From Streptomyces olindensis (GTDB taxonomy: Bacteria > Actinomycetota > Actinomycetes > Streptomycetales > Streptomycetaceae): a stretch of 64,000 bases of DNA. The notes under the pieces were generated by a model. It did no database searches and was not told the origin of the DNA. It worked only from the letters and a program-made list of their open reading frames with translations. Positions 1 to 64,000 of this stretch are shown here, in pieces (positions within the stretch are counted from its first letter, which is position 1; the number at the start of each line of letters is the position of its first letter). The position numbers and the translations under genes are program-made. Where the stretch lies: contig JJOH01000004.1 in assembly GCA_000696115.1 (NCBI GenBank), forward strand, positions 1 to 64,000, written 5' to 3'.

Positions 1-117
1 CCCCGCCGTGGGCCCGGCCGTCGCCGCGCCCCCGGCCCCGGCCGCGCCGCCCGAGCAGGCCGGCGGCTGGCGCCCCTGGCGCTTCCGCATGTCCAACGAC
101 GTCTGGGGCACCCCCGC
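1..117 (+). repeat. Direct repeat, left copy of afsK linker/propeller start
   Basis: Bases 1-117 are identical to 218-334, as far as the window edge allows. After 117 the left copy has one extra G and then about 11 further shared bases before the two copies diverge into the linker and the propeller respectively. The left limit cannot be seen. Confidence 0.9.
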
Positions 118-1409
118 GCGTCGCCGACGTCCGTGCCGCCGCCGTCAAGGCACCCCCTCCGGAGGCCGCCCTCGCCGCCTCCTGGTCCAAGCCCCGCCCC
201 GGCGTCAACGGCACCGACCCCGCCGTGGGCCCGGCCGTCGCCGCGCCCCCGGCCCCGGCCGCGCCGCCCGAGCAGGCCGGCGGCTGGCGCCCCTGGCGCT
301 TCCGCATGTCCAACGACGTCTGGGGCACCCCCGCCGTCGCCGACGACCTTGTCTACGTCACCTCCTTCGAGGTGCACGCCCTGGACGTGGCCACCGGCCG
401 CCGCCGCTTCAAGACCCGGGACGTCGCCTGGTCCATGGCGGTCGCGGACGGCCGCATCCACGCCTCCGACGGGCCCACCCTGTTCGCCCTCGACGCCCGA
501 GAGGGCACCGACCTGTGGCGCCTGCAGACGGACGCCTGGGTCTACTCCCTCAAGGCCGGCCGCGGCACCGTCGTCACCGGCACCCGGGGCGGCGGCGTCC
601 AGGGCTGGGAGGCCTCCGGCGGCCAGAAGCTCTGGGAGATCACCGGCTGCCAGACCGACTTCGAGTCCCCCGAGGCCGGACCCGCCCTGCACGACGGCAC
701 GGTCTACGTGTGGCAGGACGCCCGGCTGCGCGCCCTGGACGCCCGCACCGGCGACGAGCGCTGGTCGTACCCGATCGGCGACGCGGCCTCCTGCGGCGGC
801 GTCCCGGTCCGGATCGCCCCGGCGACCGACGGGTACGTGTACGTCTGCGCTGGCACCCGCGTCCTCGCTCTCGACGTGGTGGCCGGGCACGTGAAGTGGC
901 ACTTCGAGGCCCCGGCCGTCTTCCTCTCCCCGCCCACCTTCGTCCCGGGCCCGGCCGTCACCGGCGGCGGCATCTACCTGGCCGACTACCTCGGCACGGT
1001 CTACGCCCTCGACGCCACCGACGGCCGCGACCGCTGGCGTATCGCCACCGAGTCCCGCGCCTCCGTCGAGCCGGTCCTGGTCGCCGCAGGCCACGTCCAC
1101 GTCGGCAGCGGCAAGGGCCTCTACACCCTCGACGCGGTCACCGGCACGCCCAAGTGGCGCTTCCAGGCGGGCGGCGACATCGTCGGCGCCCCCTCGGTGG
1201 CCGAGGGCCGCATCCACTTCGGCTCCACCGACCACCTGCTCTACACCCTGAAGGCCGACGACGGCCGGCTGCGCTGGAAGCTCGCCACCGGCGGCGAGAT
1301 CACCGGCTCCCCGGTCGTCCGGGACGGGGTGGTGTACGCGTGCAGCAAGGACCGCTGCGTGTACGCGCTGGACGCGGAGAAGGGCACGGGCACGGCGCGC
1401 ACCGCCTGA
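1..1409 (+). CDS. afsK: AfsK-type Ser/Thr kinase, C-terminal PQQ beta-propeller part (5' end outside window)
   Basis: The clean reading frame runs from about 120 to the TGA at 1409 and gives a proline/alanine-rich linker followed by at least seven blades of a PQQ-like beta-propeller, with repeated motifs such as VYALDA, LYTLDA and DGRLRWKLATGG. AfsK kinases have an N-terminal kinase domain and this kind of extracytoplasmic sensor propeller; they phosphorylate AfsR, whose gene lies at 8781-11774. The kinase domain is not in the window. Positions 1-117 are a near-exact copy of 218-334, but in a different frame (offset 217, not a multiple of 3), so the upstream frame may not connect to the propeller. 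A GTG at 225 could start only a truncated propeller. The AfsK name rests on domain type plus the nearby afsS-afsR; another PQQ kinase is possible. Confidence 0.72.
   Translation, partial: PPWARPSPRPRPRPRRPSRPAAGAPGASACPTTSGAPPRVADVRAAAVKAPPPEAALAASWSKPRPGVNGTDPAVGPAVAAPPAPAAPPEQAGGWRPWRFRMSNDVWGTPAVADDLVYVTSFEVHALDVATGRRRFKTRDVAWSMAVADGRIHASDGPTLFALDAREGTDLWRLQTDAWVYSLKAGRGTVVTGTRGGGVQGWEASGGQKLWEITGCQTDFESPEAGPALHDGTVYVWQDARLRALDARTGDERWSYPIGDAASCGGVPVRIAPATDGYVYVCAGTRVLALDVVAGHVKWHFEAPAVFLSPPTFVPGPAVTGGGIYLADYLGTVYALDATDGRDRWRIATESRASVEPVLVAAGHVHVGSGKGLYTLDAVTGTPKWRFQAGGDIVGAPSVAEGRIHFGSTDHLLYTLKADDGRLRWKLATGGEITGSPVVRDGVVYACSKDRCVYALDAEKGTGTARTA
218..334 (+). repeat. Direct repeat, right copy (in frame with propeller)
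   Basis: This is the second copy of the 117-bp block, here in frame with the propeller (residues GPAVAAPPAPAAPPE onwards). The 217-bp offset shifts the frame between copies. Confidence 0.9.
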
Positions 1410-1595
1410 CGCGCCCGGGGACGGCCGTCGCACGGCGTACGGAAGGGGTTCGGACGGCGGCCGTCGCATGGGGGAGCGGCTGGGGAGCGACCCGTTCACC
1501 GCTCTCACCCAAGACGCTACGCCCGGTGCGCGACGGCCGCCAGGCGGTGGCATGACCGCGACAGCGCTGGCCGTCAGTGCCGCAGCTCTGCCGCG

Positions 1596-2546
1596 TCAGT
1601 CCCGCAGTTCGGTGAGGAAGCCGAGCAGCGCCTCGTTCACCTCGTCGGGCCGCTCCTGCTGCGTCCAGTGGCCGCAGCCCGGCAGCACGAGCGGCTTCCG
1701 GCGCAGGTTCGGCATCAGCTCGGGCAGCTTGTCGATCAGTTCGGGCGTGCCCGGGAAGGCGGGCACGAGGTCCCGGTCGCCGTACACGTACAGCGCGGGC
1801 GGGGACACCACCGCGCCCTGCCAGGGAGCGGTCAGCTCCCAGTTGCGGTCCAGGTTGCGGTACCAGTTGAGCGCGCCGGTGAAGCCCGGCGCGAAGCTCT
1901 CGGTGAGCCGGTCGAGGTCCTCCTCGGTGAGCCACGGGGGCAGCACCTCGGGGTTCGCGGCGTCCGCGAGCCAGCCGCGCTCCGGGTCGACGAGGGCCTG
2001 CTCGGGGCGACCCGCGCCCGGGGCGTCACCCGAGGCGGAGTACAGCAGCTTGCGCAGGGTGGTGCGGGTGTCCGCGGTGAACTCGGCCTCCGCGACGCCG
2101 GGTTCCTCGAAGTAGTTCCAGTAGAAGCGACCGCCGAACCGCTCCCGCATGGTCCTCAGCGGTGGCTGCCCGCCCCGGAAGGGCGGCGGCACGCTCAGCC
2201 CCGCCACCCCGCGCACCACGTCCGGCCGCAGCAGCGCGGTGTGCCAGGCCACCGGCGCGCCCCAGTCGTGCCCGACGACGAACGCCCGCTCCTCGCCCAG
2301 CGCGCGGATCAGCCCGACCACGTCCCCCACCAGGTGCAGGATGCTGTAGTCGGCCACGTCCTCGGGGTGGTCGCTGCCGCCGTACCCGCGCTGGTCCGGC
2401 GCGACCACCCGGAAGCCGGCCTCGGCCAGCGGCCCGAACTGGTGCCGCCAGGAGTGCCAGGACTCCGGGAAGCCGTGCAGCAGCAGCACGAGCGGGCCCT
2501 CGCCCTGCTCCGCGATGTGCAGCTGAATGCCGTTCACGTCGATCAT
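1596..2546 (-). CDS. Alpha/beta hydrolase, epoxide hydrolase-like
   Basis: 316-aa cytosolic alpha/beta-fold hydrolase. Visible features are the oxyanion motif HGFP (about residues 24-27), the nucleophile elbow GHDWGAP with Asp94, a cap region rich in Trp/Tyr (FYWNYFEEPG), and a C-terminal catalytic His in GCGHWTQQE. An Asp nucleophile in GHDWG is typical of epoxide hydrolases and haloalkane dehalogenase relatives rather than esterases. It is probably the last gene of the minus-strand operon that starts at 4942; only 50 bases separate it from the enoyl-CoA hydratase. The ATG at 2546 is chosen, but a GTG five codons upstream (2561) is equally possible because neither has a strong ribosome site. 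Its role in the catabolic pathway is inferred from position only. Confidence 0.88.
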   Translation of the reverse strand: MIDVNGIQLHIAEQGEGPLVLLLHGFPESWHSWRHQFGPLAEAGFRVVAPDQRGYGGSDHPEDVADYSILHLVGDVVGLIRALGEERAFVVGHDWGAPVAWHTALLRPDVVRGVAGLSVPPPFRGGQPPLRTMRERFGGRFYWNYFEEPGVAEAEFTADTRTTLRKLLYSASGDAPGAGRPEQALVDPERGWLADAANPEVLPPWLTEEDLDRLTESFAPGFTGALNWYRNLDRNWELTAPWQGAVVSPPALYVYGDRDLVPAFPGTPELIDKLPELMPNLRRKPLVLPGCGHWTQQERPDEVNEALLGFLTELRD

Positions 2547-2596
2547 CCGATGCTCAACCACGCGTCGAGCATACGCGTGTAGACGTAAACCATTTC

Positions 2597-3370
2597 CTAA
2601 CGCAACCGGTACTCCCGCCGCCGTCCCGCGAACAGCCGGGCCTGTTCCCGGGCTTGCGCGTTCCCGAGCGCGATGAGGTGCGGTGCCTGCGCGATGCCCC
2701 GGGAGCGTCCCGCCTCGGTCGCGGCCCACAGCGCCCGCACCGTCCCCTGCACGGCCTGAGTCGGATACCCGGCGACGACGGTGGCGCAGGCGGTCGCCGC
2801 CGTCAACGCCTCGCCCTCCTCGACGAGTTCCGACACGAGCCCCACCTCGTGCGCCCGCCGCGCCGAGATCCGCTCGGCCGTCCCCAGCAGCGCCATCCGC
2901 GCTACCTCCCCGTACGGCATGCGCTGCGCCATGAGGACGGACTCGTAGGCGCTGACCATGCCGTAGGTGGTGTGCGGGTCGAAGAAGGAGGCGGTGGTGT
3001 CGGCGACGACGAACTCCGCCTCGCCGAGCAGGTAGAAGGCGCCCCCGCAGGCCATCCCGCGCACGGCGGCCACCACCGGCTTCCACAGGTCGTTCGCCTT
3101 GGGGCCGACGCCGAGCAGCGGATCGTCCTGCGCGTAGGGCGAGTTCGGCTGCGGCACGACGGCGTCCCGGTCGATGCCCGTGCAGAAGGCCCGCTCACCG
3201 GCCCCGGTGAGGACGACCGCCCGCACGGCGTCGTCGAACCGCAACCGCCGCCACACCTCGGCGAGTTCGCGGGCCATGGCGAGGTCGATGGCGTTGAGCC
3301 GCTCGGGCCGGTTCAGGGTCACGACGGCGACCCCGCTGTCCTCGTCGGAGCTGACGAGCACCCCGCTCAT
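2597..3370 (-). CDS. Enoyl-CoA hydratase/isomerase family protein
   Basis: 257-aa crotonase-fold protein. It shows the N-terminal NRPERLNAID segment, the acyl-CoA/oxyanion region GERAFCTGID and AVRGMACGGAFYLL, and the helix carrying AERISARRAHEVGLV. Members hydrate, isomerise or cleave CoA-linked acyl groups. The ATG at 3370 overlaps the TGA of the upstream DUF35 gene by four bases (ATGA), which fixes the start and indicates translational coupling in a thiolase-DUF35-hydratase-hydrolase operon. The usual catalytic glutamates are not obvious at their expected places, so whether it acts as a hydratase or another crotonase chemistry is open. Confidence 0.9.
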   Translation of the reverse strand: MSGVLVSSDEDSGVAVVTLNRPERLNAIDLAMARELAEVWRRLRFDDAVRAVVLTGAGERAFCTGIDRDAVVPQPNSPYAQDDPLLGVGPKANDLWKPVVAAVRGMACGGAFYLLGEAEFVVADTTASFFDPHTTYGMVSAYESVLMAQRMPYGEVARMALLGTAERISARRAHEVGLVSELVEEGEALTAATACATVVAGYPTQAVQGTVRALWAATEAGRSRGIAQAPHLIALGNAQAREQARLFAGRRREYRLR

Positions 3371-3780
3371 GACCGCTCCGGGACCCACCGCGGCAGGCCG
3401 TCGTCGAAGACGACCCGCACCCGGGTGCCGATCCGCAGGCGCTCCGCGGGCAGGGAGCCGATCGCCGCGCCCGGTTCCGCGACCAGGTTGCCGACGAGCC
3501 GGATGCGCGGCGCCTCGTCCAGCTCGACGAGGACCACGTTGTAGGGCGCCAGCGCGGCGTAGTCGGGCAGCAGCGGCGGATGGGCCACCACGTACGACCA
3601 GACACGGCCCTGGCCGGACATCCGGCGCCAGTCCGTCGTGAACGACTGGCAGTGCGGGCAGCAGGGGCGGGGCGGGAAGCGGAGCTCGCCGCAGTCGGCG
3701 CAGGCCTGGACGCGCAGCTCGCCCTGTGCCGCGTACGTCCAGAAGGGGGCGCCGGCGGTGTCGGTGACGGGTCGCAGCAT
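3367..3780 (-). CDS. Zn-ribbon/OB-fold DUF35 protein, thiolase partner
   Basis: 137-aa protein with an N-terminal rubredoxin-like zinc ribbon (CADC...CCPHC, about residues 32-48) followed by an OB-fold (VWSYVVAHPPLLPDYAALAPYNVVLVEL, split by loops). This is the DUF35 (ChsH2-like) architecture. Such proteins bind the thiolase-like lipid-transfer proteins encoded beside them and are needed for their activity, for example in retro-aldol cleavage of steroid side chains. Only one base separates its start from the stop of the thiolase-like gene, and its stop overlaps the hydratase start, so the three are clearly co-translated. The substrate is not visible. Confidence 0.88.
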   Translation of the reverse strand: MLRPVTDTAGAPFWTYAAQGELRVQACADCGELRFPPRPCCPHCQSFTTDWRRMSGQGRVWSYVVAHPPLLPDYAALAPYNVVLVELDEAPRIRLVGNLVAEPGAAIGSLPAERLRIGTRVRVVFDDGLPRWVPERS

Positions 3781-3781
3781 C

Positions 3782-4942
3782 TCAACTCCTCAGCAGCAGG
3801 GCGGAGGTCGGCACCCCTTCACCGGCGGTGATGAGACAGGTGGAGGCGCCGGGCACCTGCGCGGTGCTGGTGCCGCGCAGCTGCTTCACCCCTTCGGTGA
3901 TCAGGTTGAAGCCGTGCACGTACGCCTCGGACAGCCCGCCCCCGCCGGTGTTCAGCGGGAGCATGCCGCCGGTCTCCAGCGCCCCGCCCTCGGTGAACGC
4001 CCCGCCCTCGCCGCGCCCGCAGAAGCCGTAGCCCTCCAGGGAGAGCAGCACCAGGGGCGTGAAGGCGTCGTAGATCTGGGCGACGTCCACGTCCTCGGGG
4101 GTCAGGTCGGCGTGCTTCCACAGATGCCGGGCGGCGCTCCAGGCCGGGCCCGTGAGGGGGTCGTCGTTCCAGTAGTTGACCATCCCGTGGTGCTGGGCGG
4201 GCAGCGACTGGGCGGTGGAGTGGACGTAGACGGGCTTCCGGCGGCAGTCGCGGGCGCGCTCGGCGGAGACCACGACACAGGCCAGCGCCCCGTCCGTCTC
4301 CAGGCAGTTGTCGAAGAGGCAGAGCGGCTCGCTGATCCACCGGGACGTCATGTACATCTCGCGGGTCAGGGGCCGGTCGTACATGATCGCGTCCGGGTTC
4401 TGCTTGGCGCGGTTGCGGCAGGCCAGGGCGACGTTGAACAGGTGGTCGCGGGTGGCCCCGTACTCGTGGAGGTAGCGGCGGGCGAGCATGGCGATCTCGT
4501 CGACGGGCCGGAGCAGCCCGAACGGCCGGGTCCACTGGGCCGGGGTCGGGAGCTGGACGGTGGTGTTCGTCCACGGCCGCGGCCCGCTGCCCCGCTTGCG
4601 GGACCGCCAGGCCACCCCGACGCTCGCCTGGCCGCTCGCGACGGCGGCGGCGAGATGCGCGACCGTCGCGCACGAACCCCCGCCCCCGAAGCCGACCTTG
4701 CTGAAGAAGGTGAGGTCGCCGAAGCCGCAGGCCTTGGCCAGCTCCACCTCGTCCGTCTCCTCCATGGTGTAGGAGGCGAGCGCGTCGACCTCGCCGGGCG
4801 CGATCCCGGCGTCGTCGAGGGCGGCCAGCACGGCCCGGCAGGCGAGGGTGCGTTCGTCCTCGGGGAGGTGCTTGGCGAAGGGCGTCTGGCCGATGCCGAC
4901 GACGGCGGTGGCGTCCTTGAGGCCTGCCGATCCTGCTGCCAT
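3782..4942 (-). CDS. Thiolase-like lipid-transfer protein (Ltp2/SCP2-thiolase family)
   Basis: 386-aa thiolase-fold protein. N-terminal VVGIGQTPFAKHLPEDERTL, central GGGGSCATVAHLAAAV, and C-terminal IYDAFTPLVLLSLEGYGFC and LNTGGGGLSEAYVHGFNLITEGV match the thiolase/lipid-transfer group that includes steroid aldolase Ltp2. Together with the adjacent DUF35 protein this is more likely a retro-aldolase or CoA-ester lyase than a beta-ketothiolase. It is the first gene of the minus-strand operon. Its promoter region (4943-5039) is shared with the divergent CoA ligase and holds two CTGAC-type palindromes, 4972-4986 being 30 bases from this start. Inferred role: carbon-chain shortening of a cyclic acyl-CoA. 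Confidence 0.85.
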   Translation of the reverse strand: MAAGSAGLKDATAVVGIGQTPFAKHLPEDERTLACRAVLAALDDAGIAPGEVDALASYTMEETDEVELAKACGFGDLTFFSKVGFGGGGSCATVAHLAAAVASGQASVGVAWRSRKRGSGPRPWTNTTVQLPTPAQWTRPFGLLRPVDEIAMLARRYLHEYGATRDHLFNVALACRNRAKQNPDAIMYDRPLTREMYMTSRWISEPLCLFDNCLETDGALACVVVSAERARDCRRKPVYVHSTAQSLPAQHHGMVNYWNDDPLTGPAWSAARHLWKHADLTPEDVDVAQIYDAFTPLVLLSLEGYGFCGRGEGGAFTEGGALETGGMLPLNTGGGGLSEAYVHGFNLITEGVKQLRGTSTAQVPGASTCLITAGEGVPTSALLLRS

Positions 4943-4971
4943 GCTGCGCGCACCTCCGGCCCGAACGGTCG

Positions 4972-4986
4972 CTGACAGGGCGTCAG
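4972..4986. promoter_or_regulatory. Palindromic operator CTGACA-N3-CGTCAG (imperfect)
   Basis: CTGACAGGGCGTCAG differs by one base from the perfect CTGACG-N3-CGTCAG seen at 11968, 14943, 15003 and 41589. It lies 30 bases upstream of the thiolase-like gene start. Probably half of a paired operator in this divergent promoter. Confidence 0.7.
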
Positions 4987-4998
4987 ATTACCGTTAAT

Positions 4999-5013
4999 CT
5001 GACGGTCAGTCAG
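4999..5013. promoter_or_regulatory. Palindromic operator CTGACG-N3-AGTCAG (imperfect)
   Basis: CTGACGGTCAGTCAG is the second copy in the divergent promoter, 26 bases before the GTG of the CoA ligase, with one mismatch in the right arm. Its arms match the other five sites. Confidence 0.7.
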
Positions 5014-5039
5014 CTCCTCGGGTTCTCGGGAGGCTTGCG

Positions 5040-6647
5040 GTGCGAGCGGACACGGAGTGGGGAAGCGTTCCGGGCCTGGTGAGGGCGGCGGCCGAGCACT
5101 ATGCGGACGTCGAGGCGGTCGTCGAGGGCCGGACCCGGATCACGTACGCGGAACTGGGCGCGCGCGTGGACCGCGCGGCGGCGGCCTGCGTGGCGAACGG
5201 GCTCGGACCGGGCGACCGGGTCGCCGTCTGGGCGCCGAACACGCTCGACTGGATCGTCGCGGCCCTGGGAGCGGTGTCGGCGGGCGGCGTCCTGGTCCCG
5301 CTCAACACCCGCTTCAAGGGCACGGAGGCGGCGGACGTCCTGCGCCGCAGCGGGGCCCGGCTGCTGTTCGTGACGGGCACCTTCCTCGGCACCTCGTACG
5401 TGGCCTCGCTGCGCAGGGCGGCCGGGGAGGGCCCGGGCGACGGCCCGCTGCCCGGCCTGCCCGCCCTGGAGCGCGCGGTGGTCTTCGCCGAGGACGCCCC
5501 GGCCGCCTTCCTCACCTGGAAGGACTTCCTGGCGAGCGGGGAGGGGGTGGGCCCTGCGGAAGTCCGCCGCCGGGCCGCCGCGGTCGACGGCTCCCACCCC
5601 TCGGACATCATCTTCACCTCGGGCACGACGGGCCGGCCCAAGGGCGCGGTCATCACCCACGCGCAGACGCTGCGGGCCTACGACATCTGGGGCGACCTGG
5701 CGGGCCTGGCCCGGGGCGACCGCTACCTGATCGTGAACCCCTTCTTCCACACCTTCGGCTACAAGGCCGGGGTGATCGCCTGCCTCATGCGGGGCGCGAC
5801 GATGATCCCGCAGCCGGTGTTCAACGTGACCACGGTCCTCGCCAACATCGCCGCGGAACGCGTCTCCGTCCTGCCCGGCCCCCCGACCCTCCTGCAGTCC
5901 CTCCTCGACCACCCGGCCCGGGACGCCCACGACCTCTCCGCACTGCGCCTGGTGGTGACGGGCGCGGCGGTGGTGCCGCTGCGGCTCGTCGAGCGGCTGC
6001 GCGGGGAACTCGGCGTCGACACGGTCCTCACGGCCTACGGCCTCTCCGAGGCGGGCGGCGTCGTCACGATGTGCCGGCGCGGCGACGACCCGACGGTGAT
6101 CGCGTCGACGTCGGGCCGGGCGATCCCCGGCACCCGGGTGAGGGTCGTGGACGCCGAGGGCCGCTCTGTGGGCCCCGGCACGCCGGGCGAGGTCCTGGTC
6201 CGCGGCTTCAACGTCATGACCGGCTACTACGAGGACGAGGCCGCCACCGCCGAGGTCCTGACGCCGGACGGCTGGCTGCGCACGGGCGACGTCGGCGTCC
6301 TGGACCCCGCGGGCAACCTGCGGATCACCGACCGCCTCAAGGACATGTTCATCGTCGGCGGCTTCAACGCCTACCCCGCCGAGATAGAGCAGCTCCTCGG
6401 CCTCCACCCGGACGTGGCGGACGTGGCGGTGATCGGCGTACCGGACGCCCGGCTGGGGGAGGTGGGCCGGGCCTACGTCGTACGGCGGCCCGGGGCGCTG
6501 GTGACCGCCGACGACCTGATCGCCTGGTCCCGCCGCGAGATGGCGAACTACAAGGTGCCGCGCACGGTGGAGTTCGTGGCGGAACTCCCGAGGAACGCGA
6601 GCGGCAAGGTCGTGAAGGGGGCGCTGCGCGAGCGGGTCACCGGCTGA
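5040..6647 (+). CDS. Acyl-CoA ligase, FadD3-like (AMP-binding)
   Basis: 535-aa adenylate-forming enzyme that activates a carboxylic acid to its CoA ester. The P-loop-like motif TSGTTGRPKG lies near residues 194-203, then TAYGLSEAGG, the TGD hinge (GWLRTGDVGVLD), the DRLKDMFIVGGFN linker, and the catalytic Lys in NASGKVVKG near the C-terminus. The stretches NPFFHTFGYKAG and VLPGPPTLLQSLLDHPAR strongly recall mycobacterial FadD3, the CoA ligase for the last steroid ring fragment (HIP). The substrate is therefore probably a cyclic or steroid-like acid, but this is inference from memory of the family. Start GTG at 5040 with GGGAGG at 5028-5033. It is divergent from the thiolase operon and shares its operators. 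Confidence 0.9.
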   Translation: MRADTEWGSVPGLVRAAAEHYADVEAVVEGRTRITYAELGARVDRAAAACVANGLGPGDRVAVWAPNTLDWIVAALGAVSAGGVLVPLNTRFKGTEAADVLRRSGARLLFVTGTFLGTSYVASLRRAAGEGPGDGPLPGLPALERAVVFAEDAPAAFLTWKDFLASGEGVGPAEVRRRAAAVDGSHPSDIIFTSGTTGRPKGAVITHAQTLRAYDIWGDLAGLARGDRYLIVNPFFHTFGYKAGVIACLMRGATMIPQPVFNVTTVLANIAAERVSVLPGPPTLLQSLLDHPARDAHDLSALRLVVTGAAVVPLRLVERLRGELGVDTVLTAYGLSEAGGVVTMCRRGDDPTVIASTSGRAIPGTRVRVVDAEGRSVGPGTPGEVLVRGFNVMTGYYEDEAATAEVLTPDGWLRTGDVGVLDPAGNLRITDRLKDMFIVGGFNAYPAEIEQLLGLHPDVADVAVIGVPDARLGEVGRAYVVRRPGALVTADDLIAWSRREMANYKVPRTVEFVAELPRNASGKVVKGALRERVTG

Positions 6648-7560
6648 CCGGCAGGGCCGGGGTCCCGGTCACCGACATCATCAGCGAGTAGAGCGTGGTG
6701 TCGGCGGCGATGAACATGCGGTTGCGCCGGGCGCCGCCGAAGCGGATGTTGGCGACGGTGCCGGGGACCAGGACACGGCCGAGGAGCGTGCCGTCGGGGT
6801 CGTAGCAGTGCACACCGCCGTCCATGGCGGCGGCCCAGAGGCGGCCCGCGTCGTCGAAGCGGATGTTGTCGAAGTTCCCGTGCGCGCACGCGGCGAAGAC
6901 CTCGCCGCCGCCGAGCGTGCCGTCGTCGCGGACGTCGAAGACGCGGATGTGGTTGGCGAGGCTGTCGGACACGTACAGCCGGCGCTCGTCGGGCGAGAAG
7001 ACCAGCCCGTTGGGCCCCTGGAACCCGTCGGCGACCAACCGCACCTCACCGCTGCCCGGATCCACCCGGTACACGTTCCGCGCGCCGATCTCGCTCTCCC
7101 CGCGGTGCCCCTCGTAGTCCGTGGCGATCCCGAACTCGGGGTCGGAGAACCAGACCGACCCGTCCGACCGCACCACGGCGTCGTTCGGGCTGTTGAGCCG
7201 CTTGCCCTCGAACCGCTCGGCGATCACCGTGACCGAACCGTCGTGCTCCGTCCGCGTCACGCGCCGGTTCCCCTGCTCACAGGTGATGAGACGCCCCTGC
7301 CCGTCCAGGGTGTTGCCGTTCGGGAACCCGGCGGGCGAGCGGAAGACGCCCACGGCCCCCGTCGTCTCGTCCCAGCGCAGCAGCCGGTCGTTGGGGATGT
7401 CGCTCCACACGAGATACCGCCCGGCGGGCACGTACACGGGTCCCTCGGCCCACCGGCACCCCTCGAACAACGTCTCCAGCGCCGAGTCCCCGGCCTGGCA
7501 GCGGCCCGTGCGGAACCGTTCGTCGAGGGTCTCGTACGTCTGGGGTTGCTCACCGGGCAT
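6637..7560 (-). CDS. SMP-30/gluconolactonase/LRE family protein
   Basis: 307-aa six-bladed beta-propeller lactonase of the SMP-30 family. Diagnostic stretches are CRWAEGPVYVPAGRYLVWSD, LNSPNDAVVRSDGSVWFSDP, GPNGLVFSPDERRLYVSDS and a C-terminal NIRFGG; the Glu/Asn/Asp metal ligands of these motifs are present. The family opens sugar or other lactones using a divalent metal. The 3' end overlaps the 3' end of the CoA ligase by 11 bases (tail to tail). No CTGACG operator precedes it, so it need not belong to the same regulon, although lactone opening would suit a ring-degradation pathway. Confidence 0.88.
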   Translation of the reverse strand: MPGEQPQTYETLDERFRTGRCQAGDSALETLFEGCRWAEGPVYVPAGRYLVWSDIPNDRLLRWDETTGAVGVFRSPAGFPNGNTLDGQGRLITCEQGNRRVTRTEHDGSVTVIAERFEGKRLNSPNDAVVRSDGSVWFSDPEFGIATDYEGHRGESEIGARNVYRVDPGSGEVRLVADGFQGPNGLVFSPDERRLYVSDSLANHIRVFDVRDDGTLGGGEVFAACAHGNFDNIRFDDAGRLWAAAMDGGVHCYDPDGTLLGRVLVPGTVANIRFGGARRNRMFIAADTTLYSLMMSVTGTPALPVSR

Positions 7561-7669
7561 GCCGCCACCTTCGGGTCCGGGCCGATCGTGATCGTCGCGG
7601 ACCCACTATCGCGCGCCGGGGGCGTCGGCGCACGGGCCGAGACCCCCGGACCCGGGTATGGTGAGCGGT

Positions 7670-7936
7670 ATGGCAACGAAGAAGTACACCGTGACCCTCC
7701 CGGAGGAGCTCGCCGAGGAGATCCGGCAGGAGGTCGGGTCCGGCGGCTTCAGTGCCTATGTCACGCGGGCCATAGAGCGTCAGCGGGAGCAGGACCGGCT
7801 GGGTGAGCTGGTGGCATGGCTGGAGGAGGAGCACGGCCCCGTCACCGACGACGAGCTCGCGTCGGCCGAAGCCGAGCGCAGGGAGTTCGAGAGCCACTTC
7901 ACGGAGCAGGGTGAGCATCGCCGGAAGGCGAGCTGA
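7670..7936 (+). CDS. Antitoxin-like ribbon-helix-helix protein (VapB-type)
   Basis: 88-aa protein. Residues 1-45 (TKKYTVTLPEELAEEIRQEV) form a ribbon-helix-helix DNA-binding segment, and the acidic helical C-terminus is typical of a toxin-neutralising tail. It overlaps the downstream PIN gene by one base (TGATG), as is usual for type II toxin-antitoxin pairs. The ATG at 7670 is preferred; an in-frame ATG at 7658 would add four residues. Likely represses its own promoter. Function is inferred from fold and pairing. Confidence 0.82.
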   Translation: MATKKYTVTLPEELAEEIRQEVGSGGFSAYVTRAIERQREQDRLGELVAWLEEEHGPVTDDELASAEAERREFESHFTEQGEHRRKAS

Positions 7937-8331
7937 TGCTGCCGTCCTGCTATGTGCTGGATTGTGAGGCGCTCTCGCGGGCCGTGCTGGGGGACCGGGT
8001 GATGCTGGCGCGGCTCAAGGACGCCCATCGCTCGGGCATTCGCGTCGTGACCAGCTCCATGACGCTGATCGAGGCGTACCACGGTCGGGTACGGCGTGCC
8101 GCTTGGGCGTGGGCGATGTCGCGGGTCGTGGTCGAACCCGTGACGCGGGACGTCGCCGACGCCGCCGTCACCCTGCTCCAGGACACGGGCCTGCACGGTC
8201 ACAAGTACGCCATCGACGCGGCCCTGGCCGTCATCGCGGGCCGGCAGCCCGGAGGTGTCGTGCTCTTCACGTCCGACGAGGACGACATGGGAAAGCTCTG
8301 CGGGCCGGGCGTCAGGTCCGTTCCGCTGTAG
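7936..8331 (+). CDS. PIN-domain ribonuclease toxin (VapC-type)
   Basis: 131-aa PIN-fold protein. The acidic metal-binding residues of the fold are recognisable: Asp in YVLDCEALS, Glu in MTLIEAYHG, Asp in YAIDAALAVIA and the TSDEDDM cluster. VapC-type toxins are Mg-dependent RNases held inactive by their antitoxin. The gene is translationally coupled to the RHH gene at 7670. It sits between the SMP-30 gene and afsS, facing afsS, with a hairpin at 8359-8397 between the two convergent genes. Confidence 0.85.
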   Translation: MLPSCYVLDCEALSRAVLGDRVMLARLKDAHRSGIRVVTSSMTLIEAYHGRVRRAAWAWAMSRVVVEPVTRDVADAAVTLLQDTGLHGHKYAIDAALAVIAGRQPGGVVLFTSDEDDMGKLCGPGVRSVPL

Positions 8332-8358
8332 CGGAGCGCCCCCGCGTCCGGGCACACA

Positions 8359-8397
8359 TCGGCCGCGACGGCTCCCCCTCCGCGCCGCCGCGGCCGA
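8359..8397. terminator. Inverted repeat between vapC-like gene and afsS
   Basis: A 9-bp perfect stem (TCGGCCGCG and CGCGGCCGA) with a 21-base GC-rich loop lies between two convergent genes. Plausible bidirectional terminator; no T-run, as is usual in Streptomyces. Confidence 0.5.
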
Positions 8398-8415
8398 ACC
8401 CCGTGTGGAGGTGGC

Positions 8416-8601
8416 TTACTTCGTCGGCTTGAACGGCTCCGACGTGGCGTGCAGGTCCTTGGTCTCCAGCGGCTCGCCGGTGGCGTGCAGGTCCTCCGTC
8501 TTCGCGGTGCCCTCACCCGTGGCGTGCAGGTCCTCCGTGGAGGCCTCGCCGTCCGTCGTACCGGTCGCGTGCAGGTCCTGCGGCTTGAGCTCGTCGCCCA
8601 T
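8416..8601 (-). CDS. afsS: AfsS, small sigma-like repeat peptide
   Basis: 61-aa acidic peptide with four copies of the motif DLHAT(G/S) at residues 9-14, 24-29, 37-42 and 49-54, spaced 15, 13 and 12 residues, the later copies followed by E or EP. This repeat pattern is the signature of AfsS ('sigma-like protein'), a pleiotropic regulator of antibiotic production whose transcription is switched on by AfsR. The ATG at 8601 follows GGGGAG with a nine-base spacer. The gene lies directly downstream of afsR on the same strand, separated by 179 bases that contain AfsR-type direct repeats and a strong hairpin. A multi-core RiPP precursor was considered, but no modification enzyme is nearby. Confidence 0.9.
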   Translation of the reverse strand: MGDELKPQDLHATGTTDGEASTEDLHATGEGTAKTEDLHATGEPLETKDLHATSEPFKPTK

Positions 8602-8645
8602 GATCGTCAACTCCCCTTGGCATGGATCAAGCAGTGCGGTCGAAC

Positions 8646-8687
8646 GGGCCCGCCCGGTCACTCCCCCGAGTCCGACCGGACGGGCCC
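8646..8687 (-). terminator. Strong hairpin in the afsR-afsS intergenic region
   Basis: A 14-bp stem (8646-8659 pairing with 8674-8687, one G-U pair on the minus strand) encloses a 14-base loop. It lies downstream of the presumed AfsR box and upstream of the afsS start. It would sit in the afsS leader, or terminate afsR read-through, or both. Confidence 0.6.
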
Positions 8688-8749
8688 TGCGCGGCGACCC
8701 GTCTGCCCCCCGACGCGACGGATCGACTACGTCCAGCATGTCGGGCGGC

Positions 8750-8768
8750 GATAAACGAATGATGAACG
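8750..8768 (-). promoter_or_regulatory. Putative AfsR/PHO-type direct repeats in the afsS promoter
   Basis: On the minus strand CGTTCATC and CGTTTATC occur 11 bases apart (8761-8768 and 8750-8757), seven of eight bases matching. AfsR and PhoP are known to bind 11-base direct repeats of this type at the afsS -35 region. The site begins 12 bases after the afsR stop codon. Confidence 0.65.
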
Positions 8769-8780
8769 CCCCGAACGGCC

Positions 8781-11774
8781 TCAGGCCGCCCGCACCGGAG
8801 TGAGCAGCGCGCGTACCTCGGCGGCCTCCGGAGAGCCCAGTTCCTCGTAGATGACGGCCGCTTCCTGCCAGCAGACCTGGGCCCGGCCGGTCTGGCCGAT
8901 GCTGCTGAGCGCCCGGCCGAGGACGGTGAGGACGTTGCCCCGCCGCCACTCCCCGCCGATCCCGCGCAGCACGGTCAGTGCCATCTCGGCGTTGGCGGCG
9001 GCCTGGGCAGGACGCCGGGCGGCGAGGTCCACCTCGGCCAGCCGGAACAGGCTCATGCCCTCCCACAGGCGCTGCCTGCTGTCCCGGAACACCTCCAGCG
9101 CCTCCTGGAGCCGGTCGGCCGCATCGCCCAGCTCGCCGCTCTGGGTGAGGGCGAGCCCCAGGGCGTAACGGGCGTTCGCCCCGCGCATGGTGTTGCCCAT
9201 GGCGTCGTAGATGTCGATGCCCTCCTGGGCCAGTTCGACCGCGCTCTGGGTCCGTCCGGTCGCCAGATGGATCCGGGAGAGGTTGCACAGCGCGGCGGCC
9301 TCGCCCGGGTGGTTGCCCAGCGCCCGGAAGTGTTCGATGGCCCGGGAGAGGTGCTCCTCTCCGTCCTCGTGCCGGTTCTGGTACAGCGCGATGATGCCGC
9401 GGGCGTTGCGGGCCCAGCAGACCGTGAACAGGTCGTCGGCCTCCTGCGCGAGGAGGATGGCCCGCTCGGCCTCCTGGTCGGCCCGCTCGAAGCGGCCGCT
9501 CACGTGGTGGACGTTGACGAGGGTCGTCAGCGCACGGGCCTCCGCCTTCGCGAGGTCGAGCTGCCGGGCCGCGCCGAGGAGCGCCTCGGCCGTCGTCTCG
9601 TACTCCTTGGAGTTGGCCCCGGACTCGGAGAGGTCGTGCGCGGCCCACAGCAGATCGATCGCCCGCGGGAGGGTGTCAGGCTGCCCGGCGGACTGCCGCA
9701 CGCACGCGAGGAGGCAGATGGCCTCCGCGTACAGCCAGTCCTGCGCCGCGTGCCTGCTGTCGAAGCGCAGCCCCGGGTACGAGGTCGGTTCGAGGTGGTC
9801 CACCAGCCGGTCACCCGGCCGTTCGATGGCGTACACGCCCGCCGACGACGCCAGGTAGAAGTCCAGCAGACGGGACAGGGCCGCGCCCCGCTCGCTCGGC
9901 GGCAGCTCGTCCCGCTCCGCGCACGCACGCGCGTAGAGCCGGACCAGGTCGTGGAAGCGGTAGCGGCCGGGGGCCGCCGATTCGAGGAGGGACGTGTCGA
10001 CGAGGGACTCCAGCAGGTCCTCCGTGCCCTCCGCGGGCAGGTCCAGCACCGCGGCCGCCGCCGCGAGGGAGATGTCCGGGCCGTCCGCCAGGCCCAGCAG
10101 ACGGAACGCGCGGGCCTGGGCCGGCTCCAGCTGGCCGTAGCCCAGTTCGAAGGTGGCCTTGACCGCGAGGTCGCCGGCCTGGAGTTCGTCCAGGCGGCGG
10201 CGTTCGTCGGCGAGCTTCGCCGCGAGGACCGACACCGTCCACGTGCGGCGGGCCGCCAGGCGGGACGCCGCGATGCGGATGGCCAGCGGCAGGAACCCGC
10301 AGGCCGCCACCACGTCCAGGGCGGCCTCCCGCTCGGACGCCACCCGTTCCTCGCCCACGATCTTCGTGAACAGTGCCAGCGCCTCGTCGGGGGACATGAC
10401 GTCCAGGTCGACCAGGTGGGCGCCCGCCAGGTCCACCATCCGCACCCGGGAGGTGACGAGGGCGGCGCAGCCGTCCGTGCCGGGCAGCAGGGGGCGTATC
10501 TGGGCGGCGTCGCGGGCGTTGTCGAGCAGGACCAGGACGCGGCGGCCGGCCAGCACCGAGCGGTACAGGGCCGCGCGTTCCTCCAGGGAGTCGGGGATCG
10601 CCGAGTCGGCCGTGCCGAGCGCGCGCAGGAACGAGCCGAGGACCGTCTCCGGCTCCGCCGCCCGCGCGCCCGCGCCCTGGAGGTCGACGTACAGCTGCCC
10701 GTCCGGGAACGCCGCGCGCGCCTGGTGGGCCACGTGCACGGCGAGGGTCGTCTTGCCCACGCCGCCGATGCCCGCCAGGGCCGAGACCGCCATGACGCGG
10801 CCCTCGGCGGAGGCCAGGAGGTCGCCCAGCTCGCGGACGAAGCCGGAGCGGCCGGTGAAGTCCGGCACCGTCGCCGGCAGCTGCGCCGGGCGGACCGGGA
10901 CGGAGGCCGGCTCGGGGGCCGGGGAGGAGGGCTCCGCCAGGCCCGGGTCGGCCCGGAGGATCCGCTGCTGCAGCTCGCTCAGGCCGGGGCGCGGGTCGAC
11001 GCCCAGTTCGTCGGCGAGCAGACGGCGGGTGTCGGCGTACACCGCGAGGGCCTCGGCCTGGCGGCCGCTGCGGTACAGCGCCAGCATCAGCAGCTCGCGC
11101 AGCCGCTCGCGGAGCGGATGGGCCGCCGTGAGGGCGGTGAGCTCGGAGACGGCCTCCGCGTGGCAGCCCTGCTCCAGGTCCATGTCCAGCCGGGATTCCA
11201 GGAGCTGGAGCCGCCACTCCTCCAGGCGGACGCGCTGGGCCTCCGCGTACGGGCCCGGTATCCCCGCCAGGGTCTCCCCGTCCCACAGGGCGAGGGCGCG
11301 CCGCAGCACCTCACGGGCGTGGCACAGGTCGCCGGCCGACCGGGCCTTCTCCGCCTCGGTCGCCAGGTCCTGGGCGACGGCCAGGTCCAGGGCGCCGTCG
11401 GCGAGGCCGCGGACCGCGTACCCGCCGGACTCGCTGACCAGGACGCCCGGGTCCAGTACCTTGCGCAGCCGGGAGGCGTACGTCCGCAGCGCCGCCAGGG
11501 CCTGCGAGGGCGGTTCCTCGCCCCACAGGGCGTCGATCAGCTCCGCCGCCGTCGCCGTACGGCCCTCGCGCAGCAGCAGGGCGGCGAGCAGGGCGCGTTG
11601 CTGGGGGGAACCGGTGGTGATCGCCTCGTCGCCGCGCCAGGCGCGCACCGGTCCGAGCACGCCGAAGCGCAACGCCGCGGAACCCCCCGACCCCGCCGAC
11701 TCCGGCGACCCCGCCGGGAAGCCGGTACGCCGCTGCTCCGGTACGCGCGGCACACCGTCCGGTACACCGTCCAT
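8781..11774 (-). CDS. afsR: AfsR, SARP-family regulator with NB-ARC ATPase and TPR domains
   Basis: 997-aa global regulator. An OmpR-like winged-helix DNA-binding domain (about 36-110) is followed by a BTAD domain (about 118-275), an NB-ARC/STAND ATPase (about 305-560) with Walker A GIGGVGKTT at 335-343 and Walker B-like RVLVLLDNA, and C-terminal TPR repeats (about 680-990). Length and order match AfsR, which is phosphorylated by AfsK and activates afsS. ATG at 11774 with AGGGGGA five bases upstream. It is divergent from the amidohydrolase gene at 12004, and the intergenic space carries a CTGACG palindrome nearer the latter. The low-complexity stretch at 283-300 links the BTAD and ATPase parts. 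Confidence 0.95.
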   Translation of the reverse strand: MDGVPDGVPRVPEQRRTGFPAGSPESAGSGGSAALRFGVLGPVRAWRGDEAITTGSPQQRALLAALLLREGRTATAAELIDALWGEEPPSQALAALRTYASRLRKVLDPGVLVSESGGYAVRGLADGALDLAVAQDLATEAEKARSAGDLCHAREVLRRALALWDGETLAGIPGPYAEAQRVRLEEWRLQLLESRLDMDLEQGCHAEAVSELTALTAAHPLRERLRELLMLALYRSGRQAEALAVYADTRRLLADELGVDPRPGLSELQQRILRADPGLAEPSSPAPEPASVPVRPAQLPATVPDFTGRSGFVRELGDLLASAEGRVMAVSALAGIGGVGKTTLAVHVAHQARAAFPDGQLYVDLQGAGARAAEPETVLGSFLRALGTADSAIPDSLEERAALYRSVLAGRRVLVLLDNARDAAQIRPLLPGTDGCAALVTSRVRMVDLAGAHLVDLDVMSPDEALALFTKIVGEERVASEREAALDVVAACGFLPLAIRIAASRLAARRTWTVSVLAAKLADERRRLDELQAGDLAVKATFELGYGQLEPAQARAFRLLGLADGPDISLAAAAAVLDLPAEGTEDLLESLVDTSLLESAAPGRYRFHDLVRLYARACAERDELPPSERGAALSRLLDFYLASSAGVYAIERPGDRLVDHLEPTSYPGLRFDSRHAAQDWLYAEAICLLACVRQSAGQPDTLPRAIDLLWAAHDLSESGANSKEYETTAEALLGAARQLDLAKAEARALTTLVNVHHVSGRFERADQEAERAILLAQEADDLFTVCWARNARGIIALYQNRHEDGEEHLSRAIEHFRALGNHPGEAAALCNLSRIHLATGRTQSAVELAQEGIDIYDAMGNTMRGANARYALGLALTQSGELGDAADRLQEALEVFRDSRQRLWEGMSLFRLAEVDLAARRPAQAAANAEMALTVLRGIGGEWRRGNVLTVLGRALSSIGQTGRAQVCWQEAAVIYEELGSPEAAEVRALLTPVRAA

Positions 11775-11967
11775 GCAGTCCCCCTAGACATCCTGAGCAA
11801 CCCCGCCAGTTTGCCTTGTGTGCGGTGGATACGTCAGCCGTGGGAGACACCGATCACAGGGCGGCACACGGGAGTCCACGAGGTCTGCACAGTCTCTCCG
11901 CAGGGGCCCGTGGGTTGGATGGAGCCGATCAGGCCATGCCGTCCGGAACCGGCCCCCGTACGCGTAG

Positions 11968-11982
11968 CTGACGACCCGTCAG
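11968..11982. promoter_or_regulatory. Perfect palindromic operator CTGACG-N3-CGTCAG
   Basis: CTGACGACCCGTCAG, a perfect 6-3-6 palindrome ending 21 bases before the ATG at 12004. The same motif precedes the genes at 15045 and 41637. Probable TetR-type operator of the catabolic regulon. Confidence 0.8.
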
Positions 11983-12003
11983 ATCAGCGCTACCGTGAAC
12001 CGC

Positions 12004-13248
12004 ATGGACACCCACGACAGCACGTTTCCGCTGATCATCTCCGTGGACGACCACACCGTGGAGCCCGCGGACGTCTGGCAGGACCGGCTCCCGCGGCAGT
12101 ACCGGGGCGCCGGTCCGCGGATCGTCCGGGCGCCCGTGAAGGAGATGACCTTCCTCGGCGGGCGCTTCAGGCCCGTGATGGGTGAGCCCGGGGACGACGG
12201 TCCCGTCGGTGACTGGTGGGTCTACGAGGAGTTGCACAGGCCCCTGACCCGGCTCGACACCGCCGTCGGATACGACCGGGACGAGATCAGGCTGGAGGTC
12301 ATCACCTACGAGCAGATGCGGCCCGGCTCCTACGACGTCACCGCGCGCCTCGCCGACATGGACGTCAACCACGTCCAGTCCGCCCTGTGCTTCCCGACCT
12401 TCCCGCGCTTCTGCGGCCAGACCTTCACCGAGGCGAAGGACCACGAGCTGGGCCTGCTCTGCGTCCGCGCCTACAACGACTGGATGGTGGAGGAGTGGTG
12501 CGGCCCGAAGGCGCGGGGCCGGCTCATCCCGCTCACCCTCATCCCCCTGTGGGACGCCGAGCTGGCGGCGGCGGAGGTGCGGCGCAACGCCGCCCGCGGC
12601 GTCCGTGCCGTCGCCTTCTCCGAGATCCCGCCCCACCTCGGCCTGCCCTCCGTCCACACCGACGACTGGGACCCCTTCCTCGCCGCGTGCGACGAGACCG
12701 GCACGGTCGTCGCCATGCACATCGGCTCCTCCAGCCGTATGCCCTCCACCTCAGCCGACGCCCCGCCCGCCGTCGGCTCCACCATCACCTACGCCAACTG
12801 CTGCTTCTCGATGGTCGACTGGCTGATGAGCGGCAAGTTCGAGCGGTTCCCGAACCTCAAGGTCATGTACGCCGAGGGGCAGATCGGCTGGATCCCCTAC
12901 ATCCTGGAGCGCGCCGACGTGGTGTGGGAGGAGAACCGGGGCTGGGGCGGCGTCGCCGACAAGGTGCACCGGCCGCCGTCCGAGCTCTTCGCCGAGCACG
13001 TGTACGGCTGCTTCTTCGACGACGCCTTCGGGCTGCGCAACCTCGACTCCATAGGCGTCGGCAACGTCCTCTACGAGACCGACTACCCCCACTCCGACTC
13101 CACCTGGCCCAAGTCCCGCGAGGTCGGCGAGGCGCAGATGGGGCACCTGGAGCCGGACGTCGTGGAGCGCATCGTGCGCGGCAACGCCATCGACCTGCTG
13201 GGGCTCACGGCCGAGGGGCTGTGGCCCGGCGCCGGCGGTGCGCGGTGA
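12004..13248 (+). CDS. Amidohydrolase family protein (COG2159, decarboxylase/hydrolase type)
   Basis: 414-aa TIM-barrel metal-dependent hydrolase. The N-terminal ISVDDHTVEP replaces the HxH of classical members, as is common in the amidohydrolase_2 group. Further motifs are VQSALCFPTFPRFCGQ, GVRAVAFSEIPPHLGLPS, KVMYAEGQIGWIPYILERADVVW and the C-terminal YETDYPHSDSTWPKS carrying a metal-binding Asp and His. Such proteins act on cyclic acids as decarboxylases or hydrolases. The ATG at 12004 is preferred over GTG 11995; there is no ribosome site, so the transcript may be leaderless. It is first in an operon with the LLM gene (GTGA overlap) and the SDR, controlled by the operator at 11968. Confidence 0.9.
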   Translation: MDTHDSTFPLIISVDDHTVEPADVWQDRLPRQYRGAGPRIVRAPVKEMTFLGGRFRPVMGEPGDDGPVGDWWVYEELHRPLTRLDTAVGYDRDEIRLEVITYEQMRPGSYDVTARLADMDVNHVQSALCFPTFPRFCGQTFTEAKDHELGLLCVRAYNDWMVEEWCGPKARGRLIPLTLIPLWDAELAAAEVRRNAARGVRAVAFSEIPPHLGLPSVHTDDWDPFLAACDETGTVVAMHIGSSSRMPSTSADAPPAVGSTITYANCCFSMVDWLMSGKFERFPNLKVMYAEGQIGWIPYILERADVVWEENRGWGGVADKVHRPPSELFAEHVYGCFFDDAFGLRNLDSIGVGNVLYETDYPHSDSTWPKSREVGEAQMGHLEPDVVERIVRGNAIDLLGLTAEGLWPGAGGAR

Positions 13249-14165
13249 CGCTGCCGTACGGGATGCAGCTTCCCGTCCAGTCGCAGAGCACGATCTACGC
13301 CGAGTCCTGGGAGGCGGGCGCGGGCCCCGAGGACCTCCTCGGCATCGCCCGCGCCGCCGACCGGGCCGGCTTCGCCTACCTCGCGAGCTGCGACCACGTC
13401 GGCATACCGCGCCGGCTGGCCGCCGCGATGAGCACGGTCTGGTACGACCCCGTCGCCACGCTCTCCTTCCTCGCCGCCGCCACCTCCCGCGTCCGGCTGC
13501 TCAGCCACGTCGCGGTCGTCGGCCTGCGACACCCCCTGCTCACCGCCAAGCAGTACGCCACCCTCGACCACCTCAGCGGCGGCCGGCTGATCCTCGGGGT
13601 GGGCGCGGGGCACGTCCAGGAGGAGTTCGAGGCCCTGGGCGTGGACTTCCGGCAGCGCGGGCCCGTGCTCGACGAGTGCCTCGACGCCCTGCGCGCCGCC
13701 CTCGGACCCGACGAGTTCCCCGAGCACCACGGCAAGCTCTACGACTTCGAGGGCCTCGGGCAGCGGCCCCGCCCCGCACAGGAACGCGTACCCCTGTGGG
13801 TCGGCGGCTCCTCGCCCGCCGCCGTACGACGGGCCGCGCTCAAGGGCGACGGCTGGCTGCCGCAGGGGGATCCGAGGGAGCGGCTGCCCGGGCAGATCGC
13901 CCGGATCCGGGAGCTGCGCGAACGGGCGGAGGCGCGGGGCCCGTTCACCGTGGGCGCGATCACCGAGCCGCTGTACGTCGGCACGCCCGGCTGGGACGTG
14001 GGCCGACGGACCCTCACCGGCCGTCCGCGGCAGCTCGCCGAGTCCCTGCGGGCGTACCGGGCGATGGGCGTGCACCAGATCCAGGTGCGCTTCCGCAGCC
14101 GGAGCCGTACCGAACTCACCGACCAGATCGCGGCGTTCGGCGCCGAGGTCGCCCCCGAGCTGTGA
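13245..14165 (+). CDS. LLM-class flavin/F420-dependent oxidoreductase
   Basis: 306-aa luciferase-like monooxygenase fold. It shows DRAGFAYLASCDHVGIP, LSFLAAATSRVRLLSHVAVVGLRHPLLTAKQYATLDHLSGGRLILGVGAGHVQEEFEALG (in pieces) and PLWVGGSSPAAVRRAA, all typical of the subgroup that uses F420 or FMN. The GTG at 13245 overlaps the amidohydrolase stop by four bases (GTGA), which fixes the start. Together with the SDR eleven bases downstream it forms a redox module of the second catabolic block. Whether the cofactor is F420 or FMN cannot be told by eye, but fbiC in the same window shows that F420 is made. Confidence 0.9.
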   Translation: MTLPYGMQLPVQSQSTIYAESWEAGAGPEDLLGIARAADRAGFAYLASCDHVGIPRRLAAAMSTVWYDPVATLSFLAAATSRVRLLSHVAVVGLRHPLLTAKQYATLDHLSGGRLILGVGAGHVQEEFEALGVDFRQRGPVLDECLDALRAALGPDEFPEHHGKLYDFEGLGQRPRPAQERVPLWVGGSSPAAVRRAALKGDGWLPQGDPRERLPGQIARIRELRERAEARGPFTVGAITEPLYVGTPGWDVGRRTLTGRPRQLAESLRAYRAMGVHQIQVRFRSRSRTELTDQIAAFGAEVAPEL

Positions 14166-14175
14166 GGAGAGCGCC

Positions 14176-14946
14176 ATGGGCAAGCTCGACGGACGGGTCG
14201 TCATCGTCACCGGCGCCGCCCGCGGCCAGGGCGAGCAGGAGGCCCGGCTGTTCACGGCCGAGGGCGCCCGGGTGGTCGTCGCCGACGTCCTCGACGAGCA
14301 GGGCGAGGCCCTCGCCAAGGAGATCGGCGCGACGTACGTCCATCTCGACGTCGGCCGGGAGGACGACTGGCAGGCCGCCGTCGCCGCGGCCAAGGATGCC
14401 CACGGCCATGTCGACGGGCTCGTCAACAACGCCGGCATCCTGCGCTTCAACTCCCTCCTCGACACACCCCTCGACGAGTTCATGCGGGTCGTCCAGGTCA
14501 ACCAGGTGGGCTGCTTCCTGGGCATCCGCGCGGTCGCCCCGGAGATGGCCGACGGGGGCACGATCGTCAACACGGCCTCCTACACGGGCCTGACCGGGAT
14601 GGCCGCCGTGGGTTCCTACGCGGCCACCAAGCACGCCGTCATCGGCCTGACCCGGGTCGCCGCCCTGGAGCTGGCCGGCCGGGGGATCCGCGTCAACGCC
14701 GTCTGCCCCGGGGCCATCGACACGGCGATGTCCAACCCGGCGCGGCTCGACCCGGACGCCGACCTCCAGGAGACCGCGAAGGGCCTCGACCGGCTGTACC
14801 GCAAGCTCGTGCCGCTGGGGCGGGTCGGTCAGCCGGAGGAGGTGGCGAGGCTCGCGCTGTTCCTCACCTCGGAGGACTCGTCGTACATCACGGGGCAGCC
14901 GTTCGTGATCGACGGGGGGTGGCTGGCGGGCGTCAGCATCATCTGA
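14176..14946 (+). CDS. SDR-family oxidoreductase (3-alpha/20-beta-hydroxysteroid dehydrogenase type)
   Basis: 256-aa classical short-chain dehydrogenase. The cofactor motif is TGAARGQG (about residues 12-19), with NNAG at about 85-88, the Ser in NTASYTG, the catalytic YAATK (about 153-157), and the C-terminal SSYITGQPFVIDGGW. The TGAARGxG and VVVADVLDEQGE pattern is common in NAD-dependent 3-alpha/20-beta-hydroxysteroid dehydrogenase-like SDRs of actinobacteria. ATG at 14176 with GAGGAG seven bases upstream. The CTGACG palindrome at 14943-14957 overlaps its stop codon. Substrate unknown, though a cyclic alcohol fits the neighbouring enzymes. Confidence 0.92.
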   Translation: MGKLDGRVVIVTGAARGQGEQEARLFTAEGARVVVADVLDEQGEALAKEIGATYVHLDVGREDDWQAAVAAAKDAHGHVDGLVNNAGILRFNSLLDTPLDEFMRVVQVNQVGCFLGIRAVAPEMADGGTIVNTASYTGLTGMAAVGSYAATKHAVIGLTRVAALELAGRGIRVNAVCPGAIDTAMSNPARLDPDADLQETAKGLDRLYRKLVPLGRVGQPEEVARLALFLTSEDSSYITGQPFVIDGGWLAGVSII

Positions 14947-14957
14947 CGTCTCGTCAG
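14943..14957. promoter_or_regulatory. Perfect palindromic operator CTGACG-N3-CGTCAG (upstream copy)
   Basis: CTGACGTCTCGTCAG overlaps the SDR stop codon and lies 60 bases before the next perfect copy at 15003. The pair suggests cooperative control of the promoter for the gene at 15045. Confidence 0.75.
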
Positions 14958-15002
14958 CTATTGACGCTCGTGAGGGCCGGTGGAACAGTCGGAGCCATGC
15001 AT

Positions 15003-15017
15003 CTGACGAACCGTCAG
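15003..15017. promoter_or_regulatory. Perfect palindromic operator CTGACG-N3-CGTCAG
   Basis: CTGACGAACCGTCAG ends 27 bases before the TTG start at 15045, the same distance range as at the other regulon promoters. Confidence 0.8.
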
Positions 15018-15044
15018 ATAAGACCCGTGGGGCGGTGAACCTCC

Positions 15045-16163
15045 TTGGAATTCGGCATCTTCGTACAGGGATACGTCGGCAAACGGGCCGAGACCGACCC
15101 GCTCGCCGAGCACAAGGCGCTGATGGAGGAGACCGAGTACGTCATCCAGGCGGACAAGTCGGGCTTCAAGTACGCCTGGGCCTCCGAGCACCACTTCCTG
15201 GACGAGTACTCGCACCTCTCCGCCAACGACGTCTTCCTCGGCTATCTGGCGCACGCCACCGAACGGATCCACCTCGGCTCGGGGATCTTCAACCCGCTGG
15301 CCCAGGTCAACCACCCCGTGAAGGTCGCCGAGAAGGTCGCCATGCTCGACCACCTCAGCGGCAACCGCTTCGAGTTCGGCAGCGGGCGGGGCGCCGGCTC
15401 GCACGAGATCCTCGGGTTCCTGCCGGGCATCACCGACATGAACCACACCAAGGAGATCTGGGAAGAGACCATCGCCGAGTTCCCCAGGATGTGGCTCCAG
15501 GACGAGTACGAGGGCTTCCAGGGCAAGCACTGGTCGCTGCCGCCGCGGAAGGTCCTGCCGAAGCCGTACGGTCCGGCGCACCCGGCCATGTGGTACGCGG
15601 CCGGGTCCCCGCCGTCCTACGCGATGGCGGCGCGCAAGGGGCTCGGGGTGCTGGGCTTCAGCGTGCAGAAGGTCTCCGACATGGAGTGGGTGCTCGAGCA
15701 GTACAAGACGGCGATCGTGGACGCGGAGCCGGTCGGGGCGTTCGTCAACGACAACGTGATGGTGACGACGACGGCGATCTGCGCCCCGACGCACGAGGAG
15801 GCCGTGCGGATCGCCGCCAACGGCGGGCTGCACTACCTGCCCTCGCTGGTGTTCCGCTACCACGACACGTTCCCGCGGCCCGAGGGGTTCCCGGTGTGGC
15901 CGGAGACGCTGCCGGAGTACACGGAGGAGCTCGTCGAGGCGCTGATCGAGGAGGAGTTGCTCATCTGCGGGGATCCGGACGAGGTGCTCAGGCAGTGCAA
16001 GCGGTGGGAGCAGGCCGGGGCGGACCAGTTGAGCTTCGGGTTGCCGGTGGGGGTGCCGAAGGAGGAGACCCTGCAGACGATCCGGCTGGTCGGGGAGCAC
16101 GTGATTCCCAAGATCGATACGGATCCTGTGCATCGGACTTCGCGGTTCCGGCGGGGTGGTTGA
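15045..16163 (+). CDS. LLM-class flavin-dependent monooxygenase (luciferase-like)
   Basis: 372-aa luciferase-like protein: MEFGIFVQGYVGKRAE at the start, FKYAWASEHHFLDEYSHLSAN, then NHPVKVAEKVAMLDHLSGNR, FEFGSGRGAGSHEI and a late WYAAGSPPSYAMAARKGLGVLG. The EHHF motif and the length resemble the alkanal monooxygenase alpha-type group, which needs reduced flavin and O2. The start is a rare TTG at 15045, because an in-frame TGA lies nine bases upstream (15036-15038). Two CTGACG operators precede it. It may perform the oxygenation step of the pathway, with the first LLM protein in a different redox step. Confidence 0.9.
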   Translation: MEFGIFVQGYVGKRAETDPLAEHKALMEETEYVIQADKSGFKYAWASEHHFLDEYSHLSANDVFLGYLAHATERIHLGSGIFNPLAQVNHPVKVAEKVAMLDHLSGNRFEFGSGRGAGSHEILGFLPGITDMNHTKEIWEETIAEFPRMWLQDEYEGFQGKHWSLPPRKVLPKPYGPAHPAMWYAAGSPPSYAMAARKGLGVLGFSVQKVSDMEWVLEQYKTAIVDAEPVGAFVNDNVMVTTTAICAPTHEEAVRIAANGGLHYLPSLVFRYHDTFPRPEGFPVWPETLPEYTEELVEALIEEELLICGDPDEVLRQCKRWEQAGADQLSFGLPVGVPKEETLQTIRLVGEHVIPKIDTDPVHRTSRFRRGG

Positions 16164-16169
16164 GCGTTC

Positions 16170-16255
16170 GTTGGCGGGTGCGGGTGGTGTGTGGCTGGTC
16201 GCGCCCACGCGGCGGAGCCGCAAATCGACACAGCCCCGCGCCCCTGAAGGAACCG
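16170..16255. repeat. Streptomyces-type dispersed intergenic repeat
   Basis: The 107-base space between the LLM gene and the next amidohydrolase holds the run GTGGCTGGTCGCGCCCACGC, then GGCGGAGCCGCA, and CACAGCCCCGCGCCCCTGAA. I recognise this as the short repeat scattered in many Streptomyces intergenic regions. It separates two genes of the catabolic block. Confidence 0.7.
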
Positions 16256-16276
16256 TACTCAGGGAGTTGAGTGGTC

Positions 16277-18007
16277 ATGCTCGATCACGTCATCAAAGGC
16301 GCGACCGTCGTGGACGGGACGGGCGCCCCGGCGTACACCGCAGACGTCGGCATCAGCGACGGCCGGGTCGCCGTCATCGGTCGGGTCACCGAGGGAGCGC
16401 GCACCAGTGAGGACGCGACCGGCCTCGTCCTCACCCCCGGCTTCGTCGACCCCCACACCCACTACGACGCCCAGCTCTTCTGGGACCCGTACGCCACGCC
16501 CTCCCTCAACCACGGGGTCACCACCGTCGCCGGCGGGAACTGCGGGTTCACGCTCGCGCCGCTCAACCCGGAGCGGCCCGAGGACGCCGACTACACGCGG
16601 CGGATGATGTCGAAGGTCGAGGGCATGGCGCTGGTGGCGCTGGAGCAGGGGGCGCCCTGGAACTGGCACTCCTTCGGGGAGTACCTGGACGCCCTGGAGG
16701 GGCGGATCGCGGTCAACGCCGGTTTCATGGTGGGGCACTGCGCGCTGCGGCGGTACGTGATGGGCCCGGAAGCCGTGGGCGGGCAGCCGAGCGCAGCGCA
16801 GCTCGATGCCATGGTGCGGCTGCTGCGGGACGCCATGGACGCGGGGGCCTGGGGGCTGTCCACCACCCAGTCGAGGAGCCACTCGGACGGCGACGGGCAG
16901 CCGGTCGCCTCCCGGCACGCCCGGCCGGCCGAGCTGCTCGCGCTGTCGCGGGCCGTCGGGGAGCACGAGGGCACGCAGATCGAGGCCATCGTCGCGGGCT
17001 GCCTCGATCAGTTCAGCGACGCCGAGATCGACCTGTTCGCCGAGATGAGCGCGGCGGCCGGGCGGCCGCTGAACTGGAACGTGCTGACCATCGACGCGGC
17101 GGTGCCCGAGCGCGTGCCCCGCCAACTCCTGGCGAGCGAGCGGGCGAGGAAGGCGGGCGGCCGGGTCGTCGCCCTCACCATGCCGATCCTCACGCCCATG
17201 AACATGTCGCTGGGCACCTTCTGCGCGCTCAACCTCATCCCCGGGTGGGGGCCGATCCTCGGCCTGCCCGTCCCCGAGCGGATCGAGAAGCTGCGCGACG
17301 CGGACGTGCGGGCCGAGATGCTGCGGCGCGCGAACTCCAAGGAGGCGGGCGTCTTCCGGCGGCTCGCCGACTTCGGGCGGTACGTCATCGGCGACACCTA
17401 CAGCGAGGCGAACGCCGGGCTGACCGGGCGCGTGGTGCGCGACATCGCCGAGGAACGCGGCCAGGAACCGTTCGCGTGCCTGGTGGAGATCTGCGCCCAC
17501 GACGGGCTGCGCACGGTGCTGTGGCCGATGCCGCCCGACAACGACCCGGCGTCCTGGGCGCTGCGGGCTCAGACCTGGCGGCACGAGGACGTGCTGCTCG
17601 GCGGGTCCGACGCGGGCGCCCATCTGGACCGCATGTGCGGGGCGCCGTACACCACCCGGTTCCTCGGGGACTGCCTGCGCGGGCGGAAGCTCGTCCGGCT
17701 GGAGCAGGCCGTGAGGATGCTGACCGACGACCCGGCCCGGCTCTTCGGGCTGCGGGAGCGGGGGCAGGTCCGGGAGGGCTGGCACGCCGACCTCGTCCTG
17801 TTCGACCCGGTGCGGATCGACGCGGGCCCGGCCACCCTGGTGCACGACCTGCCGGGCGACAGCCCACGACTGGACTCCCGGGCGCTCGGCGTGCGGGCCG
17901 TGTGGGTCAACGGGGTCGAGACGATCCGGGACGACGTGGTGACGGGTGCGGTGCCGGGGCGGGTGCTGCGGTCGGGCCGGGACACGGAGACGGTGAGCAC
18001 CGGGTGA
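16277..18007 (+). CDS. N-acyl-D-amino-acid deacylase family amidohydrolase
   Basis: 576-aa metal-dependent amidohydrolase of the D-aminoacylase/dihydroorotase-like group. Visible features are an N-terminal beta-sandwich start (MLDHVIKGATVVDGTGAPAY, with the next residues), the metal-binding HTHYDAQ, GGNCGFTLAP, VGHCALRRYVMG, the late LLGGSDAGAHLDRMC with a metal Asp, and GQVREGWHADLVLFDP, the return to the sandwich. Members hydrolyse N-acyl amino acids or related amides. ATG at 16277 has AGGGAG ten bases upstream; GTG at 16271 is an alternative. It overlaps the aldehyde dehydrogenase start by four bases. No CTGACG site lies before it, so it may be read through from 15045 or use its own promoter in the repeat region. 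Confidence 0.9.
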   Translation: MLDHVIKGATVVDGTGAPAYTADVGISDGRVAVIGRVTEGARTSEDATGLVLTPGFVDPHTHYDAQLFWDPYATPSLNHGVTTVAGGNCGFTLAPLNPERPEDADYTRRMMSKVEGMALVALEQGAPWNWHSFGEYLDALEGRIAVNAGFMVGHCALRRYVMGPEAVGGQPSAAQLDAMVRLLRDAMDAGAWGLSTTQSRSHSDGDGQPVASRHARPAELLALSRAVGEHEGTQIEAIVAGCLDQFSDAEIDLFAEMSAAAGRPLNWNVLTIDAAVPERVPRQLLASERARKAGGRVVALTMPILTPMNMSLGTFCALNLIPGWGPILGLPVPERIEKLRDADVRAEMLRRANSKEAGVFRRLADFGRYVIGDTYSEANAGLTGRVVRDIAEERGQEPFACLVEICAHDGLRTVLWPMPPDNDPASWALRAQTWRHEDVLLGGSDAGAHLDRMCGAPYTTRFLGDCLRGRKLVRLEQAVRMLTDDPARLFGLRERGQVREGWHADLVLFDPVRIDAGPATLVHDLPGDSPRLDSRALGVRAVWVNGVETIRDDVVTGAVPGRVLRSGRDTETVSTG

Positions 18008-19473
18008 ACCAGGTGAACCAGGCGACGGGCCGCCAGTCGCTGTTCGTCGGCGGTTCCTGGGAGGAGCCGGACGGCGGGCACTACGAGGTGGTCGACCCGG
18101 CGACGGAACGGACCGTCGGGTGGGCGCCGGAGGCCTCGCGGGACCAGGTGCTCGCGGCGTGTGCCGCGGCCCGCGAAGCCTTCGGGCCCTGGTCGCGGAC
18201 GTCTCCCGAGGAGCGGGCGGCCCTCCTGGGCCGGGCGGCGGGCGTCATCCGGGAGAACCTGGTGGCCTACGCGGAACTGGCCCGGGCCGAGACCGGCGCG
18301 ACCACGGGCACCGCACGCGGCATGCAGGTCGGCGTCGCCGCCGCCCGCTTCCGGCGCTACGCGCGCGTGGAGCCCGCCGAGTGGGCGATCCCGCCGCAGA
18401 TCAACGAGGCCGGGCCGATGGGGAGGGCGGGTGTCATGGGCGCCCTGGCCGTCCGGCAGCCCGTCGGGGTCGTCGCCTGTATCACCTCGTACAACAACCC
18501 CTGGGCCAACCCGGCCGGCAAGATCGCCCCCGCCCTGGCGATGGGCAACACGGTCGTGGTGAAACCGGCCCCCCAGGACCCGCTGTCGGTCTACCGGATG
18601 GCCGAGGCGCTGGAGGCCGCCGGGGTGCCGCCGGGCGTGGTGAACGTGGTGTCCGGCCGGTCGACCGGGGTCGGCGAGGCGGCCGTCGCGTCCCCGGACG
18701 TCGACATGGTCAGCTTCACCGGCTCCACCGCGGTCGGGCGGCGCATCGCCGAGGTGTGCGGGCGCGACATGAAGCGGCAGCTGATGGAGCTGGGCGGGAA
18801 GGGCGCGGCGATCGTCTTCGACGACGCCGACCTCGCCTCGGCCGTGGCCGGCATCGGGACCACGTTCTCCTTCTACAGCGGACAGATCTGCACGGCACCG
18901 ACGCGGGTGCTGGCGCAGCGAGGGGTCTACGACCGGCTGGTGGAACAACTGGCCGCCTACGCACGAAGGTTGAAGGTGGGTGACCCGAGGGAGCCGGACA
19001 CGGTGGTCGGGCCGGTGATCTCCGCGGCCCACCGGGACCGGGTGGAGTCGTACCTCGAACTGGGCCGCAAGGAAGGCGCGGTGGTCGTCACCGGCGGCGA
19101 CCGCCCGGACCTGCCGGCCGGCTTCTACGTCGCCCCGGCCCTCCTCGCCGACTGCACCAACGACATGCGCGTGGCCCGGGAGGAGATCTTCGGGCCGGTG
19201 GTGGCCGTCATCCCCTTCGACGACGAGGAGGAGGGCGTCGCGCTCGCCAACGACACGGACTACGGCCTGATCGACTACGTCTGGTCGGGCGACGTGGCCC
19301 GCGCGTTCCGGGTGGCGCGGCGGCTGCGGGCCGGGGGCGTCGGCATCAACACCGTGGGGCGGAACATGGAGGCGCCCTTCGGCGGCTTCAAACGGAGCGG
19401 CGTCGGCCGGGACGTCGGCTCGTACGCGCTGCACGCGTACAGCGAGGTGCAGGCGATCGTGTGGCCGGGGTGA
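18004..19473 (+). CDS. Aldehyde dehydrogenase family protein
   Basis: 489-aa NAD(P)-dependent aldehyde dehydrogenase. Motifs in order: TSYNNPWANPAGKIAPALA, FTGSTAVGRRIAE (cofactor binding), the catalytic Glu in MELGGKGAAIVF, the catalytic Cys in SGQICTAPTR, EEIFGPVVAVIPF, and the C-terminal NMEAPFGGFKRSGVGRDVG. GTG at 18004 overlaps the previous stop by four bases (GTGA); a second GTG at 18013 is possible. Being co-translated with the amidohydrolase suggests it oxidises an aldehyde released in the same pathway. It ends the second catabolic block. Confidence 0.92.
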   Translation: MNQVNQATGRQSLFVGGSWEEPDGGHYEVVDPATERTVGWAPEASRDQVLAACAAAREAFGPWSRTSPEERAALLGRAAGVIRENLVAYAELARAETGATTGTARGMQVGVAAARFRRYARVEPAEWAIPPQINEAGPMGRAGVMGALAVRQPVGVVACITSYNNPWANPAGKIAPALAMGNTVVVKPAPQDPLSVYRMAEALEAAGVPPGVVNVVSGRSTGVGEAAVASPDVDMVSFTGSTAVGRRIAEVCGRDMKRQLMELGGKGAAIVFDDADLASAVAGIGTTFSFYSGQICTAPTRVLAQRGVYDRLVEQLAAYARRLKVGDPREPDTVVGPVISAAHRDRVESYLELGRKEGAVVVTGGDRPDLPAGFYVAPALLADCTNDMRVAREEIFGPVVAVIPFDDEEEGVALANDTDYGLIDYVWSGDVARAFRVARRLRAGGVGINTVGRNMEAPFGGFKRSGVGRDVGSYALHAYSEVQAIVWPG

Positions 19474-19479
19474 GGGCCG

Positions 19480-19884
19480 TCAGGAGCCGTTGCCCGGGCG
19501 CAGATCCACCCGCACCGTCAGCAGATCCGTCCCCAACGCCCGCACCCCCAGGCTGTTGACCCGGGGCAGCCGACGCAGTCGCGCCACCGGATCGTCGTCC
19601 GGCATCAGCCGCGCCGTCCCCTCGTGCCACCGGCCCCGGATCCGCACCCGCACGCGCGGGTCGGCCTTGATGTTGCGCACGTACTGGGAGCGTTCGCCGA
19701 ACTCGGACACCAGCCAGAAGGAGTCGCCGACGCGGCGGCCGCCCACCGGTGTCCGGCGGGGCAGTCCGGAGACGCGGCCCCTGGTCTCCAGGACCGTCTG
19801 GAACGGCAGGCGCCGCAGCAGCGGGTTGACCCGGCGCTGGAAGGCCGTGGTGGCGCGGAACCTCAGATCGGTGCGGCGGGGCAT
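19480..19884 (-). CDS. Nitroreductase/deazaflavin-dependent oxidoreductase (DUF385 type)
   Basis: 134-aa split-barrel protein: LETRGRVSGLPRRTPVGGRRVGD, FWLVSEFGERSQYVRNIKADPRVRVRIRGRWHEGTARL (in pieces). This is the F420-dependent Ddn-like family; the WLVSEFGERSQYVRNI part lines the deazaflavin site. ATG at 19884 gives the usual family length, with GGAG eleven bases upstream; a GTG at 19917 would add eleven residues. It converges on the aldehyde dehydrogenase and is divergent from the nuclease-fold gene. Physiological substrate unknown. Confidence 0.85.
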   Translation of the reverse strand: MPRRTDLRFRATTAFQRRVNPLLRRLPFQTVLETRGRVSGLPRRTPVGGRRVGDSFWLVSEFGERSQYVRNIKADPRVRVRIRGRWHEGTARLMPDDDPVARLRRLPRVNSLGVRALGTDLLTVRVDLRPGNGS

Positions 19885-19985
19885 CGGCGGGGGCACTCCT
19901 TCACACGAAGCTCTCACGGTTTCTGCAATGGTTCCTGCTTCAATGATGCTCGCCGAAGAGGCGGGACGGGAGCGGGTGACCGGTG

Positions 19986-20813
19986 ATGCGGATCGTGACC
20001 TGGAACCTGTGGTGGCGCTTCGGGCCGTGGCAGGCCCGGCAGAAGGCCATCCTCACGGCCCTGCGGGAGCTGCGCCCCGATGTCGTGGGACTGCAGGAGG
20101 TGTGGGCCGCCGACGGCGAGAACCTCGCCGAGTGGCTGGCCGGTGAGCTGGGCCTGCACTGCGCCTGGGCCGCCTCGCACGCCCCGGAGCGCTGGCGGCG
20201 GCGGATCGGGGACCCCACCGTCGACATAGGCAACGCCGTGCTCAGCCGGTGGCCGGTCGTCGACCGGGACGTGCTGCCGCTGCCCGCCCCGGCGGACACG
20301 GACGACGGCCGGCTGGCCCTCTACGCCCGCCTGGCCGGCCCCGGCCACGACATCCCCTTCTTCACCACCCACTTGACCTCCGCGGTCCACGCCTCGGCGG
20401 TCCGCCGCGGCCAGGTCGCCGCGCTCGCCGCGTTCATCGCCCGGCACCGCGGCGACACCCCGTTCCCCACCGTCGTCACCGGCGACCTCAACGCCTGGCC
20501 CGACTCCGACGAGGTCCGCCTCCTCGGCGGCTACAAGACCGCCCCGGCCGTGCCCGGCCAAGTGCTCCTGGACGCCTGGGAGTACGCCGACCCGGCCGCC
20601 CCCTCCGCCACCTGGGACGCGGCCAACCCGTACGTCGCGCCGAGCCACGAGCCCAGCGTGCGCATCGACTACATCCACGTGGGCCCGCCCGGCCCCCACG
20701 GCCTCGGCCACGTCCGCTCGGTACGCCGCGCCTGCGCCGGCCCGGTCGACGGCGTCTGGCCCTCCGACCACGCGGCGGTCGTCGCCGACCTGGCGGCCAC
20801 GGACGGCGACTGA
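19986..20813 (+). CDS. Endonuclease/exonuclease/phosphatase family hydrolase
   Basis: 275-aa EEP-fold protein. Catalytic motifs are TWNLWW, the metal Glu in VGLQEVWA, THLTS with His, GDLNAWPDSDEV and the final SDHAAVVADL. The family includes DNases, sphingomyelinases and inositol phosphatases; sequence alone does not say which. No signal peptide is present, so it is probably cytosolic. ATG at 19986 is chosen; GTG at 19983 is immediately upstream and in frame. Confidence 0.88.
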   Translation: MRIVTWNLWWRFGPWQARQKAILTALRELRPDVVGLQEVWAADGENLAEWLAGELGLHCAWAASHAPERWRRRIGDPTVDIGNAVLSRWPVVDRDVLPLPAPADTDDGRLALYARLAGPGHDIPFFTTHLTSAVHASAVRRGQVAALAAFIARHRGDTPFPTVVTGDLNAWPDSDEVRLLGGYKTAPAVPGQVLLDAWEYADPAAPSATWDAANPYVAPSHEPSVRIDYIHVGPPGPHGLGHVRSVRRACAGPVDGVWPSDHAAVVADLAATDGD

Positions 20814-20847
20814 CCCTCGGGAGGGGTCCCGGCCGGGGCCGGGTTTC

Positions 20848-21369
20848 ATGGCGGGCATGATGCGCAGAACGTCATCCACCGCCGTCGCCCTCGTCGCCGC
20901 CGGTGTGTTCACCGCTCTCACCTCGTGCTCCTCGGACTCTGCGGACGGCTCCGCGGCCGAGGCGCGGCCGGGCGTGTCCGGCTCCGGGTCGCCGGCGACC
21001 GGCCCCACGCCGACTCCCACCGAGACGGCCCGGCCGTCGCCCTCGCCGACCGGGCCGTGCGCCGACGGGACGTGCGAGACCGAGGTCGCCGTGGGGGACG
21101 TCGTGACGGTGCCGGCCAGGTACGGCCTCGGGCCGATCGAGGTGACGGCGATCACCGGCGAAGGGGTCGAGATGGCCGCGCCGCTGACGGGGCCGGGCTA
21201 CAGCGTTTCGGGCTGTTCCGGTGGCGGCGGCGTGTCGTCGGCGGGCGGCGGCGGCGTCGAACTGCGCTGCGACCGGGGAACCGTGGCGACCATCAACGAC
21301 GCCATGAGCCTGGAGATCGTCGAGATCCGCGACACCGCCGCCGTCCTCCGTATCGAACCCGCCGGGTGA
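20848..21369 (+). CDS. Putative secreted lipoprotein
   Basis: 173-aa protein with a basic N-terminus (MMRRTSS), a hydrophobic helix and the lipobox LTSC, so it is probably lipid-anchored at the outer membrane face. The Ser/Pro/Thr-rich linker after the Cys is typical of Streptomyces lipoproteins. The mature part (about 75 residues) contains a Cys pair (CADGTCETE), a second Cys pair (SGCSGGGG and ELRCDRG) and no domain I recognise. ATG 20848 is used; ATG 20857 would shorten the signal by three residues. Confidence 0.75.
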   Translation: MAGMMRRTSSTAVALVAAGVFTALTSCSSDSADGSAAEARPGVSGSGSPATGPTPTPTETARPSPSPTGPCADGTCETEVAVGDVVTVPARYGLGPIEVTAITGEGVEMAAPLTGPGYSVSGCSGGGGVSSAGGGGVELRCDRGTVATINDAMSLEIVEIRDTAAVLRIEPAG

Positions 21370-21379
21370 CGTACGGCCC

Positions 21380-22909
21380 TCACGCCGAGCCGCGCCCCAG
21401 GAAGATCGGGTTCGTGAACGCCGCCAACGCTCCCGGCACCGGGCCCGCCGCCGCCTCGTGGCGCAGTTCCGCCCGAACGTAGGCCGCGTACGCCGGGGTC
21501 GTCCGCCACTCGACGGTGCCCGAGCCGGACACCGGCAGCGGGGCGCTGGTGTGCAGGACGCCCTGGTCGGTGACGAAACGGACCGTGCAGCGCGGGGCGC
21601 CCATGACCTCCAGGCGGACGGTGACCGGGGTGTCGGGGGCCACCCGCAACCGCTCGCCGATGCCCGCGTGCTCGCCGCGCCCGCCGGACGCCCGGAACGA
21701 CAGCTCGACCCTGGCGGACTCGGCGACGTACGACCGTCCCGCCCGGATGCCCTCCTGGATGGCCCGGCGGGTCAGGTCGTCGGCGAGGACGACGGTCTGC
21801 GGGCTGCCCACCGGGTCCGGGGAGCGGTGCGCGTCGCTGCTGCCCATCGCCGGGATCCAGTCGCGGCCGTCCCGCACGGACGCCACCAGCATGCTGTCCC
21901 AGTCGGCCAGGGCCACCTCGTCGTCGGGCGTGTACGGGCCGTTCCACACCTCGATGGCGTCGGCCTCGCCGAAGCCGAACTTCCAGTTGCAGCCGACGCA
22001 GGTGGCGTGCGGGTGGGCCGGGACGACCAGGCCGCCGGCGCGCCGGATCTGCCGGGCGAACCGGCCGAAGCGGTTGTCGCGGGCCCGGTAGCGCCAGTCG
22101 ACGAACGTGCCCGGGTCGGTGCCGAGCGCGACCACGTGGCCGTTGCGCGTGGTGACCTCCTCGCCCAGCATCACCAGCAGGTCGTCCCCGGAGACGTCGG
22201 CCCAGTGGGCGTGCGCCGAGTGCGTGTTGTGCTCGGAGGAGTTGATGAAGTCCAGTCCGGCCGCCCGGGCCAGCTCCCCGATCTCGGCGGGGGTGCGGCG
22301 GCCGTCGGAGTACCAGGAGTGCAGGTGGCAGTCGCCCCGGTACCAGGCGCGGCCCCGGCCCCTGGCCCGGTCCGGCGGGTACGCGGGCTCGACCGTCTCG
22401 CCCGGCTCGCCGTACGTCAGCGTGATCGTGATCTCGTACGTCAGGCCCTGCGGGGCGACCGTGTACGGGCCGAGCGCGATGTGCCACGTGCCCTCGCGCA
22501 CCGGGCCGGGGAGGTAGCCGGGGGTGGCCTCGTCGGCGCGGAGGAAGAACTCCGTGCGCGCCCCGCCCGACCAGCCCCGGAAGCCCCGGCCGCCCAGTTC
22601 GGTGCCGCGCTCGTCGAAGACGCCGATGTCGAGGGCGTTGCCGGTGGTGCCGGCCGGGACGGACGGTCGGTCGTAGGTGTAGGCGACCTTGATCTCCCGG
22701 ACCCCGGCCGGGACCTCGACCGGCACGTACACGAAGTCGGGCGACCCGGGCGGCAGCGTGCCCCGCACCGTTCTGGTCTCCTGGTCGCCGTCGTCCTGGC
22801 CCCGGCCGGCCGCTGAAGCGAAGCTCACGCTTCCCAACGTAAGGGCGGCGGCCGCTCCCGTCACGAACAGAGCGCGCCGGCCGGGTCCGCCGTGGTGGTC
22901 CTCGCACAT
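21380..22909 (-). CDS. CehA/McbA-type PHP metallohydrolase, exported
   Basis: 509-aa protein. The N-terminus has twin Arg (PGRRALFVTGAAAALTLG) and then ASA, indicating export, possibly by Tat. Residues about 40-190 form a beta-rich domain; a PHP domain follows with metal ligands in YRGDCHLHSWYSDG, INSSEHNTHS, VVPAHPHATCVGC and MGSSDAHRS. PHP hydrolases of the CehA/McbA group cleave phosphoester, carbamate or similar bonds with several metals. Start ATG at 22909 with GGGAG eight bases upstream. It is convergent with the lipoprotein gene. Confidence 0.88.
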   Translation of the reverse strand: MCEDHHGGPGRRALFVTGAAAALTLGSVSFASAAGRGQDDGDQETRTVRGTLPPGSPDFVYVPVEVPAGVREIKVAYTYDRPSVPAGTTGNALDIGVFDERGTELGGRGFRGWSGGARTEFFLRADEATPGYLPGPVREGTWHIALGPYTVAPQGLTYEITITLTYGEPGETVEPAYPPDRARGRGRAWYRGDCHLHSWYSDGRRTPAEIGELARAAGLDFINSSEHNTHSAHAHWADVSGDDLLVMLGEEVTTRNGHVVALGTDPGTFVDWRYRARDNRFGRFARQIRRAGGLVVPAHPHATCVGCNWKFGFGEADAIEVWNGPYTPDDEVALADWDSMLVASVRDGRDWIPAMGSSDAHRSPDPVGSPQTVVLADDLTRRAIQEGIRAGRSYVAESARVELSFRASGGRGEHAGIGERLRVAPDTPVTVRLEVMGAPRCTVRFVTDQGVLHTSAPLPVSGSGTVEWRTTPAYAAYVRAELRHEAAAGPVPGALAAFTNPIFLGRGSA

Positions 22910-23111
22910 GCTGCTGCTCCCAAGGTGTCGTCCGCTGACATGACATGGGTGGTGCAGGGGTGGTGCGCGCAACCCTGGTATTCAGCCGTGAACCGGCGTG
23001 CAAGGGAAGGGAACCCGGCGGCGGGCAGGAGCGGAACAGGCCATCCGACGGTGGGCACAATGCCGACCAGTCGGTATGGACAGGGGGCACTACCTGGGGT
23101 AGGGATGACTC

Positions 23112-23957
23112 ATGCGCATCGCCGTGACGATCTTCCTCACCGACGAGACGATCACTCCGACCCGGCTCGCCCGGGAACTGGAGGACCGCGGTTTCGCCGG
23201 GCTGTACCTTCCGGAGCACACGCACATCCCCGTCGAGCGGACCACCCCGTACCCGGCGGGCGGCGAGCTGCCGCGCGAGTACGGCCGTACGCTCGACCCG
23301 TTCGTGGCGCTCGGCCAGGCCGCCGCCGTCACCGAGCGGCTCGGGCTCGGCACGGGCATCACGCTCGTCGCCCAGCACGACCCGATCGACCTGGCCAAGC
23401 AGGTCGCGACCCTGGACCACCTTTCCGGCGGGCGCTTCACCCTCGGGCTCGGCTTCGGCTGGAACGTCGAGGAGGCCGCCGACCACGGCGTGGAGTGGCG
23501 CACCCGGCGCGAGCTGGTCCGGGACCGGATGGGGCTGATGCGGGCCCTGTGGGCGGAGGAACCCACTCCCTACGAGGGGGAGTTCGGCGGCGTCCGCGCC
23601 AGCGAGGCGCATCCCAAGCCCGTGCAGCGGCCGCGCGGCCCGGTCGTCGGCCCGCGCACACTGCTCGGCGGGGCCGCCGGGCCCAAACTGTTCGCCCACA
23701 TCTGCGCGTACGCCGACGGCTGGCTGCCCATCGGCGGACGCGGCCTGTCCGAGGCCCTGCCGCGGCTGCGCACCGCCTGGACCGAGGCGGGCCGCGACCC
23801 CCGGGCCCTCCAGGTCGTCCCGTACGCCGTGCATCCGACCCCGGGCAAGCTCGCCCACTACGCCGACCTCGGCATCGAGGAGGTCGTGGCGCAGTTGCCG
23901 CCGGCGGGGGAGGCGGAGGTGCTGAAGGCGCTGGACGGCCTCGCCGGGTCTCTCTGA
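23112..23957 (+). CDS. LLM-class F420-dependent oxidoreductase
   Basis: 281-aa luciferase-fold protein with RGFAGLYLPEHTHIPVERTTPYP, GLGTGITLVAQHDPIDLAKQVATLDHLSGGR (in pieces), LGLGFGWNVEEAADHGVEW, GGAAGPKLFAHICAYADGW and a late LGIEEVVAQLPP. These match the F420-binding TIGR03619 group. It lies a few genes from fbiC, although as a separate transcription unit. ATG at 23112 preceded by AGGGATG. Substrate unknown. Confidence 0.88.
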   Translation: MRIAVTIFLTDETITPTRLARELEDRGFAGLYLPEHTHIPVERTTPYPAGGELPREYGRTLDPFVALGQAAAVTERLGLGTGITLVAQHDPIDLAKQVATLDHLSGGRFTLGLGFGWNVEEAADHGVEWRTRRELVRDRMGLMRALWAEEPTPYEGEFGGVRASEAHPKPVQRPRGPVVGPRTLLGGAAGPKLFAHICAYADGWLPIGGRGLSEALPRLRTAWTEAGRDPRALQVVPYAVHPTPGKLAHYADLGIEEVVAQLPPAGEAEVLKALDGLAGSL

Positions 23958-23992
23958 CAACTGCCTTTCCCGGCAGCCCAGTTCTCCCTACA

Positions 23993-23998
23993 TATACT
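23993..23998 (+). promoter_or_regulatory. Possible -10 box TATACT
   Basis: TATACT stands out in this GC-rich DNA, 102 bases before the small membrane gene at 24100. No convincing -35 box is present at the right distance. Confidence 0.3.
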
Positions 23999-24099
23999 GC
24001 GAGTAAGGAACCGGGTCGGGCACAGGCCCCAGCGCGGCTGACCACCGCGCCCGAAGGGCGTGCTGCACCCGGCGTCGAGTCGCCCACGGGGGGAGCGTC

Positions 24100-24306
24100 A
24101 TGAGAATCGCCTGGCTGTCCTGGCTTGTCCGGCATTTCAACGAGTACGGGTACAGCCAAGGGCTGCTGCGCGCCGCCATCGGCACGCTGGCCGTGCTCGT
24201 GACCGCCGCGCTGGTCTGGTTCGCCCTGCACCGCAACAGACCGGCCGCGACAGCCGCCGCCGGCCTCACCGCCGCGCTGGGCATCGGGTGGCTGGCCTTC
24301 CACTGA
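24100..24306 (+). CDS. Small membrane protein
   Basis: 68-aa protein with two predicted membrane helices: about residues 23-43 (LRAAIGTLAVLVTAALVWFAL) interrupted by a short basic turn RNRP, then about 48-67. ATG at 24100 follows GGGGGAGC with a short spacer. It lies 42 bases before fbiC on the same strand and may be co-transcribed. No family recognised. Confidence 0.7.
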   Translation: MRIAWLSWLVRHFNEYGYSQGLLRAAIGTLAVLVTAALVWFALHRNRPAATAAAGLTAALGIGWLAFH

Positions 24307-24348
24307 CGGGGCCACCCGGGCTGATCAGCGCACTCGTATGCTCGAAGG

Positions 24349-26934
24349 ATGACGACTTCCGCGACCTCCGGAACCGGCCCCACCGAGAACTCCCTGCGTC
24401 GCGCCCTGAAACGGGCCAGGGACGGCGTCTCCCTCGACGTCGCCGAGGCGGCGGTCCTGCTCCAGGCCCGGGGCGAGCAGTTGGAGGACCTGTCGGCCTC
24501 GGCCGCCCGGGTGCGGGACGCGGGCCTGGAGGCGGCCGGCCGGCCCGGCGTCATCACGTACTCCAAGAGCGTCTTCATCCCGCTGACCCGGCTGTGCCGG
24601 GACAAGTGCCACTACTGCACGTTCGTCACCGTCCCCGGCAAGCTCCGCCGGGAGGGCCACGGGATGTTCATGTCCCCGGACGAGGTGCTGGACATCGCCC
24701 GCAAGGGCGCCGCCCTCGGCTGCAAGGAAGCCCTCATCACCCTCGGCGACAAGCCCGAGGACCGCTGGCCCGAGGCGCGCGAGTGGCTCGACGCGCACGG
24801 CTACGACGACACCCTCGCCTACGTCCGCGCCATCTCCATCCGCATCCTGGAGGAGACGGGCCTGCTGCCCCACCTCAACCCGGGCGTCATGTCCTGGACC
24901 GACTTCCAGCGCCTCAAGCCCGTGGCGCCCAGCATGGGCATGATGCTGGAGACCACCGCGACCCGCCTGTGGTCGGAGCCGGGCGGCCCCCACCACGGCT
25001 CGCCCGACAAGGAGCCCGCCGTCCGGCTGCGCGTCCTGGAGGACGCAGGGCGTTCCTCCGTCCCCTTCACCTCCGGGGTGCTGATAGGCATCGGCGAGAC
25101 CTACGAGGAACGCGCAGAGTCCCTGTTCGCGCTGCGCAAGGTGTCCCGGGCCTACCACGGGATCCAGGAATTGATCATCCAGAACTTCCGTGCCAAGCCG
25201 GACACCGCGATGCGCGGCATGCCCGACGCGGAACTGGACGAACTCGTCGCCACGGTCGCCGTCGCCCGCCTTCTGATGGGCCCGAGCGGCAACATCCAGG
25301 CCCCGCCCAACCTCGTCGACGACGAGTACGAGCGGCTGATCCGGGCCGGCATCGACGACTGGGGCGGCGTCTCCCCGCTCACCATCGACCACGTCAACCC
25401 CGAGCGCCCCTGGCCGCAGATCGAGCAGCTCGCCGAGAAGTCCCGCGCGGCCGGGTTCGAACTGCGCGAACGGCTCTGCGTGTACCCGGAGTTCGTGCGG
25501 CGCGGCGAGCCCTGGCTGGACCCGCGGCTGCGCCCGCACGTGGCGGCGCTGGCCGACCCGGAGACCGGCCTGGCCCGCCCCGAGGCCCTCCCGCGGGGGC
25601 TGCCGTGGCAGGAGCCGGAGGAGGTCTTCGTCGCCTCCGGCCGCACCGACCTGCACACCTCCATCGACACCGACGGCCGTACGTCCGACCGCCGGGACGA
25701 CTTCGACGAGGTCTACGGCGACTGGGGCGCCCTGCGCGAGGCCGCCGCCCCGGGCATGGCACCCGAGCGCATCGACACCGACGTACGCGAGGCCCTGCGC
25801 ACGGCCGCCGACGACCCGACCCGGCTCACCGACGACGAGGCGCTGGCCCTGCTCCACGCGGACGGACCGGCCCTGGACGCCCTCGCGCGCGTCGCGGACG
25901 ACGTCCGCAAGTCGGCCGTCGGCGACGACGTCACCTACATCGTCACCCGCAACATCAACTTCACCAACGTCTGCTACACCGGCTGCCGCTTCTGCGCCTT
26001 CGCCCAGCGCCGCACCGACGCCGACGCCTACACCCTCTCCCTCGACCAGGTCGCCGACCGGGCCCAGCAGGCGTGGGACGTGGGCGCGGTGGAGGTCTGC
26101 ATGCAGGGCGGCATCCACCCGGACCTGCCCGGCACGGCCTACTTCGACATCGCGCGGGCGGTGAAGGAGCGCGTCCCCGGGATGCACGTGCACGCCTTCT
26201 CGCCGATGGAGGTCGTCAACGGCGCGACCCGCACCGGTATGTCGATCCGCGAGTGGTTGACCGCCGCGAAGGAAGCCGGCCTGGACACCATCCCGGGCAC
26301 GGCCGCCGAGATCCTCGACGACGAGGTCCGCTGGATCCTCACCAAGGGCAAGCTGCCCGCCGCCGACTGGATCGAGGTCGTGACGACCGCCCACGAGCTG
26401 GGCATCCGGTCGTCCTCGACGATGATGTACGGGCACGTGGACCAGCCCCGCCACTGGCTCGGGCACCTGCGCACCCTCGCCGGTATCCAGCAGCGCACCG
26501 GTGGCTTCACGGAGTTCGTGACGCTGCCGTTCGTGCACACCAACGCGCCCGTGTACCTGGCGGGGATCGCCCGTCCGGGCCCGACGATGCGGGACAACCG
26601 TGCGGTCACCGCCATGGCCCGGCTGCTGCTGCACCCGCACATCCCCAACATCCAGACCAGCTGGGTGAAGCTGGGCACGGAGGGCGCGGCCGAGATGCTC
26701 CGCTCCGGCGCGAACGACCTGGGCGGCACGCTCATGGAGGAGACCATCTCCCGGATGGCGGGCTCGTCGTACGGCTCGTACAAGTCGGTCAAGGACCTGA
26801 TCGCCGTGGCGGACACGGCCGGGCGGCCCGCCAAGCCCCGTACCACCCTCTACGGCGAGGTCCCGGAGGAACGGCAGCGGGCGGCACAGGCGTCGGACGG
26901 GCACCTGCCGGAGCTGCTGCCGGTGCTGGACTGA
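24349..26934 (+). CDS. fbiC: FO synthase, bifunctional CofG/CofH
   Basis: 861-aa fusion of two radical-SAM enzymes that together make FO, the deazaflavin core of cofactor F420, from tyrosine and a ribityl-uracil intermediate. The CofG half carries the cluster motif CRDKCHYC at about residues 83-90; the CofH half carries CYTGCRFC at about 542-549. The half-boundary is near 430-460. Length and the fused order are those of actinobacterial FbiC. F420 made here would serve the LLM and DUF385 oxidoreductases in the window. It converges with the membrane gene at 26944, with a ten-base gap. Confidence 0.97.
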
Positions 26935-26943
26935 CGCAGCTCG

Positions 26944-28353
26944 CTACTGGCCCCCGGCGTCCGCCGGCTGATGTGCCGTCACGGCGCGGTCGGCCGGGGC
27001 GCCGGGGGATGCCGGCCGCGGCGGAGGGGCGCCCCGGCCCAGCAGGAGCAGGAGCAGGCCGAGGGCGCAGGCGATCGCCGGCCAGTAGACGTAGCGGTAA
27101 TTCGTGGCGGGCATGATCGGCAGATAGCCGAGGATGTAGGCCGCCGAGCTGATGCCCAGCGCCCGGACCGGCATCGCGAAGGTGCCCCGGCCGGGCCGGA
27201 CGGCGAGCATGAGCGCCACGGCGAGCCAGAACCAGCCGCGGAACAGCCACCGCACGTCCGTGGCCATGCCGGTGACGTACGTGTCGAGCATGTCCTCCAG
27301 CCGGGGGTGCGCCACCTCGATGCCCTGGTCGTTGCGGCTGACCCCGGGGTGGTACGGGTAGCCGGTCTCGAACAGCAGGCTGGTGAAGAGCCGCAGCCGG
27401 TACTGGAGGTAGTGCGGCACGTGCCCGCTCATCTCGCGCAGCCACAGGGACGTGATCTCGCCCGAGTCCCCGCGCAGCCCGTCCGCCGGGCGTTCGTAGC
27501 AGGCCCAGTAGGCGTCCGACAGGGCCCCGACGCGACGGCACTCCCGCGCGGCGGCCACGAGCCGGTCCCTGAGGCCGGGTGACACGTCCGCCGACCGCAG
27601 CTCGTCCACCCTCAGCACGTGCACCAGGTCGTCGATCATGATCTGCGCGCCCTGTTTGGTCTGCAGCGGCTGCGCGAACAGGGAGATGGCGGCGGCCGGC
27701 ACGACGAGCCCGGCGACCAGCGCCGCCGTGCACGTCACCCACGTACGGCGCCCGGGAGCCCGCCACAGGGCGAGGACCAGCATCACGAAGACGGGGATCG
27801 CGGCGACGAAGGCGTTCTTGCGCACGAGCATCGCGTAGGCCAGGAACAGCACGCCCAGCCAGAGCAGCCCCCACCGCACGGCGGGACGCGGACGCCTGTC
27901 CCGCAGCCGCAGCCCGGTGAACGCGACCGCGCACGCGGCGAGCAGCGCGAACGCCGCGTGCACGTCCTTCCACACGACCCCGGCGAAGGTCAGCACGAAC
28001 GGCGTCAGCCCGAGGCCGAGCACGGCGAGCGAACCGCCCCGGCTCCCGGTCAGCCCCCACACGCACCAGGCCAGCACCCCGAGCGCGCCCCAGAAGACGA
28101 CGGCCTGGAGGACGAGCATGGAGCTGATCGAGCCGGTCACCGCGATCAGCGCCCGCCACACCAGGCTCAGTACGGGCGGATGCCAGTCGGTCAGGGGCCT
28201 CTTGCCCTCCGCCTGCTGGAGCTGGTCGAGGCTGTCGGGGCTCAGATAGCCCGGGGCGAAGACCAGGATCGTGCTCAAACAGCAGAGTGCGGCGACGGCG
28301 GCCAGACTCCACATCCAGCGCTGCGCGAACGGCAACCGTCCCTTTTGTCCCAT
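26944..28353 (-). CDS. Polytopic membrane protein, possible GT-C-type glycosyltransferase
   Basis: 469-aa protein with about ten hydrophobic helices and one long outside loop (about residues 225-330). The first loop contains PGYLSPDSLDQLQQAEG and DWHPPVLSLVW, a D/H-rich loop of the type seen between helices 1 and 2 of GT-C sugar transferases. A late loop contains PATNYRYVYWP, which is common in the same superfamily. It lies next to genes for GtrA and a GT2 transferase, which supports a role in surface glycan assembly. The exact reaction cannot be told. Confidence 0.75.
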   Translation of the reverse strand: MGQKGRLPFAQRWMWSLAAVAALCCLSTILVFAPGYLSPDSLDQLQQAEGKRPLTDWHPPVLSLVWRALIAVTGSISSMLVLQAVVFWGALGVLAWCVWGLTGSRGGSLAVLGLGLTPFVLTFAGVVWKDVHAAFALLAACAVAFTGLRLRDRRPRPAVRWGLLWLGVLFLAYAMLVRKNAFVAAIPVFVMLVLALWRAPGRRTWVTCTAALVAGLVVPAAAISLFAQPLQTKQGAQIMIDDLVHVLRVDELRSADVSPGLRDRLVAAARECRRVGALSDAYWACYERPADGLRGDSGEITSLWLREMSGHVPHYLQYRLRLFTSLLFETGYPYHPGVSRNDQGIEVAHPRLEDMLDTYVTGMATDVRWLFRGWFWLAVALMLAVRPGRGTFAMPVRALGISSAAYILGYLPIMPATNYRYVYWPAIACALGLLLLLLGRGAPPPRPASPGAPADRAVTAHQPADAGGQ

Positions 28354-28371
28354 GTGCCGGATGCTAACGGC

Positions 28372-28842
28372 TCAGGGAGCGACGAAGACGTAGCGCCGGT
28401 AGGCGTAGAAGCGGAACAGGGTCGCCAGCGCCCAGCCGAGGATGCGGGCGGTGTTGTCGCTGAGCGCCGAGTCGAGCCCGAGCAGATGCCGGGAGGTGAA
28501 GACCGTCCCCGCGGTGATGGCCAGCCCGACCCCGTTCGCGACGAGGAACAGGGCGAGTTCACGCGTCACCTGCTCGCGGTGCCGGTGGCGGTAGGTCCAG
28601 TAGCGGTTCCCGGCCCAGCTGAACAGGGCCGCCGCGGCCGTCGCGACGACCGACGCCCGGACGGGGGAGTCCCGCATCACCCCGCCCCCGGCGCCGCCGG
28701 GCAGCCCGAAGACGAGCAGGTTGTAGCCGCCGTTGTCGACGACGAACGCCAGGGCCCCGACGACGCCGAACTTGGCGGCCTCGCGCCAGATGCCCCGGAG
28801 GGTGTCGCGCACGCGCAGTGTCACAGATGCGAGGACCGGCAC
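28372..28842 (-). CDS. GtrA family membrane protein
   Basis: 156-aa protein with four hydrophobic helices: FGVVGALAFVVDNGGYNLLVF, VRASVVATAAAALFSW, ELALFLVANGVGLAITAG and ILGWALATLFRFYAY. The pattern and the C-terminal FRFYAYRRYVF fit the GtrA family, thought to move polyprenyl-phosphate sugars across the membrane. It is divergent from the GT2 gene (99 bases between), a partner type that often makes the polyprenyl-phosphate sugar, and it is followed by the polytopic protein on the same strand. Confidence 0.88.
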   Translation of the reverse strand: MPVLASVTLRVRDTLRGIWREAAKFGVVGALAFVVDNGGYNLLVFGLPGGAGGGVMRDSPVRASVVATAAAALFSWAGNRYWTYRHRHREQVTRELALFLVANGVGLAITAGTVFTSRHLLGLDSALSDNTARILGWALATLFRFYAYRRYVFVAP

Positions 28843-28941
28843 ACGGCGAGCGTAACGACCCGGCGCGCCCTCACCGTACAGACGCGCTCATATCGCATGA
28901 TTTCCTACCGAATGAGACATCGGTCCGAGGGAGGAGTGGTC

Positions 28942-29934
28942 GTGGAACCGACGATCGCGTGTGTCGTGCCGTGTCACAACGAGGAGGCGGCCGTCGGCAA
29001 GGTCGTCCGCGACCTGCGGGCGGCCCTCCCCGAAGCCGACATCTACGTCTACGACAACGCCTCCACCGACCGCACCGTGGAGATCGCCCGGGAAGCGGGC
29101 GCGATCGTCCGGACGGAGCCCCGTAAGGGCAAGGGCAACGTCATCCGCCGCGCCTTCGCCGACGTCGACGCGGACGCCCTGCTCATCGTCGACGGCGACG
29201 ACACCTACGACGCCTCCCGCGCCCGCGACCTCGTCGACCTGCTCTTCGAGGGGCCGTACGACCAGGTCGTCGGCGCCCGCCGGGTGACGGTCGACGGGGC
29301 CTACCGGGCCGGGCACGCGGCCGGCAACAAACTGCTCACCGGGGCGGTGCGGTCCCTGTTCGGCAACGACGTGACCGACATGCTCAGCGGCTACCGGGTC
29401 TTCTCGCGGCGGTTCGTGAAGTCCTTCCCGGCCCTGGCCCGCGAGTTCGAGACCGAGACCGAGATGACCATCCACGCGCTGCACCTGCGGCTCCCCACGG
29501 CGGAGGTCGCCGTCGACTACCGCGTCCGGCCCGCGGGCGGCGAGAGCAAGCTGCGCACCTACCGGGACGGCTGGTGCATCCTGCGGGTCATCCTCGACCT
29601 GGCCCGCCGCGAGCGGCCCTCCCTCGTGCACACCCTGATCGCAGGCGTGCTGGCCCTGGTCTCGGTCGTCCTCGGCATCCCCGTCGTCACCGAGTTCGTG
29701 CGGACGGGCAGCGTGCCCCGCCTCCCCACGGCGGTCCTCGCCGCCGCCATCATGACCATCGCGGCGCTCGTCCTGCTCGTGGGCTACATCCTGGAGTCGC
29801 TCACGCACATGCGGCAGGAGCAGTCCCGGCTGGTGCACCTCGCCTACCCGGCGCCGGTGCGCTCCCCGCGCCACATCGCCCACGGCGTCGGCACCGGCCC
29901 CGTCCCGGTCCGCAAACCCCTCGGCGGGCCCTGA
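28942..29934 (+). CDS. Glycosyltransferase family 2 (polyprenyl-phosphate sugar synthase type)
   Basis: 330-aa GT-A enzyme: ACVVPCHNEEAAVGKVV, the nucleotide-sugar site VYDNASTDRTVE, the metal motif IVDGDDTYDASRA, and acceptor region DMLSGYRVFSRRFVKSFP, followed by two C-terminal membrane helices (about 225-245 and 260-280). This is the dolichol/undecaprenyl-phosphate glycosyltransferase arrangement. GTG at 28942 has GGGAGG seven bases upstream; in-frame ATG codons further upstream lack such a site. It is divergent from gtrA. Confidence 0.9.
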   Translation: MEPTIACVVPCHNEEAAVGKVVRDLRAALPEADIYVYDNASTDRTVEIAREAGAIVRTEPRKGKGNVIRRAFADVDADALLIVDGDDTYDASRARDLVDLLFEGPYDQVVGARRVTVDGAYRAGHAAGNKLLTGAVRSLFGNDVTDMLSGYRVFSRRFVKSFPALAREFETETEMTIHALHLRLPTAEVAVDYRVRPAGGESKLRTYRDGWCILRVILDLARRERPSLVHTLIAGVLALVSVVLGIPVVTEFVRTGSVPRLPTAVLAAAIMTIAALVLLVGYILESLTHMRQEQSRLVHLAYPAPVRSPRHIAHGVGTGPVPVRKPLGGP

Positions 29935-30012
29935 GCCGCCAGGGGACCGGCACGCGCGCAGTACGATGATCGGAACCCCGGGGTGTGCGGGGTCCCGTGA
30001 CTGAGGAGATGC

Positions 30013-30579
30013 GTGCCGGTGCCTGCCCGACTTCCTTCGTGGGCCTGGGTGACCGGGCTGACCGTGGGAGCGATAGCCGCGGTGACGGTCCTGGCCGTGC
30101 AGGCGGACCAGGGCCCGCACCCCACCGCCACCTCGGCCAAGCCGAGCAGCACGGCATCGGCGGGCGCGCAGCCCACTCCCACCGCCTCGGCCCCGGCGCG
30201 GGTGCCCGACGGCTCCGGCACCGGCCGGCGCATCGTCTACTCCCTCGGTGAGAAGCGGGTGTGGCTGGTCGACGCGAGCGAGGCGACCCGCCGCACCTTC
30301 ACGGTGTGGCCGGGCACGGTCAGCCCCGACCCCGGCACGTACACGGTGTCGTCGCGCAACGCGGCCACGACCGGCTCGGACGGCGTCCAGATCGAGCACA
30401 TCGTCTACTTCGCCGCGAAGTCCGGCGTCTCCGTCGCCTTCTCCAACGCGGTCGACGGGGCCTCGCCGCCGCCCGCCGCGTCCGGCACGCAGACGGGCGG
30501 GGTCCGGATGCGGAAGGCGGACGGCTCGGCCCTGTGGGCGTTCGGCACGGTCGGCACGACCGTGACCGTGGTCAAGTAG
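30013..30579 (+). CDS. Membrane-anchored L,D-transpeptidase-like protein lacking catalytic Cys/His
   Basis: 188-aa protein with an N-terminal membrane anchor (about 9-29), an Ala/Thr/Pro linker and a YkuD-like domain: RRIVYSLGEKRVWLVDASE, PGTVSPDPGTYTVSSRN, VYFAAKSGVSVAFSN, GGVRMRKADGSALWAFGTVG and TTVTVV. In active L,D-transpeptidases the HFH and SHGCVRM motifs supply the catalytic His and Cys; here the positions read VAFSN and QTGGVRM, so both are missing. It is probably a cell-wall-binding or regulatory relative. GTG 30013 is close to GGAG (four bases); GTG 30019 has a better spacing. Confidence 0.72.
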   Translation: MPVPARLPSWAWVTGLTVGAIAAVTVLAVQADQGPHPTATSAKPSSTASAGAQPTPTASAPARVPDGSGTGRRIVYSLGEKRVWLVDASEATRRTFTVWPGTVSPDPGTYTVSSRNAATTGSDGVQIEHIVYFAAKSGVSVAFSNAVDGASPPPAASGTQTGGVRMRKADGSALWAFGTVGTTVTVVK

Positions 30580-31084
30580 CGGACGACTCCGAGCGCGGGG
30601 CCGACAACTGGTTGACGATCAGCACGACCCCGCTGAACAGGAAGATCCGGGTCGCGGCGTCCAGCCCGTTCCAGCTCTTCGACTGCCACATCGAGAACCA
30701 CTCACCGCCGATCGCGATGAACCCGGCCCCGAACAGCAGCATCACCATCAGCAGCCCGTACGTCGACATCCGCCGGGCACGCGCCGCGTCGCGTCTGGCC
30801 CACAGCCAGCTCCCGTATATGAGGACGAGCGCGGCGACGGTCTCCCACACGATGATCGCGACATAGGCGGCGTCCTGGAGCCCCTGGTTCGTGATGGCCC
30901 GCCACATCAGGTCCTCGTCCTTGAACGTGGTGTCCATGGCCAGCACATGACGGACGAACTGCTGGTTGGTTCCGAAGTCGGTGATGTTCCCGAAGGCGAC
31001 GAGCGCCATGTAGAGGGCGATGGTGGCGGTGAGCAGCAAGGCGGCGAGGGACAGCCCGCCGCGTGAGGTTGTGGAGGTGGCCAT
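30572..31084 (-). CDS. DUF2165 family membrane protein
   Basis: 170-aa integral membrane protein with four helices. Typical DUF2165 features are the N-terminal LTATIALYMALVAFGNITDF, the loop FVRHVLAMDTTF, the ITNQGLQDAAYVAIIVWET helix, and GGEWFSMWQSKSWNG with the last helix. Function of the family is unknown. ATG at 31084 is used; ATG at 31093 would add three residues. Its 3' end overlaps the previous gene by eight bases. Confidence 0.85.
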   Translation of the reverse strand: MATSTTSRGGLSLAALLLTATIALYMALVAFGNITDFGTNQQFVRHVLAMDTTFKDEDLMWRAITNQGLQDAAYVAIIVWETVAALVLIYGSWLWARRDAARARRMSTYGLLMVMLLFGAGFIAIGGEWFSMWQSKSWNGLDAATRIFLFSGVVLIVNQLSAPRSESSAT

Positions 31085-31182
31085 GTCGATCATTCTTCCC
31101 GGGCACGACCGCGGTTGTCCCCCCAACCGCTGAGCGAGAATGACGACGCGGGACGGCCGGCGAGGCGAGGGGGACGGAACGG

Positions 31183-33693
31183 ATGGCGCAGACGAGACCG
31201 TCGGTGCAGGAGCTGATACGCCGGCGGAGCCGGGCCGGATTCGTCGGCCGGTCCGCCGAACGGTCCGCCTTCCGCGCGAACTTCGACACCGCGCCGCACG
31301 ACGAACGCCACCGCTTCCGCTTCCACGTGCACGGCAACGCCGGCGTCGGAAAGACCTTCCTCCTCAGGGAGTTGGAGCAGATCGCCCGCGAACGGGGCGC
31401 GCTGACCGCGTACGTCGACGACAGCGCCGGCAGCGTGCCGGAGGTGATGGCGGAGATCAGCCGCCAGTTCGCCGCCCAGGGCAGCCGCCTGAAGGACCTG
31501 GACCGCCTGCTCGCCGCCCACCGCGAGCGCCGGCACGAGGCGGAGCTGGCGGCCCTCACGGCCCTGCACACGGAGACGGAGGAGACCGGCGGGCCGTCGG
31601 CGGGCGGGCGGCTGGTGGCCCGGGCGGGGGTGGTGGCCGCCGGGATGGTGCCGGTCGTCGGCCCGCTGGCGGGACTGCTGGACCCGGACCAGGTCGCCGA
31701 GGGCGCGGGCCGGTTGCGCGCGAGCCTCGTCGCCCGCTTCCGCGACCGTGAGGACCTCCAACTGGTCCTCGCCCCGGAGCAGGTGCTCACCCCGGTCCTC
31801 CTGCGCGAGCTCTCCGACGCGGCCGCGCCCTGGATCGCGCTCTTCCTCGACACGTACGAGCGGACGGGCCCCTACCTGGACCCCTGGCTCCACACCACGA
31901 TGACGACCGACCGCCACGGCCCCCTGCCCGCCACGACCGTGGTGGTCACGGCGGGGCAGCGGCCCCTGGACGGCTCCCGCTGGGGCGGCCTGGCGGACTT
32001 CGTGACGGACCTGCCCCTCGCTCCCTTCACGGAGGCGGAGGCGCGCGGCCTGCTGGCCGCCAGGGGCGTGACCGCCGAACCCGTCGTCGAGGAGGTCCTC
32101 CGCCTCACCGGCGGCCTCCCCGTCCTCGTCTCCACCCTCGCCGAGGCCCGCCCCGCCGACCCGGACGACGTCGGCGACCCGAGCGCCACGGCGGTGGACC
32201 GTTTCCTGAAGTGGGAGCGCGACCCGGCCCGGCGCGCCGCCGCCCTGTGCTGCGCCCTGCCCAGATGGCTCGACGGCGACGTGTTCCGGGCGGCGGCCGA
32301 CTGCCCCGACGAGGACGCGGACGCCGTCTACGACTGGCTGCGGTCCCTGCCGTTCGTCACCGACCGCGACGGCGGCCGCCTGCGCTACCACGACGTCGTA
32401 CGGGCACCGATGCTGCGCGCCGAGCGGCGCCGGTCGCCGCGCGGGTGGGCGGAACGACAGCGGCGGCTGGCGCGGGCGTTCCGGGACTGGCGCGAGGAGA
32501 CCGGCGCGGGCCGGGACACCGGGGAACTGTGGGCGGACGAGACCTGGCGCGAACTGCGGCTGGCGGAGACGTACCACCTGCTGTGCGCCGGGGAACGGGA
32601 CGCGCTGGCGCGGGCGTTGCGGGACTTCGTAGCCGCGTGCGACGCCGGTGCGGGCGTGGCGGCACGGTGGGCCCGCGCACTGCTGGACGCCGGGCAGGAC
32701 GCGGACGCCGAGGAGACGGCCCGGTGGGGCAGGGACCTGACGGCGGCCCTCGACACCGAGGGCGTCACCACCGCGCTCGGGCTCCTCCTGCGCCACGCGG
32801 CCCTCGACGCGCCGACCCAGGCCCGGGCCCGGGTCGTACGGGGCGACGAACTGCGCGGCGCGGGCGCCCACGCGCAGGCCCTCGCCGAGTACGACCGGGC
32901 CGTCGCCCTCGACCCCGAACTGGCCCTCGCCCACCGGCACCGCGCCGCGGTCCGGGGAGAACTCGGCGACCACGAGGCGGCCATCGCCGACCTGGACCGG
33001 GCCGTCGCGCTGGAGCCCGGCGACGCCTGGCACGTCGCCCTGCGCGGCGAACACCACCGGATCGCCGGGCACGACGCCGAGGCGATCCGCGACCTGACCG
33101 AAGCCGTCCGCCTCGACCCCACCGCCGAGTTCGCCTGGGCCTCCCGGGGCGCCACCCACGCACGCGCCGGAGACCTGGACGCCGCCCTCGCCGACCTGGG
33201 GCGGGCCCTGGACCTCAAGCCGGACTACGCCTGGGCGCTCGCCCGCCGCGCCCGGGTGTGGCGAGCCCGGGGCGACTCCGCACGCCAGCTGGCCGACCTC
33301 GACGACGCCCTCGCCCAGAGCCCCGACTGGGCCTGGGCCCGCTGCGAACGCGCCGACGCGCTGCGGGCCCAGGGCCGCGACGAGGAGGCGGTCGCCGACC
33401 TGGACGTCGCCCTGGCCCTGGACCCCGCCTACGCCTCGGCCTACGCGAGCCGGGGCGCGTCCCTGGCCCACCTCGGCCGCCCGGCGGAGGCACTGGCCGA
33501 CCTGGACCGGGCGGTGGAGCTGCGGCCGGGGTACGTCTGGGCGCTGTGCCGCCGGGCCGTCCTCCACGCGGCCATGGGCCGGCAGGAGGAGGCCCGGGCC
33601 GATGTGGAACGCGTTCGCGCGCTGGATTCCGAGGCGGCGCAGCACTTTTCGGATACCGACCGCGCGGTACTGGGCTCTGTCCTCGAGGGGTGA
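31183..33693 (+). CDS. ATPase (AAA/STAND-like) with C-terminal TPR repeats
   Basis: 836-aa protein. The Walker A motif GNAGVGKT is at residues 51-58; an acidic hydrophobic Walker B-like strand ALFLDTYER lies near 225, and GLPVLVSTLAEAR near 310 is typical of the winged region following such ATPases. From about 545 to the end there are roughly eight TPR units of the type LADLDRAVELRPGYVWAL. The layout suggests a signal-transducing or chaperone-like ATPase; no DNA-binding domain is visible. It is not related in domain order to AfsR. It is divergent from the DUF2165 gene. Confidence 0.85.
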   Translation: MAQTRPSVQELIRRRSRAGFVGRSAERSAFRANFDTAPHDERHRFRFHVHGNAGVGKTFLLRELEQIARERGALTAYVDDSAGSVPEVMAEISRQFAAQGSRLKDLDRLLAAHRERRHEAELAALTALHTETEETGGPSAGGRLVARAGVVAAGMVPVVGPLAGLLDPDQVAEGAGRLRASLVARFRDREDLQLVLAPEQVLTPVLLRELSDAAAPWIALFLDTYERTGPYLDPWLHTTMTTDRHGPLPATTVVVTAGQRPLDGSRWGGLADFVTDLPLAPFTEAEARGLLAARGVTAEPVVEEVLRLTGGLPVLVSTLAEARPADPDDVGDPSATAVDRFLKWERDPARRAAALCCALPRWLDGDVFRAAADCPDEDADAVYDWLRSLPFVTDRDGGRLRYHDVVRAPMLRAERRRSPRGWAERQRRLARAFRDWREETGAGRDTGELWADETWRELRLAETYHLLCAGERDALARALRDFVAACDAGAGVAARWARALLDAGQDADAEETARWGRDLTAALDTEGVTTALGLLLRHAALDAPTQARARVVRGDELRGAGAHAQALAEYDRAVALDPELALAHRHRAAVRGELGDHEAAIADLDRAVALEPGDAWHVALRGEHHRIAGHDAEAIRDLTEAVRLDPTAEFAWASRGATHARAGDLDAALADLGRALDLKPDYAWALARRARVWRARGDSARQLADLDDALAQSPDWAWARCERADALRAQGRDEEAVADLDVALALDPAYASAYASRGASLAHLGRPAEALADLDRAVELRPGYVWALCRRAVLHAAMGRQEEARADVERVRALDSEAAQHFSDTDRAVLGSVLEG

Positions 33694-33812
33694 ACAGCAT
33701 GCGAATTACCTGTGTGCGGGCGTAATCCGACCGTGACGAATTGCGTGCCGCTGGGGTAACCTCCGAGTCAAGAGGCATGTGGTCTGGTCGAGTTGTTTCC
33801 GGGAGGTGTGCG

Positions 33813-33890
33813 ATGGTGCGGCGGCTGATCCCTGACGAACCCCACCGTCCGGCACCCTCACTCCCGGCTCCCAGCCTTCCCCGGTCCTAG
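33813..33890 (+). CDS. Very small ORF, possible leader peptide
   Basis: 25 codons (MVRRLIPDEPHRP...) preceded by a strong ribosome site GGGAGGT five bases upstream, in an AT-richer stretch that could hold a promoter (33720-33800). It ends 81 bases before the GTG of the next small gene. Too short for family recognition. It could be a leader peptide or a real small protein. Confidence 0.45.
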   Translation: MVRRLIPDEPHRPAPSLPAPSLPRS

Positions 33891-33971
33891 CGCGCCCCTG
33901 CCGGGCTGCCGGACCGTCCCCACCCCCCCTGGGTTTTTCCTTCCAACACCCCTGCATTCAAGGAGGCATCG

Positions 33972-34142
33972 GTGTTCGACGAGCGCAAAGAAGCGGAAAT
34001 GAGGCTGTACTCGGAAAGACTGGCGCGGGAACTCGCCCTGAAGAAGCAGGGCGAGGAGGACACCGAGAACGCCGACAATGCCGAGAACACCGAGAACGCC
34101 GAGAACTCCGAGAATTCGGAAACGGCCACCATCGAAAACTGA
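33972..34142 (+). CDS. Small acidic protein with ENAE repeats
   Basis: 56-aa protein starting at GTG 33972, seven bases after AAGGAGG, which makes translation credible. The first half is a charged helix (FDERKEAEMRLYSERLAREL); the second half is a low-complexity run built on (T/A)EN units. The codon usage (GAG AAC GCC, GAG AAT TCG) is less GC-biased than its neighbours. No family recognised. It converges with the membrane gene at 34163. Confidence 0.6.
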   Translation: MFDERKEAEMRLYSERLARELALKKQGEEDTENADNAENTENAENSENSETATIEN

Positions 34143-34162
34143 GCCGGCCGGCTCGGGCACGG

Positions 34163-34648
34163 TCAGCCGCGCCCGAGCCGCCGCGCCGGCCCCGGGACCC
34201 AGAGCCACGTACGCGCCCGAGTCCGGCCCACGATGTCGGCGCTGTGCGCGGCCGCCACCACCGCCATCACCGGCCAGGCCAGAAAAGTCGTCCCGATCTG
34301 CGCGTAAGCCCCGTCCGTGGCCATACCGACGACCAGGACCTCGGCGGGGAAGACCAGCAGGCCCAGCACCCCTCCCACCAGGGCGAGACCCTCTGTGCGG
34401 GTGATGACACGGGAAGCGAGGGCCAGCCCTCCCGCGAGAAGCGTGCCCATCAGCACCCCGGCCAGCACACTCCCGCCCAGCAGCAGCCCGCCGTAGCGCA
34501 CGTCATGAGCGGCGAGCCGCGTGTCCCCGCCCCGGAGGAACTCCACCGCGGCGACCGCCAGGGCGAGAGCGGCCCAGGGCAGGCCCGGGACACAGGCCAT
34601 CAGCAGACCGACCCGCACACCGCGCCCCCACACGCCCTGCCCGTTCAT
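34163..34648 (-). CDS. Four-helix membrane protein, hypothetical
   Basis: 161-aa protein with four hydrophobic helices (about 10-32, 50-75, 85-105, 115-135) and a basic C-terminus. ATG at 34648 has GGAGGG three to four bases upstream; a longer frame to 34687 lacks one. No domain recognised. Confidence 0.75.
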   Translation of the reverse strand: MNGQGVWGRGVRVGLLMACVPGLPWAALALAVAAVEFLRGGDTRLAAHDVRYGGLLLGGSVLAGVLMGTLLAGGLALASRVITRTEGLALVGGVLGLLVFPAEVLVVGMATDGAYAQIGTTFLAWPVMAVVAAAHSADIVGRTRARTWLWVPGPARRLGRG

Positions 34649-34731
34649 ACGCCCTCCGCTCTCGCACGTGCCGCATGAGGAGACCACGTGAGCGGCTTGG
34701 CCGTCACCCCGGGGACGGGATGATCAGGGGC

Positions 34732-35901
34732 ATGACCTCCCAGAACCTCGGGCGCTTCGACGCGTCAGCGGCCCGGATCGGTGCACTCGTCCCGCTGACC
34801 CGGCCCGGCTGGGTCGAGGCGGGCCGGCACCTGCTCGCCGGACTCCAACTGGCCGTCGACGGCGTCAACGGCGCCGGCGGGATCGCCGGACGGCCCCTCG
34901 AGCTGGTGGTCCGGGACACCGCCGCCGACCCGCGGAAGGCCACCGCGGCCGTGGCGGAACTGGCCCACCTCGGTGTGGCCGCCCTGGCCGGGGAGTTCCA
35001 CAGCGTCGTCGCGCGCGCCGCCGCCACCGAGGCCCACGCGCTCGGCGTGCCGTTCCTCTGCTCGTCCGGGGTACTGGACGCGCTCACCGAGGAGCCGACG
35101 CAGTGGGTCGCGCGTCTCGCCCCGGCGCAGTCGCACGGCTGGCGCCTCTACGCGGACTTCCTCCTCGGCGCGGGCCACCGCCGTATCGCCGTGGCAACCG
35201 AACCCAGCGCGTACTGGGCGTCCGGGACCGGTATCCTCCGGGACCACCTCGCCCCACGCGGCGGCACCGTCACCGAACTCGACCTGCGCGCCCTCGGCCC
35301 CCGCCGGGACTGGCATCCCAGGGCGGCCAAGTTCCGCGAGGGCGAGATCCGGATCGCCGCGGCCCTGCGGGAGTTGGAGACCCACGGCTACCTGACGCGC
35401 GCCAAGGAGCGTCTTCAATCGGGCCGAGTCGTAACCCGCACGGTCTCGTACAACAAGCCCCACCGCCCGGTCGTCCCCGAGCGCCGCCCGGCCTCCCCGC
35501 CGCCCAGGCCGGAGCCCGCCGCCCCGAAGCCCGACGGCCCCGCCGCCGACCTCCTCACCGGGCTGCGCGCACTCGACTCCCGCCTGCTGCTCAGCGAGCG
35601 GGACGTGCACCGCCTGGCCCCGCAGGTGTCGGCCTGGCTGGAGCGGGGCGTACCCGCCACGGCGGTCCAGCGCACCCTGACGACCGGCCTCCCCCAGGAC
35701 CCGATCAAGCACCCGGCGGCCTTCCTCGCCCACCGCCTCACCACCCTCCTCCCACCGCCCCTCCCGACGGCACCACCCATCGCGGCCGCCGCCCCGCGCC
35801 CGCACCCACTCCAGACGTGCGACGGCTGCGACCGGGCCTTCCGGGCGGCGCGGCCGGGCCGGTGCCGCGACTGCCGGACCGGCGAGCGGAAGGCGGCGTA
35901 G
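34732..35901 (+). pseudogene. Chimeric ORF: truncated substrate-binding protein fused to HTH-protein C-terminus
   Basis: 389 codons. Residues 1 to about 188 match a branched-chain amino-acid-type substrate-binding protein (ARIGALVPLTRPGWVEAG, NGAGGIAGRPLELVVRDTAADP, VPFLCSSGVLDAL), but stop halfway through the usual length of about 360. From about 202 (EGEIRIAAALRELETHGYL) to the end the sequence is the C-terminal half of a different Streptomyces protein, a helix-turn-helix protein ending in CDGCDRAFRAARPGRCRDC. The N-terminal DNA-binding half of that protein is missing. The switch lies near 35293-35340. An internal deletion joining two neighbouring genes in frame would explain this. Start ATG at 34732, or ATG 34720. 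Confidence 0.7.
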
Positions 35902-35905
35902 CGCA

Positions 35906-36237
35906 GTGAGTGCTCAGAGCGACGGCCCGTACGGGCCGCTGATCCCCATGCCTCAGCTGACGCCGGACGCGCTGCGTGATGCCGTCGCACGGATCGCCCC
36001 CAGCCGGCTTCCCACGCTCACGCAGCACCTCTTCGAGGCCACGACCAATGCCCAGCAGACCCAGAGCCTGGCACCCCTGCGCGCCTTCGCCCACTCCTGG
36101 GGTGTGTTCGTCGCGCTCGGGCCGAGCGCCTGCGTGAGCTGGAGCGCATCGTGGACGCGGGCGAACAGGACTCGACCGAGGCCATCGCGGAGATCCACGC
36201 CATCCGGGAGACCGCGGAGGCAGAGGCCGGGCTGTGA
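35906..36237 (+). pseudogene. DUF6247-type gene, frameshifted
   Basis: The frame from GTG 35906 encodes GPLIPMPQLTPDALRDAVAR...APLRAFAHSWGVFVAL as in DUF6247 proteins, then runs into nonsense until 36328. From 36119 another frame (offset by one) gives the expected C-terminus RAERLRELERIVDAGEQD... ending in EAEAGL at a TGA (36235-36237). A small deletion near 36115-36120 would account for the shift and for a few missing residues. In related strains this gene follows the helix-turn-helix gene whose remnant is at 35340-35901, so both partners appear to be decaying together. Confidence 0.75.
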
Positions 36238-36397
36238 CGGACTGGTCCTGGGGCCGCCACCCGTGTGCCGGCTGACAGCAGCCCACTCAGAACCACTCAC
36301 CCCACACCCACACTGTTCCGCCCCCTGAAGCCCCCGTCCCCCTTCGAATACAGTGCAGAGCTGTCGGACGTATGGACGGTTCCCTGGGGAGGACTAG

Positions 36398-37516
36398 GTG
36401 GGTGCGACTGCCGGTGCCGTCTGGGGCCGTACGGAGCAGCAGGACTTTCGGAGCCGGGTGCGCGGGACGTTGCTCGGCGTGGCCGTCGGGGACGCGCTGG
36501 GGGCGCCCGTCGACGGGATGACCATCGCGGGGATCCGGGAGGCGCACGGGGCGGAGGGCCTCGTGGACCTGGCCCCCGCCTACGGCAGACGCGGTGCCGT
36601 CACCCACCTCACGCAGCTCACCCTGTTCTCCGTGGACGGGCTGATACGGGCCCAGGTGCGGCGGGACACCGGCGCCTGGCATCCGCCGACCGATCTGCAC
36701 CGCGCGTACCTGCGCTGGGCCGCCACCCAGCGGGACTGGGGGCCCGACGAGCGCCGCAAGGACGACGGGTGGCTCGCGCGGGAGGAGTGGCTGTACGCGC
36801 GACGGGATCCCAGTCGCGCGCTGCTGCTGGGACTCGGCGACGACACCATGGGGACCCCGGACGCGCCCAAGAACCCCGGCGAGGCCGGGCCCGAGGCGGC
36901 TGCCCGGTCCGCGCCGTTCGGGCTGCTCGTGGGGTGGGAGCCGCAGCTCGTCGTCCAGCTCGCGGTGGAGTGCGCGGCGCAGACCCACGGGCATCCCACG
37001 GCCTGCCTCGCGGCGGGCGCGTACGCCGTGATCGTGCACGCCCTGGCCCTCGGCGAGAGCCTCGACGGTGCCGTGCAGCGGGCCTTCGCCCTGCTCGCCG
37101 CCCGGCCCGGGCACCAGCCCGTGTCCGACGCGCTGCAGCACGCGCTGGGCGCCGTACGGCAGGGCATGCCCGGGCCCGAGCGCGTCGCCGAGCTGAGCGG
37201 GGCGGGGACGGCGGAGGGGCTCGTCGGCGCCGCCGTGTACTGCGCGCTGGTCGCCGCCGACGTCCGGCACGGGCTGTGCCTCGCCGTCAACCACGACGGG
37301 CCCTCCGCCGCGACCGGCGCGCTGACCGGCGGCCTGCTCGGCGCCCTGCACGGCGAGACGGCCCTGCCGCCGGCCTGGCTGGCCGAGCTGGAGGGCCGTC
37401 CCACGATCCTGGAACTGGCCGACGACTTCGCCATGGAGATGACCCAGGGCCCGGCCCTGCACGGCCCGGCGGGCTCCTCCCCGGGCTGGCTGGCACGGTA
37501 CCCGCGGGGCGCCTAG
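36398..37516 (+). CDS. ADP-ribosylglycohydrolase family protein
   Basis: 372-aa all-helical DraG-type hydrolase. Motifs: RGTLLGVAVGDALGAPVDGM near residues 22-41, the region GAVTHLTQLTLFSVDGL where the usual TDDT motif is changed to THLTQLT, and the C-terminal NHDGPSAATGALTGGLLGALHG, which carries metal-binding Asp and Thr. The family removes ADP-ribose from proteins or other acceptors. The altered first metal motif is unusual and activity may be modified. GTG 36398 has GGGGAGG upstream. Confidence 0.85.
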   Translation: MGATAGAVWGRTEQQDFRSRVRGTLLGVAVGDALGAPVDGMTIAGIREAHGAEGLVDLAPAYGRRGAVTHLTQLTLFSVDGLIRAQVRRDTGAWHPPTDLHRAYLRWAATQRDWGPDERRKDDGWLAREEWLYARRDPSRALLLGLGDDTMGTPDAPKNPGEAGPEAAARSAPFGLLVGWEPQLVVQLAVECAAQTHGHPTACLAAGAYAVIVHALALGESLDGAVQRAFALLAARPGHQPVSDALQHALGAVRQGMPGPERVAELSGAGTAEGLVGAAVYCALVAADVRHGLCLAVNHDGPSAATGALTGGLLGALHGETALPPAWLAELEGRPTILELADDFAMEMTQGPALHGPAGSSPGWLARYPRGA

Positions 37517-37694
37517 GCGACCTCTTCCTGCCCGGGCCGCTCCCAGTGCTCATCGGTCTGGCATGGTCGCGTCACCGTGCGGCGGTCGCCCCGTCACCTT
37601 CGGTCCTGAGGATCTGCACGGCCCGATCCCGGGATCACCCCCCGGCGCTGCCCCACCGGGTCTCGTCCGTTCATCCCCCCTTCGTGGAGGCACT

Positions 37695-39002
37695 GTGCGC
37701 AACCTGCGCGGGACACAGACGGCCGCGATCCTCGCGGCCCTGACGGCCGTGGCGGTCCTGCCCACCTCGGCCCAGGCGTACGACCCCGGGCTCCCGGGAC
37801 TGACCGCCACCGCCGAGACCCCGGCCCTGTACGGCGACGACGCGGGCGGCAACGCCGACGCCGACGACCCGGCGATCTGGCGCAACGCCGCCGACCCCGA
37901 CGCCAGCCTGGTGATCGCCACCGCCAAGGAGGGCGGCCTGCGCGTGTACGACCTGGCGGGCAGGGAGGTGCAGTCGATCCCGGCGCCGCCCGCGCCCACT
38001 CCCGACGACAAGCCGGGCCGCTTCAACAACGTGGACCTGATCTCCGGGTTCCCGCTGCCGACCGGCCGCGCCGATGTCGCCGTCGTCACCGACCGGGGCC
38101 GCGACCACCTGCGCATCTACCGCATCACCCCGGGCGCCGCGCAGCCGCTGACGGACATCACCGACCCGAACGCCCCGCTGGTCTTCTCCAGGACCCCGGA
38201 CGAGGTCAACGACCAGGCCACGCCCTACGGCCTGGCCACCTGGACGGACAAGGCGACGGGCCGCTCCTACGCGGTGGTCAGTCAGCGCAGCCGCACCCGC
38301 CTCGCCCTGCTGGAGCTGAGGACGACCGCCACCGGAGCCGTCACCTACCGGCAGGTGCGCACCTACGACCTGCCCGCCTCCTTCACCCTCCCGAACGGCA
38401 CCTCCTGGACCCCGTGCGCCGACCCCGGCGACCTCCCGCAGGTCGAGGGCATGGTCGTGGACCCGGTGAACAAGGTGCTCTACGCCGGTCAGGAGGACGT
38501 CGGCATCTGGCGGCTGCCCGCCGACCTCGGGGGCAGGCCGAAGCTGATCGACAAGGTGCGGGAGTACGGCGTCCCGGCGACGTACGACGAGGCGACCGAG
38601 GAGTGCGTCGCGGGCGCCGACCCGGGCTACGGCGGTACGCACCTGTCGGCCGACGTCGAGGGCCTCACCCTCCTCGACGAGGGCTCCGGCGACGGCTACC
38701 TGCTCGCCTCCAGCCAGGGCGACGACACCTTCGCCGCGTACGACCGCGAGGTGTCCGACGACAACGAGTACGAGAGCGGCTTCCGGGTCGCCGCCGGCAC
38801 CGTCGACGGCTCCGAGGAGTGCGACGGCGCCGCCGTGCTGAACGCCCCGCTCGGCTCCCGGTACCCGAACGGCCTGCTCGTCGTCCAGGACGGCCACAAC
38901 ACCCCGGACGAGACGGACGCGGACGGGGAGGTCCGCGACAACACGAACTTCAAGTTCGTCGACCTGGGCAAGGTCACCGGGGCCCTGGAGGAGGAGGACT
39001 GA
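37695..39002 (+). CDS. Secreted beta-propeller phytase
   Basis: 435-aa protein. The signal peptide runs to about residue 29 (NLRGTQTAAILAALTAVAV ending in AQA). The mature part is a six-bladed propeller of the 3-phytase family: DDAGGNADADDPAIWRNAADP, GLRVYDLAGREVQSI, GRFNNVDLISGF, VVTDRGRDHLRIYRI, ADVEGLTLLDEGSGDGYLLASSQGDDTFA (in pieces) and LLVVQDGHNTPDE. The many Asp/Glu side chains bind Ca and phytate. It releases phosphate from inositol phosphates outside the cell. GTG 37695 has GGAGG four bases upstream. A terminator follows at 39009-39042. Confidence 0.92.
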   Translation: MRNLRGTQTAAILAALTAVAVLPTSAQAYDPGLPGLTATAETPALYGDDAGGNADADDPAIWRNAADPDASLVIATAKEGGLRVYDLAGREVQSIPAPPAPTPDDKPGRFNNVDLISGFPLPTGRADVAVVTDRGRDHLRIYRITPGAAQPLTDITDPNAPLVFSRTPDEVNDQATPYGLATWTDKATGRSYAVVSQRSRTRLALLELRTTATGAVTYRQVRTYDLPASFTLPNGTSWTPCADPGDLPQVEGMVVDPVNKVLYAGQEDVGIWRLPADLGGRPKLIDKVREYGVPATYDEATEECVAGADPGYGGTHLSADVEGLTLLDEGSGDGYLLASSQGDDTFAAYDREVSDDNEYESGFRVAAGTVDGSEECDGAAVLNAPLGSRYPNGLLVVQDGHNTPDETDADGEVRDNTNFKFVDLGKVTGALEEED

Positions 39003-39008
39003 GCCGTG

Positions 39009-39042
39009 CGTACGCCTCCGCCCCGAGTGGCGGAGGCGTACG
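39009..39042. terminator. Phytase/symporter convergent terminator
   Basis: A perfect 14-bp stem (39009-39022 and 39029-39042) with a six-base loop lies just after the phytase stop and 32 bases from the 3' end of the convergent symporter gene. It can serve both. Confidence 0.85.
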
Positions 39043-39073
39043 TCCCTCTCTACCGGCGCACAGGGAGAGGCGG

Positions 39074-40645
39074 TCAGTCCTTCACCGGTGTGCGGACCGC
39101 GTCCTCGACGCCGCCCGCCGGTGTCGGGATCGCGGCCGCCGCGGCCCCGTCCCCGTCCGTGTTGATCTTCTCGATGATGGCGAGCCGCTCCGGGGTGTCC
39201 TCAGGCTTCATGAAGCCGACCAGGATGTAGAGGACCAGCGATACCGCCAGCGGGATCGACACCTGGTACTGGAGCGGGACGCCGCCCTCGACGTTCCAGT
39301 TGATCGGGTAGTTCACCAGCCAGAAGGCGAGCAGGCCCATCGACCAGCTGACGAGGGCCGCCGTGGGGCCGGAGCGGCGGAAGGGCCGCAGCAGGCCGAG
39401 CATCATCGGGATGGCCATCGGGCCCATCAGGCCGGCCACCCACTTGATGACGACCGTGATGATGTCCTTGAAGGTGGGGGAGTTGACCTGTGTCGCCGCC
39501 GCCATGGACAGGCCGAGGAAGACGACCGTCGCGATGCGGGCGACCCGAAGTCCCTGCCCCTCGCTCCAGGCCCGCGCCCGGCGCCACACCACGGGCGCGC
39601 AGTCCCGGGTGAACACCGCCGCGATGGCGTTGGCGTCGGAGGAGCACATGGCCATGGTGTGCGAGAAGAAGCCGACGATGACCAGGCCCAACAGACCGTG
39701 GGGAAGGAGCTGTTCGGTCATCAGGGCGTAGGAGTCGGAGCCGTCCGGCTTCTGCGACTCGACCAGCAGCGGCGACATCCACATGGGGAAGAACAGCACC
39801 AGCGGCCAGACCAGCCAGAGGATCGCCGACAGCCGGGCCGACCGCTCGGCCTCCTTGGCGTTGGGCGTGGCCATGTAGCGCTGGGCCTGGTTGAGCATGC
39901 CGCCGTTGTACTCGAAGAGCTTGATGAAGAGGAAGGCGAGCAGGAAGACCGTGCCGTACGGGCCGACCAGCGGTTTCTCATGGCCCTGGAGTTCGGGCGA
40001 GTCCCAGACGCCGAAGAAGCCGCCGTGGTCGTCGAGCCGGACGAAGACCGCGACGAACATGGCGATGCCGGCCAGCAACTGGATGACGAACTGGCCGAGT
40101 TCGGTCAGCGCGTCCGCCCAGAGGCCGCCGATCGTGCAGTAGATCGCCGTGATGCCGCCGGTGATGAGGATGCCCTGGTTCAGGGAGATGCCCGTGAAGA
40201 CGGACAGCAGCGTGGCGATCGCCGCCCACTTCGCGCCCACGTCCACGATCTTCAGCAGCATGCCCGACCAGGCCAGCGCCTGCTGCGTCTTGAGGTCGTA
40301 ACGGTTCTTCAGGTACTCCAGCGGGGAGGCCACATGGAGCCGTGAACGCAGCCGGTTGATGCGCGGGGCGAACAGCTTCGAGCCGATGGCGATGCCGAGG
40401 GCGATGGGGAAGGACCAGGTGACGAAGGACGTGACGCCATAGGTGTAGGCGATGCCCGCGTACCCGGTGAACATCACCGCGCTGTAGCCCGACATGTGGT
40501 GCGAGATGCCGGAGAGCCACCACGGCATCTTGCCGCCGGCGGTGAAGAAGTCGCTGACGTTGTCCACGCGTTTGTGCGACCAGACGCCGATCGCGACCAT
40601 CACGGCGAAATAGCCGATGAGCACGGCCCAGTCGAGACCGTTCAT
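39074..40645 (-). CDS. Sodium:solute symporter family protein
   Basis: 523-aa polytopic protein with about 13 helices of the SSS family: LDWAVLIGYFAVMVAIGVWSH, GKMPWWLSGISHHMSGYSAVMFTGYAGIAY (in pieces), RINRLRSRLHVASPLEYLKNRY, and WAGLMGPMAIPMML late. SSS proteins import sugars, amino acids or carboxylates with Na+. ATG 40645 follows GGGAGG. Its upstream region carries the palindrome TGACC-N4-GGTCA at 40708-40721, a probable operator. It lies downstream of the SDR on the same strand, but 126 bases separate them. Confidence 0.9.
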   Translation of the reverse strand: MNGLDWAVLIGYFAVMVAIGVWSHKRVDNVSDFFTAGGKMPWWLSGISHHMSGYSAVMFTGYAGIAYTYGVTSFVTWSFPIALGIAIGSKLFAPRINRLRSRLHVASPLEYLKNRYDLKTQQALAWSGMLLKIVDVGAKWAAIATLLSVFTGISLNQGILITGGITAIYCTIGGLWADALTELGQFVIQLLAGIAMFVAVFVRLDDHGGFFGVWDSPELQGHEKPLVGPYGTVFLLAFLFIKLFEYNGGMLNQAQRYMATPNAKEAERSARLSAILWLVWPLVLFFPMWMSPLLVESQKPDGSDSYALMTEQLLPHGLLGLVIVGFFSHTMAMCSSDANAIAAVFTRDCAPVVWRRARAWSEGQGLRVARIATVVFLGLSMAAATQVNSPTFKDIITVVIKWVAGLMGPMAIPMMLGLLRPFRRSGPTAALVSWSMGLLAFWLVNYPINWNVEGGVPLQYQVSIPLAVSLVLYILVGFMKPEDTPERLAIIEKINTDGDGAAAAAIPTPAGGVEDAVRTPVKD

Positions 40646-40707
40646 GTGCGCCCTCCCAGGGATCAGCCCGGCGCTCATCGTGGGCGCTACCGCGTGAACA
40701 CGACAAG

Positions 40708-40721
40708 TGACCGTATGGTCA
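40708..40721. promoter_or_regulatory. Palindrome TGACC-N4-GGTCA upstream of symporter
   Basis: TGACCGTATGGTCA, a 5-4-5 inverted repeat 62 bases upstream of the symporter ATG. Different from the CTGACG operator. Plausible operator; regulator unknown. Confidence 0.5.
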
Positions 40722-40771
40722 AAGGGAGGTAAAAATGTTCGGTGCGCTGGCCTTGGTTCATCCATATGAAC

Positions 40772-41557
40772 TCAGCGCATCAGCTCCCCGGCGTTGACCA
40801 GCAACGACTGCCCGGTGATCGCCCGAGCCCGGTCCGACGCCAGGAACACCGCAGCGTCGGCCACGTCCGAGTCCGCGGCCAGTTCGGGTAGGGCCACCCG
40901 CTCGGTCAGCCGCTCCAGCACGGCCGCCTCGGGCACGCCCTCCGCCTGCGCGGTGAGCCGGACGAACGCCTTCACCGGCGGCCCCCACATCCAGCCGGGC
41001 AGTACGGTGTTGACCCGGATCCGGTGCGGCCCGAGCTCCCGGGCCAGCGAGTACATCGCACTCGTCAGCGCCCCCTTCGACGCCGCGTACGCCGCCTGCC
41101 GCACCTGCGACGGGGCCGCCACCGCCGACTGCGTCCCGATGAACACGACCGATCCGCCGCCCTGTTTCAGCGACGGCAGACAGGCCCGGGTCATCCGCAG
41201 GGTGCCCAGCAGGTTCACGTCCAGGACGGCGCGCCAGGACTCGAAGTCCGCGTCCTCCAGCCCACCGAAGTGGCCGTCGAGCGCGGCCACGTGCACGACG
41301 GCGTCGATCCGCCCGAACCGCTCCACCGCCAGCCCGGCCAGCGCCTCGCACTGCGCCTCGTCGGAGATGTCGGTGGCCCGGTGCGCCGTGCGCGCCCCGT
41401 CGGGGTCCAGCTCCTCGGCGGTCTTCGCCAGGTTCGCCGCCGTGCGGGCGCCGAGCACCACGCGCCCGCCGTCCCGCACCACGGCCGCCGCGACCTGCCG
41501 TCCGAGCCCGGCCCCGACCCCCGACACCACGACGGTCTTCCCCGCGAGCAGCGACAT
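40772..41557 (-). CDS. SDR-family oxidoreductase
   Basis: 261-aa short-chain dehydrogenase: cofactor motif VSGVGAGLGRQVA (TGxxxGxG variant with S for T), central HVAALDGHFGG in place of the usual NNAG, Ser in VFIGTQSAVA, and the YAASKGAL catalytic Tyr/Lys. Such SDRs occur in steroid-like and cyclic acid degradation. It is divergent from the EthD-like gene, and a perfect CTGACG operator sits 31 bases upstream of this start, which ties it to the catabolic regulon at 3-19 kb. Confidence 0.9.
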   Translation of the reverse strand: MSLLAGKTVVVSGVGAGLGRQVAAAVVRDGGRVVLGARTAANLAKTAEELDPDGARTAHRATDISDEAQCEALAGLAVERFGRIDAVVHVAALDGHFGGLEDADFESWRAVLDVNLLGTLRMTRACLPSLKQGGGSVVFIGTQSAVAAPSQVRQAAYAASKGALTSAMYSLARELGPHRIRVNTVLPGWMWGPPVKAFVRLTAQAEGVPEAAVLERLTERVALPELAADSDVADAAVFLASDRARAITGQSLLVNAGELMR

Positions 41558-41588
41558 GGCAGGACCTCCCGGACCTCTGGCGCATTTT

Positions 41589-41603
41589 CTGACGGAGCGT
41601 CAG
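41589..41603. promoter_or_regulatory. Perfect palindromic operator CTGACG-N3-CGTCAG (distant member)
   Basis: CTGACGGAGCGTCAG lies between the divergent SDR (31 bases) and EthD-like gene (33 bases). It is the only copy seen outside 4.9-15.1 kb. Confidence 0.8.
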
Positions 41604-41636
41604 AGTATGGGCCAGCCGCCAACGAAGGGGAAGGGA

Positions 41637-42476
41637 ATGAGCGACGACACCCGCAGCGAGCTGTACGCCGAACTGGCCGCCGTCGGCCCCTACGGCACCC
41701 GCCCCGGCCACGCCCTGATCACCATGGTCGAGCCGCGTCCGGGCCACGAGTACGCCTACAACCGCTGGTACGAGGACGACCACTACTACGCCGGCGCGAT
41801 GGCCATGCCCTGGATGTGCGCCGGCCGCCGCTGGGTCGCGACCCGCGACCTCCAACTCCTGCGCTACCCGGAGAAGTCGGCGATCGCCCAGCCGGTGACC
41901 GCCGGCTGCTACCTCTCCACGTACTGGATCACCGCCGGCCGCTACGACGACCACATGCGCTGGACGGTCGCCATCAACAGGCGCCTCAACCGCGACGGCC
42001 GCGTCTACCACGACCGCACCCACGTCCTCACGGCGTTCCAGGACCACGAGGCGACGGTGTACCGCGACGGCGCGGCCGGACCCCGGGACGTCCACGCCCT
42101 CGACCACCCCTACCCGGGCCTGGTCCTCCAGGTCGTCGAGTCCGACACCCCCGAGCAGCGCGCCGCACTGCTGGAGTGGCTGCGCACCCGCCACCTCCCG
42201 AAACGCCTCGCGGGCTCCCCGGCCGCACTGGTGACCGTCTTCCGCCCCACTCCCCTCCCCGGCGACCGCATGACCTACGTCAAGCAGGTCGAGGGCGTCG
42301 ACACCCGACTGACCCTGCTGTGGTTCCTCCAGACGGACCCGAGGGAGTGCTGGGAACACTGCTTCACGGACCTGGACACGGCCGTGGCGGAGTCCGGGCT
42401 GGGCAGGGTGGAACTGGTGGCACCGTTCGTCCCCACGGTGCCGGGTACCGACACGTATGTGGACCGGCTGCGCTGA
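41637..42476 (+). CDS. EthD-like / dimeric alpha-beta barrel domain protein, hypothetical
   Basis: 279-aa protein. PGHALITMVEPRPGHEYAYNRWYEDDHYYAGAMAMPWMCAGRRW (in pieces) resembles the first ferredoxin-like half of EthD/dimeric barrel proteins, and LVLQVVESDTPEQRAALLEWLRTRHLPKRL a second half, so it could be an internally doubled barrel. No metal site is obvious. The shared operator at 41589 with the divergent SDR places it in the catabolic regulon; a lyase/isomerase or accessory role is possible. ATG 41637 follows AAGGGGAAGGGA; a longer frame lacks a ribosome site. Confidence 0.7.
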   Translation: MSDDTRSELYAELAAVGPYGTRPGHALITMVEPRPGHEYAYNRWYEDDHYYAGAMAMPWMCAGRRWVATRDLQLLRYPEKSAIAQPVTAGCYLSTYWITAGRYDDHMRWTVAINRRLNRDGRVYHDRTHVLTAFQDHEATVYRDGAAGPRDVHALDHPYPGLVLQVVESDTPEQRAALLEWLRTRHLPKRLAGSPAALVTVFRPTPLPGDRMTYVKQVEGVDTRLTLLWFLQTDPRECWEHCFTDLDTAVAESGLGRVELVAPFVPTVPGTDTYVDRLR

Positions 42477-42498
42477 GGGCCCGGCGGAACACCGCCCC

Positions 42499-43620
42499 TC
42501 AGCCCGCGGCCGACGCGGACGCCCCGCCGCCGAACACCTCCGTGACGAGCCTCTGCGTCGCCTTCTGGAACGCCGCCGCCATGGACAGCCCGGCGTCGTC
42601 GACGTAGTTCAGCGCGGCGGTCAGGGTCCTGCCGCCGCCCGGCGTGCCGTACATCAGCGCCGCGTGGCCCGCCATGCCACCGTTGTGGGTGATGACCGTG
42701 GCGCCGTCGTCCCCCGCCTGCTGCACGAACACCCCCAGGCCGTAGCCCGCCTTGGGGTGCGGCCTGCACATCTCGGCCAGCAGCGGGGCCGGCAGGAGCC
42801 TTCCGCCCGCCAGCGCGGAGATGAACGTGTGGAGGTCCCGGGTGGTCGAGATCATGTCTCCGCCGGTGGAGATCCAGGAGGGGTTCTGGCGGGTGACGTC
42901 GACCGTCGTCTGCCGTCCGCCGTCCTCGTACCGGTAGTAGGCGCGGGCGTGCGGCTCGGGGATCTCCGGGCCGGTCTCCGGCAGCAGGGTGTCCGACAGC
43001 CCGAGCGGCCCCAGGACCAGCCGCCGCATCTCCTCGGCGAACGGGCGGCCGGTGACCTTCTCGACCAGCAGCCTGGCCAGCACGTAGTTGGTGTTGGAGT
43101 AGTTCCAGTCCGTCCCCGGAGCGAACCGGGCCGGCTTGGACAGCGCCAGCCGTACCAGCTCCTCGGGCCGGTAGGTCCGGAACCGGTTGTCCACCCACTC
43201 CCGGCCCGCGGTCGTCGCGGGGATCCCCGGGGCGAACGTCCCGTCCTCGTAGTACTCGCCGGTGAAGTTGAACACCCCGCTGGTGTGCTGCAGCAGCATC
43301 CGCACCGTGATGCCCGGGTCCAGCCCGAACCCGGGCAGGTGGTCGGCCACCGGGGTGTCCAGCCCGACGGCGCCCTCGGCCACCAGGCGCAGCACCACCG
43401 TCGCGGTGAACGTCTTGGTGTTGCTGCCGATCCGGACGTGCCCGTTCTCCGGCGGCTTCGCGGGCGAGTCCCGCCGGCCCACTCCGGCGCTGCCGACCCA
43501 CTCGCCACGCTCGTCGTTCACCCGCAGGGTCACTCCGGTGAAGCCGGACTCGACCATCTCCTCGATGGCGGCTCGCAGTTCCGGACGGTCGCGGTCGGTA
43601 CGTGTGACGGCCGTATGCAT
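42499..43620 (-). CDS. Class C beta-lactamase-like serine hydrolase
   Basis: 373-aa serine hydrolase of the beta-lactamase/esterase (PBP-like) superfamily. The nucleophile motif SNTK is at residues 66-69, YSN in DWNYSNTNYVLA near 174, and HNGG (in place of KTG) near 316, which is typical of esterase and D-aminopeptidase-like members rather than true lactamases. No signal peptide is seen, so it acts in the cytosol. The 208-base upstream region holds a cluster of inverted repeats built on GCAACG/CGTTGC, suggesting tight regulation. Confidence 0.9.
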   Translation of the reverse strand: MHTAVTRTDRDRPELRAAIEEMVESGFTGVTLRVNDERGEWVGSAGVGRRDSPAKPPENGHVRIGSNTKTFTATVVLRLVAEGAVGLDTPVADHLPGFGLDPGITVRMLLQHTSGVFNFTGEYYEDGTFAPGIPATTAGREWVDNRFRTYRPEELVRLALSKPARFAPGTDWNYSNTNYVLARLLVEKVTGRPFAEEMRRLVLGPLGLSDTLLPETGPEIPEPHARAYYRYEDGGRQTTVDVTRQNPSWISTGGDMISTTRDLHTFISALAGGRLLPAPLLAEMCRPHPKAGYGLGVFVQQAGDDGATVITHNGGMAGHAALMYGTPGGGRTLTAALNYVDDAGLSMAAAFQKATQRLVTEVFGGGASASAAG

Positions 43621-43663
43621 CGTGCGCTCCTTCGCTCACTTGTTTCTGATGAAGGAAACGCTA

Positions 43664-43786
43664 CGTTGCCTTTACGGTAGTGGCAACGAATTTGTTGCGT
43701 CATTCGACCATTTACCCAGGTAGAAGCAAGGAAATCATTGCAATGGTTGAGGACGATAACGCAACGGTCTGCGCATGAGTCGTTGC
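43664..43786. promoter_or_regulatory. Cluster of GCAACG/CGTTGC inverted repeats and CATTGCAATG palindrome
   Basis: Arms CGTTGCC 43664-43670 and GGCAACG 43682-43688; GCAAC/GTTGC at 43683-43698 with six bases between; a 10-bp perfect palindrome CATTGCAATG 43736-43745; GCAACG 43761-43766 paired with CGTTGC 43781-43786. All lie within the AT-richest intergenic stretch of the window, upstream of the serine hydrolase. Probable multi-site operator. Confidence 0.6.
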
Positions 43787-43828
43787 AATGACAGGGAGTG
43801 AACGCGACTCCGGCGGCTTCGCCGAGCG

Positions 43829-45694
43829 TCAGCGCAGCTCCTCCGGGCAGGGCGTTCCCCGGGGCAGTTGGTACGGCGCGGCCAGGCGGTACGTGCCCGC
43901 CTTCGGGGCCAGCAGCTCCGTCCAGCGGTCGCCGTGCGCGTCCTCCTCCGTCTCCGTCAGGCAGCCGTTGACGTTGACGTACGTCTTCGGCTCGCCCTCG
44001 GGGCGGTCCCGGGACTCCTCCGTCTCCTGGGGCGGCTTCAGGCTCTTGCCCTCCGCGTCGACGATGCTCAGCCACGGCGAGTACGGGATGCGGACCAGGA
44101 TCCGGCCCGCCTTCCTCACCTGGAGGACCATCTCGCCCTGCTCGGCCCGGTCGACGACCGCGTTCGGCTCGGCCAGCGGCGTGGGGGCGGTCACCTTGAA
44201 CAACTGCCAGTTGGCGTCGCCCCAGATCTGTTTCAGATAGGGCAGGCCGCGCTGCACCAGGGCCCGTTCGCGCTCGCCGCCGTCACCGTCCGGCTCGTCC
44301 TTCGGCAGCACGACGTAGTGGACCGCCCAGCGCTTCAGCCACTCGTGGTAGTTCGCCGAGTTGAGCGTGTCGTCGTAGAAGAGGGGGTTGCGTTCCATGT
44401 CGGCCTGGCGGTTCCAGCCGCGGGCCAGGTTGACGTACGGGGCTAGGGCGGAGGCCTCCCGGTGGGAGCGGGCGGGGACGACCTCGACCCGGCCCTTCTC
44501 GGCGCCGACCTCCTGCAACTCGTTCACCAGCGGCGCCAGCTCGCGCGACCAGGACGCCGCCGGCGCCGTGTGGACGACGTCGTCGATCGACTTGAAGCCG
44601 ATCCACGCCGTGAAGCCGACGAAGGCCACCACGACCGCGTACCACTTGCGGCTGCGCGGCACCGTGAAGGGGAGCGCGGCGACCAGCGCGACACCCGCGA
44701 ACAGCATGGCCAGCCGCGTGATGTTCGAACCGATCTGGGAGCTGATCAGCCACACCAGCACGACCCCCAGGCCGTACACCGCGGCCGTCAGCCGGACCGT
44801 CTTCCAGTCCCGCGGCACCAGCGCGAAGACCAGGATGGAGAACGCGAGCGGCAGGATGACCGAGGCGTAGGTCATCGGCTGCGTCCCGGAGAAGGGGAAC
44901 AGCCAGGCCGACACCGCCACCACCGCGCTCGGCGCCAGGCCCAGCGCCCAGGCACCGGGGCGGCGCTTCTGCAGGAACAGCGCCACGGCCACGAGCCCCA
45001 CGAACAGGCCCGCCACCGGGGACGACATCGTGGCCAGCGCGGCCAGCGGCGCCGCGCACAGGGCCTTCGCCCAGCGCTTGTGACGCCACCGGTACGGCCA
45101 GCAGAACACCACGGCGACCGCCCCGAGCGCGAACATCATGCCCAGGCCGAAGGTCACGCGGCCCGACACGGCGTTGCAGAACAGCCCGAACACCCCGGCC
45201 AGGGACGCCCACAGGGGGTTGCGGACGGCGCGGCTGCGGAGCAGGAGCAGCGTGAGCAGCCCGGCCGACACCGTCCCCGCGATCATCATCGTCGTCCGCA
45301 CGCCGAGCACCGACATCAGGTACGGCGACACCACGCTGTACGACACCGGGTGCATGCCGCCGTACCAGGCGAGGTTGTACGCCGAGTCCGGGTGCCGGCC
45401 GACGAACTCGGCCCAGGCGTCCTGCGCGGCCAGGTCGCCACCGCTGTTCGCGAACGTGAAGAACCAGACGACGTGGAGGATGCCGGCGAGCCAGGTGACG
45501 GACAGGACCGGATGCCGCAGCATGCGCTCACGCAGGGTCAGCAGGGCGGGGTGCAGCCGGGACACGACGTCACGGCCGGGTGCGCCGGTCTCCTCCCGCG
45601 AGGTGCCCTCCGGCCCCGCGGGCACACGTATTCGCGGGCCGGATACCGGGCCCGGATCGGCGTCGTCGGCGCGTGTCGGCTCCGCAGTGGCCAC
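43829..45694 (-). CDS. Large polytopic membrane protein, GT-C-like
   Basis: 621-aa protein: a charged 50-residue N-terminus, about ten membrane helices between residues 60 and 360, and a 240-residue extracytoplasmic C-terminal domain. The first outer loop (NSGGDLAAQDAWAEF and NLAWYGGMHPVSYS) has the acidic/aromatic pattern of GT-C sugar transferases. The soluble end contains WAVHYVVLPKDEPDG, QIWGDANWQLFKV and Cys in VNGCLTE. It is probably involved in cell-envelope glycan synthesis. It lies upstream of nothing on its strand except a terminator; the dacA-like gene is a separate unit. Confidence 0.75.
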   Translation of the reverse strand: MATAEPTRADDADPGPVSGPRIRVPAGPEGTSREETGAPGRDVVSRLHPALLTLRERMLRHPVLSVTWLAGILHVVWFFTFANSGGDLAAQDAWAEFVGRHPDSAYNLAWYGGMHPVSYSVVSPYLMSVLGVRTTMMIAGTVSAGLLTLLLLRSRAVRNPLWASLAGVFGLFCNAVSGRVTFGLGMMFALGAVAVVFCWPYRWRHKRWAKALCAAPLAALATMSSPVAGLFVGLVAVALFLQKRRPGAWALGLAPSAVVAVSAWLFPFSGTQPMTYASVILPLAFSILVFALVPRDWKTVRLTAAVYGLGVVLVWLISSQIGSNITRLAMLFAGVALVAALPFTVPRSRKWYAVVVAFVGFTAWIGFKSIDDVVHTAPAASWSRELAPLVNELQEVGAEKGRVEVVPARSHREASALAPYVNLARGWNRQADMERNPLFYDDTLNSANYHEWLKRWAVHYVVLPKDEPDGDGGERERALVQRGLPYLKQIWGDANWQLFKVTAPTPLAEPNAVVDRAEQGEMVLQVRKAGRILVRIPYSPWLSIVDAEGKSLKPPQETEESRDRPEGEPKTYVNVNGCLTETEEDAHGDRWTELLAPKAGTYRLAAPYQLPRGTPCPEELR

Positions 45695-45824
45695 TCGAAG
45701 GCACTCCCCGTGTCCCGATCTTCTGTTCTCGGCTCGTTCTTCCTCCCGGCCGTGTTCCGTTCCCCGCGGTTCACGGCCGTGGCCGCCGCGAACGGCGACC
45801 TGTCCCGGTTCGGGACGCTAGCAC

Positions 45825-45870
45825 GCACCCCGCCGGGCGGCGCCCGGACGGGCCGTTACCGGCGGGGTGC
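45825..45870 (-). terminator. Terminator hairpin after the D,D-carboxypeptidase gene
   Basis: A perfect 12-bp stem (45825-45836 and 45859-45870) with a 22-base loop, 25 bases past the stop codon of the minus-strand carboxypeptidase gene. Confidence 0.75.
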
Positions 45871-45894
45871 GGTCGTTGCGGGCCCGCGGCCCGG

Positions 45895-48800
45895 TCAGCC
45901 GAGGCGCGTGAGCTTCGCCCCGAAGCCCGGCTCCACCAGGTCCTCCTGGAGGGCGACCGGGACCTTCACGGCGCTGGTCGTGCCGTCACCGACGGTGAGC
46001 GTGCCCACCTTGGTGCCGGCCTTCGCCGTGTGCGGCAGGTCGTCCGCGGCGAACGTCAGCTTGACGGACAGGCCCGCCCAGCCGACGGCCGTGACGTCCT
46101 CGGTGACGGCGACCGGCGTACGGCCACCGAGACCGTCGTCCGCGTAGCCGACGACCGTGCCCTTCTTCAGGATCGTCGCCGACTCCAGCGCGCCCTGCGC
46201 GGCCCGGATCAGCTTGTCGCCCTCGTGGAGCGCGGCACCCAGGATGGTGTTGTCCGGCCCGCCGGCGGGCTGGCGCACGACTGCGCCGATGATCCGCCGC
46301 GTCTCGCCGTCGACGTCCTTCTTCGCCGAGAAGACGAGGTTGCCGAGGGCCGAGGTGGTGGTGCCGGTCTTGATGCCGGTCACGTCGTTGGAGCCGACCA
46401 GGCGGTTCCAGTTGTCGTGCTTGGTGCCCTTGTAGTCGACGTACGACATCATCGCCGCGACCTCGCGGAAGGCGGGCTGCTGCATGGCCGCCTTGGCGAG
46501 CTTCACCTGGTCCACCGCCGTGGAGACGGTGGTGTTGTTCAGGCCCGACGGGTCGGTGTACGTCGTGTTCTTCATGCCGAGGTCCTTGGCGGCGTCGTTC
46601 ATCTTCTGCACGAACGACTTCTCGGACCCCGCGTCCCAGCGGGCCAGCAGCCGCGCCACGTTGTTCGCGGACGCGATCAGGATGCTCTCCAGAGCCTCCC
46701 GCTCGGTGATCTTGTCGCCCTTCGTCACGTCGACGGTGGACTCCTGGCCGGCGTCGGACTGGTCCTCGGCGGCCTGGTCGATCTCGATCTTCGGCCCTTC
46801 GTCGCCGCTCTTGAGCGGGTGGTCGCGCAGGATGACGTAGGCGGTCATGACCTTGGCGACACTGGCGATCGGCACGGGCTTCTGCTCGCCGGACGAGCCG
46901 AACGTACCGATGCCCTGCACGTCCAGCGCGGCCTGGCCCTGGGCGGGCCAGGGGATGTCGACGTCGCCGCCCTCGAAGGTGTAGCTGTCCTTGGCGGTGA
47001 GGTCGAGGGTGGGCGTCGGGAGCGGGCGCACGCTCTGCACGACCGCGAAGACGACCACCAGCAGCAGCACCAGCGGCGTCCAGATCTTCACCCGCCGTAC
47101 GGCCGTCCGCAGCGGGGTGTCCGGGGGCGGCGGGGTGTTCGTCAGCTCGGCCAGCAGATCCAGCGGCGGCTTCGGCGGCAGCGGCTGCTGCGTGGTCCGT
47201 TCCGGGCCGACGGTGGGGACGGGGGCGGTCGCGTCGGCGGGGGCGGCCTTGGGCGCCTGCGGGGCCTGTGCGGACGCCGCGGGCTTCCGGGTCGACGGGT
47301 CGTCGAGGGGCTTGAGCGCGACGAACTTGCTCGTCCGCTCGGACTCCTTCTCGGGAACGTCCTTGGCGGTGCCGCCGAGCTTCAGCATGGTGGTGGGCTG
47401 ATCGACGGGCGGTCGCACGGCCTTGAAGACGGCGGTGGGCTGATCGACGCCGCCAGAGGCTTCGCCATCGGGCTCGGCGTCGTCGCCACCGTCGCCGGAG
47501 CCACCGTCTGCGTCCGCGTCCGCGTCTGCATCCGCGTCCGCGCCTGCATCCGCGCCGGGCTTCGCAGCGGCTGCGGCGCCGCCGGGGGCACGGGGGTCGA
47601 CGGGCTTACCGACCTTGCCGTTCTCGGCGGCACCGACGTCCGACTGAACGTCCGCGTCGGCCTCCGGCTGCGCCTTCTCGCCGGTCTTGGGTTCGGCTTC
47701 CGGCTGGGCGCTCGTGTCGGCCTTCGGCTGGGCTTTCGCGTCGGCCTGCGGCTGTGCCTTCTCGTCGGTCTTCGGTTGGGTCTTCTCGGCGGCTTTCGGT
47801 TCGGCTTCCGGCTGGGCGCTGGTGTCGGCTTCCGGCTGGGCTTTCGCGTCGGCCTGCGGCTGTGCCTTCTCGTCGGTCTTCGGTTGGGTCGTCCCGTCGG
47901 CCTTCGGTCCGGCTTCCGGCTCGGCGTTCGCGTCAGCCTTCGGTTCGGCCTTCCCGTCGTCCACCGGCTCGGTCGTCCCGGCGGGCCTGGGGTCGGTCTT
48001 CGACCCGGCCTTCGACCCGGCCTTCGATTCGGCCTTCGATTCGGCCTTCGGCTCGGCCGCGGACGCGGCAGGGTCCGCCTCGCTGCCGGAGTCGGTCACC
48101 GCAGTTCCCGAACCACCGGCGCTGCCGGAACGGTCCGCCTCAGGCGCACCGGCCCCGTCAGGGCCCTCCTCGGCCTTCTGGGACACCGCTCCCGCGGCTT
48201 CCCGGCCGTCAGCACCCTGCCCCGCGTCTCCGACCGCCTCCTGGCCCTCCTGGGCGTCCGCGCCGTCGACGTCCGTGGTCGCGTCCGGGCGCTCGGCCTC
48301 CTGGCCGTCCTCGGCGTCCCTGTCGGCCTCAGGGGACCCGGTGGGCTTCCCGGCCTCCTGGGCGTCCTGGGCGTCCGCGGAGGCCTTGTCGGCGCTCTTG
48401 GCGGCAGCAGGCGCCTTGTCCTCGTCCGCCGAAGCGACCCACGCGGCCACGGCGTCCCGCAGCCGCCCGTCACCGGCAGCGGCGTCACCCTCCGGCTCAC
48501 CGGAGCCGGAAGCCTTCCCGGAGCCGGAGGACGCGCCGCCCTCGGCAGCCCCGGCGGAACCGTTCTGCCCGGCGTCAGCCGCCGCGTCCTCGGCGCTCGC
48601 GTCGCTTCCGTCCCGCTCGGCGTCGTCCGACGCGCGCTCGCTGCCAGAGTCGCTCTCACCCTGCCCGGCGCCGTCCGCCGCAGCCTCGGCGCCCGAGTCG
48701 CTCTCGCGCCGCCCGGCGTCAGCCGACGCGCCCTCGCCGCCCGAGTCGGTCTCGCCCCGATCGGTGTCCGTCCGGCGTTTCGCGGGCGGCGGGGTGTCGT

Positions 48801-49014
48801 CGGACGTGCGTGCGGACAGTACGCGGGTCGCCGTGTCGACACCCCCGCGTCCAGAGGACCTCTCCGCGTCCCGGGCCACCGCGAGGCGCGGGTCGCGCGG
48901 TTCGCGCGTGTCCGTCGCCTCGCTCCTGGCCTCGGGAACCGGACCCGCGCTCCCCGACGTCGGTTCTGCCGACGACTCGCGCTGCTTCGACCTGTCGGGG
49001 GACTCGCCCGCCAC
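45895..49014 (-). CDS. D-alanyl-D-alanine carboxypeptidase with long disordered N-terminus
   Basis: 1039-aa class A low-molecular-mass penicillin-binding protein. The first roughly 640 residues are a disordered Ala/Asp/Glu/Lys/Pro region with tandem repeats, cytoplasmic by topology; one membrane helix follows at about 640-660 (LVLLLVVVFAVVQSV), then the peptidase S11 domain with SVAK (Ser718), SANN near 781 and KTGT near 881, and a C-terminal beta-rich domain. It trims the last D-Ala from cell-wall peptides. GTG 49014 is chosen because GAGGAGGAGG lies just upstream; the frame is open to 49137. Typical family members have 380-450 residues, so the cytosolic tail is exceptional. Confidence 0.9.
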   Translation of the reverse strand: MAGESPDRSKQRESSAEPTSGSAGPVPEARSEATDTREPRDPRLAVARDAERSSGRGGVDTATRVLSARTSDDTPPPAKRRTDTDRGETDSGGEGASADAGRRESDSGAEAAADGAGQGESDSGSERASDDAERDGSDASAEDAAADAGQNGSAGAAEGGASSGSGKASGSGEPEGDAAAGDGRLRDAVAAWVASADEDKAPAAAKSADKASADAQDAQEAGKPTGSPEADRDAEDGQEAERPDATTDVDGADAQEGQEAVGDAGQGADGREAAGAVSQKAEEGPDGAGAPEADRSGSAGGSGTAVTDSGSEADPAASAAEPKAESKAESKAGSKAGSKTDPRPAGTTEPVDDGKAEPKADANAEPEAGPKADGTTQPKTDEKAQPQADAKAQPEADTSAQPEAEPKAAEKTQPKTDEKAQPQADAKAQPKADTSAQPEAEPKTGEKAQPEADADVQSDVGAAENGKVGKPVDPRAPGGAAAAAKPGADAGADADADADADADGGSGDGGDDAEPDGEASGGVDQPTAVFKAVRPPVDQPTTMLKLGGTAKDVPEKESERTSKFVALKPLDDPSTRKPAASAQAPQAPKAAPADATAPVPTVGPERTTQQPLPPKPPLDLLAELTNTPPPPDTPLRTAVRRVKIWTPLVLLLVVVFAVVQSVRPLPTPTLDLTAKDSYTFEGGDVDIPWPAQGQAALDVQGIGTFGSSGEQKPVPIASVAKVMTAYVILRDHPLKSGDEGPKIEIDQAAEDQSDAGQESTVDVTKGDKITEREALESILIASANNVARLLARWDAGSEKSFVQKMNDAAKDLGMKNTTYTDPSGLNNTTVSTAVDQVKLAKAAMQQPAFREVAAMMSYVDYKGTKHDNWNRLVGSNDVTGIKTGTTTSALGNLVFSAKKDVDGETRRIIGAVVRQPAGGPDNTILGAALHEGDKLIRAAQGALESATILKKGTVVGYADDGLGGRTPVAVTEDVTAVGWAGLSVKLTFAADDLPHTAKAGTKVGTLTVGDGTTSAVKVPVALQEDLVEPGFGAKLTRLG
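47691..47889 (-). repeat. Tandem 108-bp coding repeat in the carboxypeptidase tail
   Basis: About 91 bases starting at 47691 recur from 47799 with a few mismatches; the period of 108 bases equals 36 codons and keeps frame. The encoded unit has AQPEAD, KAQPQADAKAQP and KTDEKAQPQ-type segments. More degenerate copies surround it. Confidence 0.8.
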
Positions 49015-49249
49015 CGATGCCTCCTCCTCGCGCCGCACTCCCCGCGTGCGCGTACGAACCGTGAACCGCCGCCCTGACACCGCTCTCCGGCGCTGTCCGA
49101 ACCATGTACCAGTGTCCTGTGCGCGGACCGGACCCATCCGGTAGACGAGAACGACATACCTACTGGTTCCACTACGAACCGGTCACGCACCCTCGACAGA
49201 CCAATGTGAGAGGGGTCACCCTGTCATTCATCCACGCGGGGAGGCATGG

Positions 49250-50005
49250 ATGGGCAGGAGCCGCAGAACACTTCCGGAGGAGCTTCTGTTGCTGGCACTG
49301 GACCCGACCACGGGTACCACTGCACAGCCGCAGTCGCTCGACCTCGGTCTGGCCGGAGCACAGCTAGTAGAGCTGGCGCTGGCCGGACGGATAGCCCCAG
49401 ACGGGGATCGTATCGCCGTGGTCGTACCACGGCCGACTGGAGATCCAACTCTGGACTGCGCGTTGGAGTTGCTGCGAAGGCGCGGCGCTCCCGTACGGGC
49501 CGTCCACTGGATCGGCGGGCCACGCTTGGGGCTCCGCCAGACCTACCTCTCGCATCTGGAGCGGTGCGGCATGGTGCACGCCGTGGCCGGCCAGATGTGC
49601 GGAGTGCTGCCGACGACTCGCTACCAGGCGACGGACAACGAGATCAGCCGGGAGATCAGGGCCCGGCTGGATTCGGCGATCCGCACCGGCGTACCGCCGG
49701 ACCCGCGGACCGCGGCGCTCGCCGCACTGGCCCACGCGGTCGGCCTCGGCAAGCACCTGTACCCGGGCAACGAGGGACGTTCGTCCCGTTCCCGGTTGCG
49801 GGACCTGATCAGGCACGACCCGATGGGCGGCCTCGTGGCGCACGCCGTGATGGACGTCCAGAACGGCGTGGCGGCCCAGCCGCGCCGCAGCCCGGCCCCG
49901 CCCGGCCGTCAGGCCGCCGGCGGAACCCGGGCCGCAGCGGAACCCGCCCGCGGTGTTCCGATGCAGCCGCGCCGCGGCACCATGGCGCGCGCCGCGGCCC
50001 ACTGA
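49250..50005 (+). CDS. GPP34 (GOLPH3-like) family phosphoprotein
   Basis: 251-aa protein: LPEELLLLALDPTTGTT at the start, GLAGAQLVELALAGRIA, CALELLRRRGAPVRAVHWI and RYQATDNEISREIRARLDSAI fit the GPP34 fold, which in eukaryotes binds phosphoinositides; bacterial roles are unknown. Streptomyces commonly has such proteins. The last 40 residues are Pro/Arg/Ala-rich and disordered. ATG 49250 has GGGGAGG five bases upstream. A strong terminator follows at 50123-50166. Confidence 0.88.
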   Translation: MGRSRRTLPEELLLLALDPTTGTTAQPQSLDLGLAGAQLVELALAGRIAPDGDRIAVVVPRPTGDPTLDCALELLRRRGAPVRAVHWIGGPRLGLRQTYLSHLERCGMVHAVAGQMCGVLPTTRYQATDNEISREIRARLDSAIRTGVPPDPRTAALAALAHAVGLGKHLYPGNEGRSSRSRLRDLIRHDPMGGLVAHAVMDVQNGVAAQPRRSPAPPGRQAAGGTRAAAEPARGVPMQPRRGTMARAAAH

Positions 50006-50122
50006 GCCGCGCCGCGCCGGCAGCACGGCAGCGCACCACCAGCACACGGCACCGCACCAGTACGACCGACGACCGGCACACGCAGCACGGGACCCCAGAA
50101 CCCGGTCACCGGGAGCCGCTGT

Positions 50123-50166
50123 CCGAGCGGGGCGGAGAGAGCGCGGACTCTCGCCGCCCCGCTCGG
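50123..50166. terminator. Terminator hairpin after the GPP34 gene
   Basis: The arms from 50123 and to 50166 pair over about 18 bases with a one-base bulge, loop of about eight. It separates the GPP34 gene from the XRE gene 130 bases further on. Confidence 0.8.
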
Positions 50167-50296
50167 CGTGCCGTGCCCGAACTGGCGTGTACCCGTCGCA
50201 TATCCACCGTTTCCCAGCGGTAGGAAGCACCTTGGTGGCAGTCTGCTCAACAGCAGATACGCAAAGTAGAGGCACGCAGCCGGAGGTGCACGTCCC

Positions 50297-51154
50297 GTGG
50301 CGTCCAATGTCAATCCCACCGTCAGGCGGCGCCGGCTGGGCCAGGAGCTCCGCAGGCTCCGGGAGCTCAAGGGCATGACGGCCGAGGAAGTGGCCGAGCG
50401 GCTGCTGGTGTCGCAGTCGAAGATCAGCCGCCTGGAGAACGGGCGGCGCAGCATCAGCCAGCGCGACGTGCGCGACCTGTGCGGGGTCTACGAGGTCGAG
50501 GACCAGCGGATCGTCGACTCGCTGATGCAGATGGCCAAGGACTCGCGCCAGCAGGGCTGGTGGCACGCCTTCGGCGACATCCCCTACTCCGTCTACATCG
50601 GCCTGGAGACGGACGCCGAGTCGCTCCGGGTCTACGAACCCCAGATCATCACCGGCCTGTTGCAGACGCGGGCCTACGCCGAGGCCATCATCCGGGGCGG
50701 TTCGCCCGAGGCGTCGGAGGCGGACAACGACAAGCGCGTCGAGGTCCGGCTGCGCCGGCAGGGCCGTATCACCGCCGAGACGGACCCGCTGCGGCTGTGG
50801 GTGGTGCTGGACGAGGCGTCCCTGCACCGGGTCGTGGGCAACAAGGAAGTGATGCGCGAGCAGTTGGAGCATCTGATCGAGATGTCGCAGCTGCCCCACA
50901 TCACCGTGCAGGTGCTGCCGTTCGATGTCGGCGCGCACGCGGGCATCAACGGCCAGTACTCGATCCTGGAGTTCGCCGACGCGGCCGACTCCAGCGTGGT
51001 CTACATCGAGGGCGTCACCAGCGACCTGTACCTGGAGAAGCCGCTCGACGTGCAGAAGTACACGGTGATGTACGAGCACCTGCGCGCCCAGTCGCTCAAC
51101 GTGGACCAGTCGCGGCAGCGCATCGAGCGCCTCGCGAAGGAATACGCCCGCTGA
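50297..51154 (+). CDS. XRE-family regulator with DUF5753 domain
   Basis: 285-aa protein. A lambda-repressor-like helix-turn-helix (about residues 14-70, LGQELRRLRELKGMTAEEVA and VSQSKISRLENGRR) is followed by the DUF5753 domain (EPQIITGLLQTRAYAEAII, LRRQGRITAETDPLRLWVVLDEASLHRVVGN in pieces, QVLPFDVGAHAGINGQYSILEF). In Streptomyces these are commonly paired with a DUF397 protein, here at 51352, and such pairs affect development or antibiotic production, some acting like toxin-antitoxin systems. GTG 50297. The gene is adjacent to and in line with its partner. Confidence 0.93.
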   Translation: MASNVNPTVRRRRLGQELRRLRELKGMTAEEVAERLLVSQSKISRLENGRRSISQRDVRDLCGVYEVEDQRIVDSLMQMAKDSRQQGWWHAFGDIPYSVYIGLETDAESLRVYEPQIITGLLQTRAYAEAIIRGGSPEASEADNDKRVEVRLRRQGRITAETDPLRLWVVLDEASLHRVVGNKEVMREQLEHLIEMSQLPHITVQVLPFDVGAHAGINGQYSILEFADAADSSVVYIEGVTSDLYLEKPLDVQKYTVMYEHLRAQSLNVDQSRQRIERLAKEYAR

Positions 51155-51351
51155 CCTGCCGTCGGACGGGGACCTTTCACCGGGCAAAGCGCGGGATCTT
51201 ACACCCCTGACACGCCTGACTGGAAGTCTCCGCTGGAATATGCCATCCGGTCGAGTGAATGGCTGCTCCGAACGAGGATGTGGGCGAGTAGCGTCGATCA
51301 CGCCAACCACCAGCACGGGTTGGCGTAAACGCAACTGGCAACGGAGCGAAC

Positions 51352-51543
51352 ATGGCAATTCGTCTGGGCGCCACGGAAACGTGGACGACGTCCTCCTACA
51401 CCAACAACAACGGCGCCTGCGTGATGGTCAGGTCGACCGTCGAAGAGGCCCTGGAGCTCGGGGACACCAAGATCCCCGAGGGCCCCAAGCTGGCGTTTCC
51501 CGCCGACGCGTGGAACGCCTTCGTGGCCTCGGTCAAGGCCTGA
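51352..51543 (+). CDS. DUF397 protein, partner of the XRE regulator
   Basis: 63-aa protein with TTSSYTNNNGACVMVRST and IPEGPKLAFPADAWNAFVASVKA, the DUF397 signature in which a tryptophan-containing start, the GACV Cys and a final WNAFV are conserved. It is transcribed after the XRE/DUF5753 gene; the 197-base gap may contain its own promoter. ATG 51352 follows GGAGCG. Confidence 0.93.
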   Translation: MAIRLGATETWTTSSYTNNNGACVMVRSTVEEALELGDTKIPEGPKLAFPADAWNAFVASVKA

Positions 51544-51579
51544 CCCCGGGATCGACACCCGCACAAGCAGCACCGACAG

Positions 51580-51619
51580 AGCCCTCTCGACCAGCATCGC
51601 CGTCCTTGCCGAGAGGGCT
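51580..51619. terminator. Terminator between DUF397 and MerR genes
   Basis: A perfect 10-bp stem (AGCCCTCTCG and CGAGAGGGCT) with a 20-base loop lies between two convergent genes. Confidence 0.75.
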
Positions 51620-51648
51620 CCGCTTGTGCCCACGGCCGACCGAGCGGG

Positions 51649-52527
51649 TCAGCCCACCGGGAACGCCACGTCACACACCGGATCCTCGGCCCCCGCCGCC
51701 GCCCAGTCCGCGAAGTACAGCTCCCGGCACGGACCGGTCGCGGCCAGCCCCCGCGCCGCCATCCACTCCTCCACCGCCTCGAACGCGGCCAGGATCTGCG
51801 GGTACGCCACCTGCGCCTTGGTGATCCTGGTGTACGCCAGCCGCCCGGCGGGCTCCACCCGCACCGCCGTCTCCCAGGCCCGCCCCCGCCGCTCCGCCCA
51901 GGCCCGCGCCGCCGCTTCGTCGGCGACCGGCACACACGCCTCCGCCGGGCCGTCGCTCTCCATCGACACCTCGGAGTGGTAGGCGACGTACGGCACCCCG
52001 GCCACGCCGCCGCACTCCCGGGCCGCCTCCTCCAGCCGGCCCAGCGCCGCCCCGATCCACGCCGGCAGCTCGTCCGCCAGCGTGTGCCGCTTCTCGGTGA
52101 TCACCACCTGCGCGGGCGTCTCCACCGTCTCGACCGTGAACGTTCCGTACATCTCGGAGCTCCTCCCCGACAGTCGTCCACGGAGGTACGCGGCGAGCGT
52201 CCGCTGCCCCGCCACCCGCACTTCGACATCCGCCCAGTACGCGCCGAGCAACTCGGCCGCCGCGGGCCCGTCGCCCGCCGCGACCACCTCGGCGATCCGG
52301 GCGAGCGGCATGTCCAGCCGCCGCAGCATCGCCACCAGCCGGGCCCGTTCCACCTGGCCGACGCGGTAGTAGCGGTAGCCGGTCGCCTCGTCGACGTGCG
52401 CCGGGGCCAGCAGCCCCAGCCGGTCGTAGAGCCGCAGGGCCTTGGCCGAGAGCCGGGCGCGCGCGGCGAACACCCCGATGGTGAGCAGGTCCCGGTCCGG
52501 TACGTCCACCACGGCATCCTCCGTCAT
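51649..52527 (-). CDS. MerR-family regulator with GyrI-like effector domain
   Basis: 292-aa regulator. An N-terminal MerR winged helix (LTIGVFAARARLSAKALRLYDRLGLLAP in pieces, then GYRYYRVGQVERARLVAMLRRLDMPL in pieces) is followed by a coiled linker and a C-terminal GyrI-like small-molecule-binding domain (about 127-292). Members of the BmrR/TipAL type activate drug-response genes by untwisting promoters. The gene is followed on its strand by the DUF397 terminator; no target gene adjoins it in the divergent direction, the glutathione peroxidase being on the same strand upstream. Confidence 0.9.
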   Translation of the reverse strand: MTEDAVVDVPDRDLLTIGVFAARARLSAKALRLYDRLGLLAPAHVDEATGYRYYRVGQVERARLVAMLRRLDMPLARIAEVVAAGDGPAAAELLGAYWADVEVRVAGQRTLAAYLRGRLSGRSSEMYGTFTVETVETPAQVVITEKRHTLADELPAWIGAALGRLEEAARECGGVAGVPYVAYHSEVSMESDGPAEACVPVADEAAARAWAERRGRAWETAVRVEPAGRLAYTRITKAQVAYPQILAAFEAVEEWMAARGLAATGPCRELYFADWAAAGAEDPVCDVAFPVG

Positions 52528-52597
52528 CGGGCGGCTCCTCCGCCCGACGAGGAGGACGCTCGGGCCTGCCCCAGGGGCAAGGTCAAGCGGTGGTGTC

Positions 52598-53101
52598 TCA
52601 GGCCAGCTGGGCCTCGATCGCCGCCACGACCTCCGCCGACTCCGGCTCGGTCTGCGGGGAGAAGCGGGCGACGACCGTGCCGTCCCGGCCGATCAGGAAC
52701 TTCTCGAAGTTCCAGCGGATGTCCCCGCTGTGCCCCTCGGCGTCGGCGAAGCCGGTCAGGCGCTCGTACAGCGGGTGCCGGTGCTCGCCGTTGACCTCGA
52801 CCTTCTCGGTCATCGGGAAGGTCACGCCGTAGGTCGCGGAGCAGAACTCGGCGATCTCCTCGGCGCTGCCCGGCTCCTGGCCGAGGAACTGGTTGCAGGG
52901 CACGCCGAGCACGGTGAAGCCACGCTCGGCGTACCGCTCGTGGAGCTTCTCCAGCCCGTTGTACTGCGGGGTCAGGCCGCACTTGGAGGCCACGTTCACC
53001 ACGAGCACCGCCCGACCCGCGTACTGGGCCAGGTCGGCGGAACCGCCCTGGAGCGCACCGATCTCGACATCGAGGGGAGAGGAACCGTTGGTAGTCGTCA
53101 T
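52598..53101 (-). CDS. Glutathione peroxidase family thiol peroxidase
   Basis: 167-aa thioredoxin-fold peroxidase. Peroxidatic Cys41 lies in NVASKCGLTPQY; a second Cys in LGVPCNQFLGQEPG; the active-site Gln is in that NQF segment and the Trp/Asn in IRWNFEKFLI. It reduces peroxides, in actinobacteria probably with thioredoxin or mycothiol rather than glutathione. ATG 53101 directly follows the end of the winged-helix gene (53111). Confidence 0.94.
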   Translation of the reverse strand: MTTTNGSSPLDVEIGALQGGSADLAQYAGRAVLVVNVASKCGLTPQYNGLEKLHERYAERGFTVLGVPCNQFLGQEPGSAEEIAEFCSATYGVTFPMTEKVEVNGEHRHPLYERLTGFADAEGHSGDIRWNFEKFLIGRDGTVVARFSPQTEPESAEVVAAIEAQLA

Positions 53102-53110
53102 GAGCGGATG

Positions 53111-54094
53111 CTAGCCGCGGCGGGTGTCGGGCCGGTGCTGGGCCTCCACGAGGACCTGTCCCGCCGCCGTCCGCGCGTACAGCACCGATCTGCCCGCCCG
53201 CCGCCGCTGCACCAGCCCCGCGTCCAGCAGCACCCGCAGATGCCGCCCGACCGAGCCGAGGCCCTGTCCCGTCACGGCGACCAGTTGGGTCGTGCTGAGC
53301 GGGGAGTCGAGCAGGACGAGCACCGCGGCCCGGGCGGGCCCGAGCAGCGCGCTGAGGCTCGCGGGCGCCTCCCGGGCGGCGGGGTCGGTGAGTGCGCCCG
53401 CGCACGGATAGATCAGGGCGTACCGGCCGGGCTCCTCCCAGGACACCCAGCCGCCCTTCGGGGTGACCGGCACGAAGAGCAGCTCGGCGCCGGAGATCTC
53501 ACGCGGCGGATACTCGTGCAGGTTCACCTGCAGCCGGTTGCCGCCGAGCCACCGCGTGCGCCCCGGCCGCAGCGAGTCCACCACGGCCGCCCAGCCGCCC
53601 CGGCTCACCCGCGCGGTCCGGGCCACCACGTCGGCCTCCAGGACCCGCCGGCGCCGCTCCCAGTCCGGGCGCACGGCCCGCTCCCAGACGTACTCCAGCA
53701 GCGCGGCCGCACGCTCGGGCAGGTCGTCGCGGTCCAGTACGGCGGGGAGCGGGCCGGCGAGGGAGACGGTCAGGTGGGCACGGGCCCGGCGCGGATCGGC
53801 CGCGCGCACCCGCGCCACGCCGTCCGCGAAGGTCTCGCCGTCCCGTGGTGTCGGGGTGAGGAAGTCGGCGATCCAGTCCTTGCCGAGCCCGGCCCGCACC
53901 AGCCGCGCCGTCACCGGGTCGGCCGCCAGCCGGGCCCGGTAGTCCGGCAGATGGGCGTCCAGCCACACGCGTTCACCGGGGTGGGCGGCGACGCCCGCGT
54001 GCAGCAGCTTCAGAGCGGCGAACGTCTCGGCCAGCGGGGAGACGCAGAAGCGGCTCGCGGCGAGGGTGTCGGCGTTGATCTGCCACCAACCCAT
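53111..54094 (-). CDS. ArsR-type winged-helix regulator with N-terminal DUF5937-like domain
   Basis: 327-aa protein: residues 1 to about 230 are an effector-like domain (MGWWQINADTLAASRFCVSPL, FVPVTPKGGWVSW), and the C-terminal 80 residues a winged helix (STTQLVAVTGQGLGSVGRHLRVLLDAGLVQRRRAGRSVLYARTAAG in pieces). This order is common in Streptomyces repressors encoded beside MFS pumps. It is divergent from the MFS gene at 54167 with 72 bases between, so it probably controls it. ATG 54094 follows AGGTGG. Confidence 0.88.
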   Translation of the reverse strand: MGWWQINADTLAASRFCVSPLAETFAALKLLHAGVAAHPGERVWLDAHLPDYRARLAADPVTARLVRAGLGKDWIADFLTPTPRDGETFADGVARVRAADPRRARAHLTVSLAGPLPAVLDRDDLPERAAALLEYVWERAVRPDWERRRRVLEADVVARTARVSRGGWAAVVDSLRPGRTRWLGGNRLQVNLHEYPPREISGAELLFVPVTPKGGWVSWEEPGRYALIYPCAGALTDPAAREAPASLSALLGPARAAVLVLLDSPLSTTQLVAVTGQGLGSVGRHLRVLLDAGLVQRRRAGRSVLYARTAAGQVLVEAQHRPDTRRG

Positions 54095-54166
54095 ACTCGC
54101 CCCACCACCTTTCGCGCCCCCGCGAAACACTAACGGGGGTATCGGCGCTCCTCACAGACTCTGCGC

Positions 54167-55366
54167 ATGCGCGGCTACCGGCAGCTCTTCCGCACCCCGG
54201 AGTTCACCCCACTCTTCCTCGCCTCGTCGGCCAACGTCATGGCCCAGACGGTCGGCGGACTGGCCCTGGGCGTCCTGGTGTTCCGGGCGACGGACTCGCC
54301 GCTGCTGTCGGCGCTGAGCATGTTCGGGCAGTCGCTGCCGCAGGTGCTCGGGGCGACGTTCCTGCTGTCGGGCGCCGACCGCCTGCCCCCGCGGGCCGCC
54401 CTGACCGGCGTCTCCGTCGTCCTGGCCGCCGGCACGGCCGTCCTCGCCCTGCCCGCGCTGCCCGTCTGGGCCGTGTTCGCCGTCCTCCTCGGGCAGGGCC
54501 TGGCCGCGTCGCTCGGCGGGGGAGTGCGCTGGGGGCTGGTGAACGAGATCCTCTCCAAGGACGGCTACCTGCTGGGGCGTTCAGTCTTCAACATGATGGC
54601 CGGGGTCGTGCAGATCCTCGGCTTCGCCACCGGAGGTGTCCTGGTGGCGGTCCTCTCACCCCGGGTGTCCCTGCTGCTCGCGGCGGCGCTGTACGGCGTG
54701 GCGGCCGTCGTGGTCCGACTGTGCCTGACCCCGCGCCCGCCCCGCGCGACGGGCCGCCCCTCGGTGTCGGCGACCTGGCGCGCCAACGTGCTGCTCTGGT
54801 CGTCCCCGCCCCGCCGCCGGGTCTATCTGGCCCTCTGGATCCCCAACGGCCTGGTCGTCGGCTGCGAATCCCTCTTCGTCCCCTACGCGCCCGAGGCCGC
54901 CGGCACCCTGTTCGCCTGCGCCGCGCTGGGCATGCTGGCCGGGGACGTGCTGGTGGGCCGCCTGGTACCGCCACGGCTCCGCCCCCGCCTCGGCTTCCCG
55001 CTGCTGCTGCTCCTGGCCGTCCCGTACGTGCCCTTCCTGCTGCGTCCGCCGCTGCCGCTCGCGGTGGCCGCCGTCACGCTGGCGTCCGTCGGCTTCGGTG
55101 CGAGCCTCGTGCAGCAGGAGCGGCTGGTGGCCCTGACCCCCGAAGGACTGACCGGCCACGCCCTGGGGCTGCACTCGTCGGGAATGCTCACGATGCAGGG
55201 CGTCGCGGCGGTACTCGCGGGATCGGTGGCCCAACTGACGTCCCCGGCCCTGGCGATGACGGCGATGGCGGTGGCGTCGGCCGCGGTGACGCTGGCGCTG
55301 ACGGCGGCGGGACGGCGGGAACGACGGCGGGAACAGCGGGCGACGACGCCGGTGCCCGAGCAGTGA
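54167..55366 (+). CDS. MFS transporter
   Basis: 399-aa protein with 12 predicted helices: TPLFLASSANVMAQTVGGLALG, SALSMFGQSLPQVLGATFLLSG, the loop ADRLPPRAAL between helices 2 and 3, and GHALGLHSSGMLTMQGVAAVLAGS late. MFS pumps of this layout export drugs or metabolites. It is divergent from the winged-helix repressor. The C-terminus is basic (RRERRREQR). It converges with the MarR gene (18-base gap). Confidence 0.9.
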   Translation: MRGYRQLFRTPEFTPLFLASSANVMAQTVGGLALGVLVFRATDSPLLSALSMFGQSLPQVLGATFLLSGADRLPPRAALTGVSVVLAAGTAVLALPALPVWAVFAVLLGQGLAASLGGGVRWGLVNEILSKDGYLLGRSVFNMMAGVVQILGFATGGVLVAVLSPRVSLLLAAALYGVAAVVVRLCLTPRPPRATGRPSVSATWRANVLLWSSPPRRRVYLALWIPNGLVVGCESLFVPYAPEAAGTLFACAALGMLAGDVLVGRLVPPRLRPRLGFPLLLLLAVPYVPFLLRPPLPLAVAAVTLASVGFGASLVQQERLVALTPEGLTGHALGLHSSGMLTMQGVAAVLAGSVAQLTSPALAMTAMAVASAAVTLALTAAGRRERRREQRATTPVPEQ

Positions 55367-55384
55367 ACCACCGCCCACGTCCCG

Positions 55385-55858
55385 CTACTTGGCGCCCGAG
55401 GTCTTCCCGGTCTCCGCGAAGACCTCGGGAACCTCGTTGTCCACCACGACCCGTGACAGCAGCGCGGCCAGCCGGTCCCGCTCGGCGCCGCTGAGCCCCG
55501 ACGGCAGCGCCTCCATCCGGCGGCAGGTCTCGGCGTAGAACCTCTCGGCGAGCGCGGCCCCTTCCTCCGTCAGCCCCACCCGCACGGCCCGCCCGTCCCG
55601 CGGATCGGCCTCCCGCCGGACCAGCCCCCGCCGCACCGTCCGGTCCACGAGCCCCGTCAGACTCGACTTCGCCAGCCCCAGCGTCTCGCCGAGCTCACTC
55701 ATCCCGTACGGCTGCGGCATCAGCACGCAGAGCAGCTGTCCCTGCTGCGGCGTCAGCCCGTACGACCGGCTGGCCTCCGCGTACACCCCGTCCACCAGGA
55801 ACGCCGCCCGTACCAGCGCGGCCACGACTCCGACCCGCCCGCCTGCCCCTTTCCCCAT
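55385..55858 (-). CDS. MarR-family regulator
   Basis: 157-aa winged-helix protein: QQGQLLCVLMPQPYGMSELGETLGLAKSSLTGLVDRTVRRGLVRREADPRDGRAVRVGLTEEG, seen in pieces, is the MarR core with recognition helix LAKSSLTGLVDR and wing DPRDGR. It is likely to answer to a phenolic or drug ligand. No obvious target gene is divergent from it; 58 bases upstream is the 3' end of a nucleotidyltransferase gene on the same strand. Confidence 0.92.
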   Translation of the reverse strand: MGKGAGGRVGVVAALVRAAFLVDGVYAEASRSYGLTPQQGQLLCVLMPQPYGMSELGETLGLAKSSLTGLVDRTVRRGLVRREADPRDGRAVRVGLTEEGAALAERFYAETCRRMEALPSGLSGAERDRLAALLSRVVVDNEVPEVFAETGKTSGAK

Positions 55859-55884
55859 CCGGTCAGGGTACCGACCGGTCAGTT

Positions 55885-55910
55885 CCGGAGGTGGGTCCCG
55901 GAGGTGGGTC
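55885..55910. repeat. Perfect tandem repeat, two 13-bp units
   Basis: CCGGAGGTGGGTC occurs at 55885-55897 and again at 55898-55910, between the MarR start and the stop of the upstream gene. Confidence 0.85.
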
Positions 55911-55916
55911 CGGACG

Positions 55917-56600
55917 TCACTCCTCGTCCGGGGCCTCGCCCTCGATGAGCCGTTCCGCGATGTCGTCGGCCCACTCCTGCGCCCAGCGGCGGAGCCCCGT
56001 GACGGCCCGGACGTCGAGGCCCTGGGCGGCGAACGCGCTGTCGTCGAGCCAGTCCGTGCCCGTCAGCCGGGCCTGGAGGTCGGTGAGGTCGAAGGTGTCG
56101 GGGGCGTGCCGGCGGCCCAGTTCCTCCAGTTCCGGGTGGCTCCAGCGAGCCGAGGCGGCGTGTACGTCGACCAGGTCGCGGGCGAGTCCGCGGTCGGCCA
56201 GGTCCCGCACCCGGGTGCCGACGACATCGTCGAGGGACAGGGCCGGCCCGAGCTCCGTGACCACGGGCGGGCGCCACAGCACCTCCTTGCGCAGCCCGAC
56301 CTCGAACTCCACGCCGCTCGCCGCGTCGGTGACGAGGAACTGGGCGGCCAGCGGGTCGGTCTCCAGGGTCCGCACCAGCCAGCCGCGTGCCACCAGCCCG
56401 GTCCGGACCGCGTCGGCGATGGCGTCCATGCCGGCGGGGTGCTCGGTGGCGACGTCCACGTCCCGCCCGGCCCGCGCCACGAGCCCGTGGGCCAGCACCG
56501 CGTACCCGCCGGCGAGGACGAGCGAGTAGGCGTCCCCCACCGCGATCAGATCACCGAGGAGCCGGCTGACCGGCTCGGGGACAGGGGGCGGGGCGGGCAT
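55917..56600 (-). CDS. Nucleotidyltransferase (AbiEii-like fold)
   Basis: 227-aa protein with the nucleotidyltransferase signature LVLAGGYAVLAHGLVARAGRDVDVATEHP (in pieces), giving GG and DxD metal ligands, and FEVGLRKEVLW further on. AbiEii-type toxins have this fold and transfer nucleotides to tRNA or similar targets. No AbiEi antitoxin gene is adjacent, so it may be a solitary or house-keeping enzyme. ATG 56600 is chosen; the frame is open upstream without a good ribosome site. Confidence 0.75.
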   Translation of the reverse strand: MPAPPPVPEPVSRLLGDLIAVGDAYSLVLAGGYAVLAHGLVARAGRDVDVATEHPAGMDAIADAVRTGLVARGWLVRTLETDPLAAQFLVTDAASGVEFEVGLRKEVLWRPPVVTELGPALSLDDVVGTRVRDLADRGLARDLVDVHAASARWSHPELEELGRRHAPDTFDLTDLQARLTGTDWLDDSAFAAQGLDVRAVTGLRRWAQEWADDIAERLIEGEAPDEE

Positions 56601-56637
56601 GTCCTGATTATCGCCGTGGGGCCGCGGAGGGCCCGGG

Positions 56638-56696
56638 TGATCGACCCGGACGGGTGAGGGCACGGATGATCGACCCTGACGGTTGAGGGCCGGGGA
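56638..56696. repeat. Imperfect tandem repeat of about 30 bp
   Basis: TGATCGACCC-GGACGGGTGAGGGC is followed 30 bases later by TGATCGACCC-TGACGGTTGAGGGC, with a possible third partial unit upstream. It lies in the gap between the nucleotidyltransferase and the methyltransferase gene. Confidence 0.6.
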
Positions 56697-56755
56697 TGCT
56701 CGCGCACGCTCGGGGGGCGCGGCCGGCCCCCGAGGTGCCGCACCGAACCACGGAC

Positions 56756-57556
56756 CTACGGCTTCCGCCCGACACCGCAGTACGCGTCCACAGCGGCCGC
56801 CGCCTCGACCCCGTCGGAAGGCCCGGGCCGCCACTCCGGTACCCGCACGACCCCCGGCTCGACCAGCTCCAGCCCGTCGAAGAACCCGGCGATCTCGGCG
56901 ACCGGCCGGACGTAGTACGGCACGGCCCCACTGGCGTTGTACGCTTCGGACGCGGCGATCATGCCCTCGCTCGTCGCCGTGCTGTCACTGATCACCAGAT
57001 GGCTCCCGGCCGGCAGCCCGGCCATGAGCCGCCGCACCAGTTCGCGCGCCCGGTCGTACTCGGCGACGTGCCCCAGCGTGTTGAGGATCATCAGACCCAC
57101 CGGCCGCGAGAGGTCGAGCGTGCCCGCCGCGGCCTTCAGGACGGCCTCGGGGTCGTACAGGTCGGCGTCCAGGTACGCCGTCCTGCCCTCGGGCGTACTG
57201 GTGAGGAGCGCGCTCGCGTGCGCCAGGACGATGGGGTCGTTGTCGACGTAGACGATCCGGGAGTCCGGGGCGACGCGCTGGGCGACCTCGTGCGTGTTGT
57301 CGGCGGTCGGCAGCCCGGTACCCACGTCCAGGAACTGCCGCACGCCCTGCTACCCGGCCAGATACCGGACGGCGCGCCCCAGGAACCGACGGCTCGTGAC
57401 CGCCACGTCGACCAGACCCGGGAAGATCGACTTGATCTGGTCGCCGATCTCACGGTCGACCTCGTAGTTGTCCTTGCCGCCGACGAAGTAGTTCCAGAAG
57501 CGGGCCGAGTGCGGCTTGGAGGTGTCGATACGGGCACGCAGGCTGTCGTCGGGCAC
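56756..57556 (-). pseudogene. DUF574-type SAM-dependent methyltransferase, interrupted by an amber codon
   Basis: A single frame from GTG 57556 (AGGAGG seven bases upstream) encodes SLRARIDTSKPHSARFWNYFVGGKDNYEVD and continues to RRFLGRAVRYLAG, then TAG at 57352-57350 (codon 69), then QGVRQFLDVGTGLPTADNTHEVAQ and the rest of the SAM methyltransferase to 56756. In relatives a glutamate codon fits this place, so GAG to TAG is a one-base change. The residues for SAM (DVGTGLPT) lie after the stop. Without suppression only a 68-residue fragment would be made; a restart at 57343 would lack the N-terminal helices. Otherwise the gene has family length (about 266 codons). Confidence 0.85.
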
Positions 57557-57690
57557 GGCAGGGCCTCCTGGGGGGTGGGGAAGGGGCACCGGTCCACCAA
57601 CCTAGGTGAACTTCCCCAGGAGATACGCAAGTTGCCGATCACGTCGGCGACCCGCCGTGGCGTTTCGGCCACGGAGACCGGCCGCCGCCG

Positions 57691-58185
57691 TCACACTCCC
57701 CGGGAGGCGAACCCGCCCAGCTCCCCGCCGCCGGACCGGCCACGGTCCCCGCTCCGGTCGGTCACCAGCCACACGCCCCACGCCAGGGCCCACAGCGTCA
57801 GCCCCGCCACGAACGGCGTACCGAAGACGATCAGCAGCCCGGCTCCGATGTTGGCGCCGACACTTCCCGCGGTCAGAATCCGCCAGCCCACACCGACCAT
57901 GAGCCCGACCGCCACCAGCGGCCCGATCACCCCCCACCAGCGCGGATCCAGCGCCCCGCGCCGCGCACCCCGCACGAGCACGCTCAGCCCCAGCCCCACC
58001 AGCACCAGCGCCAGACCACCGACGACGGCGGCGACGCCGTCCCCGATGTCCCACGGCTGAAAGGCGTAGTCGAGCTCACTCGCCGGCAGCCCCTCGTAGT
58101 TCTGCTGCCCCATCAGCCCCCAAGCGGCAACGGGCACCCCGACGACGATCGCGGCCCCGGCCGAGAACATTCCCCGATTCCTCAT
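57691..58185 (-). CDS. Small polytopic membrane protein, hypothetical
   Basis: 164-aa protein with four hydrophobic helices: AGAAIVVGVPVAAWGLMG, GVAAVVGGLALVLVGLGLSVLV, VIGPLVAVGLMVGVGWRIL and AGLLIVFGTPFVAGLTLWALAWG. The C-terminal tail is Gly/Arg-rich. ATG 58185 is used, a longer frame to 58245 is possible. No family recognised. Confidence 0.72.
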   Translation of the reverse strand: MRNRGMFSAGAAIVVGVPVAAWGLMGQQNYEGLPASELDYAFQPWDIGDGVAAVVGGLALVLVGLGLSVLVRGARRGALDPRWWGVIGPLVAVGLMVGVGWRILTAGSVGANIGAGLLIVFGTPFVAGLTLWALAWGVWLVTDRSGDRGRSGGGELGGFASRGV

Positions 58186-58297
58186 GCGGCCAGGATCCTG
58201 GCCGGAGAGGGGGGCGTCATGAGCACGCGTACTCAGGTACGCCATGTCCCACCCCGGCGGACACCGGATTCACCATCCACGGTCGGACCTGCGGGAG

Positions 58298-58329
58298 CAG
58301 CGCGACGGCCCGGTTCGGCCGTCGCGCTG
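58298..58329. terminator. Terminator hairpin upstream of the deacetylase 3' end
   Basis: A perfect 13-bp stem (58298-58310 with 58317-58329) with a six-base loop, 37 bases past the stop of the minus-strand deacetylase gene. Confidence 0.9.
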
Positions 58330-58365
58330 GGGTGGGGTGGGCTGGGGGTTTTCCGGCTCGGGGGC

Positions 58366-59058
58366 TCAGCCGGGGGACACCGCGCGGCCCGTCTGGGGGG
58401 AGATCGTGCCCGGGCACAGGCCTCGGGAGGCCAGGGTCTGGGCGATGCGGGGGATCGCGGCGAGGGTGTTGGCGGACCAGTCGTGCATGAGGATGACCTG
58501 GCCGTTGGTGAGGCGGGCGGCGGACTGGACGATCGCGTCGGTGCTCGCGCCGTTCCAGTCCTGGGAGTCCACGTGCCAGATGATCTCGGTCAGGCCGTGG
58601 CGGGCCGCGACCGACCGTACCGTCGCGTTCGTCTCGCCGTACGGCGGGCGGAACAGTTTCGGGGTGCCGCCTCCCGCGGTGGCGATGGCCTGCTGCGTGC
58701 GGGAGATCTCGGAGTCGATCTGCGGCTGACTCAGCCGGGTCAGGTGCGGGTGCGTGTAGCTGTGGTTGCCGACCCACATCCCCGCGGCCACCTGGGCCCG
58801 GACCAGCGACGGGTGGGCGGCGGCGTACTGGCCCTGGTTGAACATCGTGGCCCGCAGCCCGTTGTGCCGGAGCGCGTCGAGCAGTCTCGTCGTGTTGCCG
58901 GACGGGCCGTCGTCGAAGGTGAGCCCGACGTACCCGGTGCAGGCCGCGGCCGGTGCCGCACCGGCGGGGGCGGCGGCGGTGAGGGTGGCGGCGGCGGCCG
59001 TCACGAGGACCGTCAGTGCCGTGACCAGTGCGCGCGGGGAGCGTGAGCCGGTGCCCAT
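58366..59058 (-). CDS. Secreted polysaccharide deacetylase (CE4, acetylxylan esterase type)
   Basis: 230-aa exported enzyme with signal peptide to about residue 35 (VTALTVLVTAAAATLTAAA). NodB motifs in order: TFDDGP (metal-binding Asp), HSYTHPHL, RPPYGE, HVDSQDW and ILMHDW. The gene starts two bases after the xylanase stop, so they are co-transcribed; Streptomyces xlnB/axeA pairs are organised the same way and remove acetyl groups from xylan together with the xylanase. The carbohydrate-binding module of many AxeA proteins is absent. Confidence 0.93.
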   Translation of the reverse strand: MGTGSRSPRALVTALTVLVTAAAATLTAAAPAGAAPAAACTGYVGLTFDDGPSGNTTRLLDALRHNGLRATMFNQGQYAAAHPSLVRAQVAAGMWVGNHSYTHPHLTRLSQPQIDSEISRTQQAIATAGGGTPKLFRPPYGETNATVRSVAARHGLTEIIWHVDSQDWNGASTDAIVQSAARLTNGQVILMHDWSANTLAAIPRIAQTLASRGLCPGTISPQTGRAVSPG

Positions 59059-59060
59059 CG

Positions 59061-59744
59061 TCACGGTCCCGTGTGCACGGTGATGTTGGAGCTGCCGCTG
59101 CTCCGGTACCCCTCGGTCGCCATGATCATGTAGTACTTGAAGCTGCCCATGGGCATGCCGGCGCGCGCCCACGCGTCGAAGTGGTTCCCGGCGGTGATGG
59201 TGCCGCCCGTCCGCTTCGACTGCCGGACGCTCCAGTACTGGTCGAAGGTGCGCGTGCCCTCCACGGACGGGGCGTTGTACCGCGTCGTCTTGTAGATGTC
59301 GTACGTGCCGCCGTCGCTGGTGACGGTGCCCTTGTACGTTCCCGTGGGCCGGTACGTGCCCCAGTTGTCGACGATGTAGTACTCGACGAGCGGGTTCGCC
59401 GTCCAGCCGTAGAGGGTCAGGTAGGCGTTGCCGGACGGGTTGAACGTGCCCGAGTAGGTCACGGTGCGGCGGGCGCCGGTGCTCCAGCCCTTGCCGGCGA
59501 CGAAGTTGCCGGTGTTCCGCCAGGAGGTGCTGTAACTGCCGGCCCCGGACAGGGTCATGGACACCGTTCCCGGTGCGTCCGTCCAGAACGAGTAGTAGTA
59601 GCCGTTGTGGGTGCCGGTCTGGTTCCTGTTGACGACCGTGTCGGCGTGGGCGGTACCCGGCAGCGCGAGGGCCGCCGCCGCGACCAGCAGCATCGTGCAG
59701 ACACTGCTGATGAGCAGCCGCAGGCGGCCTGATGACTTCTTCAT
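59061..59744 (-). CDS. Secreted GH11 endo-1,4-beta-xylanase
   Basis: 227-aa enzyme with signal peptide to about residue 33 ([21 protein letters not shown], ending THA). It is a GH11 jelly roll: [41 protein letters not shown] in pieces, catalytic Glu in [12 protein letters not shown], and second catalytic Glu in [12 protein letters not shown]. No carbohydrate-binding domain follows. Start ATG 59744 has GAGGAGGA about ten bases upstream. Its promoter region carries two CGAA-N3-TTCG palindromes. Confidence 0.97.
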
Positions 59745-59848
59745 GGGGGTGCTTCCTCCTCGTCCTCGTGGGGTGGGTCGATGGGGGAGCTCTGTCATCG
59801 GGAGTGTTGGCCTGGCCCTGTCAACTGTCAATAGTTTCGGCGGGGGTT

Positions 59849-59861
59849 ACGAAATGTTCGT
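59849..59861. promoter_or_regulatory. Palindrome ACGAA-N3-TTCGT upstream of the xylanase
   Basis: ACGAAATGTTCGT, 105 bases before the xylanase ATG. Its core CGAA-N3-TTCG recurs at 59981-59993. Candidate site for a sugar-responsive repressor. Confidence 0.55.
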
Positions 59862-59944
59862 GGTTCGGCAGTGTTCGAGGGCGGAGGGTTTCCGCTGTTC
59901 AGCTCGTATGCGGGGTGAGCTGTAACCGTGTTCGGAGGAGGAAC

Positions 59945-59970
59945 CCTGCCCTTCCGGCCCGGAGGGCAGG
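59945..59970. terminator. Hairpin downstream of the DUF4407 gene
   Basis: Eight-base arms CCTGCCCT and AGGGCAGG with a ten-base loop, 36 bases beyond the stop of the minus-strand DUF4407 gene. Confidence 0.7.
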
Positions 59971-59980
59971 ATTCCGGTAC

Positions 59981-59993
59981 TCGAATGTTTCGA
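59981..59993. promoter_or_regulatory. Palindrome TCGAA-N3-TTCGA
   Basis: TCGAATGTTTCGA shares the CGAA-N3-TTCG core with the site at 59849. It lies between the DUF4407 stop and the hairpin, so it may belong to the xylanase control region. Confidence 0.4.
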
Positions 59994-60005
59994 ACCGCTT
60001 CCGGA

Positions 60006-61370
60006 TCAGAGGGAGTTGGTGACGCTCCTCCGTGCGCGCATGATCCGCCCCATCCTCTCCTCCAGTTCCGCACGCTCCCGCGCCGCCCGCTCCGCCTGGG
60101 CCCGCTGGTGCTCGTGCTCGAGGCGGCGCATGCGGTCGTCCGTGTCCAGCCGGACGCGGTGGCGCTGGACGTCGTGTTCCAGGCGGGCGCAGGTGTGCTG
60201 GACCTCCAGTTCCTCCGCGAACAGCCGGCGGCTCGTCCGGTGACGGGCGCCGAGGAGCGTGTCGTACGTCGTGGCGCCGCTGAGGACCTTGGCCAGGACG
60301 GGCATCGCGTCCAGGCAGAGCAGCAGCAGGTGCAGCACGATCGTCAGGAAGAGGGCGAAGCCGTCCGACGCGGCGACCTCCTTCAGGCCGTGGGCCCGCG
60401 TGAGGATGCCGTCGGTGTCCAGGTCGGCGGCCCGCTGCCGCGTCTTGTCGTCGATGGCCTTCTGGAGCAGGGGCTGATAGTCGTCCGCCGCCCTGTCCTT
60501 GCGGGCGGAGAGCGCCTGGCCGTGGTCGACCATGGCCTGAAGCTGCTTCTCGTACGTCTTGACCTTGCTGTTCTTCTCGTACTCCGACGTGGCCTTGCGG
60601 GCTCGCTCGCAGGTGATGGTGACGTCCCGGACGCCGCCCCGCCAGATCCAGTACTTCGGGCCGCACAGACGCTGTTCCGTGGCGAGCTTGTCGTCCAGCG
60701 TCTTGTTGATGTCGGCGACCTGGGTGCGCAGGGCCGCCGTCCGGTCGCCGTTGGTCCTTATCTGGCGCGCCAGTTCGGCGGGGGAGCCCGCCACCTTCAG
60801 TTGATAGCGGGCGCACTCGGGGCGGTCGGTGGTGGCGGCGCCGTCGGTGGGGTTGCAGGAGACGAGCATGCCCCGGTAGTCGGCGACCTTCTGCTCGTTG
60901 CCGACGGCTATCTCCTGGCGGATCTCCTTGTCGAAGATCTGGAAGAGGATCGGCTCGGCGATGAACAGGCCCAGCAGCACCGAGAGAAAGAAACGGACGG
61001 CCAGCGTCCATTTGCGGACCGTGGTGCCGTGCGTGCTGGACACCAGCCAGCTGTCCAGCGCCAGGACCACCCAGAACCAGATCACGGCGACCCCGACGAC
61101 CGCCGCGAGGGGCAGGTCGGAGCGGAAACTGGACAGGGCCAGGACCATGGAGAGCGCGCCCAGCAGGGCCGTGTTGACGACGAGCGCCCCGTACCAGGTG
61201 TAGCGGGTGCGTTCCTCCGGCACCCAGGCCAGCAGCGGTTCCTCGATGCCGATCAGCCGGCGCAGCCGGGGCGCCCACCCGGAGGCCGGCGGCACCGGCC
61301 GCGCCTGGCTGCCCCGGTCCTCGTCGAAGGCGGCGCTGTCGGCCGGGCGCAGCGGGGTGTCAGTGGCCAA
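60006..61370 (-). CDS. DUF4407 domain membrane protein
   Basis: 454-aa protein: N-terminal cytosolic stretch with IGIEEPLLAWVPEERTRYTWYG, two helices (about 60-105), a third (about 125-150), a large outside region with four Cys (VSCNP, PECARY, RLCGPK, TITCERA), a last helix (FALFLTIVLHLLLLCLD) and a C-terminal charged coiled coil. The order matches DUF4407 proteins, whose role is unknown. ATG 61370 overlaps the upstream gene's stop by 11 bases, indicating coupling with the SPFH-like gene. Confidence 0.88.
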   Translation of the reverse strand: MATDTPLRPADSAAFDEDRGSQARPVPPASGWAPRLRRLIGIEEPLLAWVPEERTRYTWYGALVVNTALLGALSMVLALSSFRSDLPLAAVVGVAVIWFWVVLALDSWLVSSTHGTTVRKWTLAVRFFLSVLLGLFIAEPILFQIFDKEIRQEIAVGNEQKVADYRGMLVSCNPTDGAATTDRPECARYQLKVAGSPAELARQIRTNGDRTAALRTQVADINKTLDDKLATEQRLCGPKYWIWRGGVRDVTITCERARKATSEYEKNSKVKTYEKQLQAMVDHGQALSARKDRAADDYQPLLQKAIDDKTRQRAADLDTDGILTRAHGLKEVAASDGFALFLTIVLHLLLLCLDAMPVLAKVLSGATTYDTLLGARHRTSRRLFAEELEVQHTCARLEHDVQRHRVRLDTDDRMRRLEHEHQRAQAERAARERAELEERMGRIMRARRSVTNSL

Positions 61371-62904
61371 GGCTGCCCTCCTGGTTCGCCGGGTCGAAGT
61401 CGTCGGCGTCGTCGCCGTCGTCCGCGGTGGGCTCGGCCGCGGGGGCCGTCCGCCCGGGGCCCCCGCGCAGCTGGCCCTTCACCTCGCCCTTCAGCTCCGC
61501 GTTCGGCGTCTCCGGCCCGCCGACGCCGACGCCGGCTGCGGCGCCCTGCGACGCGGTCTGGTTGAACGGGACGTCGCCGACGCTGTTGATGAAGGCGCCC
61601 GCGTCGTACATCGTGCTGTCGAACAGGCCCCGGTCGATGGCCTGCTTGCCCAGGGTGGCCCGCACCGTGAGCTGCTCCTTCGCCCACTCCCGCTGGTCCC
61701 GCTGGAGTTCCTTGGCGTCCGTGCGTTCCTCCTGGCGCCGGCGCAGCCGGTCCTCGTGCTCCAGGTCCCAGCGCCGGGCGGCCTCGTGCCGCCGGGCGGC
61801 GGTCTCCTCCCGCTCCTCCTTGCGGGTCAGCTCCTGGCGGTGGTCGTCGCGTTCGACCTGCCAGCGCAGGTCCTCCCGGTCCAGGCCGCGGCGGGTCAGC
61901 TCGTACTCCCGGTCGAGCCGGAGCCGGTCGTCCTTGCGCGTGTCCCAGCGCTCCTCGGCCGCGTGCAGCCGCTGGGACAGCTCGTCGGCGCTGATGTCGC
62001 CGTTGCGCCAGGCCAGATAGTCGGCGGCGACCGGGTCGGAGCCGACCAGCTTGATGTCCTGCTCGATCTCTTCCCGGGTGAAGCGGTTGCGCCGGCGCTC
62101 GATCTCCAGCTCGTAGTCCTGCTGCTCGGCACCGGCGCCGCGCTCGAACGCGGTGCGCAGCGTCTCCTCCTCCTGCCGGTGGCGCTCCTTGCGCATCGCC
62201 TGGAGGTTGCGGATCTCCTCCCGCTTCAGCTCCAGCTCGGCCTCGCGCAGGGCCCGGTCCAGGGCCGCCTGCTGCTCCATCTCCTCCTGCCGGCGGTCGC
62301 GTTCGCGGTTCCGGCGGGCCTTCTCCATCTCCTCGACGTACGCGGACATCTCCTCGGGCGTCAGCACCTCGACCGCCCCGTGCCGGGCCCGGATCCCCGA
62401 CACGACCGAGGGCCGCATCTCGTGGTACGCGGTCAGCCGTGCGTCGATCCGGGCGCGCACGGCGGCGGCGTCGACGAAGGGCAGGTCGCTGCCGTCCTCG
62501 GTGAGCCCGGGCACCTCGCGCAGATGGGCGAGGAGCAGCGCCTCGACGTCGGTGACGCCGTCGCGCACGACCGCGCACGGGTCGGTGACCGTGCAGTAGA
62601 ACGAGGCCCGTACGGTGAAGTCGCCCGCCTCGGCCGACGGGATCCGCGTCTCCACCACGACCGGGACCTCGATGCGCCGGTCCACGACCGTGACCGAGCT
62701 GGCCTCGACGACCACCGGGTCGTCGGCGCGCAGCTGCCCGTGGTCCTCGACGTACTCCTCGCCGACCCGGAAGACCCGCACGTGGTGCGCGGCGACCGTG
62801 GGCAGCTCGTCGTCGCCGCGCGTCATCCGCTTGCGCCAGAGGCCGCCGCGCTTCTCCGCCCGCCCGTACTCCCGCTGCTCGACGAGCGGGTAATTCTCAG
62901 CCAT
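61360..62904 (-). CDS. SPFH/Band 7-like coiled-coil protein
   Basis: 514-aa protein. Residues about 35-200 look like an SPFH/Band 7 domain: VVVEASSVTVVDRRIEVPVVVETRI, FTVRASFYCTVTDPCAVV, and LLAHLREVPGL...ARIDARLTAYHEMRPSVVSGI. A long, highly charged coiled coil follows (about 215-440, many EER/RRRQEE units), then a glycine/acidic tail. No membrane helix is obvious. SPFH proteins form rings or cages on membranes. It is co-translated with the DUF4407 gene and follows the unknown gene at 62910 by five bases. Confidence 0.75.
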   Translation of the reverse strand: MAENYPLVEQREYGRAEKRGGLWRKRMTRGDDELPTVAAHHVRVFRVGEEYVEDHGQLRADDPVVVEASSVTVVDRRIEVPVVVETRIPSAEAGDFTVRASFYCTVTDPCAVVRDGVTDVEALLLAHLREVPGLTEDGSDLPFVDAAAVRARIDARLTAYHEMRPSVVSGIRARHGAVEVLTPEEMSAYVEEMEKARRNRERDRRQEEMEQQAALDRALREAELELKREEIRNLQAMRKERHRQEEETLRTAFERGAGAEQQDYELEIERRRNRFTREEIEQDIKLVGSDPVAADYLAWRNGDISADELSQRLHAAEERWDTRKDDRLRLDREYELTRRGLDREDLRWQVERDDHRQELTRKEEREETAARRHEAARRWDLEHEDRLRRRQEERTDAKELQRDQREWAKEQLTVRATLGKQAIDRGLFDSTMYDAGAFINSVGDVPFNQTASQGAAAGVGVGGPETPNAELKGEVKGQLRGGPGRTAPAAEPTADDGDDADDFDPANQEGSLGH

Positions 62905-62909
62905 GCCTG

Positions 62910-64000
62910 TCAGTCCTCCGTGCTCAGTACGGCGGTAAGGAAGGTCTCGACGAGGCCGGTGACCGCCTCGTCGGCGCGGGCGGCGACCTGCCGCAGGGCC
63001 GCGGCCAGCGGCGGACCGTCGTCCGGGGGCAGGGCCGCGCCGAGGGAGCGGCCGAACCGCCCGGCGACCCGCTCGGGCCGTTCCGTCACGGCCGGCAGCT
63101 CGCGCAGGGTGGCGTTCAGGGCCGCCAGCGCCCGGCCCCGGCGCGGCAGGTTGTCCAGGACGCCCGCCCAGAGCTCGCCGATCGTGGCGGTCTGCCGCTC
63201 GTCCCGCTCCATCAGCGACGCGCACACCAGCCGCCCGGTCCGCGCGTCACGCGCCCGCAGGACCGTCAGGGCGGCCCCGAGGACGTTGTCCTTGTGCCGC
63301 CCGGTCAGCGTCTCGCGCTGGGCCCGCAGCCGGTACGCGAGCGGCCGGAACACCGCGCCCGTGTCCTGCCCGCACTCCGCGAGCACCGCGACCAGCCCGG
63401 CCAGGGCGAACGCGGCGTCCACGGACCGGCCGCCGCTGCGGATCAGCCGCAGCAGGATGGTGACCGCGTCCGTGGGGAAGCGCACGCCGAGCGCCCCGCT
63501 GAACGCGGCCGCCGCGCTCGACCTGAGCGCCGGGTCGTAGGAGCGGGCCCAGCCGCGGGCCACGCCCAGCGCGGTGGCGGCGAGGCTCTCGTCCAGGCAC
63601 ATGCACTGCAGCACCAGCGTGGCCGTCGACTGCCCGGCCGGCCCGGCGGCACCGCCCGCCCAGGGGTGCAGGTAGTTGTCGGCGACCTCGTCGAAGGCGG
63701 GCCGGGTGAGCAGCGCGAGCCCCTGGGCGACGGACAGCTGGAGCCCCAGCCCCGGCTGCGCGGCCACGAGCTCGGTGAGCCAGTCCCGTACGCCGTTCCA
63801 GTAGGGCGTCGAGCGGCCGGCCCACAGCTCCTGGAGCGCCCACTGCCGGTACTGCGGGTGCGGGAAGACCAGCGCGGTCCGGGTGAGCGCGCCGTTCTTC
63901 CGCTCCTCCACCGCGACCAGCTCGTTGCGGGACAGCGACTGCCGCCGGTCGACGGCACGCCGGGCCGCCGCGGCCTGCTCCTCCGGGGTGACGGGCTGCG
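62910..64000 (-). CDS. Large protein of unknown function, helical-repeat C-terminal part (5' end outside window)
   Basis: The frame is open to the right edge of the window, so the N-terminus lies beyond 64000; a GTG at 63911 is only an internal possibility. The 363 visible codons are Ala/Leu-rich helices resembling HEAT-like repeats (LALLTRPAFDEVADNYLHPW, AFALAGLVAVLAECGQDTG, LAALNATLRELPA). The region QYRQWALQELW near the start of the visible part recalls effector/helical ends of large ATPases, but no Walker motif is visible here. First gene of the SPFH-DUF4407 operon. Confidence 0.7.
   Translation of the reverse strand, partial: QPVTPEEQAAAARRAVDRRQSLSRNELVAVEERKNGALTRTALVFPHPQYRQWALQELWAGRSTPYWNGVRDWLTELVAAQPGLGLQLSVAQGLALLTRPAFDEVADNYLHPWAGGAAGPAGQSTATLVLQCMCLDESLAATALGVARGWARSYDPALRSSAAAAFSGALGVRFPTDAVTILLRLIRSGGRSVDAAFALAGLVAVLAECGQDTGAVFRPLAYRLRAQRETLTGRHKDNVLGAALTVLRARDARTGRLVCASLMERDERQTATIGELWAGVLDNLPRRGRALAALNATLRELPAVTERPERVAGRFGRSLGAALPPDDGPPLAAALRQVAARADEAVTGLVETFLTAVLSTED

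What the first reader, a model, noticed from the sequence alone, without database searches (positions are those of the whole stretch)
4972..41603. Undescribed regulon defined by CTGACG-N3-CGTCAG palindromes around afsR/afsS
Six 15-bp palindromes (4972, 4999, 11968, 14943, 15003, 41589; four perfect, two with one mismatch) occur only near catabolic genes, and five lie 21-33 bases before a start codon. They connect the thiolase/DUF35/hydratase operon, the FadD3-like ligase, the amidohydrolase-LLM-SDR operon, the second LLM gene and the distant divergent SDR/EthD-like pair. The 6-3-6 form suits a TetR-type dimer, but no TetR gene lies in the window. This is the best candidate for a new catabolic system here.
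Basis: partly seen in the sequence, partly recalled or inferred. Interest (0 to 1): 0.8.

Follow-up and report, generated by a model that had tools for sequence, protein, structure and literature searches.

The report
Lipid-ring catabolic regulon beside afsR
In Streptomyces and in distantly related actinobacteria, a 15-base DNA palindrome sits in front of genes predicted to break down ring-shaped lipid acids, and it is likely the binding site of a conserved repressor encoded just outside this window whose targets were unknown, so that orphan regulator can now be tested directly.

Summary
The six palindromes are real and far above chance genome-wide: 129 sites with at most one mismatch against 24 for the reversed control. 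They are part of a larger regulon. Fourteen sites lie on both sides of the break between contig C6 and the window's contig, which falls inside one kinase-like gene. About 2 kb left of the window, by synteny, is a TetR gene (PF19352) found at E<=1e-71 in 197 of 199 Streptomyces; it is likely SCO4421, a spore-expressed regulator of unclear function (PMC3878966, passages). TetR and motif co-occur across Actinomycetota. In 38 non-Streptomyces TetR loci there are 63 sites against 1 for the control, and 9 loci have a site 28-100 bp before TetR. Six Streptomyces with few sites lack the catabolic genes around TetR. Site-adjacent genes are enriched in amidohydrolase-fold proteins, whose home-like members keep a dinuclear-metal residue pattern, and in acyl-CoA dehydrogenases; others resemble the FadD3 ligase and a lipid-transfer-type thiolase.

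The parts
4972..4986 (.). operator, one mismatch; first of a pair 27 bp apart in the thiolase/fadD divergent promoter
   Evidence: a 27-bp pair is found 13 times in 20 other Streptomyces regions
4999..5013 (.). operator, one mismatch; second of the pair
3782..4942 (-). thiolase, lipid-transfer type (PRK07855 subfamily; best PDB hit 6ok1)
3367..3780 (-). DUF35 / ChsH2 C-terminal-type protein
2597..3370 (-). enoyl-CoA hydratase family
1596..2489 (-). alpha/beta hydrolase, end of the thiolase operon
   Evidence: gene order conserved in L115
5040..6647 (+). acyl-CoA ligase, FadD3 family
   Evidence: 785.7 bits, cut-off 657
11968..11982 (.). operator, perfect, 21 bp before the amidohydrolase-fold gene
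12004..13248 (+). PF04909 protein with the residue pattern of dinuclear-metal monooxygenases (predicted)
13221..14165 (+). LLM-class oxidoreductase, TIGR03619 F420-dependent family
14176..14946 (+). short-chain dehydrogenase
14943..14957 (.). operator, perfect, overlapping the stop of the SDR gene
15003..15017 (.). operator, perfect, 27 bp before TTG 15045
15045..16163 (+). second LLM-class gene
40772..41557 (-). short-chain dehydrogenase
41589..41603 (.). operator, perfect, between SDR and divergent ORF
41637..42476 (+). divergent ORF, 279 aa, no Pfam family found
3..1409 (+). C-terminal (beta-propeller) part of the afsK-like gene split between contigs C6 and C4; the TetR lies beyond it on C6:284834-285478 (outside the window)

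Best explanation
The palindromes are likely the operators of one catabolic regulon, predicted to be repressed by the TetR-family protein encoded about 2 kb beyond the left end of the window (the likely SCO4421 orthologue), whose target genes are predicted to degrade polycyclic, isoprenoid-like carboxylic acids as CoA thioesters. Shown by sequence: the operator AT-CTGACG-NNN-CGTCAG-AT, its promoter position, its clustering around this TetR gene, its co-occurrence with the TetR across Actinomycetota, and its absence together with the catabolic genes around the TetR in some Streptomyces. Inferred: a TetR dimer binds each palindrome close to the start codons, blocks the often divergent operons and, at least in distant relatives, its own gene, and lets go when it binds a pathway intermediate, probably an acyl-CoA. 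Predicted pathway: FadD3-like or ATP-grasp ligases make the CoA ester; amidohydrolase-fold dinuclear monooxygenases, LLM/F420 enzymes and SDRs oxidise and reduce it; acyl-CoA dehydrogenases and hydratases carry out beta-oxidation; thiolase/DUF35 pairs cleave C-C bonds.
For: Enrichment over a reversed (also palindromic) control: 129 vs 24 and 46 vs 5 in the genome. In the home cluster 13 of 14 sites have a called gene start 14-33 bp away. TetR in the middle of the cluster; contig break inside one gene. Sites in 18 of 20 other Streptomyces TetR regions. Phylum sample: 11 non-Streptomyces genomes with the TetR average 5.5 perfect sites, 276 without it 0.31, rank test p 2e-11. 38 non-Streptomyces TetR loci: 32 perfect and 63 <=1-mismatch sites, control 0 and 1; 9 loci with a site 28-100 bp before the TetR match. 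TetR is itself among the site-adjacent genes: TetR_C_38 in 9 of 85, control 2 of 85. Same logo in home (14), other Streptomyces (65) and distant (87) sites; recognition-helix residues SPATFYQYF nearly invariant. Six of six Streptomyces TetR regions with few genome sites lack fadD, thiolases and the acyl-CoA dehydrogenase. Enzymes.
Against: No binding or expression data. In Streptomyces the TetR start carries only a two-mismatch site, half of it coding, in a generally conserved stretch. 2 of 199 Streptomyces (G139, G178) have 9 and 10 perfect sites but no close TetR hit, though both are fragmented assemblies; 4 of 199 have no perfect site, and G116, G118, G136 and G198 among them keep the TetR. 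G247 has the TetR and no site; G356 and G297 have 7 and 5 sites and no TetR. 6 of 38 distant TetR loci show no site. 5 of 18 perfect home sites are inside genes. No Rieske partner gene lies in the core cluster. The steroid/diterpenoid substrate class rests on homology alone, and the ligase's closest solved relative is a feruloyl-CoA synthetase. An AraC-type regulator also lies in the C6 part.
Confidence: 0.8

Rival explanations
1. The operators are real but are read by another regulator (for example the AraC/DJ-1-type protein in the C6 part of the cluster, or an unlinked TetR), and the TetR beside the kinase is only a neighbour.
For: No perfect site at the Streptomyces tetR promoter; an AraC-type gene at L017:9213-10250; two Streptomyces with sites and no close TetR hit.
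Against: In distant groups with different neighbours the shared regulator near the sites is this TetR, often with a site in its own promoter, and the presence of TetR predicts the number of sites. I did not test the AraC gene for co-occurrence.
Confidence: 0.08
2. TetR and operators are right, but the pathway is not for polycyclic isoprenoids: the regulon serves another class such as aromatic, branched or alicyclic acids.
For: Ligase closest in the PDB to feruloyl-CoA synthetase; acyl-CoA dehydrogenases have weak hits to pimeloyl- and cyclohexanecarboxyl-CoA dehydrogenases, below cut-off; DitZ's substrate was not found in the library.
Against: Thiolase closest to 6ok1 lipid-transfer protein, acyl-CoA dehydrogenase closest to Tcur3483 and 4x28, amidohydrolase-fold protein close to PtmU3; ligase above the FadD3 cut-off.
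Confidence: 0.35
3. The palindromes are not operators but chance copies or hairpins such as terminators.
For: 5 of 18 perfect home sites are inside genes, so part of the genome-wide count is background.
Against: Excess over a control that is also a palindrome, position before start codons, A/T flanks on both sides of the palindrome in the logo, joint absence with the local genes.
Confidence: 0.02

Closest known systems
KstR2 regulon (cholesterol catabolism, mycobacteria and rhodococci)
   Same: TetR-type repressor, palindromic operator in divergent promoters at similar distances from start codons (22-82 bp there), CoA-ester catabolic targets (PMC3068626, passages)
   Different: Operator AnCAAGnnCTTGnT there, CTGACG-N3-CGTCAG here; KstR and KstR2 are not among the 13 PDB sequence hits of this TetR at E<=0.001 (that they are in the PDB is recalled)
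EthR (Mycobacterium tuberculosis TetR repressor)
   Same: Nearest solved fold to the TetR model and among the best sequence hits
   Different: About 19% identity; different operator and target (recalled)
SCO4421 of S. coelicolor
   Same: TetR gene close to afsK (PMC3878966, passages); the TetR here lies two genes from an afsK-like gene
   Different: Only its expression and lack of mutant phenotype are reported in the passages seen; no operator or targets. The S. coelicolor sequence itself was not compared
Amidohydrolase-related dinuclear oxygenases (AibH2, PtmU3, SfbO)
   Same: PF04909 fold and the pattern D-x-H, H, E, D-x2-H-x-D (against PMC7782822, passages); PtmU3 acts on CoA-ligated substrates (same passages)
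   Different: No Rieske gene in the core cluster; activity untested

Membership tests
TetR family of regulators | TetR_N helix-turn-helix domain with all-helical ligand domain | tested here: met
   PF00440 27.1 bits (cut-off 24) and PF19352 244 bits; all-helical model, pLDDT 92.4, nearest fold EthR
TetR family of regulators | binds a palindromic operator as a dimer | not testable with these tools
   co-occurrence only
KstR/KstR2 regulons | KstR2 operator AnCAAGnnCTTGnT | tested here: not met
   logo here is AT-CTGACG-NNN-CGTCAG-AT against PMC3068626
KstR/KstR2 regulons | regulator orthologous to KstR or KstR2 | tested here: inconclusive
   no KstR name among the 13 PDB hits; no direct alignment made
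Amidohydrolase-related dinuclear oxygenase (ARO) | six metal ligands plus the extra acidic residue described as conserved only in binuclear members | tested here: met
   D15, H17, H239, E291, D360, H363, D365 in 14 of 14 sequences kept (14 of 28 offered were dropped by a BLAST filter), matched by order and spacing to AibH2, not by structural superposition
Amidohydrolase-related dinuclear oxygenase (ARO) | Rieske-type reductase gene close by | tested here: not met
   14 Rieske places in the genome, none in the core cluster
Amidohydrolase-related dinuclear oxygenase (ARO) | O2-dependent hydroxylation | not testable with these tools
   needs an enzyme assay
Lipid-transfer thiolase / DUF35 retro-aldolase pair | Ltp2-type thiolase next to a ChsH2-type DUF35 protein | tested here: met
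   PRK07855 572.5 bits (cut-off 469) and 6ok1 E 7e-97; adjacent DUF35
Lipid-transfer thiolase / DUF35 retro-aldolase pair | catalytic residues of the aldolase | not tested
   no residue-level comparison was made

The most novel reading that the evidence does not exclude
An ancient, phylum-wide actinobacterial regulon for oxygen-dependent breakdown of polycyclic isoprenoid CoA esters, opened by CoA-linked dinuclear-metal monooxygenases, which in Streptomyces is built around the AfsK-KbpA-AfsR antibiotic switch and is shut in spores by a WhiA-dependent TetR, so that lipid-ring turnover, sporulation and antibiotic control meet at one locus.
Probability: 0.25. Interest if true: 0.82.

Novelty: new member of a known kind. 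Interest (0 to 1): 0.64.

Why it matters
A TetR conserved in nearly every sampled Streptomyces, next to an afsK-like kinase gene, corresponds by synteny to SCO4421, which has a deletion strain, a spore-active promoter and no known function (PMC3878966, passages). This work gives it a precise operator, a target list and a likely pathway class, so its role becomes directly testable with strains that exist. The same operator and TetR recur in Acidimicrobiia and Actinomadura, so results from a laboratory Streptomyces should carry over to poorly studied groups. It also nominates annotated 'amidohydrolases' as likely CoA-ester monooxygenases.

Tried and rejected
Motif strings in print: six strings, no paper; a loose CTGACG + TetR + Streptomyces search gave 136 papers, of which 20 were listed and none looked relevant by title or abstract start. 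Guessed tags SCO4434-SCO4442 led to unrelated papers (listing); SCO4421 came next. A TetR with a near-perfect site in its own promoter in the home genome: I compared by eye the 125 TetR_N places (150 of 380 candidates had been scored) with the sites listed (lists capped) and saw none; the one in a site cluster is on C6. PDB search of the LLM protein gave nothing specific. DitZ in papers: no occurrence in the 20 listed. TetR-less genomes with several sites (G356, G297, G258, G275, G405): 15 of their 24 perfect sites were opened; 6 inside genes, 9 intergenic; two of three G356 sites have identical flanks, as in a repeat. Rejected: membership in the KstR2 regulon (operator differs); chance or hairpins.
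Full report
Observation. All six palindromes are present as described. The perfect form occurs 18 times in the 9.37-Mb genome against 2 for the reversed pattern, the <=1-mismatch form 129 against 24, and CTGAC-N5-GTCAG 46 against 5. Five sites lie 21-33 bp from a start codon; 14943 overlaps a stop codon. Genome-wide not every perfect copy is a promoter site: 13 of 18 are intergenic and 5 are inside genes, two of those in one repeated stretch.

The window is half of the picture. Eight further sites (<=1 mismatch) lie at C6:250226-283080, all intergenic, next to a second amidohydrolase/acyl-CoA dehydrogenase operon, an SDR/acyl-CoA dehydrogenase/ADH operon with a divergent cyclase, a flavin reductase, a hydratase and ATP-grasp CoA ligase pair, an operon with a DUF35 gene, and a divergent thiolase / acyl-CoA dehydrogenase pair. 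C6 ends and the window's contig C4 begins inside the same gene: the C6 end matches residues 1-318 and window 3-1409 matches residues 352-792 of the intact gene in a complete relative. I call it afsK-like from its kinase-type N-terminus (own reading), its beta-propeller half and its place. The order in that relative is fadD, two sites, thiolase-DUF35-hydratase-hydrolase, kinase, glyoxalase-fold protein, TetR, F420-type reductase and acyl-CoA dehydrogenase, two sites, second thiolase (L115). So 14 of 129 sites fall in 79 kb where 1.1 are expected; the borders were set by the sites, so the tests in relatives carry more weight. Further likely members are a MaoC/DUF35 operon on C8, an SDR on C12 and an LLM gene on C18.

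The regulator in Streptomyces. The TetR gene (C6:284834-285478) carries PF00440 and PF19352 and is found at E<=1e-71 in 197 of 199 sampled Streptomyces. Its start codon sits in a two-mismatch form of the operator in 30 of 30 loci and 20 of 20. One search found 105 TetR starts by a start pattern among 114 loci offered (some genomes more than once, some loci not Streptomyces); 102 have CTGACGNCATGACAG. Half of that site is coding and its surroundings are conserved too, so this is weak alone. 18 of 20 TetR regions hold at least one site with <=1 mismatch, and the fadD/thiolase promoter has one or two in 16 of 20.

Co-occurrence beyond Streptomyces. Of 296 genomes sampled across the phylum, 9 are Streptomyces; 11 others have the TetR (E<1e-30, a cut set by the gap in the list) and average 5.5 perfect sites; 276 lack it and average 0.31. 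A scan of named genomes kept the best 80 of 587 relatives: Acidimicrobiia and other actinobacterial MAGs including Microthrix and Ilumatobacteraceae, Aquihabitans, Actinomadura and Streptomyces, and one MAG labelled Acidobacteria. The 38 that are not Streptomyces (474,057 bases) hold 32 perfect and 63 <=1-mismatch sites; the reversed control gives 0 and 1. 32 of 38 have a site, and 9 have one 28-100 bp before the TetR match. The logo is the same at home (14 sites), in other Streptomyces (65) and in distant loci (87): AT-CTGACG-NNN-CGTCAG-AT.

Joint absence. Six Streptomyces TetR regions were fetched because their genomes had 0-2 perfect sites. In all six the TetR, kinase and glyoxalase-fold genes are there, while fadD, both thiolases and the neighbouring acyl-CoA dehydrogenase are missing from the 20-kb region (the rest of those genomes was not searched). 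This fits sites that serve those genes, and suggests the TetR has a further duty.

Against this reading. G139 and G178 have 9 and 10 perfect sites and no close TetR hit, though both assemblies are fragmented. G356 and G297 have 7 and 5 sites without the TetR; 15 of 24 sites in five such genomes were opened, 6 inside genes and 9 intergenic. G247 has the TetR and no perfect site. 6 of 38 distant TetR loci have no site.

What the genes do. Of 85 complete genes starting within 180 bp of a site in distant loci, 13 match PF04909, 11 acyl-CoA dehydrogenase, 7 CoA-transferase III, 7 isochorismatase and 9 TetR_C_38. Of 85 control operon-first genes drawn at random from 287, acyl-CoA dehydrogenase and TetR_C_38 have 2 each, and the other three are not among the 25 families listed, so at most 2 each. 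SDRs are not enriched (2 against 7). The window's PF04909 protein is closest to DitZ of Rhodococcus and to PtmU3 by sequence and fold. Of 28 candidates offered, 14 aligned with the home proteins, and 14 of these 14 keep the residue pattern that binds two metals in AibH2; one of them (L165) has no site next to it. PtmU3 is described as a diterpenoid hydroxylase that accepts CoA-ligated substrates (PMC7782822, passages). PMC10811679 (part 1 of 3 read) names the class amidohydrolase-related dinuclear oxygenases. The thiolase is of lipid-transfer type with an adjacent DUF35 (that 6ok1 is the Ltp2 aldolase is recalled), the ligase is above the FadD3 cut-off but its closest solved relative is a feruloyl-CoA synthetase, and one acyl-CoA dehydrogenase is closest to Tcur3483 and 4x28 (recalled as steroid side-chain enzymes). 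These are parts of polycyclic side-chain and ring catabolism; the exact substrate is not known.

Mechanism. In the home cluster 13 of 14 sites have a called gene start 14-33 bp away, often one on each side, and pairs 27 bp apart occur twice at home and 13 times in 20 other Streptomyces regions. This fits a repressor that blocks promoters, as KstR2 does with a different operator (PMC3068626, passages). The TetR model is a confident all-helical fold nearest EthR. Release by an acyl-CoA intermediate is inference.

Known work. SCO4421 is the TetR gene close to afsK in S. coelicolor; its promoter was active in spores and not in vegetative hyphae, its array signal fell in a whiA mutant, and its deletion gave no phenotype (PMC3878966, passages). 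That SCO4421 is this gene rests on synteny. Searches for motif strings, for SCO4421 and neighbours and for combined terms (listings, plus passages of PMC6988585 on KbpA beside AfsK) found no description of this regulon in the open library, which lacks most subscription papers.

Noticed in passing
G000 contigs C11 and C19 (sites C11:187537 and C19:110444); C28 and C92: The same stretches, with the same motif copy or TetR places at matching spacing, appear on two contigs each, as from large repeats, terminal repeats or assembly duplication.
   Followed up: no
L278-L283 (six other Streptomyces): TetR, kinase and glyoxalase-fold genes are kept where the nearby catabolic genes and sites are missing, so the TetR may have a second role.
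   Followed up: partly
window 39074-40645 (-): A sodium:solute symporter gene follows the SDR gene 40772-41557 on the same strand and could be the importer of the regulon's substrate.
   Followed up: no
L202:5184-5744, L204:4816-5370, L208:5163-5738, L164:9240-9788: A conserved gene of about 185 aa, an isochorismatase-type hydrolase where scanned (L164), follows a site next to the TetR in Acidimicrobiia.
   Followed up: partly
L017:9213-10250 (-): An AraC/DJ-1-type regulator gene lies in the C6 part of the cluster with no near-perfect site next to it.
   Followed up: no
window 4972/4999, C6:250226/250253 and other Streptomyces fadD/thiolase promoters: Operators come in pairs with exactly 27 bp spacing, which may reflect cooperative binding.
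   Followed up: partly
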